A DNA stretch of 24,685 nucleotides from a virus. The DNA is taken from IMG/VR virus record IMGVR_UViG_3300032214_000191, positions 1 through 24,685 of that record; one strand, given 5' to 3'. The first letter of the stretch is position 1, and each line of letters starts with the position of its first letter. Shown here in pieces: positions 1 to 24,685 of this stretch. The notes beneath the pieces are model-generated. The model worked only from the letters and a program-made list of their open reading frames with translations. It was not told the DNA's origin and searched no databases. A program made the translations under genes and the position numbers.

Positions 1-154
1 GACAATCATCAGTTTTAGGAACTTTAAACATAATGTGATTTCCAGAGCAACAATCTCTATCACCACATTTCATACAATTATCACAAACCCACTCTTTTTG
101 ATTACGACATTTGACGAAATCTTTAAGAGTATAGTTTTGAAGAAGATTAGTCAT
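1..154 (-). CDS. Cys-rich small protein, truncated by the window edge
   Basis: The reading frame opens at the ATG at 154 (MTNLLQNYTLK) and runs off the left edge after 51 codons. Residues 15-36 are Cys-rich (C..NQKEWVC..C..C....CC), suggesting a zinc- or metal-binding knuckle. I do not recognise the family. It is the only visible gene of the unit headed by the hairpin element at 184-213; its ATG lies about 30 nt beyond the element rather than inside it. The C-terminus is not visible, so no function is proposed. Confidence 0.65.
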   Translation of the reverse strand, partial: MTNLLQNYTLKDFVKCRNQKEWVCDNCMKCGDRDCCSGNHIMFKVPKTDDC

Positions 155-183
155 TTAAGGTGGAAAGTTTGGGAGTGGTCCTT

Positions 184-213
184 ACACTACTGGTACAATT
201 TACTCGTGCCCCC
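184..213 (-). repeat. Hairpin intergenic element, copy 1
   Basis: Minus-strand order: AAAGGGGG, CAC, loop GAGTAAA, then TTGTACC and AGTAGTG. The G tract is 5 long. The hairpin has one G-A mismatch. The usual ATG position is GTG followed at once by TAA. It separates the HNH gene stop (216) from the Cys-rich gene start (154). Confidence 0.85.
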
Positions 214-215
214 TT

Positions 216-602
216 TCAGTTACTCACCATTCTAGACTGATACTTATTACCCCACATTCTACCTTGTTTTTGATAACTATGCTTATGATTTTCGCTTATA
301 GAAACCCACTCAAGATTCAACACTTTGTTGTTAGTTCTGTTATAGTCCTTATGATTGACTTGAAGACCTGCAGAGTTTGTGATACTTAAATGGGTTTCTG
401 CGACTAATCTATGCACCAATAAACGTTTACCTTTTCTTCCTCCAATGGTGACAGATTGATATCCATTTCTATCAATCTGTAGGGACAACTTACGGGGAGG
501 TTCATTATAATCTATCACTGGACATTTACCCCGTCTCCAGTAACTATAAACCTCCCCATCTTCTGTTATAAAATAACCCTTCCATGTAGGATGTTCTTTC
601 AT
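216..602 (-). CDS. HNH homing-type endonuclease with NUMOD4-like N-terminus
   Basis: 128 aa from the ATG at 602 (MKEHPTWKGYF). Residues 6-20 (TWKGYFITEDGEVYS) match the NUMOD4-type DNA-binding motif. Residues from about 67 carry the HNH core: LLVHRLVAETH, then QVNHKDYNRTNN, then LEWVS and ENHKHS. Such free-standing enzymes nick or cut DNA at a specific site and spread themselves between phage genomes. The start was chosen because the upstream gene ends TAA one base before it (TAA-A-ATG); the longer open frame reads through that gene out of frame. It probably inserted behind the 604-777 gene. Confidence 0.87.
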   Translation of the reverse strand: MKEHPTWKGYFITEDGEVYSYWRRGKCPVIDYNEPPRKLSLQIDRNGYQSVTIGGRKGKRLLVHRLVAETHLSITNSAGLQVNHKDYNRTNNKVLNLEWVSISENHKHSYQKQGRMWGNKYQSRMVSN

Positions 603-603
603 T

Positions 604-777
604 TTACCATCTATCAGGAGAGGATAAATCTTCCACATACGCCTCACAGTGTTCAGAACCCTGCAACTCAAATAACTCCTCCCAGTTGATTTGATGCGGG
701 TCGAAATCAGGAAATGCAGAAATGTCCAGAGTGATTCTATAACGCTGCTTCTGCGCTTGACTATAAGCAACTGACAT
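604..777 (-). CDS. Conserved small phage protein, unknown function
   Basis: 57 aa starting MSVAYSQAQKQRYR and ending LSSPDRW. A GGAG ribosome-binding site lies 8 nt upstream of the ATG. The protein is acidic in its second half and has no membrane segment. It resembles small cyanophage proteins of the pattern 'QKQRYRITLD...DLSxPDRW' that I recall; this is memory, not a search. It heads its own unit, driven by a sigma70-like promoter (806-834) and possibly a late promoter (845-851), with the HNH endonuclease directly behind it. Confidence 0.75.
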   Translation of the reverse strand: MSVAYSQAQKQRYRITLDISAFPDFDPHQINWEELFELQGSEHCEAYVEDLSSPDRW

Positions 778-805
778 AAGTACGCTCCGAATGTGTTATG
801 AGTGT

Positions 806-834
806 AGTCTAAGATGCTCTGGGATTTGTGTCAA
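806..834 (-). promoter_or_regulatory. Sigma70-like promoter for the 604-777/HNH unit
   Basis: On the minus strand there is a perfect -35 TTGACA (829-834), a 17-nt spacer and -10 TAGACT (806-811). Predicted transcription would start near 799, giving a leader of about 22 nt with a GGAG ribosome-binding site. It fits an early, host-polymerase-read promoter. Confidence 0.65.
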
Positions 835-844
835 GGTCTTGGGG

Positions 845-851
845 ATATTTA
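845..851 (-). promoter_or_regulatory. T4-like late promoter core ATAAATA
   Basis: The minus strand reads CTCATAAATATCC. ATAAATA/CTAAATA cores are the known late-promoter motif of T4-type cyanophages. Expected initiation near 838 would serve the 604-777 gene, so that gene may have both an early and a late promoter. Confidence 0.5.
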
Positions 852-863
852 TGAGGGACTGGT

Positions 864-896
864 GGATTTTGTGTGAGGGATTGTGAGGATTTTGTG
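864..896. repeat. Two direct repeats GGATTTTGTG, possible operator
   Basis: GGATTTTGTG occurs at 864-873 and 887-896, 23 bp apart, between the divergent -35 boxes at 829-834 and 906-911. Flanking GAGGG/CCCTC adds a loose inverted repeat. A regulator-binding site shared by both promoters is an inference. Confidence 0.35.
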
Positions 897-905
897 ACCC
901 TCCGG

Positions 906-935
906 TTGACAAAAGTGCGGTCCTTATGTTATGCT
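906..935 (+). promoter_or_regulatory. Sigma70-like promoter on the plus strand
   Basis: Perfect -35 TTGACA (906-911), an 18-nt spacer, then -10 TATGCT (930-935). It is the only strong plus-strand promoter noticed and points into the gene-free stretch containing the TTTTCCACA boxes. No plus-strand gene follows, so the product would be a non-coding or origin transcript, or antisense to the genes beyond 1283. Confidence 0.5.
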
Positions 936-1029
936 CGCTAAGATCACAAGGTCCAGAAGGATTATCACAAGACTTCAGCACATTTATAAAGTATTCAAAG
1001 GATTAAAAGCACTATAATAACACATAAGA

Positions 1030-1135
1030 CACATACTTTTCCACACATTCCACATACTTTTCCACAACTATGTTGAAAACTCATATACATTTAAAAACAC
1101 ATTTTTAATCGTTTTTTATTGTTTTTTGACGTTAT
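1030..1135. other. Origin-like block: two TTTTCCACA boxes plus AT-rich stretch
   Basis: The 16-mer CACATACTTTTCCACA is repeated at 1030-1045 and 1051-1066, exactly 21 bp (two helical turns) apart, with a partial ATTCCACA between. TTTTCCACA matches the DnaA-box form typical of cyanobacteria. Bases 1071-1135 that follow are mostly A and T with T-runs, as in an unwinding element. A promoter at 906-935 points in. Origin function is inferred; T4-type phages do not normally depend on DnaA. Confidence 0.35.
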
Positions 1136-1151
1136 TTGGGCATGAAAGCAT

Positions 1152-1180
1152 AAAAAAGCAGAGGATTACCAGTCCCCTGC
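1152..1180 (-). terminator. Rho-independent terminator
   Basis: Minus-strand GCAGGGGA, loop CTGGTAA, TCCTCTGC (8 bp with one G-U), then TTTTTT. It lies 100 nt downstream of the 1283-1429 gene and closes the unit that begins at the element at 2142-2173. Confidence 0.85.
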
Positions 1181-1282
1181 CTATCATCCAACCACTTAAC
1201 TTATGGATATTATCTGTTACGTTATAGAGTCACTTTCTTTACTTAATAGAGGCAAACTCCTTCCTCTCTGTTTAATACTTAA

Positions 1283-1429
1283 TCAGAACCTTTGTCTCTC
1301 ATATTGTTCTTCATTCCATCCATTCCTATAATACTCTCTACGATCATAATCATCAGAATCCATTACATCATCGTGCTCATACTCTTGCTCTTGATAATAA
1401 CGTTCTTGACTATAGTAAGTGTTAATCAT
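1283..1429 (-). CDS. Tyr/Glu/Arg-rich micro-protein, unknown
   Basis: 48 aa starting MINTYYSQERYYQEQEYEHD, very rich in Tyr, Glu, Asp and Arg and probably disordered. The ATG is one base after the stop of the preceding gene (TGA-A-ATG), so translation is likely coupled. It is last in its unit, ahead of the terminator at 1152-1180. Function unknown. Confidence 0.6.
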   Translation of the reverse strand: MINTYYSQERYYQEQEYEHDDVMDSDDYDRREYYRNGWNEEQYERQRF

Positions 1430-1430
1430 T

Positions 1431-1622
1431 TCAGTTAATTGCTGTTAGGTCAATGACAGTAACGATCTCAAGTTCAGTTATATCATTATCGAAATGTTCC
1501 TCCCATTCCTTATACAATGAGTACGATTCTTCGATGAGATCTTGACTGACCAAATAAGTGATTTGTTGTTGTACTTGCTCTAGGATGATTGCGAGCATTG
1601 AATCCTTTTGAAGTTCAGTCAT
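1431..1622 (-). CDS. Small acidic helical protein, unknown
   Basis: 63 aa, start MTELQKDSMLAIILEQ. Predominantly helical and acidic. The ATG shares bases with the stop of the preceding gene (TAATG), indicating coupled translation. The MTEL start is shared with the neighbour upstream, but similarity does not clearly extend further. No function can be assigned. Confidence 0.7.
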   Translation of the reverse strand: MTELQKDSMLAIILEQVQQQITYLVSQDLIEESYSLYKEWEEHFDNDITELEIVTVIDLTAIN

Positions 1623-1800
1623 TAGTTAAACCAGTGTGCAAGATCAGCGATTTCTTGTGCAACTTCTTGAACGTTATTACGATTCAGTTTGTTAAGAATA
1701 ATCTCCATATCTTCATCAGGTACGCAACTCACATCACCATTGATTTCCTCTGCAAGTTGATAGGCAAGATGGACACATTGAAGTTCAAGTTCGGTCATTT
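1622..1800 (-). CDS. Small acidic helical protein, unknown
   Basis: 59 aa from the ATG at 1800 (MTELELQCVHLAYQ). A TTG seven bases upstream opens the same frame, but the ATG is preferred. The stop of the preceding gene is at 1812. Charged helical protein ending EIADLAHWFN. Second of four genes in the unit headed by the element at 2142-2173. Confidence 0.7.
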
Positions 1801-1811
1801 TATTCAATCAG

Positions 1812-2123
1812 TCAGTCCAGTTTGATGCCATCATTGAAAGGAACATCACCGTTGATTGTTGATACAAACCATTGAAAGTTCTTTTGATAAACATACTCTC
1901 CAGATCCATGCTCTTTCAGAATAGCATTGAGACGGGATTTTGTGGTGTTTGATTGATGTCCACCATCAAGCAATTCTAACCAAGTATCACCAACCATGGC
2001 GATCAGATTGTTATACAGATAGACGAAAGATACACCTTCGATGTTAATGACTTCAGTGTTGTCTTTCTTCCAATCAATCTCCTTTGAGATTGCTTGATTC
2101 ATTTGCTTTTCGATGACTCGCAT
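1812..2123 (-). CDS. Conserved phage protein of the 'MRxIExxMNxAI' family, unknown function
   Basis: 103 aa from the ATG at 2123 (MRVIEKQMNQAISKEIDW). Landmarks of a widespread phage/prophage family I recall are VSFVYLYNNLIAMV near residue 32, GGHQSNTTKSRLNAIL near 54-70, and YQKNFQWFV near 80. Function unknown; possibly a small nucleic-acid-associated protein. The open frame runs back through the hairpin element with no stop, but the ATG at 2123 is where family members begin. First gene after the element at 2142-2173, where the usual element ATG is mutated to ATA, in frame and 21 nt upstream. Confidence 0.85.
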   Translation of the reverse strand: MRVIEKQMNQAISKEIDWKKDNTEVINIEGVSFVYLYNNLIAMVGDTWLELLDGGHQSNTTKSRLNAILKEHGSGEYVYQKNFQWFVSTINGDVPFNDGIKLD

Positions 2124-2141
2124 TGTGGTTGTTTCAGTGGT

Positions 2142-2173
2142 TATACTACAGGGACAATTTAGACGTGCCCCCC
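2142..2173 (-). repeat. Hairpin intergenic element, copy 2
   Basis: G tract of 6, loop GTCTAAA, 6-bp stem GGGGCA/TGTCCC. ATA replaces the ATG; the next start is at 2123. Three bases separate it from the TAA of the preceding gene. Confidence 0.9.
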
Positions 2174-2175
2174 TT

Positions 2176-2463
2176 TTACTTACGAAAGGCACCGAGGACA
2201 TTAAACTCAGCAGCGATTTGCTTCTCTGCAATACGCTTACCATCAATTTGGAAAGTATAACGCAACTGTCCTTTTACAGTCTTGGAAACTTTACAAGTGA
2301 GGCAAACTTCACCATTGCGTTGACCCTGAAGATCATACTTTGCAAAGTAATGATTACAAACTCCAGGCAAACGATAATCAACAACTCCATTGCGTTGTTG
2401 ATAGTTCTCAAGCGCAAGTTGCTCGCTGAGTTTAATGGAATCGAAGAGGTCAGTGATGTTCAT
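2176..2463 (-). CDS. Small phage protein, unknown
   Basis: 95 aa. The start codon is the ATG built into the hairpin element (MNITDLFDSIKL), and no other ATG is near. The second half reads GQRNGEVCLTCKV, then TFQIDGKRIAEKQIAAE, a pattern seen in small phage proteins with a 'W/F.lDGKri...' segment. Two close Cys (CLTC) could bind metal. Single-gene unit between two element copies. Function unknown. Confidence 0.8.
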   Translation of the reverse strand: MNITDLFDSIKLSEQLALENYQQRNGVVDYRLPGVCNHYFAKYDLQGQRNGEVCLTCKVSKTVKGQLRYTFQIDGKRIAEKQIAAEFNVLGAFRK

Positions 2464-2492
2464 ACTACTGAGACAGTTTAGACGTGCCCCCC
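2461..2492 (-). repeat. Hairpin intergenic element, copy 3
   Basis: G tract of 6, loop GTCTAAA, stem GGGGCA/TGTCTC with two G-U pairs. The element ATG (2461-2463) is the start codon of the 2176-2463 gene. Confidence 0.92.
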
Positions 2493-2498
2493 TTTGTT

Positions 2499-2681
2499 TT
2501 ACAGTCCGTTGATAAAGTCAGCAACTGCTTCCTTGTATTCACTTTCAGTCGCAAATGTGCGACCGTGAATAGTTCTAGGATAGGTTACGTTTGTATCACC
2601 AACCGCAGCAACATTGCGACAGTCTTGTTCATCATAACCCATCTCGATGAGAGTGTTGACGTAAGGATTGTAGTTTGTCAT
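2499..2681 (-). CDS. Small phage protein, unknown
   Basis: 60 aa starting MTNYNPYVNTLIEMGYDEQD. A single soluble domain; the final half HGRTFATESEYKEAVADFIN is helical. Follows the 2720-2902 gene by 38 nt; both form the unit headed by copy 4. Not recognised. Confidence 0.7.
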   Translation of the reverse strand: MTNYNPYVNTLIEMGYDEQDCRNVAAVGDTNVTYPRTIHGRTFATESEYKEAVADFINGL

Positions 2682-2719
2682 GGTTTTGTGTTAGTTAAGT
2701 GGAAAAGAGTTTATGTAAA

Positions 2720-2902
2720 TCAGTTGCCGAAGAAAGCATCAAACTCATCAGCAATCTGATCAATCAGTTCATCAGTTGCATCAAGATCGAAGAGACAGCA
2801 AACAAAGTCTACACAGTCATTCAGATCAGTGTGATTGTTGTACATAAACTCCAGAAGTGTAGGAGTGATGTCGGTTTGGAAGTCGATTGGAGTTGTGTTC
2901 AT
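2720..2902 (-). CDS. Small acidic protein, unknown
   Basis: 60 aa, strongly acidic (many Asp), starting at the ATG inside hairpin element copy 4 (MNTTPIDFQTDITP). Contains DFVCCLFDLD and ends DEFDAFFGN. A DNA-mimic or inhibitor role is possible for such acidic phage proteins but is not supported by any specific motif. Confidence 0.72.
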   Translation of the reverse strand: MNTTPIDFQTDITPTLLEFMYNNHTDLNDCVDFVCCLFDLDATDELIDQIADEFDAFFGN

Positions 2903-2935
2903 ACTATTGAAACAGTTTAGACGTGCCCCCCCCCC
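2900..2935 (-). repeat. Hairpin intergenic element, copy 4 (longest G tract)
   Basis: G tract of 10, loop GTCTAAA, stem GGGGCA/TGTTTC kept only through three G-U pairs. The element ATG is the start codon at 2902. Confidence 0.9.
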
Positions 2936-2946
2936 TTTGTATTCCT

Positions 2947-3060
2947 TCAGTTTTGTGGTGCAATAATATCAGCAACCGTGTGTAATGTTGCTGATGTAAT
3001 GTTACGAACTCCTGGTGATAGGAATAATGCAACCACAAAAATCAAGAAAATTGTTTTCAT
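2947..3060 (-). CDS. 37-aa hydrophobic micro-protein (membrane or exported)
   Basis: MKTIFLIFVVALFLSPGVRN followed by a short polar tail. Residues 4-15 form one hydrophobic segment, which may be a signal peptide or a single membrane anchor. The gene fills the space behind the 3102-3332 gene and ends 11 nt before element copy 4. It is below usual gene-calling limits; several similar exported micro-proteins occur in this window. Confidence 0.55.
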   Translation of the reverse strand: MKTIFLIFVVALFLSPGVRNITSATLHTVADIIAPQN

Positions 3061-3101
3061 CTGATCTGGAGACTTGAATGATAAAGTCTTTCTTCTTGCC
3101 A

Positions 3102-3332
3102 TCAATCGTAGCGGGAAGATACATCAGGACCAGGATTTTCAAGATGTGCAACACTGTCTGCAACACCTTCAGATGTTAATGCAAACTGTACTTTGCGACC
3201 TTCGTAGTAAATGTCAAAGACAGTTTGCACATATGGTGTTAGATTCCCTTCAGAATCCCATGCGTTTCGTGTATGTGAAGTCTCTACGATTTGATAGACT
3301 TTAGAGGTGAGAGGTGAAGTGTAAGTGCTCAT
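3102..3332 (-). CDS. Conserved small cyanophage-type protein, unknown
   Basis: 76 aa, starting at the ATG inside element copy 5 (MSTYTSPLTSKVYQIVE). Contains RNAWDSEGNLTPYVQTV and then VQFALTSEGVADSVAHLENP, a pattern I recall in small cyanophage proteins. Soluble, no membrane segment. First gene of its unit, with the 37-aa hydrophobic protein behind it. Confidence 0.78.
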   Translation of the reverse strand: MSTYTSPLTSKVYQIVETSHTRNAWDSEGNLTPYVQTVFDIYYEGRKVQFALTSEGVADSVAHLENPGPDVSSRYD

Positions 3333-3361
3333 ACTACTAGGACACTTTACCCGTGCCCCCC
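3330..3361 (-). repeat. Hairpin intergenic element, copy 5
   Basis: G tract of 6, loop GGGTAAA (variant triplet), stem GGGCAC/GTGTCC. The element ATG is the start codon at 3332. Confidence 0.92.
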
Positions 3362-3375
3362 TTTGTTTATGAAAC

Positions 3376-3588
3376 TCAGTTCTTTACACTTTCCAACAGA
3401 TCATTTAATACTTCTTCATCGTACAATTCTTCGATCTCAGTGAGAAGTTCTGACTCAGTATATTTGTTATACTCAGCAATCAATGATTCAACGGCAAATG
3501 TAACAAGATCATCCATGTCCATTCCGTCTATAATCATCTCTGCATATGCTTCAGTCAGAGAAGCAAGTTGTTCGTTAGAAAGTTTCAT
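3376..3588 (-). CDS. Small acidic helical phage protein, unknown
   Basis: 70 aa starting MKLSNEQLASLTEAYAE. Acidic helical protein with MIIDGMDMDDLVTFAVESL then LLTEIEELYDEEVLNDLLES, the layout of a small protein family common in phages of many hosts. Function unknown. ATGA overlap with the preceding gene (3585-3725). Last of the four-gene unit headed by copy 6. Confidence 0.8.
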   Translation of the reverse strand: MKLSNEQLASLTEAYAEMIIDGMDMDDLVTFAVESLIAEYNKYTESELLTEIEELYDEEVLNDLLESVKN

Positions 3589-3725
3589 TTTGCGTTGCAG
3601 TAGTTAGGGTTTGCCTGACAGAACAATTCTGCTTGCTGTTCTTGATACTCATTCACTGAAGCATGAGCACTCAAACCAATGCGAAGTCCCAGTGCTAGAG
3701 TAGCAATCAAAAATGCGATTCTCAT
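3585..3725 (-). CDS. 46-aa exported micro-protein
   Basis: Signal-peptide-like start MRIAFLIATLALGLRIGLSA with likely cleavage after the AHA segment (about residue 22), then a short mature part with two Cys (FCQANPNYC) that could form a disulphide. The ATG overlaps the preceding stop (TGATG), and the stop overlaps the next ATG (ATGA). Function unknown; it may act in the periplasm of the infected cell. Confidence 0.7.
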   Translation of the reverse strand: MRIAFLIATLALGLRIGLSAHASVNEYQEQQAELFCQANPNYCNAK

Positions 3726-3904
3726 CAAAAACGAATAATAGGATGGTCTAAATCAAGGACATCACATTCAGCAGTAGAAAACACCAACTCTACACTTGCT
3801 TGATAATACTCATCAGGTTCATCTTCAGAGCAAATAGCAACATCCTGATTAAGTTGTTCTTCAGAAAGTTGAGAAAGTTGTTCCAGAAGTTCTTTGTATT
3901 TCAT
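3725..3904 (-). CDS. Small acidic protein, unknown
   Basis: 59 aa from the ATG at 3904 (MKYKELLEQLSQLSEEQLNQ). Helical N-terminal half, then VAICSEDEPDEYYQ and SVELVFSTAEC. The pattern resembles phage proteins that begin 'LxxLxxEQLxQDVxI'. The start sits in a TGATTATG junction shared with several genes to the right. Function unknown. Confidence 0.75.
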   Translation of the reverse strand: MKYKELLEQLSQLSEEQLNQDVAICSEDEPDEYYQASVELVFSTAECDVLDLDHPIIRF

Positions 3905-3910
3905 AATCAA

Positions 3911-4081
3911 TCAGTCAACAACAGAGTAACAAGCAACCCAGGAAGGTACACCAGATAATGCTAAAGAACTGTTGCGATCATCAGCATAATCATTGGCATC
4001 ATCTTCAGAGTAGAAAGGTCCAATGTATTCAGGGGATTCTAGATGCTCAGACCAGAATCGGACGGTAAAGGTTTCAGTCAT
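3911..4081 (-). CDS. Small phage protein, unknown
   Basis: 56 aa, starting at the ATG in element copy 6 (MTETFTVRFWSEHLES). The middle PFYSEDDANDYADDRN suggests a small alpha/beta fold with an acidic helix. First gene of a four-gene unit whose later members are coupled by overlapping stop/start codons. Not recognised. Confidence 0.72.
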   Translation of the reverse strand: MTETFTVRFWSEHLESPEYIGPFYSEDDANDYADDRNSSLALSGVPSWVACYSVVD

Positions 4082-4110
4082 ACTACTAGGACACTTTAGA
4101 CGTGCCCCCC
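4079..4110 (-). repeat. Hairpin intergenic element, copy 6 (consensus-like)
   Basis: G tract of 6, loop GTCTAAA, stem GGGCAC/GTGTCC, then TAGTAGT and ATG. It matches the consensus throughout. The ATG is the start at 4081, 7 nt after the stem. Confidence 0.93.
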
Positions 4111-4112
4111 TT

Positions 4113-4307
4113 CTATAACGTTTGAAAGTGTTGTGCTTCTTTTATATCAGAATCATAATACTTGGAGATGATAGAATCAATCACAGAATACCAAGATTCA
4201 TTACAACTTGGATGCCCACATTCTCGTGCTTGATTCAGAAACCGTAAAATGCAAGTTTCCTCATCCCTAGTGAAATTAACGCGGTTGAGTGTATAACCAG
4301 TGTTCAT
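4113..4307 (-). CDS. Small protein with Cys/His cluster, unknown
   Basis: 64 aa from the ATG at 4307 (MNTGYTLNRVNFTRDE). CILRFLNQARECGHPSC gives three Cys and one His that could bind metal. The start lies in a TGATTATG junction two bases after the stop of the 4310-4636 gene. Last gene of the unit headed by copy 7. Not recognised. Confidence 0.72.
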   Translation of the reverse strand: MNTGYTLNRVNFTRDEETCILRFLNQARECGHPSCNESWYSVIDSIISKYYDSDIKEAQHFQTL

Positions 4308-4309
4308 AA

Positions 4310-4636
4310 TCAAACTCCAAGAAGTTCGCGCTGTTCAGGTGTGAGAGAATTGATGAGTTCTTTACGCTTTTGTGCTTTCTCTTCTTTTTGCCTTTGTTCT
4401 TCCAATTTCTCATCAACAATAGTCATCATATTGCTAAACTCATAATCACCTTCTTGCCAAGTAGATTCACTCTCATTTGTGATAAAAAGTTTATTGGAAT
4501 ACCATTCATTATCATCCCACCAGTTGTAACGGATTTCTACAATAAACCCATCATCATTCTGATTGATGTTATAAGTGGCACCAAGTGCCTGTACTTTGTT
4601 GAGTAGCAGGAGAATGTCAGTTGCTAGGATAGTCAT
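4310..4636 (-). CDS. Small coiled-coil-tailed protein; paralogue of the 23879-24205 gene
   Basis: 108 aa, start MTILATDILLLLNKVQ. N-terminal alpha/beta part with WWDDNEWYSNKLFI, then a charged helix DEKLEEQRQKEEKAQKRKEL and a tail LTPEQRELLGV. The protein at 23879-24205 has the same length, the same MTIxATxxLxL start, a matching DEKLEExRQEE helix and the tail LTDEEKELLGV, so the two are duplicates of one family. Function unknown. It starts at a TGATTATG junction. Confidence 0.82.
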   Translation of the reverse strand: MTILATDILLLLNKVQALGATYNINQNDDGFIVEIRYNWWDDNEWYSNKLFITNESESTWQEGDYEFSNMMTIVDEKLEEQRQKEEKAQKRKELINSLTPEQRELLGV

Positions 4637-4638
4637 AA

Positions 4639-4800
4639 TCAGACAGAAGGAGTAACGTCGATCTCTTTAATGTTCAACCCACAGAGTTGATTGTAGACAC
4701 GATTGAGTATCAGTTTGTCTGCAGTCTTTGCATTGGATTTCTCATACCAAACTGTCACACATCCATCGTTGGTTTCAACTCGAACGCGATAGTTTTTCAT
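4639..4800 (-). CDS. Small phage protein, unknown
   Basis: 53 aa starting MKNYRVRVETNDGCVTVWYE and ending KEIDVTPSV. The beta-beta-alpha-beta look suits a small soluble fold. TGATTATG junctions occur at both its start and its stop, tying it to its neighbours. Too short for many gene finders. Not recognised. Confidence 0.72.
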   Translation of the reverse strand: MKNYRVRVETNDGCVTVWYEKSNAKTADKLILNRVYNQLCGLNIKEIDVTPSV

Positions 4801-4802
4801 AA

Positions 4803-5069
4803 TCAGTTGGCGTAGATTTTCATGCCTTTACGCATACGAATATAATCATCAATCATCTCACCAACTTGTTCATAAATGTAGGAAGAATTAGCTACATCAC
4901 AGAGCACATCTTCGGAGAAAACATCAGGAAAATGATTTTCTTTGTCGTTCTCATCAAACTCAAACACATCTTCTTTGGTGAATATAAATGCAGCGCAGGG
5001 AGCATTTTCACCTTGACTCTCAATCATCGAATTGATAGAGTCACGAAGTTCAGAAAGTGTACGGAACAT
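4803..5069 (-). CDS. Small acidic protein, unknown
   Basis: 88 aa starting MFRTLSELRDSINSMIES. Acidic middle (FTKEDVFEFDENDKEN), then a helical part VGEMIDDYIRMRKGMK. The start lies in a CTGATTATG junction after a 33-nt spacer. Second gene of the copy-7 unit. No recognisable domain. Confidence 0.75.
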   Translation of the reverse strand: MFRTLSELRDSINSMIESQGENAPCAAFIFTKEDVFEFDENDKENHFPDVFSEDVLCDVANSSYIYEQVGEMIDDYIRMRKGMKIYAN

Positions 5070-5102
5070 AATCAGTTTTTGTTGAGTGTAAAGTGAAAAG
5101 AA

Positions 5103-5327
5103 TCAGGCAGGAAGAACACAGAAAGTGCCACACCAACCGCGAACCCATTTGAGAGTTTCATCGTAGGAAGTGCGGGGTTTCGACATAGGCATCGACACAT
5201 TCTTTTCAGGATTGTATGCAATGGCGATGAACTTATCTTCAACTTGTTGAATCCACATTTGATTCACTTTACCTTCTTTCCAGTTAGTGTGATAGTGGTA
5301 GACTTGATCCATGATAGTTGTGCTCAT
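5103..5327 (-). CDS. Small phage protein, unknown
   Basis: 74 aa from the ATG in element copy 7 (MSTTIMDQVYHYHTNW); a second in-frame ATG lies 15 nt further on (MDQV). It reads VEDKFIAIAYNPE and LKWVRGWCGTFCVLPA; the end carries two Cys. First gene of a five-gene unit. Not recognised. Confidence 0.75.
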   Translation of the reverse strand: MSTTIMDQVYHYHTNWKEGKVNQMWIQQVEDKFIAIAYNPEKNVSMPMSKPRTSYDETLKWVRGWCGTFCVLPA

Positions 5328-5356
5328 ACTACTAGGACACTTTACTCGTGCCCCCC
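5325..5356 (-). repeat. Hairpin intergenic element, copy 7
   Basis: G tract of 6, loop GAGTAAA (variant triplet), stem GGGCAC/GTGTCC. The element ATG is the start at 5327. Confidence 0.92.
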
Positions 5357-5368
5357 TTCACATCACAA

Positions 5369-5677
5369 TCAATCTTCATTCCATCCAATAACAATTAGAA
5401 TACCAAGAATGACTAGGATAGGAACAACAATCCACCAGTATTCTATGACCAACCAAACACCAAATAGTATTGCACCTAATGCTAAGTAACCACCAACATC
5501 TGTAGATCCTGATGAAGAACTGCCACCAGATCTTACCTCTCTGAGGTTAATAACCTGTTCAGCACCATAGATTCTCTCAAATTGCTCTTTTGCTCCTTGA
5601 AGTGTGTTAGATTGCACTTCCAGTTCTTGATAACCAGAAGCAGAACCCAACCAACATTTAGCACGAAAAGTTGCCAC
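5369..5677 (-). CDS. Membrane protein with soluble N-domain and Ser/Gly linker
   Basis: 102 aa from a GTG at 5677 that shares bases with the preceding stop (TAGTG). Residues 1-45 form a small soluble domain (TFRAKCWLGSASGYQELEV, then LQGAKEQFERIYG). A Ser/Gly linker (SGGSSSSGS) follows, then a hydrophobic stretch of about 37 residues (LALGAILFGVWLVIEYWW, then VPILVILGILIVIGW) that can form two membrane helices. Ends NED. Function unknown; membrane-targeted phage proteins of this layout occur in cyanophages. Confidence 0.8.
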   Translation of the reverse strand: MATFRAKCWLGSASGYQELEVQSNTLQGAKEQFERIYGAEQVINLREVRSGGSSSSGSTDVGGYLALGAILFGVWLVIEYWWIVVPILVILGILIVIGWNED

Positions 5678-5931
5678 TACCAAGTACCTCTTTGAACGTG
5701 AATCTTGCGAATTTCAGAATAAATGAACTGCTGAAGTTTGGGATCAGTTGTATTATCAAAAGCATAATACAAGCGATTTAGATAATCATCTTGTGTTGCT
5801 CCTATATTACCATCACCACCAATGTCATTGAGTGATGAACCTGCCTTAGCTTTAGCACGTCCAAAGTTGCCAGTGATGTTGCCTTGTGTCCTCAGTTTAG
5901 GACGAATCTTTGAGAGGTTAGAGTATGTCAT
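5677..5931 (-). CDS. Small soluble protein, unknown
   Basis: 84 aa starting MTYSNLSKIRPKLRTQGN. Gly/Ala-rich basic first half (FGRAKAKAGSSLNDIGGDGN), then a helical half with DYLNRLYYAFDNTTDPKLQQ and IYSEIRKIHVQRG. ATGA overlap with the gene before and TAGTG with the gene after. Not recognised. Confidence 0.75.
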   Translation of the reverse strand: MTYSNLSKIRPKLRTQGNITGNFGRAKAKAGSSLNDIGGDGNIGATQDDYLNRLYYAFDNTTDPKLQQFIYSEIRKIHVQRGTW

Positions 5932-6128
5932 CGGGGGAACTTGTGATTACAATCAGGACACAACCAGTGGTTGATTCGATCTTCATGGAGCAACTCAACT
6001 CCTATCACACGACTATAGAAATAAGGAGGAGAGTAGTTTTCCCAGTATTCTTGTGGAATGAGTTTTTCAACCCAATTAGCACCACATTCAGGGCAATTCT
6101 CAAGTTTTGTGATGTCAGTGTAGTTCAT
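5928..6128 (-). CDS. Zinc-ribbon protein
   Basis: 66 aa with two paired Cys motifs: CPECG (residues 12-16) and CPDC (about 57-60), the classic arrangement of a zinc ribbon with a long insertion between the knuckles. Likely binds nucleic acid or a protein partner; the precise role is unknown. ATGA overlaps on both sides place it mid-operon in the copy-8 unit. Confidence 0.8.
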   Translation of the reverse strand: MNYTDITKLENCPECGANWVEKLIPQEYWENYSPPYFYSRVIGVELLHEDRINHWLCPDCNHKFPR

Positions 6129-6478
6129 TTTGCGTACAGATAAGCACCTGCCCAGTCAGCATGTTCAAGCAACCATTCACGTTGCTCAATCAATCGCAGG
6201 TCATAACGTACACCTTTCGCAGGAGACTTCCAACTGGCAGACTTATAAACCTCACCAGTCTTTTTATCAACGAAAGCATGAACACTGCGTCCACCACCAC
6301 TATCAACCATGATCAGTTTGTGATACTTACGACCCGTTTCTGGGTAGAAGTCATAACCATCAGGTCCATTGTGACGCAATGCTTCACACAATGCAAAAGT
6401 GTGTGCTAGAACAGCATTAGCGATGTTGTTTCGTGCCTCTTGTTGTGCAGCATATTCAGCGAAAGTTGTGGTAGTCAT
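6125..6478 (-). CDS. Widespread phage protein, unknown function
   Basis: 117 aa from the ATG at 6478 (MTTTTFAEYAAQQEARNN). Landmarks: FYPETGRKYHKLIMVDSGGG, then SVHAFVDKKTGEVYKSASWK and SPAKGVRYDL. The 'GrkY.Ki...ggg.RSV..FVdk.TGdvyKaasWK.PAk' pattern is a common phage and actinobacterial family of unknown role that I recognise. Its N-terminal helix is longer than in many members. The longer open frame upstream overlaps the 6486-6680 gene and is not needed. Confidence 0.88.
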   Translation of the reverse strand: MTTTTFAEYAAQQEARNNIANAVLAHTFALCEALRHNGPDGYDFYPETGRKYHKLIMVDSGGGRSVHAFVDKKTGEVYKSASWKSPAKGVRYDLRLIEQREWLLEHADWAGAYLYAK

Positions 6479-6485
6479 TTTAGTT

Positions 6486-6680
6486 TCAGAGATTGTTCCA
6501 GAGAGCATTAGCAACTACACCAGCAGCACCTGCTACATTATCACGCACAATCAGTCGCAGAGTTTCTGCACCTTGCGGATTTTTGTGCATTTCACGGATA
6601 TTGTCTGCGGTGCGTGGATCATTAGCAGCATCCGCAATCATTTCAGCGATTTGGTTGATCATTTTAGTGGTTGTGCTCAT
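6486..6680 (-). CDS. Small helical protein, unknown
   Basis: 64 aa from the ATG in element copy 8 (MSTTTKMINQIAEMIADA); an alternative start is the second ATG 18 nt on (MINQIAE). Helical, Ala/Asn-rich, with DPRTADNIREMHKNPQG and a hydrophobic end AGAAGVVANALW. First gene of a five-gene unit. Not recognised. Confidence 0.75.
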   Translation of the reverse strand: MSTTTKMINQIAEMIADAANDPRTADNIREMHKNPQGAETLRLIVRDNVAGAAGVVANALWNNL

Positions 6681-6712
6681 ACTATAGGGACAATTTAGAC
6701 GTGCCCCCCCCC
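6678..6712 (-). repeat. Hairpin intergenic element, copy 8
   Basis: G tract of 9, loop GTCTAAA, stem GGGGCA/TGTCCC, then TATAGTATG. The element ATG at 6680 opens the frame of the next gene. Confidence 0.9.
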
Positions 6713-6714
6713 TT

Positions 6715-7077
6715 TCATTCATCCTCCCAATCAAGACTTACATTATCCCAATCACTATAATCAGGTTCTACATCACCCAGAAGTTCCTGAGCATACCGTA
6801 GAGTTCCACGCTCAAAGTATCCATTGCGAAAATCATCAGTTTGCCCACGATGCTTATACCAAGACAGAACACCGTGCCCAACATCACAACGACGCACAAT
6901 CTTTACATAATTATCATCACACCACACATCATCACCTTCCATCTCACGCAGAGCATTTAGAGTTGCACAGTTCCAGTTGTGTTCAAGAAAGTTTCCATTC
7001 TCATCAAACCCACATTTAGGGTCATCACCATTCCAATCTTTTACTCTTGTGGAACAACGAGGGCACTTGTAAGTCAT
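6715..7077 (-). CDS. Zinc-ribbon N-terminal protein, unknown
   Basis: 120 aa starting MTYKCPRCSTRVKDW. The N-terminal CPRC, with C22 (DPKC) and C36 (NWNC), suggests a small zinc-binding head. The remainder is acidic, with DDVWCDDNYVKIVRR and a tail DVEPDYSDWDNVSLDWEDE. Single-gene unit after copy 9, whose element ATG is replaced by in-frame ATA 15 nt upstream of this start. Function unknown. Confidence 0.8.
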   Translation of the reverse strand: MTYKCPRCSTRVKDWNGDDPKCGFDENGNFLEHNWNCATLNALREMEGDDVWCDDNYVKIVRRCDVGHGVLSWYKHRGQTDDFRNGYFERGTLRYAQELLGDVEPDYSDWDNVSLDWEDE

Positions 7078-7089
7078 TTGTTTTGTTCT

Positions 7090-7122
7090 TATACTACTAA
7101 GACACTTTGCTCGTGCCCCCCC
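7090..7122 (-). repeat. Hairpin intergenic element, copy 9
   Basis: G tract of 7, loop GAGCAAA, stem GGGCAC/GTGTCT with two G-U pairs. ATA in place of ATG; the leader to the start at 7077 is A-rich with no SD. Confidence 0.9.
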
Positions 7123-8046
7123 TTACCAATTCTTTGCGATTGTGAAGTTTGCATGAGAGAATACCTCTCTATCTACAATTTTGTAGATGCCATACTTGTT
7201 AGAAATACAATAACCTTCATGGAAACCTTGAATATCCCACAAATAGCACTCAATCTCATCCTTTTCGTGAATGAACAGGAACATATCTTCCTTGATTGAT
7301 GACACGAGTTTCCACAAACGAATCAGGTTGATGTCACAATCGCATTTTTCTGCAATTTCATCTTCATTCACGGGGATTTGCTCCTTGATGCAGGAGTTAA
7401 TCTCTTTTTTGATTTGTTTTGCTTTGTTTGGCGTCACAAACTCACACAGAGTGGACATTTGCTTGGCAAACTTACACACATCCTCCAAATCTTCACGATA
7501 AGGATTCAGTTCCACCTCAGGTTGGACAAACAAAACATTTTTATTGCTGATCAGTTTGCTAGTCAGAGGAGCAGCAGTCATCTCACGAATATCATCAGCA
7601 CCACTGTAGATTGTGTGTGGAGCAATGATAATCTCTTGACGAACTTTCTCAGGGAACTTATAGGTAATTGTATTGGGAGTAAAAGTATCCAACCCTTTAC
7701 CGAAACCAATCCAATCACCTTGCAACACTTGTTGAGTGCGAGGGAGAAACTCCAGGCAGAAGATGAGAATCTGCGTTACGCGAGGTTGACCACCGAAATG
7801 AGTAAAAATGTCATCCTCGGTATAGCAAAGGCGAATCTTTTTCTTGTTAAATGCTGCTTTGGTGCAGACAAAAAACTTATCATTCTGGGGATTTGTACCC
7901 CACACAATAGCAGGAGCACCATCCATCTTGGTGCTGATCGTAGATTCTACTTCAGAGAACCAATCAAGAACCGACAGATTGCCAGTCAGGATCTCATCTT
8001 CAGGATGCTCAAGATGTAGATTTTTGGTCATTTGGTTAGTGCTCAT
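7123..8046 (-). CDS. KxDG nucleotidyltransferase/ligase-fold-like phage protein
   Basis: 307 aa from the ATG in element copy 10 (MSTNQMTKNLHLEHPED; second start MTKN five codons on). Residues 40-43 read KMDG inside STKMDGAPAIVWG, matching motif I (KxDG) of DNA/RNA ligases and capping enzymes, where the Lys is adenylylated. FFVCTKAAFNKKK follows, and LQGDWIGFGKG (109-119) sits where ligase motif III would be. I recall larger cyanophage proteins with the same 'HLEHxED...KxDGxPxIVxG...KFFVxxKxAFN' start (DUF6267-like). Covalent catalysis is unproven; no OB-fold domain is evident. Single-gene unit. Confidence 0.8.
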   Translation of the reverse strand: MSTNQMTKNLHLEHPEDEILTGNLSVLDWFSEVESTISTKMDGAPAIVWGTNPQNDKFFVCTKAAFNKKKIRLCYTEDDIFTHFGGQPRVTQILIFCLEFLPRTQQVLQGDWIGFGKGLDTFTPNTITYKFPEKVRQEIIIAPHTIYSGADDIREMTAAPLTSKLISNKNVLFVQPEVELNPYREDLEDVCKFAKQMSTLCEFVTPNKAKQIKKEINSCIKEQIPVNEDEIAEKCDCDINLIRLWKLVSSIKEDMFLFIHEKDEIECYLWDIQGFHEGYCISNKYGIYKIVDREVFSHANFTIAKNW

Positions 8047-8075
8047 GCTACTGGTACAGTTTAGACGTGCCCCCC
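8044..8075 (-). repeat. Hairpin intergenic element, copy 10
   Basis: G tract of 6, loop GTCTAAA, stem GGGGCA against TGTACC with one G-A mismatch. The element ATG (AGCATG here) opens the ligase-like gene at 8046. Confidence 0.9.
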
Positions 8076-8078
8076 TTA

Positions 8079-8282
8079 TCAAACCTCTACCAGTTTTGCA
8101 AGACGATTGCGAATATCAAAGAGTTCCATTTCATCCATATCTGCACTGTTTAGATCTACAGGAGCAAACTCTTCAAGATTCACATTACCATTTGCATAGA
8201 TGGGAGCATAGTACAATTCATCTCCATCTTCTTGCGACAGAGTATAAACGCAACCATGATCAGGATAGGTGAGGAAAATCAT
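8079..8282 (-). CDS. Small acidic protein, unknown
   Basis: 67 aa starting MIFLTYPDHGCVYTLSQED. Beta-rich first half (ELYYAPIYANGNVNLEEF), then an acidic helix DEMELFDIRNRLAKLVEV. Single-gene unit after copy 11; its ATG lies about 20 nt beyond that element. Not recognised. Confidence 0.75.
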   Translation of the reverse strand: MIFLTYPDHGCVYTLSQEDGDELYYAPIYANGNVNLEEFAPVDLNSADMDEMELFDIRNRLAKLVEV

Positions 8283-8303
8283 TGGAGTTTTGAGAACTTG
8301 GTT

Positions 8304-8333
8304 ACATCATAGGGACACTTTGGACGTGCCCCC
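8304..8333 (-). repeat. Hairpin intergenic element, copy 11
   Basis: G tract of 5, loop GTCCAAA, 7-bp stem GGGGCAC/GTGTCCC. It ends in ATG-ATG-TAA, a two-codon start-stop reading frame, ahead of the true start at 8282. Confidence 0.87.
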
Positions 8334-8334
8334 T

Positions 8335-8511
8335 TTAGTTAATCGGTAGTTTTGCTTGGGATTTACCCTTTTTGTGGTCATCAATGAACTTTCTAGCAGA
8401 TGCTTCGGTCCTACACACTTTGAGTTGCTGACCGTTGTGAATTACCATCAGTTGATTACCAAACGGAACTGCCGCGTAAGTACCTTTGCCCACAATAAAT
8501 CCTTCTTTCAT
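8335..8511 (-). CDS. Small basic protein, unknown
   Basis: 58 aa starting MKEGFIVGKGTYAAVPFG. Beta strands (QLMVIHNGQQLKVCRT), then a basic helix ASARKFIDDHKKGKSQAK. Follows the terminator at 8580-8604, so it needs its own promoter. None is convincing in the roughly 65 bp between. It ends two bases before element copy 11, so its stop region overlaps the SD-like AAAGGGGG. Confidence 0.72.
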   Translation of the reverse strand: MKEGFIVGKGTYAAVPFGNQLMVIHNGQQLKVCRTEASARKFIDDHKKGKSQAKLPIN

Positions 8512-8579
8512 TACACTTTCTAAAAAATCGTCGTTTTTGTTGCGGCAGATGACCTATGACACATGCCAGGTAGAATTGC

Positions 8580-8604
8580 AAAAAAATCAGGGTTTCAACC
8601 CTGA
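8580..8604 (-). terminator. Rho-independent terminator behind the helicase
   Basis: Minus strand: TCAGGG, loop TTGAAA, CCCTGA (closable to 8 bp), then TTTTTTT. It lies 36 nt after the helicase stop and insulates it from the 8335-8511 gene. Confidence 0.92.
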
Positions 8605-8639
8605 CTGTGACTGGGTTCTCAGTGAGACTGGGGTGAGAC

Positions 8640-9881
8640 TCACCGCCTCACCACCGAGATGGCAGGTTCACCCTTCTCAAAGATCGTATCAACAACCGAC
8701 TGAACACTGCGGGCAGTAGCAATACCAACCTTGGAGTACACAGGGATACACACAAGACCGAACGATTTGCTATATTGACTCAGGTTGCCAGGTTCGATAC
8801 GTCCCTCGCGCATACCTTTGGCATCATCGTGATGCAGTCGGATGCAACGTCCAATGGTTTGAGAGATGCCAATGAAGTCCATATTGCGGAGGAAAAGTAC
8901 CGCTTCCAAACCGCTGACGTTGATTCCCTCAGCGAGAATAGAGTGGTGGAGAACAACAAACTTCTTGGAATTGTCCTTACCCCATGCACTCAGAGTGTCA
9001 AAGAATACCTCACGATTGACTTTCTTACCGTCAATAACTGCGCCCGTCTTGGCAGTAATATACATCCAAGAATAACCGCGACACTCCAACTGGAAGCAGA
9101 AATCAGTTTCAGACACCAGCGAAACGATTTGCTTGGTTGCCTTAGCACAAATCAGAATCTTACCGACTTTGTTCTCGTCAATAGTTTCCAGCAGATTCTC
9201 AGAATCTCGATCAAAGTTAGTCTGCTTACCAGTCACCATAGCAAGTTGCTTGACAATCACTTTAGGGGGCACAATGTAACCACCTTCGACAAGTTCAGGA
9301 GCAGGAACTTTGCAGATTACTTGTCCATAAACAGCAGCATCATTCATCCCAGGTTTGCCAACAGCAAGGGAATGTTTCGGAGTTGCAGTGAAGAAGTAGC
9401 AGCGACGTGCATTAGCAGAGAAGTGCTCAGTTGCAGGGAAAAAGTGACGCTGAACAGAATTATGTGCTTCATCAAAGTAGATCGTATCTACATCAATCTC
9501 TGCAACCTGAAGGCGCGACAGAGAGTTGTAGGTGGTTACAATCAGTTTGTGGTTGTCAGCATTGGCATCAACCCACTGACGAATCTCATAGGGGCGAGTA
9601 GAAGATTCGTGATGAGTTTCTCCACTATGAACGTGGAAAACCTTAGCGTTAGTGATGAACTCAAGAAACTCAGCAGAGAGTTGCTCAGCAAGCAAGATGC
9701 GAGGAGCAACAACAACAATGGTCTGAGGAGTTTCAGACTGCAACTCGCGTAGAGCATCATAGATCATCTTCAGCGTTTTACCACCACCAGTAGGCACAAT
9801 GATCTGACCTTTGTTGTGCTGTTGCATAGCAGCAACACCACGTTCTTGATGCGGACGGAGTTGGATTTGCATTGGTTTCAT
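8640..9881 (-). CDS. SF2 DEAH-type helicase (type III restriction/UvsW-like)
   Basis: 413 aa, ATP-driven nucleic-acid helicase. Domain 1: RPHQERGVAAM (Q-like region), Walker A TGGGKT (31-36), motif Ia VVAPRILLAEQ (57-67), DEAH (137-140) and TATP (165-168). Domain 2: HHSILAEGINVSGLE (312-326) and motif VI QTIGRCIRLH (341-350). All core motifs are intact. Cyanophages carry helicases of this type besides UvsW; a role in replication, recombination or branch migration is likely but the substrate is unknown. Single-gene unit between element copy 12 and its own terminator. An out-of-frame 325-aa plus-strand frame is its shadow. Confidence 0.95.
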   Translation of the reverse strand: MKPMQIQLRPHQERGVAAMQQHNKGQIIVPTGGGKTLKMIYDALRELQSETPQTIVVVAPRILLAEQLSAEFLEFITNAKVFHVHSGETHHESSTRPYEIRQWVDANADNHKLIVTTYNSLSRLQVAEIDVDTIYFDEAHNSVQRHFFPATEHFSANARRCYFFTATPKHSLAVGKPGMNDAAVYGQVICKVPAPELVEGGYIVPPKVIVKQLAMVTGKQTNFDRDSENLLETIDENKVGKILICAKATKQIVSLVSETDFCFQLECRGYSWMYITAKTGAVIDGKKVNREVFFDTLSAWGKDNSKKFVVLHHSILAEGINVSGLEAVLFLRNMDFIGISQTIGRCIRLHHDDAKGMREGRIEPGNLSQYSKSFGLVCIPVYSKVGIATARSVQSVVDTIFEKGEPAISVVRR

Positions 9882-9884
9882 CGT

Positions 9885-9915
9885 ATATTACTAGGACACT
9901 TTGCTCGTGCCCCCC
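9885..9915 (-). repeat. Hairpin intergenic element, copy 12
   Basis: G tract of 6, loop GAGCAAA, stem GGGCAC/GTGTCC. ATA at the start position; the helicase ATG follows 5 nt later (ATACGATG). Confidence 0.9.
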
Positions 9916-9920
9916 TTTCA

Positions 9921-10895
9921 TTAAGTCATTGCACTTATGAGTGGATTGAATTCTTCAGGAGAATCGTGAGTAAGTCCTTCTATCGACTTCTCAAATAACA
10001 TTTTACCATCTTTGTTGATGTCAAACAAGATGTACTTTCGATTGGTTAGGATACAACTTCTTCCAACAGTTCCTGAACCAGCACAAGGATCTAACACAAT
10101 AGAATCCTCATTACTAAACATCGAAATGATCCTATTAAGTAGAGCAACTGGTTTTTGTGTTGCATAATCCAACTTCTCAACTCCTTGGATTTGCTTGATG
10201 TCACTCCACACATCTTTGACAGGGATTCCATCCATTTCATCCAGAAACTTCTTGACTCTTGGAATACCTGTGCTTTCAGAATACTCCAGTCGATTGTCAT
10301 CATGCAGCATTTGCATCCTCTCTTTCGATATATGCCACTGCAGATGATTACCATTCCATTCGTATCTCAAATTAGGGCGAGATACAACATTTGGTTGACG
10401 ATTTACAAGTGCAGATGTGTTATACTTTTTCTTGTGAATAGGACACATCTTTGCTTTTTTTACAGTGTCACTATCATACTCTTTGTGCTCTGCATTGTAG
10501 ATAGATTCTGTTCCTTTCTGATAGACAATAATTGTATCGTGATTGCGTTGTAGTTGTTTCTTTGACTTGTGATTGCCACCAGAAACCCAAACAATCTCAT
10601 TCTTAAATCTTTTCTCACCAAATACATCATCCAAGACAATGCGAATATGATGAGAGATCTTAGGTTCTACATGAACTACAATGTTCCCAACATCAGTAAG
10701 AACTCGATGACACTCTTCTAGGATTGGACGCATAAAGTTGTCACGATAATCCTTACTAGAAGTGAAGCGATCATCGAAATGATAAAAGTCTCTGCCAGTA
10801 CAGTATGGTGGATCAATATAGATCAAATCAACACAAGAATCCTCTAGATTCTTCAGGAGATCTACATTGTTTCCAATAACATACTCATTTAGCAT
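9921..10895 (-). CDS. Beta-class DNA N6-adenine/N4-cytosine methyltransferase
   Basis: 324 aa from the ATG at 10895 (MLNEYVIGNNVDLLKNL). The catalytic motif DPPY (28-31) precedes the SAM-binding motif DPCAGSGT (269-276), the beta-class order. YATQKP (244-249) is the usual lead-in to the SAM motif. Between them lies a target-recognition region (about 105-230). The start overlaps the end of the probable restriction enzyme by 11 nt, the hallmark of a translationally coupled R-M pair. It may instead protect phage DNA from host restriction. The recognition site cannot be read from sequence. Confidence 0.93.
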   Translation of the reverse strand: MLNEYVIGNNVDLLKNLEDSCVDLIYIDPPYCTGRDFYHFDDRFTSSKDYRDNFMRPILEECHRVLTDVGNIVVHVEPKISHHIRIVLDDVFGEKRFKNEIVWVSGGNHKSKKQLQRNHDTIIVYQKGTESIYNAEHKEYDSDTVKKAKMCPIHKKKYNTSALVNRQPNVVSRPNLRYEWNGNHLQWHISKERMQMLHDDNRLEYSESTGIPRVKKFLDEMDGIPVKDVWSDIKQIQGVEKLDYATQKPVALLNRIISMFSNEDSIVLDPCAGSGTVGRSCILTNRKYILFDINKDGKMLFEKSIEGLTHDSPEEFNPLISAMT

Positions 10896-11418
10896 TGTTG
10901 AGAGCAATTAGAACCTCCTTTGCGCGACCAGTGTACTTTTTGCGGACAGAAGCAGGAACTGATCCTACACAATAACCAGGCATATTCTTATCCTCTAGTT
11001 CATTGCTAGGAATAGCAAGAAACTCCCAGTTAGAGATGTCTTCGTGACCCTTGGGGATAATAAACAGTATAACATCAAATGAGTCTACAGCATAGCGAAC
11101 CTGACCATTCTTTGCACCATTGTTTGCATTTTTACCTGTAGTTCGTCGGGTTTGTTCCATGTGGAGAGTATTTCCTCCACGATACTTTACTTGAATACGC
11201 AAACCTTTTGATGAAAGGCGATCGTACTTTTCCTGTTGACCATCAAGATCATCAGGTGATTTATCATTCTCAATGCCACATTCTTCACGCAACCATTGTG
11301 GTGCAATGATACGCTCTGTGGGAAATGCAAGAAACTTACCAATCTCTCGCGTATCACCTTCAGCAATAAGTTCTTCAAAACCGAGTGCAACAATCTCGGA
11401 AAGTGCAGATACTGTCAT
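10885..11418 (-). CDS. Probable type II restriction endonuclease (PD-(D/E)XK fold)
   Basis: 177 aa. The candidate catalytic centre is PDDLDGQQEKYD (55-66) followed by GLRIQVKYRGG (72-82), a D...QxK form of PD-(D/E)XK. Then come VRYAVDSFDVILFIIP (108-122) and WEFLAIPSNELE, typical core strands. It overlaps the methyltransferase start, which supports a restriction-modification pair. Gln in place of the usual Glu/Asp before the Lys is seen in some enzymes. Family assignment is inferred from motif and neighbourhood. Confidence 0.7.
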   Translation of the reverse strand: MTVSALSEIVALGFEELIAEGDTREIGKFLAFPTERIIAPQWLREECGIENDKSPDDLDGQQEKYDRLSSKGLRIQVKYRGGNTLHMEQTRRTTGKNANNGAKNGQVRYAVDSFDVILFIIPKGHEDISNWEFLAIPSNELEDKNMPGYCVGSVPASVRKKYTGRAKEVLIALNNAK

Positions 11419-11428
11419 GATTAAAAAT

Positions 11429-11623
11429 TCAGTTGTTGATGGTTCGATTGAGATCTAGAATAGCATTTTGCATTGCAGAGCGAGAATACCCTGTTGCAAA
11501 AGGATAGGTTCTTTCGTGATCGCTACTTTCAGATGAGTCTACATTATAGCACACATCTACGGCGTCTTGCAAAGACTTAATTATCCGATTTAGGGTGTCA
11601 ATACTAACACTCACAGTTTCCAT
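11429..11623 (-). CDS. Small protein ahead of the R-M pair, unknown
   Basis: 64 aa starting METVSVSIDTLNRIIKSLQD and ending AILDLNRTINN. Two helices around a Ser/Asp-rich middle. It is the first gene of the unit headed by copy 13 and ends 10 nt before the restriction-enzyme ATG. A small gene before an R-M pair could be a controller, but no helix-turn-helix is evident, and I do not assign one. Confidence 0.7.
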   Translation of the reverse strand: METVSVSIDTLNRIIKSLQDAVDVCYNVDSSESSDHERTYPFATGYSRSAMQNAILDLNRTINN

Positions 11624-11657
11624 GCTGTTATAGACGATTTTAGAGGGGTCTGGTGCT

Positions 11658-11689
11658 TATACTAGAGGAACACTTTACCTGTGCCCCCC
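11658..11689 (-). repeat. Hairpin intergenic element, copy 13
   Basis: G tract of 6, loop AGGTAAA (first loop base changed to A), 7-bp stem GGGGCAC/GTGTTCC. ATA at the start position; the true start is 35 nt beyond, at 11623. Confidence 0.88.
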
Positions 11690-11698
11690 TTTCAATTA

Positions 11699-12319
11699 TC
11701 AATCCTTTTTCTTTGCTGCAGCGTTTCTTCTGCTGATTTCTTTAGCAGTGATAGGATGCTTCAGTTCGCTTTCAGACTTCTTACCAGTTGCTTGAAGTAC
11801 AAGATCCCTCAACTTTCTTTCACCTGGTCTTCTTACTTTCTTATCTCTTTCTTGTGCAGTTAAACCAGATGCTTTTTGTGGTTTATAGTCAGGTGATACA
11901 GTTTCTTTCTTTTTCTTTGTAAGCAGTTGTGATGCAGTTTTCTCTACTTCTTTTGCTTTAGGTTTTGCTGCTGCTGGTGCTTCTCCACCACCTTTCTTTG
12001 CTGCTGCTCTTGCTTGTGCTGCCTTTCTTCTTTCTTCTTTTGCTGCTGCTAGTTGTCTTTCTCTTGCAGAACCTCTCTCTTGCTCAGGTTGCTGAACTCT
12101 TGTAGATGCTTGTCTCTGCTGACCAATATCTTTGCGTGGTTTATATGACTTAGCGGGTTCCATCTTACCACCACCCACTGCCTTCATTCTACGTTTTTCG
12201 GGTTCAGTTTTCTTTCTTTCTGCACCGATTCTGCCACCTTCTCCAGTTCTACGAATCTGGGAAGATTGCATCACCTCTTTATCATATGCTTCAGCACAGA
12301 ATTGAGAAAATGTTTTCAT
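11699..12319 (-). CDS. Lys/Arg/Ala-rich basic protein, conserved in cyanophages
   Basis: 206 aa from the ATG at 12319 (MKTFSQFCAEAYDKEVMQ). Highly basic and low complexity: GRIGAERKKTEPEKRR, then VGGGKMEPAKSYKPRKDIG, Ala/Lys repeats, and a C-terminal RPGERKLRDLVLQATG. I recall T4-type cyanophage proteins with the same start and the 'AVGGGK..PAKSYK.RKDIG' block. It probably binds DNA or RNA, or is a virion or condensation protein; the function is not established. A late promoter core (12343-12349) precedes it, which fits late expression. Confidence 0.85.
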   Translation of the reverse strand: MKTFSQFCAEAYDKEVMQSSQIRRTGEGGRIGAERKKTEPEKRRMKAVGGGKMEPAKSYKPRKDIGQQRQASTRVQQPEQERGSARERQLAAAKEERRKAAQARAAAKKGGGEAPAAAKPKAKEVEKTASQLLTKKKKETVSPDYKPQKASGLTAQERDKKVRRPGERKLRDLVLQATGKKSESELKHPITAKEISRRNAAAKKKD

Positions 12320-12342
12320 TTGTGGTAGGAAAAGTCTCCTAT

Positions 12343-12349
12343 TATTTAT
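12343..12349 (-). promoter_or_regulatory. T4-like late promoter core ATAAATA
   Basis: The minus strand reads TTTTAATAAATAATAGG, 24 nt before the basic-protein ATG, with AGGAG as a ribosome-binding site in between. It lies just after the terminator at 12377-12408, as expected for an independent late unit. Confidence 0.65.
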
Positions 12350-12376
12350 TAAAACATAAGAAACCACAAAAGTCAA

Positions 12377-12408
12377 GAGGGGATGGTCAGTTTCCCGACC
12401 GTCCCCTC
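12377..12408 (-). terminator. Strong hairpin terminator-like structure
   Basis: GAGGGGACGGTC pairs with GACCATCCCCTC (12 bp, one C-A mismatch) around an 8-nt loop. The minus-strand tail TTGACTTTTG is only moderately T-rich. It sits just after the stop at 12414 and ends the unit headed by copy 14. Confidence 0.75.
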
Positions 12409-12413
12409 TAGTA

Positions 12414-12611
12414 TCAATCTTCTTCTTTTGGTCTCAGTCCACCTTTAGAAACGCGACCTTCAGCATAAAACTGTTTGACACGTTCGCGGCGAGTAGTAAG
12501 CAAGAGATCGTATTCTTCTTGTTGTTGCTTAGTGAACGTGAAATCTTGCTTCCTCCAAGTTTCTTTCAGTTCTTGAATGTGGGGAAGGACGTTAGGGATG
12601 TGCTCAGTCAT
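12414..12611 (-). CDS. Conserved small cyanophage protein, unknown
   Basis: 65 aa starting MTEHIPNVLPHIQELKETW. Landmarks: FTFTKQQQEEYDLLLTTRRE, then VKQFYAEGRVSKGGLRP. The 'FT.TKeQQ..Y..L...RRERV..FYa.grV.KGG.R' pattern recurs in cyanomyovirus small proteins as I remember them. Basic and helical. Function unknown. Second gene of the copy-14 unit. Confidence 0.82.
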   Translation of the reverse strand: MTEHIPNVLPHIQELKETWRKQDFTFTKQQQEEYDLLLTTRRERVKQFYAEGRVSKGGLRPKEED

Positions 12612-12631
12612 TTTAGTTAATAAAGTGTGGA

Positions 12632-12769
12632 TCAGAAATCCCAGTTAGAGTTAAGAAATGCGTTGAAAGATTTGTCGTCGTTCTCTTCTTCAAAGAGACC
12701 TTCATTCATTTCTTCAACAAAGTCAAATGAAGAAAACTCTTCAATTTGAATGTCGTCAAAAGAATCCAT
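12632..12769 (-). CDS. 45-aa acidic micro-protein
   Basis: MDSFDDIQIEEFSSFDFVEE, then Glu/Asp-rich sequence ending FLNSNWDF. Net charge is strongly negative, with alternating Phe and acidic residues. First gene after element copy 14; the next gene begins 20 nt on. Could be a nucleic-acid mimic or a protein-binding peptide, but nothing in it shows this. Confidence 0.62.
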   Translation of the reverse strand: MDSFDDIQIEEFSSFDFVEEMNEGLFEEENDDKSFNAFLNSNWDF

Positions 12770-12784
12770 AGTTCGTTTGTCGCT

Positions 12785-12815
12785 TACATTAGTGGAACAG
12801 TTTGGTCGTGCCCCC
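12785..12815 (-). repeat. Hairpin intergenic element, copy 14
   Basis: G tract of 5, loop GACCAAA, stem GGGGCA/TGTTCC. The element ATG is followed at once by TAA (ATGTAA, 12784-12789); the gene starts 20 nt further at 12769. Confidence 0.88.
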
Positions 12816-12816
12816 T

Positions 12817-13080
12817 TTATACAACCAAGGGTTCGCAGATATTGTCATGAATAGAATCTCTTGATTTCACATAATTCAATTGATTCCATTGATCATTATA
12901 ACAAATCACAAGCAATCTCTCATTTCTATGAATGGGACAACACTCAAGGTTTACTTCATCTTTGAGTCGAACACTGTGCTCAATCGTGATATATTCTTCA
13001 CACTTGAAGTAGACCCATCCTTCAACACCTTTTCCATTCTCCCATACAACATAATCGTTGATGCTTGGTTCATATGTCAT
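12817..13080 (-). CDS. Conserved small phage protein, unknown
   Basis: 87 aa starting MTYEPSINDYVVWENGKG. The beta-rich core is VEGWVYFKCEEYITIEHSV, then LECCPIHRNERLLVICY and NYVKSRDSIHD. The 'GWVYF....YItIE.sV......CPIH...hvLvlCy...W..L.YVKsR' pattern recurs in T4-type phage proteins that I recall. CCPIH might bind metal. ATGA overlap with the gene before. Last gene of the copy-15 unit. Confidence 0.82.
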   Translation of the reverse strand: MTYEPSINDYVVWENGKGVEGWVYFKCEEYITIEHSVRLKDEVNLECCPIHRNERLLVICYNDQWNQLNYVKSRDSIHDNICEPLVV

Positions 13081-13358
13081 ACAAATGCTGCTTCTAAAGG
13101 ATTAAGTTTCAGAGGCATCGCGGTATAGTTTCGCGTTTCCGTGATATTTACACAAGCACCAATGGTTTTACTATTGATTGGGGCGAAGTATTCATTTGTT
13201 TTTTGTTTCCAAAACCCCCAGATGGTTCTGGTTGTGGCACCGTTATTGTAATCAAACTTGCGATGGCAACGCAACCAAATAGAGACCACACCACGCTTGA
13301 ACTCTTCAAACTCATAACTATAACCTTTTGGAGGATGATGTGGAAATTCAGCAATCAT
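13077..13358 (-). CDS. Phage protein with C-terminal LNPLE tail, unknown
   Basis: 93 aa from the ATG at 13358 (MIAEFPHHPPKGYSYEFEEF). Beta-rich: VVSIWLRCHRKFDYNN, then TRTIWGFWKQK and TKTIGACVN-type segments. The end reads PLKLNPLEAAFV, nearly the same as the Dam methylase tail LNPLESLLV but with different codons. Longer upstream frames overlap the 13348-13509 gene and are rejected. Function unknown. Confidence 0.8.
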   Translation of the reverse strand: MIAEFPHHPPKGYSYEFEEFKRGVVSIWLRCHRKFDYNNGATTRTIWGFWKQKTNEYFAPINSKTIGACVNITETRNYTAMPLKLNPLEAAFV

Positions 13359-13509
13359 AATACCTATCTTTTGACATGTATTTGATTTGATCTTGAAGTT
13401 GCAAGATTTCATGCTGTTGCTCTGTAATTTTATCTTGCAGGTAAGAAATCCTTTCTTGATATTGTTGCTTGAGATTAAACTCAAGACGATTTACAGAAGT
13501 TTCAATCAT
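13348..13509 (-). CDS. 53-aa coiled-coil protein
   Basis: MIETSVNRLEFNLKQQYQER, then heptad-like ISYLQDKITEQQHEILQLQD ending KDRYYDC. Almost entirely one Gln-rich helix suited to a coiled coil. TGATG overlap with the preceding gene and 11-nt overlap with the next. Too short for common gene-calling cut-offs. Function unknown. Confidence 0.72.
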   Translation of the reverse strand: MIETSVNRLEFNLKQQYQERISYLQDKITEQQHEILQLQDQIKYMSKDRYYDC

Positions 13510-13745
13510 CAGGTAGTAAACTCCTCAACGACAGCAGATTCTACATCTTCAGAGAGAGCAAACTTTCTTGCGTTCAGGATATTCTCACGAAGATTTCCAT
13601 AGAACTTCTCATAAAAATCACCGTCATCTTCCGCAGAAATCAAATCAAAACATTCGTCATCGTGTTCTGCGACAACATTCCAAATACCACCATATTCACT
13701 AGAAGGAAAAGGAATATAGTGGTCCACGATGTACAGATACTTCAT
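13509..13745 (-). CDS. Conserved small cyanophage protein, unknown
   Basis: 78 aa starting MKYLYIVDHYIPFPSSEYGG. Continues IWNVVAEHDDECFDLIS, then acidic helices with FYGNLRENILNARKFAL. The 'YLfIVDHYvPFP.SEYGG.WNV.AE.DdECFDLI' start is one I associate with cyanomyovirus hypothetical proteins. Soluble and acidic. Function unknown. Confidence 0.82.
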   Translation of the reverse strand: MKYLYIVDHYIPFPSSEYGGIWNVVAEHDDECFDLISAEDDGDFYEKFYGNLRENILNARKFALSEDVESAVVEEFTT

Positions 13746-13771
13746 TGTTGTTTGTAAATTACTCCTTTAGT

Positions 13772-13885
13772 TTAACGAAAATCAGTGTTGTTGTCAATTG
13801 CATCATCTCCATCAGATGCTACTGATAGAAGTGCAAATCCAATAGTTACTAGAACACCAAGTCCAAATCCAGCAATAAAAACCAT
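13772..13885 (-). CDS. 37-aa single-pass membrane micro-protein
   Basis: MVFIAGFGLGVLVTIGFALL then a short acidic tail DGDDAIDNNTDFR. One membrane helix spans residues 2-23, Gly-rich as if for helix packing. The ATG overlaps the preceding stop (TGATG). Three successive genes here (13772, 14019, 14174) encode membrane proteins. Function unknown. Confidence 0.7.
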   Translation of the reverse strand: MVFIAGFGLGVLVTIGFALLSVASDGDDAIDNNTDFR

Positions 13886-14022
13886 CAGTAAAACTCCGCA
13901 AGATAATAGTCAACAGTTACTTCAAGTTTCGCTGCCTCACGCTCAATCTCGTCCCAAAACTCACGAGCAATCTTTTCTTGTTCCGCTTTCATGATTAGTT
14001 CTTTGATACGCTTGGAGATCAT
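13885..14022 (-). CDS. 45-aa charged helical micro-protein
   Basis: MISKRIKELIMKAEQEKIAR then a helical tail with FWDEIEREAAKLEVTVDYYL. A single amphipathic helix, perhaps a partner of the membrane proteins on either side. ATGA overlap before and TGATG after. Not recognised. Confidence 0.68.
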   Translation of the reverse strand: MISKRIKELIMKAEQEKIAREFWDEIEREAAKLEVTVDYYLAEFY

Positions 14023-14177
14023 TTGATTTGATTACTAGGAGGATGCTTAAGGTTCTCTATCGCTTTTGCGCGATAGTATGAATCATAAAGTCGATCATCA
14101 CGCTGGATTAGAAAAACATTCCAACCAACAATAGCAGCGAAACTAATCAATCCAGCAGCAATGTACTTTTTATTCAC
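14019..14177 (-). CDS. 52-aa single-pass membrane protein
   Basis: Starts at a GTG overlapping the preceding stop (GTGA); the first residues are MNKKYIAAGLISFAAIVGWN. One N-terminal membrane helix (5-24), then a charged soluble tail LIQRDDRLYDSYYRAKAIEN. The next gene overlaps by ATGA. Function unknown. Confidence 0.68.
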   Translation of the reverse strand: MNKKYIAAGLISFAAIVGWNVFLIQRDDRLYDSYYRAKAIENLKHPPSNQIK

Positions 14178-14365
14178 TTAGAAAAACCTCCAGAGTTTTT
14201 GAAGATAAGATTAGCAAGAGCGATAATAGCAAGGTTTTGCCAAAAAGACAAGGATACACCAAACCAAGACAGAATCAATCCAAGCAACCATGCTTCAAAT
14301 AGGATGCTGGCAGTTACAAGAACAATAGCACCAACAATCACACCAATAGCAGTAGAAGTTTTCAT
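14174..14365 (-). CDS. Two-helix membrane protein
   Basis: 63 aa starting MKTSTAIGVIVGAIVLVTAS. Helix 1 spans about residues 6-33, and helix 2 about 41-56 (WQNLAIIALANLIF). The tail KNSGGFSK is basic. Small cyanophage membrane proteins with 'GLi.s.fG..lsf.qal.iiaL.NL.f' have the same look. A holin is conceivable from size and topology, but neither lysin context nor a dual start supports it. Confidence 0.78.
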   Translation of the reverse strand: MKTSTAIGVIVGAIVLVTASILFEAWLLGLILSWFGVSLSFWQNLAIIALANLIFKNSGGFSK

Positions 14366-14368
14366 AGA

Positions 14369-14797
14369 TCAAACAGCAAGAGCAGCAGAAGGGATTTCGA
14401 CAGGTTCAGGTGCTACCATATCTTCGTACTGGTGCATATCATAGGCATACCAGTTTCCATTACGGAAGATATAAGAGTATTCTTCATTATCAGAGAAGAA
14501 CTCATCCATATCAGCATCAAGTCGAGGAGGACAATCATCTCCACGTTGAGAATAGTATTGAGGTCCGTATTCTTCACCCTTGGTAGGATAAGAACCCCAA
14601 CGATCCCCAGTCCAACGCTCATTAGTCCAGCAAGAACTCATATCACCACCATCAATCAGTTCAGCAACTTTCTCTTTGGTGTTATAGTGAGTGTTCAGAA
14701 TACGACCCAACCATTCAGGATAACCATCCCAGTGATGATAGGCAGAGAGAATAGAACCATCAGGAAGTTCGAGACCGATGCGGGAGCGAGTTGCCAT
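14369..14797 (-). CDS. Widespread phage protein 'MATRSRIG...SIYHHWDGYPEWLG', unknown function
   Basis: 142 aa. Characteristic block: TRSRIGLELPDGSILSAYHH then WDGYPEWLGRILNTHYNT, followed by an acidic region with FSDNEEYSYIFRNGNWYAYD. I recognise this as a common phage/plasmid family of unknown role found in many cyanophages. First gene of the long unit headed by copy 15, which continues through membrane and unknown proteins down to 12817. Confidence 0.9.
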   Translation of the reverse strand: MATRSRIGLELPDGSILSAYHHWDGYPEWLGRILNTHYNTKEKVAELIDGGDMSSCWTNERWTGDRWGSYPTKGEEYGPQYYSQRGDDCPPRLDADMDEFFSDNEEYSYIFRNGNWYAYDMHQYEDMVAPEPVEIPSAALAV

Positions 14798-14810
14798 TGC
14801 GTTCGTTGCT

Positions 14811-14845
14811 TACATTACTAGGACACTTTAGACGTGCCCCCCCCC
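14811..14845 (-). repeat. Hairpin intergenic element, copy 15 (rightmost)
   Basis: G tract of 9, loop GTCTAAA, stem GGGCAC/GTGTCC. It has ATG followed at once by TAA (14810-14815), with the gene start 18 nt further. It alone has T, not A, before the G tract (AAGTGG). No copy lies to its right in the window. Confidence 0.88.
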
Positions 14846-14856
14846 ACTTCCAATTA

Positions 14857-15099
14857 TCAAGGTGTGCAGTCTCCCGTTGTTCTTCTCACCGAAAACAGAA
14901 ACAAATCAATCATACTTTCTCTACATGATTTCTTGGAAGAATTGTGTTCTGCTGCATTAGTTGTAATTATAGTTGGAGGAACAACTACAGGACTACTTCC
15001 AGGTGAAGAGAAATAACTTGGATTATGATATTGATTATATTGTGCAAAAGCGGGCAATACCATCAAAGGCAATGCTGCCAACATAAAAAGGGGTTTCAT
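14857..15099 (-). CDS. Exported small protein (signal peptide), unknown
   Basis: 80 aa from the ATG at 15099: MKPLFMLAALPLMVLPAFAQ is a classical signal peptide with cleavage after AFA (residue 19). The mature part is Asn/Ser/Pro-rich (NPSYFSSPGSSPVVVPP), with two Cys (SCRES, GDC) that could pair. Follows another exported protein by 50 nt, so both probably act outside the cytoplasm. Function unknown. Confidence 0.75.
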   Translation of the reverse strand: MKPLFMLAALPLMVLPAFAQYNQYHNPSYFSSPGSSPVVVPPTIITTNAAEHNSSKKSCRESMIDLFLFSVRRTTGDCTP

Positions 15100-15149
15100 A
15101 ACGATAATCAAATGTGATAAAGGCAGTCTATCAAACCCCAATCAGTATG

Positions 15150-15521
15150 TCAACAGTCTGATCTAGCAACAGCAACACCACTCACAAGACCAAGTGGAAT
15201 TGACCAAAGATAAGAATCTTTCTTTGATACAAGTGCAGCAATACCACCACCTAACAGTCCACCAAAGATAGACTGATTACGTCCACATCTTACTGGTTGT
15301 TGATTTGATGGTTGACTTGCGTAATAGTATCCACCACCACAAGGAATTGACTCTCTTGTAGTCCTAACTCTTCCACGATAATAACGACCATCTGGAGATG
15401 TATATCCAGGAATATATTGCTCCACATTCCTATAACATTCATCTCGCACATTATACTGTTGCGAGTATGCAGGAAAGGGTGCAAATAACAAAGTTGAAAG
15501 TAAAACTGCGTTAAGTTTCAT
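15150..15521 (-). CDS. Exported protein with glycine-zipper-like C-terminus
   Basis: 123 aa. Signal peptide MKLNAVLLSTLLFAPFPAYS (cleavage about residue 20). The mature region is Tyr/Gly-rich with Cys at DECYRN, IPCGGG, VRCGRN and the last residue. The hydrophobic segment QSIFGGLLGGGIAALVS, then PLGLVSGVAVA, has Gly spacing typical of glycine-zipper membrane insertion. Similar exported proteins occur in cyanophages. It begins just after the 15551-15574 terminator; TATACT about 20 nt before the ATG may be its -10 box, without a clear -35. Confidence 0.8.
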   Translation of the reverse strand: MKLNAVLLSTLLFAPFPAYSQQYNVRDECYRNVEQYIPGYTSPDGRYYRGRVRTTRESIPCGGGYYYASQPSNQQPVRCGRNQSIFGGLLGGGIAALVSKKDSYLWSIPLGLVSGVAVARSDC

Positions 15522-15550
15522 TTATCCAATAGTTTGTGAAAGTATATACG

Positions 15551-15574
15551 AAAAAGGGACGCTACTGCGTCCCC
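15551..15574 (-). terminator. Rho-independent terminator
   Basis: Minus strand GGGACGC, loop AGTA, GCGTCCC, then TTTTT. A perfect 7-bp GC-rich stem ending the ParB-like gene. Confidence 0.93.
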
Positions 15575-15585
15575 ATGAAACTTAC

Positions 15586-16584
15586 TCAATCATTCACAGT
15601 AATGATTCCAGTTTCAACACCAGTAACTTGACCCATCCACTTCTCAAGTTTAAGAAGTTCAAACTCTCGTCCATCAGTTTCTGCTGCTTTAGCGAGCATC
15701 AAACAGTTGTTAAATTTCTTGTTAAACTGTTTCACAAGTTTCGTCATTTTCCGACGCTCAAGGTCGGCATCTTCTGCTTCACAGTTTGAGAGAAATCCAA
15801 CCAGTTCAGGTACTTTACCAGTCTTGTCAATCGTGTTGATGACATTAACAACTTCGCGGGCAAGATAGTGCCAAATACTGCGACTGTCTTTCACGTTGAC
15901 ATTTAGAGGAAGAAGAGTCCCAGCGTCACCGATCTTACTGATCTTGATGTAATTTGCTACACCCTTTTTATCATAAGGTGACATCGTATCCGAAACACGC
16001 TTACCTTGAATCACAGACTTAACTGCGTCTTCCACTTCTTTTGTAGAAAAAGAGTGATTGAAAGTACCAAACCAATTGACACCAGTCTCAGTATCAAATT
16101 GGTTTTTGCGTGCGAAATACTTATGGAGACGGATCTTACAATCCTTCATTGTCATCGGTTTTGAAACAAGGTGGTTGTTCATACCCAGACCAACCTCATC
16201 GTACACATCGTCAATCGTAAAACCTTCGTTCAGTTCCACGCAATAAACAACAACGTATTGTGCTCCAATTTGACGATATGCTTCAACACGATTGTTTCCA
16301 TCAATAACAGTTCCATCGGGAAGAATGATCGGAGGCATGATAGAAGTATCAACACCTTGATTTATGAAGCTGTATTGAAGAGTATTGACATTGTTGTAAT
16401 CAATACCCTGAGAACGTGCTGGATTCAGTTTTTGACCAGCATCATTCTCATTTTTAAGTTCTGTAATTTCCCGAACTTGGAAACCGATAGAATAAACGCT
16501 ATTGAAGATAGGTGTCTTACATTCTTCCAGGTAAGACTTAATTTCAGGTTTTCCGCAAGGGAAATCAATTTTACGAAAAGTCAT
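15586..16584 (-). CDS. ParB/sulfiredoxin-fold phage protein
   Basis: 332 aa from the ATG at 16584 (MTFRKIDFPCGKPEIKS). The core motif PPIILPDGTVIDGNNRVEAY (84-103) is the ParB N-terminal 'DGxHR' signature with Asn for His, followed by VVVYCVELNEGF. ParB folds bind CTP or DNA, and some are nucleases; nothing shows which applies here. The C-terminal half (about 130-332) is helical and charged (RRKMTKLVKQFNKKFNNC) and may bind DNA. No ParA is nearby. It has its own promoter candidate (16643-16671) and a terminator, and sits behind the Dam methylase. Confidence 0.8.
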   Translation of the reverse strand: MTFRKIDFPCGKPEIKSYLEECKTPIFNSVYSIGFQVREITELKNENDAGQKLNPARSQGIDYNNVNTLQYSFINQGVDTSIMPPIILPDGTVIDGNNRVEAYRQIGAQYVVVYCVELNEGFTIDDVYDEVGLGMNNHLVSKPMTMKDCKIRLHKYFARKNQFDTETGVNWFGTFNHSFSTKEVEDAVKSVIQGKRVSDTMSPYDKKGVANYIKISKIGDAGTLLPLNVNVKDSRSIWHYLAREVVNVINTIDKTGKVPELVGFLSNCEAEDADLERRKMTKLVKQFNKKFNNCLMLAKAAETDGREFELLKLEKWMGQVTGVETGIITVND

Positions 16585-16642
16585 TAAAATCAAAGCAATT
16601 TGCTATGTTTGTTGAGTTGACGTTTGTCTCTCAACAGAATTA

Positions 16643-16671
16643 AATATAGGGCATCGGGGGAGGAAATGCAA
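16643..16671 (-). promoter_or_regulatory. Sigma70-like promoter for the ParB-like gene
   Basis: -35 TTGCAT (16666-16671), 17-nt spacer, -10 TATATT (16643-16648). The -10 is good and the -35 is weak. Leader about 50 nt to the ATG at 16584. Confidence 0.45.
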
Positions 16672-16697
16672 GCGACCTTGTGGCACTTTCCCAACTG

Positions 16698-17534
16698 TCA
16701 CACTAGCAAACTTTCCAATGGGTTGAGGGTTGTTTCTATTTTAACTTTTGGATACTTGATGATGATCAATTCGGTCTTTTTACCTCTACGACTTACATCA
16801 CCCGCCATTTGATAATCAAACTCCAAATAACGAAACTCCGTCCAGTCTTTGTATAATTCTTTGAGGTAATCTGTGTTGTCATAAGACATCACGAACCCAC
16901 CTTCATGTTGCTTCAAGACATCTGCAAGTTTATCATGATTAAATCCTTCATGAGTGCTTCCGTCAATACCATAGTAGTATGATGTAGTCTTATAATATGG
17001 TGGATCAAGATATAGAAAATCATTCTTGTGCTTTGGTATAGTCTCAAAGCAATCACCGAAAGAGAATGAGAAGTTTGGATTGTAGAATCCAGCAAGACGC
17101 ATTAAACCAGCAGGACACAGATTCTTTCTTGATGCTTCAGATGTATGCCCAAGATCTCCACTAAATGCACCTTTAATACAGATATAAAATGACCATGCAC
17201 GAGTGAACTTATCTTTACTTTCTAATAGTGGCAGAAAAGATTTATAGTGTTCTCTATCACGCAAAGGATAATGTTTCGCTGCTTCCTCTGCGATTGCTTT
17301 TCCACCTTCAGTTGACAGAATCTCCCAAAAGTCTGCAAGTGGTTGAAACAAATCATATGCTTGAACCTTTACACCTCTTGCTGCAAGTGCGAGTTCAATA
17401 CAACCACCACCCATAAAAGGTGACATCATCTTTTCCAAATTAGGATGAATCTCATCAATAATCTTGATGATGTCATCTTTCATTTTATTTTTACCACCAG
17501 CATAGCGATACAAACTTGTGGAGGTATAGTTCAT
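16698..17534 (-). CDS. dam: DNA N6-adenine methylase, D12/Dam class
   Basis: 278 aa from the ATG at 17534 (MNYTSTSLYRYAGGKNK). SAM-binding RYAGGKNK (10-17) and motif I SPFMGGGCIE (38-47), and catalytic DPPY (177-180), in the alpha-class order of T4 Dam and DpnM. KGAFSGDLG and the long segment between are the target-recognition part. T4-type Dam methylates the adenine of GATC; this specificity is expected but not proven here. It would shield phage DNA from restriction. The tail LNPLESLLV recurs in the 13077-13358 protein. A dedicated promoter overlaps the upstream terminator. Confidence 0.94.
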   Translation of the reverse strand: MNYTSTSLYRYAGGKNKMKDDIIKIIDEIHPNLEKMMSPFMGGGCIELALAARGVKVQAYDLFQPLADFWEILSTEGGKAIAEEAAKHYPLRDREHYKSFLPLLESKDKFTRAWSFYICIKGAFSGDLGHTSEASRKNLCPAGLMRLAGFYNPNFSFSFGDCFETIPKHKNDFLYLDPPYYKTTSYYYGIDGSTHEGFNHDKLADVLKQHEGGFVMSYDNTDYLKELYKDWTEFRYLEFDYQMAGDVSRRGKKTELIIIKYPKVKIETTLNPLESLLV

Positions 17535-17557
17535 ACAATTCCGATCACATAGAGTGT

Positions 17558-17586
17558 ATCTTAACACAAAAAAAGGTGCTTGTAAA
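17558..17586 (-). promoter_or_regulatory. Sigma70-like promoter of dam, embedded in the upstream terminator
   Basis: -35 TTTACA (17581-17586), 17-nt spacer, -10 TAAGAT (17558-17563). The -35 lies in the loop and arms of the terminator hairpin 17568-17591. Predicted start near 17551, giving a very short leader (about 17 nt) to the ATG at 17534. Confidence 0.65.
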
Positions 17587-17591
17587 GCACC
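17568..17591 (-). terminator. Rho-independent terminator
   Basis: Minus strand GGTGCTT, loop TAC, AAGCACC, then TTTTTTT. It starts 7 nt after the stop of the 17598-17762 gene and ends the long region-3 transcript. Confidence 0.93.
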
Positions 17592-17597
17592 TTCAAA

Positions 17598-17762
17598 TCA
17601 ACCACCTTTTTCTCTCAAACTTCGCACCAAGTATTCAGTGAACTTTTCCATCTTCTCTGGCACAACTGCTTGTGGTCTTTGATTGATTACATTTTTAAGT
17701 GCAGTCATCTCATACCATTCATCATCAGTAAGATTTTCGTGCCCTTTAGATGGAAGAGTCAT
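17598..17762 (-). CDS. Conserved small cyanophage protein, unknown
   Basis: 54 aa starting MTLPSKGHENLTDDEWYEMT. Continues ALKNVINQRPQAVVPEKMEK and ends FTEYLVRSLREKGG. The 'LT.dEW.El.aLr.aI......v.PdkMErFTelfVrSL..KG' layout recurs in cyanomyoviruses as I remember. Helical and soluble; function unknown. A TTAAATA box (17799-17805) about 37 nt upstream might be a divergent late promoter. Confidence 0.83.
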   Translation of the reverse strand: MTLPSKGHENLTDDEWYEMTALKNVINQRPQAVVPEKMEKFTEYLVRSLREKGG

Positions 17763-17835
17763 ACATGTGCTCCCGTGTTTGTCAGAGAATCATAACACTA
17801 TTTAAGCAAGATATGCTGTTTCTTAACATTCTCTT

Positions 17836-17880
17836 TGGGATTGAGCAATACTTCTTAACCAAAGAAAGTTCCAAAGGAAC
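17836..17880 (-). terminator. Weak terminator-like hairpin at the end of the 17855 gene
   Basis: Minus strand GTTCC, TTT, GGAAC, then TTTCTTT, lying inside the last codons (GSFGTFFG) of the 17855-18085 gene. The short stem and interrupted T run make it a weak candidate. Confidence 0.3.
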
Positions 17881-18085
17881 CCTTATCATCACCCATTCCT
17901 TTCATACGATCTTCCAACTTATCAACAAGTTGATCAACACGAATAAGATTGTCAATAGAGCAAATCAACGATGAGATTTCTCTTGCGACAAAGGGTTTTT
18001 CTTGACGTGCGGCATATGCTAGTGCATTACGCAAACTTGCTTCTGCTTCTTTCAAACTTTCTTCTACTGATTCACTTAATGCCAT
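17855..18085 (-). CDS. Conserved cyanophage protein, unknown
   Basis: 76 aa starting MALSESVEESLKEAEASLRN. Continues ALAYAARQEKPFVAREISSL, then IDNLIRVDQLVDKLEDRMKG and the tail GSFGTFFG. The same 'LSESVEESLKEAE..LRNALA.AAR.EkP' start and 'FGTFF' end are, from memory, very conserved among cyanomyoviruses. Helical protein of unknown function. Its ATG abuts the preceding stop (TAAATG). Confidence 0.87.
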   Translation of the reverse strand: MALSESVEESLKEAEASLRNALAYAARQEKPFVAREISSLICSIDNLIRVDQLVDKLEDRMKGMGDDKGSFGTFFG

Positions 18086-18274
18086 TTAATACCTAACCTC
18101 AGGACTGTTTTCACATTTTTCATAGAAAATACCGTTTTTATAACAGGATTTTCCAGGTTCATAGTATCTTATACTAGGTGTGCTAGGTTTGTCAAGGGCA
18201 CATGGACCTAGATTGTTCATTACTCCACCAAGACATACTGCTAGTGTTGGTATAAGAAAATCAAGAGTGTACAT
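18086..18274 (-). CDS. Exported or membrane-anchored Cys-rich small protein
   Basis: 62 aa starting MYTLDFLIPTLAVCLGGVMN. The hydrophobic start (5-19) resembles a signal peptide, with LAVC at 11-14 possibly a lipobox (cleavage before Cys14). The remainder has three further Cys (GPCAL, KSCYK, EKCEN). Overlaps the end of the preceding gene by 14 nt. Function unknown. Confidence 0.68.
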   Translation of the reverse strand: MYTLDFLIPTLAVCLGGVMNNLGPCALDKPSTPSIRYYEPGKSCYKNGIFYEKCENSPEVRY

Positions 18275-19085
18275 TTACTTTTTTCAGTAAGAATGAACCA
18301 TCACCTTGATCAACCCATTCCACTAAATCATTTTCTTTGATATTTGCTGCCTCCATCAAATCATCAGGAAACTGAACATAATACTCACCACTAATACCAT
18401 CAACTTCAATAGGAAGTTGCCACTTAACTACCCGATCTTTGAATGGATTTTCTCTATTGGGATCATTACGATCATACTCATAATAATACTTTGATTTTTT
18501 ACCTTCAACAGGTGGCGTCCAATCATAACCACCTTCTGCTTTGATTGCTTCTATTTCAGCATCAAGTCGTGCTCGCTTATCATAATATTCTGCTTCACGA
18601 AGATTATATTCACGACATTTATCTTTGTCTTCAGCGGCATCGCACATCGCATTTAGTTCTTCTTCAGTGTACCTCTCTCCAGGAAAGTTACTAATGCGAT
18701 CTTCGGTCAAAGTTGGATTAGCAAGCAAGTATTCCAAATCACTATGCCCCCAGGGACGCATACCATCATCTTTTACTTCTTCAGTGTATTGGGAACTTTC
18801 TTCAGAAGAACCACTATCTTCCCAGAAATCAGTCCATGCTTTTTGGCACTCGGGAGACTTATCATCTTTATCACAACTCAAATGACCTTTACCATTACCA
18901 TTCAGAAGTGCTAAAAGTTCATAACAATAACTTGTACGATTCTTGTAGCAATAGTATTCTTCTTCTACAACACCTTTAATGACATCAAAGATTTCTTGTG
19001 GTGTTGCTTCAGAACAGGAAATTGCATCATGCAACCAAGTTTCAAGGTTTTCAAGAGAGTACTTTTTGTAGTCAAAGTTGTCCAT
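18261..19085 (-). CDS. Conserved cyanophage protein with AbrB-like C-terminus
   Basis: 274 aa from the ATG at 19085 (MDNFDYKKYSLENLETWLHD). The N-terminal helical region ends ALLNGNGKGHLSCDKDD. The middle is acidic, with EERYTEEELNAMCDAAED-type segments. The C-terminal about 50 residues (WQLPIEVDGISGEYYVQFPD, then IKENDLVEWVDQGDGSFLLK) look like a swapped-hairpin AbrB/MazE-type fold. I recall cyanophage proteins with the same start and end. Possible DNA-binding or antitoxin-like role, inferred from the fold only. Confidence 0.83.
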   Translation of the reverse strand: MDNFDYKKYSLENLETWLHDAISCSEATPQEIFDVIKGVVEEEYYCYKNRTSYCYELLALLNGNGKGHLSCDKDDKSPECQKAWTDFWEDSGSSEESSQYTEEVKDDGMRPWGHSDLEYLLANPTLTEDRISNFPGERYTEEELNAMCDAAEDKDKCREYNLREAEYYDKRARLDAEIEAIKAEGGYDWTPPVEGKKSKYYYEYDRNDPNRENPFKDRVVKWQLPIEVDGISGEYYVQFPDDLMEAANIKENDLVEWVDQGDGSFLLKKVNVHS

Positions 19086-19087
19086 GA

Positions 19088-19288
19088 TCAATCTTCTTTG
19101 GGTTTTGGTTTGTTACACTCATTGCAGTAGAAAGAGAATCCCTGACGAAAATATTTTACCACCTGAAAGTGTTCACTGTCAAGTGGTAAATCAGACTCGC
19201 ATTTACTGCAAATCCTTCTTGTATTGTTTACGAACTCGTTTGAGTTCTTTGAGTTCCATTTTAATATTTTTGTAAGCAGCGTCGGCAT
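19088..19288 (-). CDS. C4 zinc-finger protein; start uncertain
   Basis: The clear part is ICSKCESDLPLDSEHF, then FSFYCNECNKPKPKED: CxxC...CxxC, a zinc finger of a kind common in small phage proteins, where the first CxxC usually lies a few residues from the start. Here the only ATG (19288) is 26 codons before it and makes the gene overlap the 19203-19382 gene by 86 nt in the +1 frame; the extra N-terminus is Asn/Lys/Ser-rich. The true start may be non-ATG near 19215, or a frameshift may join the two. Confidence 0.65.
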   Translation of the reverse strand: MPTLLTKILKWNSKNSNEFVNNTRRICSKCESDLPLDSEHFQVVKYFRQGFSFYCNECNKPKPKED

Positions 19289-19382
19289 CTAACTTTCCCC
19301 CCATTTCGAGAGCAACGATGATGTCAACTCTTGTACCGAAATGTGCAAGTGCCTTCTCAAAAGTGTCCAGGTCTTCATACAT
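19203..19382 (-). CDS. Conserved small cyanophage protein, unknown
   Basis: 59 aa starting MYEDLDTFEKALAHFGTRVD. Continues IIVALEMGGKLDADAAYKNI, then the basic helix KELKRVRKQYKKDLQ. Its opening overlaps the preceding gene by 8 nt. The 'TFE.AL.HFGTRVD.I.ALEMGGK' block is one I associate with cyanomyoviruses. It is preferred over the antiparallel and +1 frames because codon use and conservation fit. Confidence 0.8.
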   Translation of the reverse strand: MYEDLDTFEKALAHFGTRVDIIVALEMGGKLDADAAYKNIKMELKELKRVRKQYKKDLQ

Positions 19383-19596
19383 TCTTCTTAATCCATTTTT
19401 CTGCAGTTAGAATATCTATGCGAACATCAACAGCATCAATTGAATTTCCAAGTTCATAAAGAAGATTTGTAGTTTCTACATTTTCTTCTTCTAGTTTTGC
19501 GATACGATTTTCCAGTTCCACAATTCTAGTGTAAATGTCATCACCCTCAAATATTTTTTCTGTGGGAGAAAATAGTGATTTAATAAAACTAATCAC
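19375..19596 (-). CDS. Conserved coiled-coil cyanophage protein
   Basis: 73 aa from a GTG at 19596 that overlaps the preceding stop (GTGA): MISFIKSLFSPTEKIFEGDD. Heptads run through VELENRIAKLEEENVETTN, then LGNSIDAVDVRIDILTAEKW. Short hydrophobic start, then a dimeric coiled coil. Similar sequences occur in cyanomyoviruses from memory. Function unknown; an assembly or scaffold partner is possible. Confidence 0.83.
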   Translation of the reverse strand: MISFIKSLFSPTEKIFEGDDIYTRIVELENRIAKLEEENVETTNLLYELGNSIDAVDVRIDILTAEKWIKKNV

Positions 19597-19766
19597 AGAA
19601 TATGCCTCCAGAACTGTTCGCCTTTTTGAAGTGCTAATGTGACTGTTGTATGTTCTCTTGCGTGACGGTCAAGATCATTATCTTTGAAGTAGATGTTAGA
19701 TCTCTCTACAGCGCAACGAAATACATCAGCCCAGAGTTGTTGTTTGGTCGTCAGTTCCGTTTTCAT
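19593..19766 (-). CDS. Conserved small cyanophage protein, unknown
   Basis: 57 aa starting MKTELTTKQQLWADVFRCAV. Continues RSNIYFKDNDLDRHAREHTT, then LALQKGEQFWRHIL. The 'LWADVFRCAVER.Ni.f.DNDL.RHAREH' block is recognisable from cyanophages. Its ATG lies inside the end of the preceding gene (41-nt overlap), an unusually long one. Function unknown. Confidence 0.8.
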   Translation of the reverse strand: MKTELTTKQQLWADVFRCAVERSNIYFKDNDLDRHAREHTTVTLALQKGEQFWRHIL

Positions 19767-19911
19767 TTTTCATGTTAGGGTGAGGAGCATAAAGAGGACC
19801 AGGATAATTCCCAGCAAACTCTGAAAGTTTTTTGACTGCAGCAATAACTTCTGGGGTTTCATTCCATTCCCAGTTATTTCCATTCTTGTCGGTAAAAGTG
19901 CGTAGTGCCAT
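19726..19911 (-). CDS. Small protein, unknown
   Basis: 61 aa starting MALRTFTDKNGNNWEWNETP. A short beta/alpha start (WEWNETPEVIAAVKKLSEFA), then a Pro/Asn-rich tail that overlaps the next gene by 41 nt. The 'TF.DknGn.WeW.ETPEv..A...L' start resembles small phage proteins. TGATG junction with the gene before it. Confidence 0.75.
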   Translation of the reverse strand: MALRTFTDKNGNNWEWNETPEVIAAVKKLSEFAGNYPGPLYAPHPNMKNENGTDDQTTTLG

Positions 19912-20123
19912 CAGAGTTTTCCTCCTACTGTTCCTTCGTGTTTTACTATATTAGCATCATCCCAACCTTCTTGCAACCCTTTAAGGTAGAATCGTGTTGC
20001 TTTGACACATTCCTCTTCAGTAAGTGCAGTGATTAGACCTTTTTCTTCTTTATCTGTCGATTGCCAAAGCCCATACTTCTTTTGTTCAACAAAGAAGCAA
20101 TCATCATACAACTTTTTTTCCAT
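19911..20123 (-). CDS. Conserved small cyanophage protein, unknown
   Basis: 70 aa starting MEKKLYDDCFFVEQKKYGLW. Continues QSTDKEEKGLITALTEEECV, then a helix ATRFYLKGLQEGW. 'YGLWqStDKe.kGLITALTEE' is a motif I recall from cyanomyoviruses. Overlaps the preceding gene by 20 nt. Function unknown. Confidence 0.83.
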   Translation of the reverse strand: MEKKLYDDCFFVEQKKYGLWQSTDKEEKGLITALTEEECVKATRFYLKGLQEGWDDANIVKHEGTVGGKL

Positions 20124-20271
20124 TATTTTGTAGTGCTATTTGTCGTTCAATTTCGAATTTGATTGGAAGCAAATGTGAAGTAAAGAATGCTTCGTAGTTA
20201 TTTTCCCTCACAAGATTTCCAATGTTCTCTACTTGTTGGAGAGCAAGAATAAGATTAGTTTTTGATGTCAT
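20104..20271 (-). CDS. Conserved small helical cyanophage protein, unknown
   Basis: 55 aa starting MTSKTNLILALQQVENIGNL, then VRENNYEAFFTSHLLPIKFE. The 'L..ALq.VENI..L...N.Y..Ff.SHLLPIK.E.ERQ' layout recurs in cyanomyoviruses from memory. ATGA overlap with the preceding gene and a 20-nt overlap with the next. Below the length limit of many gene callers. Confidence 0.8.
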   Translation of the reverse strand: MTSKTNLILALQQVENIGNLVRENNYEAFFTSHLLPIKFEIERQIALQNNGKKVV

Positions 20272-20600
20272 TTTTTACGCTTTGTAGTGCCAGTAGTGTT
20301 TCTAGTGGAATCCACGCGGGTGGTTCGTTTTTTACCTGCACCAGAACTTCCTTTACTCTTTGGTTCAGGTTTTTGCTCCACACTTCTCTTACGTTTTTGA
20401 CTGGGTTGAGCGGGTTCTCCATCACGATAATCAATTTTAATAGTTCTCTTATCCAGTTTATACCTTTCTAGGTATTTGTCAAGATGTTCCTGGCATTGAA
20501 AGTGACATACTGTAGGATTCTTAATCTCACCAAACTGAAGACGAATGGGGAAAGTTTCATAAGGAAATAGTTCTGTACTGATCACTCTGATGCTCTCCAT
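20268..20600 (-). CDS. Cyanophage protein with disordered basic tail, unknown
   Basis: 110 aa. Folded N-domain MESIRVISTELFPYETFPIR, then FGEIKNPTVCHFQCQEHLDK and YLERYKLDKRTIKIDY (to about residue 60). After this a Lys/Arg/Ser/Thr-rich tail (PSQKRKRSVEQKPEPKSKG, then GAGKKRTTRV) looks disordered and nucleic-acid binding. Cyanomyoviruses have proteins with the same N-domain and a variable basic tail as I recall. Function unknown. Confidence 0.83.
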   Translation of the reverse strand: MESIRVISTELFPYETFPIRLQFGEIKNPTVCHFQCQEHLDKYLERYKLDKRTIKIDYRDGEPAQPSQKRKRSVEQKPEPKSKGSSGAGKKRTTRVDSTRNTTGTTKRKK

Positions 20601-21043
20601 TGTTTACGCATTTGTTGATACTCTGGATCATAAGCAACCTTATCTCTTACCTCTTTGAAGATTTGTGCTGCTTGTGCCTTTTCGTTTGTTTTCCAATCTA
20701 ACTCTTGAGGACGTACCTTTCCAGTCGTATCGTATTTTCGTCCACTCTTATGATTCGCGTACCTTCTGGCGCGAGTGAATCCCATTTCAAGGAATTTCCG
20801 TGCCATATCCATTCCAATGAAATCCTTCTGTCGTTTATAATCTTGATACATTTCGTATATCTTAGCAGAAGATTTACGAGCAGTAACCACATCTACAAAT
20901 CTCCAATGAGCGCAAATGTCGTCAGTATAAGGGCGCACCAATAATACGCCTTGCTCCCCTCGTGCAATGCGATAAAGTTTGCGATTCTCTGGAAGTGTGA
21001 AGTCCAAAACTTTATAGTCCAGGGCATAGTCAAACTCTTTCAT
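20582..21043 (-). CDS. DUF4385 family protein
   Basis: 153 aa from the ATG at 21043 (MKEFDYALDYKVLDFTLPEN). Diagnostic blocks: YRIARGEQGVLLVRPYTDDI, then HWRFVDVVTARKSSAKIYEM, and DMARKFLEMGFTRARRYANH. This matches DUF4385, found in phages and bacteria with unknown function. A TTG 24 nt upstream is an alternative start. The ATG overlaps the preceding gene by 14 nt; the C-terminus overlaps the next by 19 nt. Confidence 0.9.
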   Translation of the reverse strand: MKEFDYALDYKVLDFTLPENRKLYRIARGEQGVLLVRPYTDDICAHWRFVDVVTARKSSAKIYEMYQDYKRQKDFIGMDMARKFLEMGFTRARRYANHKSGRKYDTTGKVRPQELDWKTNEKAQAAQIFKEVRDKVAYDPEYQQMRKQWRASE

Positions 21044-21434
21044 TCCTTGGGAATGTTTCGTACTCAACTACTTTACCATACTTGAAGTGGATTCGGCAAC
21101 GGGGCCAATCCTCCCACTGTCCCTTCCACTGTGCTGGATAAATCTCCACATATTTTGTGATCGGATGAACTCTATATTTTCCGTGTTGTCCTGTAGGAAT
21201 CCACTCGAAGTTTAACCAAGATCTGTCAGGATTATATTTTGGATGCCCTTCTTCATAGATTTCCATATCAGAAGTACCACTATAATCAGCATACCACAAA
21301 TAACCTGCTGGGTCTATCCAGTAGCGAGTTAATGTGCCACCAATACCATCTTCAATATCTTTTGTTTGACACTCTACATTAGTAAACTGTTCTCCAAGAT
21401 TGTAAGAAGAACGAACCTCATCATACATTCCCAT
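21030..21434 (-). CDS. Widespread phage protein 'MGMYDEVR', unknown function
   Basis: 134 aa starting MGMYDEVRSSYNLGEQFTNV then ECQTKDIEDGIGGTLTRYWI. 'MyDevr..yplg..f...efQTKdl' is a family common in phages and prophages. Beta-rich middle with YPAQWKGQWEDWPRCRIHFK. Soluble, unknown role. The start at 21434 overlaps the preceding gene by 14 nt; a second ATG is two codons on. Confidence 0.86.
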   Translation of the reverse strand: MGMYDEVRSSYNLGEQFTNVECQTKDIEDGIGGTLTRYWIDPAGYLWYADYSGTSDMEIYEEGHPKYNPDRSWLNFEWIPTGQHGKYRVHPITKYVEIYPAQWKGQWEDWPRCRIHFKYGKVVEYETFPRNERV

Positions 21435-21759
21435 CGTCTTCCTCCTTGATTAAATCCCCAACAAGATCTTCAAGTTTATCAAACATATCTTGAGTAACTG
21501 GATATGTCTTTACTTTACCAGATTCTACATCATCAACCATCTGCTGTAAATACTCAAGAAACTCTTTGGGATAAGTTTCATCTAGATTGATAGAAGTCCA
21601 GAACCATTCATAACACTCTTGGAATGGATCATCATCTTTGAGTAGAGCATAACTCTCATAGTTTCCCGTCATCAAATCTCTCCACATACGAAAGTTATGA
21701 TTAAATGTAGAGAACCAAGTAGGAATAAGATGAGTGAAGATGTATTGAGTCCAAGTCAT
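21421..21759 (-). CDS. Phage protein, unknown
   Basis: 112 aa starting MTWTQYIFTHLIPTWFSTFN. The aromatic N-terminus could contact membrane or a partner but has no clear membrane helix. A helical acidic C-half follows (PKEFLEYLQQMVDDVESGK, then MFDKLEDLVGDLIKEEDDGN). ATGA overlap with the preceding gene. Not recognised. Confidence 0.8.
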   Translation of the reverse strand: MTWTQYIFTHLIPTWFSTFNHNFRMWRDLMTGNYESYALLKDDDPFQECYEWFWTSINLDETYPKEFLEYLQQMVDDVESGKVKTYPVTQDMFDKLEDLVGDLIKEEDDGNV

Positions 21760-21932
21760 TTTAGATAGTTTGGTTTTTCTGTATCAAACTGGTAGAACTT
21801 AACGTCTTTCATATCAAGACACATACGCACAGTTTCGTGCTCTCTGTGTTCTCTATCAGTTCCTCTATATAGTCCCCTACGCTGATAAGCACAACACCAA
21901 ATATTGTAGAAGATTTTAGATTTATCAGTCAT
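21756..21932 (-). CDS. Small basic protein, unknown
   Basis: 58 aa from the ATG at 21932 (MTDKSKIFYNIWCCAYQRRG). Arg/His-rich middle GTDREHREHETVRMCLDM and tail FYQFDTEKPNYLK. The longer upstream frame overlaps the 21925-22272 gene and is not needed. Eight-nt overlap with the preceding gene and ATGA with the next. Confidence 0.72.
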   Translation of the reverse strand: MTDKSKIFYNIWCCAYQRRGLYRGTDREHREHETVRMCLDMKDVKFYQFDTEKPNYLK

Positions 21933-22272
21933 CATCCCAAGGCGCTTTTCTACCCATAAGTTCTTTAATTCTTTCCACCACAGCAGGATCTGGTGGTTCA
22001 TTGATTCGTCGCACAAGTTCATCATATGCTTCTGCGGATACAATAATCCTTTCTGGTTCTTCTGCCAATCGCAACCTGCGTTCTGGACTGATAGTTATAT
22101 TGTAGGGGTCATCATAAGGATAGATGTATTCTTGAAACCAACCAATACTCAAACTCTCCCAGAACTCACCGTAACCCCATTCATCACCATCATTATAACA
22201 GTCAAGAATATAAAGGACATTACGAAATCCATCAAGAAAGTATTCCCATTTTGTTGGTTCTTCAAATCTCAC
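21925..22272 (-). CDS. Phage protein with antitoxin-like C-terminal tail
   Basis: 115 aa from a GTG at 22272 (GTGA overlap): MRFEEPTKWEYFLDGFRNVL. The aromatic acidic N-domain has YGEFWESLSIGWFQEYIYP. The C-terminus IIVSAEAYDELVRRINEPPD then AVVERIKELMGRKAPWDD follows the 'SxExYDeLvrxLxEPPxPxxxLxxLxxRKAPW' pattern of DUF1778-like/antitoxin tails, found fused to many small proteins. No toxin gene is visible next to it, so an antitoxin role is speculative. Confidence 0.8.
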   Translation of the reverse strand: MRFEEPTKWEYFLDGFRNVLYILDCYNDGDEWGYGEFWESLSIGWFQEYIYPYDDPYNITISPERRLRLAEEPERIIVSAEAYDELVRRINEPPDPAVVERIKELMGRKAPWDDD

Positions 22273-22454
22273 GGCGTCTCATCGCTCCAGTAGTATCTCA
22301 GTTTATCACCATCAGCAGAAATATTCAAGTGATAGATTTTACCATCTTTACCATACACACCACACCAAAGTGTGCGCTCATTCATACTTTCAAGATGAAA
22401 CATCTCCACATCTTTCAGCACAATCTCATCAGGATTTTCAGTAAATCTACTCAT
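22269..22454 (-). CDS. Small soluble protein, unknown
   Basis: 61 aa starting MSRFTENPDEIVLKDVEMFH. Beta-rich: LWCGVYGKDGKIYHLNIS, then GDKLRYYWSDETP. Overlaps both neighbours by 4 nt (ATGA before, GTGA after), typical of tight phage operons. Not recognised. Confidence 0.77.
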   Translation of the reverse strand: MSRFTENPDEIVLKDVEMFHLESMNERTLWCGVYGKDGKIYHLNISADGDKLRYYWSDETP

Positions 22455-22666
22455 TTTGCCTCCCAGAACCTACCATCAGGACCACAAGCATAATCAAGTT
22501 TTTCCCATCGTTCTGCTCTCAACATATCACAAAATCTGTTCTCATTACCAGTTACAAGATTTTGTGAAGTATTTGGTGATTTACAAGTATCATGCCTGTG
22601 TCCCATTCCAAATAGATGAGACAACCAATCTTTACGATAATACTTACAATCTTTACAGAGTTTCAT
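22451..22666 (-). CDS. Cys-rich phage protein (probable zinc-binding), unknown
   Basis: 71 aa from the ATG at 22666 (MKLCKDCKYYRKDWLSHLFG). Pattern: CxxC at 4-7, then HDTCKSPNTSQNLVTGNENR, FCDMLR and ACGPDGRFWEAK. The 'CkDCkyy......C..P.....G.....C...R......CGp.GrfwE' layout is a broad phage/prophage family, presumably zinc-binding. Overlaps the preceding gene by 14 nt. Longer frames lack conservation. Confidence 0.85.
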   Translation of the reverse strand: MKLCKDCKYYRKDWLSHLFGMGHRHDTCKSPNTSQNLVTGNENRFCDMLRAERWEKLDYACGPDGRFWEAK

Positions 22667-22841
22667 TTTTCTTCTCCCGTCGTTCATCTGCCCTTTGCTT
22701 TCTTTCGGCATACTCTTGAACAATATCAGAAAGTTCTAGGATTTCATGTTGCATTTCAGAATTACCAACTTTTTCAGCATGATCGTACAACGATGTAAGT
22801 CCTGCTAATAAAATACAATGTTGCTTAAATGTAAGGTTCAT
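22653..22841 (-). CDS. Small helical protein, unknown
   Basis: 62 aa starting MNLTFKQHCILLAGLTSLYD. Two helices, the second very charged (IVQEYAERKQRADERREKK). ATGA overlap with the preceding gene. The 'FT.qQ..IL' start is shared loosely with the 24202-24360 protein, but this is too short to claim homology. Confidence 0.75.
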   Translation of the reverse strand: MNLTFKQHCILLAGLTSLYDHAEKVGNSEMQHEILELSDIVQEYAERKQRADERREKKNETL

Positions 22842-23182
22842 TCTTCTCCTTTAAGTTTTCTCATTCGTTCAAGAAACTCATTACCCTGCTGATACAATCG
22901 TGCAATCAAATCCTTGATGTCATCAATCGCAATCACATTATACTCTACATTCAGGTTTTCGCACATAAGAGCATCAACAGCACAGTCCAGTGCCATTGCC
23001 TGCATATGTTCTGGTGTGATTGGTGTCCCATGAGGCATACCAGAACATTCTTCATTATAGAAGTGATTATATCGTCTCAGCACAGTATCACTGCGTTCTT
23101 TGCGTTCCCATTCTTGTTTTGCAAGTTCTCTGTTTGCTGCTTCACGACGTTCTGCTTCTTCTAGCATCTCTTCATGTGTCAT
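22838..23182 (-). CDS. Helical phage protein, unknown
   Basis: 114 aa starting MTHEEMLEEAERREAANREL. Long charged N-terminal helix, then FYNEECSGMPHGTPITPEHM, and a helical end KDLIARLYQQGNEFLERMRK. ATGA overlap with the preceding gene. No known domain recognised. Confidence 0.8.
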   Translation of the reverse strand: MTHEEMLEEAERREAANRELAKQEWERKERSDTVLRRYNHFYNEECSGMPHGTPITPEHMQAMALDCAVDALMCENLNVEYNVIAIDDIKDLIARLYQQGNEFLERMRKLKGEE

Positions 23183-23700
23183 CGTAATTTACTCTTGATT
23201 TTAGTAAGACAATCATTGAAACCTTCTACACTACACTCAACATAAGCATTTTGAGAACCAGCAGCAGATTGTTCTTTTGGCAACCATTCAGCAACTGCCT
23301 CTACAATCTCTTCACAAGCATCTTTGGAAAAACACCATCTGTCTTTTAAAATATTATAGAGTTTTTGTGCTTGGTATTCTTTCGCCAATCGTTCAACTGC
23401 TTCATATACAGGTTTAGGATTGTCCTTCTCATCCCACTCTACTTCATCATAATAATCTGGTTCATCAGGTGGTTCAGGGCACCCATCTTTTACTTGTGCT
23501 AATTCATAACCTGCTTGGAAACCCTGCCACCTCATATCATCATACTCGGAATCAGTTTCTAATTCAGGATATTGTCCCCACCAATCTTTATATGCTTCTG
23601 CTACTGGGGATTTTGGTTCTTCTACTCTCTTGTACTTCACACCCATAATGGTTGCGTATTCTCCTTCTATGAGAACTTTTGAGATGTCGGTTTCAGTCAT
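23179..23700 (-). CDS. Acidic phage protein, unknown
   Basis: 173 aa from the ATG at 23700 (MTETDISKVLIEGEYATIMG). Contains VKYKRVEEPKSPVAEAYKDW, then WQGFQAGYELAQVKDGCPEP, an acidic linker, and a helical C-part with DACEEIVEAVAEWLPKEQS. 'W.GFqaGYelA' resembles short segments in other phage proteins. The upstream extension overlaps the 23697 gene and is rejected. Function unknown. Confidence 0.82.
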   Translation of the reverse strand: MTETDISKVLIEGEYATIMGVKYKRVEEPKSPVAEAYKDWWGQYPELETDSEYDDMRWQGFQAGYELAQVKDGCPEPPDEPDYYDEVEWDEKDNPKPVYEAVERLAKEYQAQKLYNILKDRWCFSKDACEEIVEAVAEWLPKEQSAAGSQNAYVECSVEGFNDCLTKIKSKLR

Positions 23701-23882
23701 AGCACATATGGTTGTTGTGGGTCTTCTTTCCAAACTTCCTTGTAGATAATCCAAGGCTCTTCTGTATGTGTCATCTGGGCAGTCCAGTGTCGTCCATTCT
23801 CATCAACAGCATCAAGATAATGAATGCGTGTCTTTGGATCAATCACTCGTGTGATGGTTTTGAATTTAACTCGTTCAGTCAT
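23697..23882 (-). CDS. Small soluble protein, unknown
   Basis: 61 aa starting MTERVKFKTITRVIDPKTRI. A small beta sheet with HYLDAVDENGRHWTAQMTHT, then EPWIIYKEVWKEDPQQPYVL. ATGA overlaps on both sides. Not recognised. Confidence 0.78.
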   Translation of the reverse strand: MTERVKFKTITRVIDPKTRIHYLDAVDENGRHWTAQMTHTEEPWIIYKEVWKEDPQQPYVL

Positions 23883-24205
23883 TTTACTCCAAGCAATTCC
23901 TTTTCCTCATCAGTCAAACGAGCAAGAAGTTCTTGTCGTTTTTGTTCTTTAATTTCTTCTTGTCGTTTTTCTTCCAACTTTTCATCAAGAACATCCATCA
24001 TATAATCAAAACTATAACATCTCTTATCCCAGTTAGTTTCACTTTGTTGATTGATGAATACTGTTTCATCAAATCCTTCTGGGTGGTACATTTCAAAGAT
24101 ACGAACTATATAATCACCATCTTTGTCCTCACAAACCTCAACACTTAAATCAAGTTGTTTTGCTTTGGTAAAGAGTTTGAGAAATTCAGTTGCTTTGATA
24201 GTCAT
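23879..24205 (-). CDS. Small coiled-coil-tailed protein; paralogue of the 4310-4636 gene
   Basis: 108 aa starting MTIKATEFLKLFTKAKQLDL. N-part with DGDYIVRIFEMYHPEG, then SETNWDKRCYSFDYMMDVLD, a charged helix DEKLEEKRQEEIKEQKRQEL and the tail LTDEEKELLGVK. It aligns end to end with the 4310-4636 protein across about 19 kb, with the helix and tail best conserved. Function unknown. ATGA overlap with the preceding gene. Confidence 0.83.
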   Translation of the reverse strand: MTIKATEFLKLFTKAKQLDLSVEVCEDKDGDYIVRIFEMYHPEGFDETVFINQQSETNWDKRCYSFDYMMDVLDEKLEEKRQEEIKEQKRQELLARLTDEEKELLGVK

Positions 24206-24360
24206 TTTACCCCCAGAGTAGAAATCTTTTGATTTACAATTTCCTTATAAAGTTCCAGTGTTTCTTTGTCCATCTGTTCTCCTTCCGAAGATTTACCAAC
24301 TTGCTCAAACAGAACAATTGATAAAATTTGTCGTTGTTGTTCAGTGAAATTGGTGGTCAT
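24202..24360 (-). CDS. Small helical protein, unknown
   Basis: 52 aa from the ATG at 24360 (MTTNFTEQQRQILSIVLFEQ). Helical and acidic with METLELYKEIV-like second helix (KETLELYKEIVNQKIS). A longer frame to 24477 overlaps the 24362 gene and is rejected. ATGA overlap with the next gene. Not recognised. Confidence 0.72.
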   Translation of the reverse strand: MTTNFTEQQRQILSIVLFEQVGKSSEGEQMDKETLELYKEIVNQKISTLGVK

Positions 24361-24361
24361 T

Positions 24362-24553
24362 TCAGTTCTCCTCCTGATGATGGAATACTTTAGCAAATTC
24401 TTCTGCTGCTTCAAAAGACATTTCAGCAGCAAACTTAAATAGTTCCCGTCTTTCTTCTTCGGTTGAACTTTGAGCATTATTCAAGGTTTTCAACCACTCA
24501 ACAAAGAGTGTTTGTCCTAAATCAACAAATCGTTCTTGAGAGAAGTCAGTCAT
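24362..24553 (-). CDS. Small helical protein, unknown
   Basis: 63 aa starting MTDFSQERFVDLGQTLFVEW. Helical and acidic with STEEERRELFKFAAEMSFEA and tail VFHHQEEN. TGA-A-ATG junction to the next gene, ATGA with the preceding. Possibly related in layout to the neighbouring small helical proteins; function unknown. Confidence 0.75.
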   Translation of the reverse strand: MTDFSQERFVDLGQTLFVEWLKTLNNAQSSTEEERRELFKFAAEMSFEAAEEFAKVFHHQEEN

Positions 24554-24685
24554 TTCAGGTTCTCCAAAGCATCAATAAAATATTCTACACAATCTTTAGG
24601 AATACGAAATTCTGTTGTTTTTGAAAGTGGTTCTTCAAAATAAACAATTTTTACAAAATCTACTTCTTCCCAAAATTGAAAACTC
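24550..24685 (-). CDS. C-terminal part of a phage protein, cut by the window edge
   Basis: 44 visible codons ending at the TGA at 24550-24552, which overlaps the next ATG (ATGA). Visible sequence: SFQFWEEVDFVKIVYFEEPL, then KTTEFRIPKDCVEYFIDALE and NLK. Beta strands, then a helix. The start lies beyond the window. Confidence 0.7.
   Translation of the reverse strand, partial: SFQFWEEVDFVKIVYFEEPLSKTTEFRIPKDCVEYFIDALENLK

Follow-up and report, generated by a model that had tools for sequence, protein, structure and literature searches.

The repeated oriented element in the window, by which we mean the whole 24,685-nt stretch of viral DNA analysed, most likely constitutes the promoters of a T4-like cyanophage, and its comparison among relatives indicates, with good probability, a phage-specific promoter of a T4-like cyanophage clade at which RNA would start within 2 nt of position x14. 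In the numbering used here, x0 is the first A of AAANTGT and x14 is the G that follows TATA in TATAG. Searching for repeats and matching a degenerate pattern each gave 15 copies and no more, every one of them on the minus strand, and dinucleotide shuffles of the window gave a chance expectation of 0.06 matches with a maximum of 1. These results reproduced the 15 positions (within 1 nt) and the single direction given in the initial annotation, as well as its empty right-hand 9.8 kb, no copy being found to the right of 14,845. The gaps holding copies are 31-75 nt long and each lies directly upstream of a gene (15/15), with no copy inside a gene; none of the 15 varies in GGGGGCAC, AAA, TGT or the two Ts of TAGTRT. 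The copies, followed by promoter-like sequences at heads without one, are as follows.

178..215, minus strand: element copy 1, left box AGGGGGCACG plus core; x14 G at 187; heads gene 2-154
2137..2174, minus strand: element copy 2; x14 at 2146; gene ending at 1812, ATG at 2124
2456..2493, minus strand: element copy 3; x14 at 2465; ATG within element, gene 2176-2463
2895..2932, minus strand: element copy 4; x14 at 2904; ATG within element, gene 2720-2902
3325..3362, minus strand: element copy 5; x14 at 3334; ATG within element, gene 3102-3332
4074..4111, minus strand: element copy 6; x14 at 4083; ATG within element, gene 3911-4081
5320..5357, minus strand: element copy 7; x14 at 5329; gene 5103-5327; another in-frame ATG 15 nt downstream
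6673..6710, minus strand: element copy 8; x14 at 6682; gene 6486-6680; another in-frame ATG 18 nt downstream
7085..7122, minus strand: element copy 9; x14 at 7094; gene 6715-7077
8039..8076, minus strand: element copy 10; x14 at 8048; gene 7123-8046 (DUF6267, T4-GC 71)
8298..8335, minus strand: element copy 11; x14 at 8307; gene 8079-8282
9879..9916, minus strand: element copy 12; x14 at 9888; helicase gene 8640-9881
11653..11690, minus strand: element copy 13; x14 at 11662; gene 11429-11623
12780..12817, minus strand: element copy 14; x14 at 12789; gene 12632-12769
14806..14843, minus strand: element copy 15; x14 at 14815; gene 14369-14797 (T4-GC 66)
806..834, minus strand: sigma-70-type promoter-like TTGACA-17-TAGACT; head without element, gene 604-777
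13769..13797, minus strand: sigma-70-type promoter-like TTGACA-17-TAAACT; head without element, gene 13509-13745
12343..12349, minus strand: late-promoter-like ATAAATA; head without element, gene 11699-12319

The proposed placement at unit heads was borne out in that all copies precede a gene, but some heads (777, 12,319, 13,745 and 15,521) have no copy. Sigma-70-like sequences replace the element at 777, 13,745 and 15,521, and the head at 12,319 bears TAATAAATA instead. The motif ATAAATA, present at 12343-12349 and 846-852, both outside elements, shows no enrichment, the window having 2 where 4.4 are expected.

The element was also found in S-SM2, SynMITS9220M01 and more than 100 IMG/VR contigs, with at least 559 copies, these copy and contig counts being among the matches listed for a scan pattern that fixed the core; eight other whole cyanophages lacked the element. 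The initial annotation had held that copies inside genes, in both orientations or randomly placed would speak against a unit-head function. In S-SM2 and SynMITS9220M01, the strong copies all lay on one strand in one 14-16 kb block, and the single exception was a weak isolated match in SynMITS9220M01; about 200 kb of shuffled sequence gave 0 matches. A few elements (14 by one test) are not immediately followed by a gene, and the core also heads noncoding RNAs. Rfam contained no family for the elements and returned nothing at the gathering threshold for the loci with core-headed noncoding RNAs.

The element has two parts, a near-invariant core, AAANTGT...TATAGTRTRA, and a left box of 9-13 nt that occurs in at least 15 types. 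Left-box identity was 0.89 within contigs vs 0.45 between them, and the corresponding core values were 0.87 vs 0.83; copies and contigs are related by descent, and p-values therefore overstate their independence. A single box type was found in 95 of 105 contigs, and box words were almost confined to the element (82/83, 119/122 and 47/47). Even ahead of one and the same gene, T4-GC 71, 34 distinct box 11-mers were present in 51 contigs. The other 10 of the 105 contigs carried more than one type, a few of them holding one foreign box type, which is consistent with imported units.

Transcription initiation and the exact start nucleotide are inferred from sequence, and the RNA start was calibrated on one structured RNA family of the relatives because the same RNA follows either the core or a sigma-70 promoter. 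At 21 loci this RNA lies behind a sigma-70 -10, exactly 6 nt and a G, and its terminal helix begins at that G in 15/16 sigma-70-headed cases; when the RNA is headed by the core, the helix covers x16 onward in 18/18 and x14 onward in 7/18. Among ten core-headed RNAs, pairing was found from x16 in 10/10, from x14 in 7 and from x13 in 1. Gene starts are constrained at the same place: the ATG at x16 is in the gene frame in 246 of 259 elements, vs 125 of 277 for the same position in elements without ATG, and for 65 genes no other in-frame ATG lies nearby. With +1 set at x14-16, the start-codon distances fit the sigma-70-headed leaders of other cyanophages (mode 14-20).

In the promoter model that we favour, RNA would begin at, or at most 2 nt from, x14. 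A lineage-specific recognition box would span about -28 to -18 relative to +1; the invariant AAANTGT would then occupy -14 to -8 and TATA, prone to melting, -4 to -1, with the conserved GTRTRA beginning the RNA. Elements containing ATG (TATAGTATG) would give an almost leaderless message with a leader of 0-2 nt, and at elements without a used internal ATG the gene start would lie at least about 15 nt further downstream. A putative phage-encoded factor, differing in specificity by lineage, may read the box and recruit host RNA polymerase. The chances appear evenly balanced that this represents a novel initiation system, namely a promoter class not read via a sigma-70 -10, in which a diversifying phage factor would read the lineage box at -28 to -18; if so, the early-gene block of each phage would answer only to its own factor.

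Searches for the reading machinery gave no PF00940 match for a single-subunit RNA polymerase, and a T7+Syn5 profile recovered Syn5 and gave no match in S-SM2, SynMITS9220M01 or contig G001. No PF04552 match for sigma-54 was obtained in five cyanophages, with a positive control, and the sigma factors of S-SM2 and SynMITS9220M01 belonged only to the late sigma gp55 family, with no extra sigma-70-type factor. Genes that three genomes with the element share and four other genomes lack coded for a basic protein of 201 aa, one protease-like protein and some small unknowns, with no clear DNA-binding candidate, at a threshold that could miss a fast-evolving factor; Pfam scans of the window proteins detected no transcription factor.

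The element was then set against known systems. The sigma-70-type promoters of S-PM2, ACG-2014f, Bellamy, P-SSM2 and S-SRM01 share with it the genomic block, the unit heads and, in the case of one structured RNA family, the point at which the RNA starts; they consist of a -10, N6 and G, often with an upstream TGTGNCAGTT-N5-AASTGNCACA, whereas the element has a different core, and no sigma-70 -10 hexamer occupies -12 to -7 relative to its inferred start, which TAGTRT straddles. Nor does it match a T4-type late promoter, an TATAAATA-like -10 read by gp55, as its core is TATAGTRT across the start. It resembles T4 middle promoters (MotA box plus sigma-70 -10) in joining a phage-specific upstream box to a constant downstream part, but appears to have no MotA box and has no -10 at the proper distance from the inferred start. 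T4-type middle promoters, like motA/asiA, are reported to be missing from T4-like cyanophages (PMC5780444). Around the start, the element core resembles SP6/K11, and its conservation reaches -28. T7-class promoters (SP6, K11, T7) have TATAG spanning -4 to +1, with a G at -11 and C at -7 and -5. The element appears to share that start, those G/C positions and the lineage-specific variation, but its left box lies beyond -17, whereas the recognition region of the T7 class is -17 to -5. Cluster A mycobacteriophage stoperators are short oriented sites near start and stop codons, uniform per phage and different among relatives; they bind the lysogeny repressor, and an invariant core resembling a promoter is lacking in them. 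The element is likewise oriented, uniform per phage and variable between relatives, but it has such a core, and the phages bearing it are lytic.

An ordinary sigma-70 promoter is an unlikely alternative, in which TATAGT or TAGTRT would be the -10, with RNA starting some 7 nt downstream, at x22-x24, and the box would replace the -35 for a phage activator, as in T4 middle promoters. In TAGTRT the T-A-x-x-x-T positions show 95-99% conservation, the left box falls at the -35 position in that register, and x21-22 is often CA; conserved TAGTRT and this C/A could be read as a -10 with a start near x22. A start at x22 was first preferred, from the TATACT-N5-CA of many other cyanophages, and was then dropped because of the genes with a sole ATG at x16 and the RNA helices: the only nearby ATG of the 65 genes would lie upstream of the start although their boxes are fully conserved, one such gene, T4-GC 71 of SynMITS9220M01, is a one-gene unit, and the terminal helices take in x14-x22. 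Leaders would also be 9-14 nt, shorter than in related phages. An element that acts in the RNA, either cut there by an endonuclease or recognised for ribosome/translation entry, with transcription from upstream promoters, is quite improbable. It would suit the position at gene starts and the used ATG, the tight unit packing makes read-through plausible, and a cut at x14 would yield identical RNA ends; however, the element swaps with sigma-70 promoters before the same RNA and orthologous genes of relatives, noncoding RNAs too are headed by it, the box types have no common RNA fold, and the start-codon distance varies widely. A Shine-Dalgarno reading of GGGGGG was rejected because relatives have the same core with boxes lacking such a sequence. 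A main role in homologous recombination between units, gene conversion keeping the boxes alike, is highly improbable; it would suit the mixed contigs and the nearly identical, genome-uniform copies that lie at unit borders, but the one-strand orientation, the start-codon frame constraint, TATAG and the RNA starts would be left unexplained.

The initial annotation took the element for a hairpin comparable in logic to PeSL cassettes, which are known from T4-type phages (Arbiol 2010 and Comeau 2014, cited in PMC4503421). Folding of the GTG-bearing window copies reaches -10.6 kcal/mol, and units appear exchangeable, with an occasional foreign box type in contigs. However, only the best window copies form the hairpin, its closing pair is broken in 7/15, and the window box type averages 5.67 of 6 pairs vs 1.9-4.8 for the other ten types, where random arm pairing would give 3.49. 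Among the copies compared, no compensatory, two-sided change was seen at any hairpin pair, and relatives that have the same core do not form the pairing; the hairpin was rejected as the basis of the element for this lack of covariation and the missing pairing in other box types. The PeSL likeness goes no further than a repeated oriented regulatory sequence heading seemingly exchangeable units, as the element has no T-run after it and no terminator stem-loop, and lacks a sigma-70 early promoter at the inferred start. A promoter-terminator cassette of this type, contradicted by the comparison with relatives, has a very slight probability. The unit-head regulatory function that had been proposed is supported, acting at transcription.

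T4-like cyanophages belong to the most abundant viruses, and how their many small genes are timed is a question because the T4 middle-promoter system is reportedly absent. For S-SM2, the published annotation looked for sites of four kinds only, namely sigma-70, T4 late, Pho and NtcA (PMC3037559). Being readable straight from sequence, a class of promoters whose specificity box can be exchanged would be testable, as it predicts nucleotide-level start sites in the cultured isolates S-SM2 and SynMITS9220M01, messages with almost no leader and a hidden factor that confers specificity.

Fifteen copies of the element, all on the minus strand, are carried by this virus contig of 24,685 bases, whose relatives are T4-like cyanophages; the count and single orientation reported in the initial annotation were borne out, against a chance expectation of 0.06. 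The minus-strand consensus is AAGGGGGGCACG NNY AAANTGT CCY [T/A][A/G]TAGTRTRAGCAC, numbered so that x0 is the leading A of AAANTGT and x16-x18 the ATG, where present. Gene mapping in the window placed all 15 copies in gaps of 31-75 nt immediately upstream of a gene. The proposal that the element marks the heads of transcription units held in that every copy directly precedes a gene, but several heads lack a copy:

Before 777: sigma-70-like site, TTGACA...TAGACT
Before 13,745: sigma-70-like site, TTGACA...TAAACT
Before 12,319: TAATAAATA, late-promoter-like, at the gene 11699-12319 (minus strand)

The 11699-12319 protein is basic and Lys/Ala-rich, with relatives in three element-bearing phages and none found in four others. 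Directly upstream of element copy 1, 216-602 (minus strand) encodes an HNH endonuclease, which matches NUMOD4 weakly and is probably of the homing type.

The hairpin originally ascribed to the element did not stand as a property of it. GTG copies fold as GGGGCAC/GTGTCCU (-10.6 kcal/mol); the closing pair is lost in CTG or TTG copies, being broken in 7 of 15, two-sided pair changes numbered 0 among the 15 window copies, with a score equal to that of shuffles, and pairing in relatives with other left boxes was mostly close to or under the level of randomly paired arms. In these sequences the hairpin is a by-product of a single box type.

A degenerate pattern search located the window's box in ten IMG/VR contigs, and BLAST found the shared core with different left boxes in the isolate cyanophages S-SM2 and SynMITS9220M01 and in a single-cell marine virus. 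A core-only scan gave at least 120 stretches, and the whole collection comprised at least 559 unique copies from 132 loci. Left box types include AACTGGGCCCCTG, CTGGGGCCTTG, AACTTGGATCC, AGTTAGGATCGTCC, AGTTACTCACC, ATAGCTCACC, GTTAGTAACC, AACTGAAGCC, CTGAGGCC, AGGGGGAGCC, CAGGGAGCC, AGGGGGGACG, AGGGGGGTCG and AGGGGGGCACG. Left box identity was 0.89 within contigs versus 0.45 between, and core identity 0.87 versus 0.83, part of the core being fixed among gathered copies by the collecting pattern, because of which the profile was anchored on the left box; the copies are phylogenetically related, and p-values are therefore indicative. Box words were almost confined to positions in front of the core, and across 51 contigs with T4-GC 71, a gene family headed by the element, the box of orthologous genes followed the genome, not the gene family. 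More than one box family occurred in 10 of 105 contigs, which could reflect imported units. In four contigs (L125, L152, L076 and L062) all elements are of one box type bar a single copy with a different one, which may mark a unit imported not long ago.

All support for the promoter reading is comparative, and four such lines of evidence lead us to infer an RNA start at x14-x16. RNA family A (GGTTCTACTGCC...TTYAGGTGTAAGCGATTCCC; at least 120 stretches, and also present in P-SSM2) occurs behind both promoter kinds. Behind a sigma-70 promoter, the -10 is followed by six nt and then G in 21/21, and the terminal helix begins at that G in 15/16; behind the core, the RNA begins GTGTGAG directly after TATA, with a helix from x16 in 18/18 and from x14 in 7/18. 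A second family (GARACAGTT...CTACTCTGACA) agrees with this start in a single sigma-70-headed example. Among ten core-headed RNAs, whose closed structures were confirmed by folding, a 7-bp terminal helix runs from x16 in all ten, from x14 in seven and from x13 in one, versus 1.8 expected. Cyanophage unit heads in L047:9338-9510 (plus strand), L022:23839 onwards, L064, L133, L046 and more than 100 IMG/VR contigs carry families of noncoding RNAs that are strongly structured, ~60-250 nt long and closed by a terminal helix where the RNA begins; they gave no Rfam match at gathering threshold.

The codon at x16 was in the gene frame in 246/259 cases if ATG versus 125/277 if not, and for 65 genes, T4-GC 71 among them, the ATG at x16 is the sole in-frame one within 90 nt. 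T4-GC 71 in P-SSM2, which begins 6 nt past TATAAT, looks leaderless. The remaining genes start mostly 15-25 nt downstream of x16, none 7-14 nt after it, matching the 13-23 nt leaders of sigma-70-headed genes in other cyanophages. A sigma-70 reading of the element, with a start near x22, is contradicted by the RNA family helices, the core-headed RNAs and the ATG frame data. The window's copies read (A/T)(A/G/C)TAG instead of TATAG, and their start at x14-x16 would follow from that of the relatives.

With +1 at x14-x16, the box would lie at -28 to -18, AAANTGT at -14 to -8 and TATA at -4 to -1, and a -10 hexamer is absent at -12 to -7. Around the start the element is like T7-class promoters such as that of SP6. 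Single-subunit RNA polymerase is absent from S-SM2, SynMITS9220M01 and the contig G001, sigma-54 was not found, and the only sigma-70 types in S-SM2 and SynMITS9220M01 belong to the late sigma gp55 family. At 137235-137813, ACG-2014f (NC_047713) has a further sigma-70-type factor (a 232-aa open frame) in which regions 2 and 4 are both present, alongside a gp55-like late sigma. An imperfect dyad, TGTGNCAGTT-N5-AASTGNCACA, a candidate operator, lies upstream of sigma-70-type promoters, right at the upstream stop codon, in ACG-2014f (L033), P-SSM2 (L028), S-SRM01 (L027), S-PM2 (L023) and other T4-like cyanophages.

T4-like cyanophages are reported to be without T4-type middle promoters and motA/asiA (PMC5780444), and the S-SM2 annotation sought only sigma-70, T4 late, Pho and NtcA sites (PMC3037559). 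We found no published description of the element; key Syn9 and PeSL (T4-type promoter/stem-loop cassette) work lay outside the search, so an earlier one is possible. All strong copies in the isolates form one block on one strand:

SynMITS9220M01 (190 kb): 36-50 kb, one strand
S-SM2 (191 kb): 43-58.5 kb, one strand

Both blocks are bounded by tail-fibre genes and gp25/gp6; SynMITS9220M01 has one isolated, weak core-only match at 77.4 kb. At S-SM2 51927 and SynMITS9220M01 42533, what comes after the element is not a start codon but a stretch that forms a hairpin, with the next gene beyond it; at the former a TTGACA/TATACT-like site follows as well. No copy occurs in eight other complete cyanophages, which use sigma-70-type promoters in the corresponding block. 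No clear candidate for a factor gene emerged when three genomes that carry the element were compared with four others. We propose that a phage factor redirects the host polymerase to the element.
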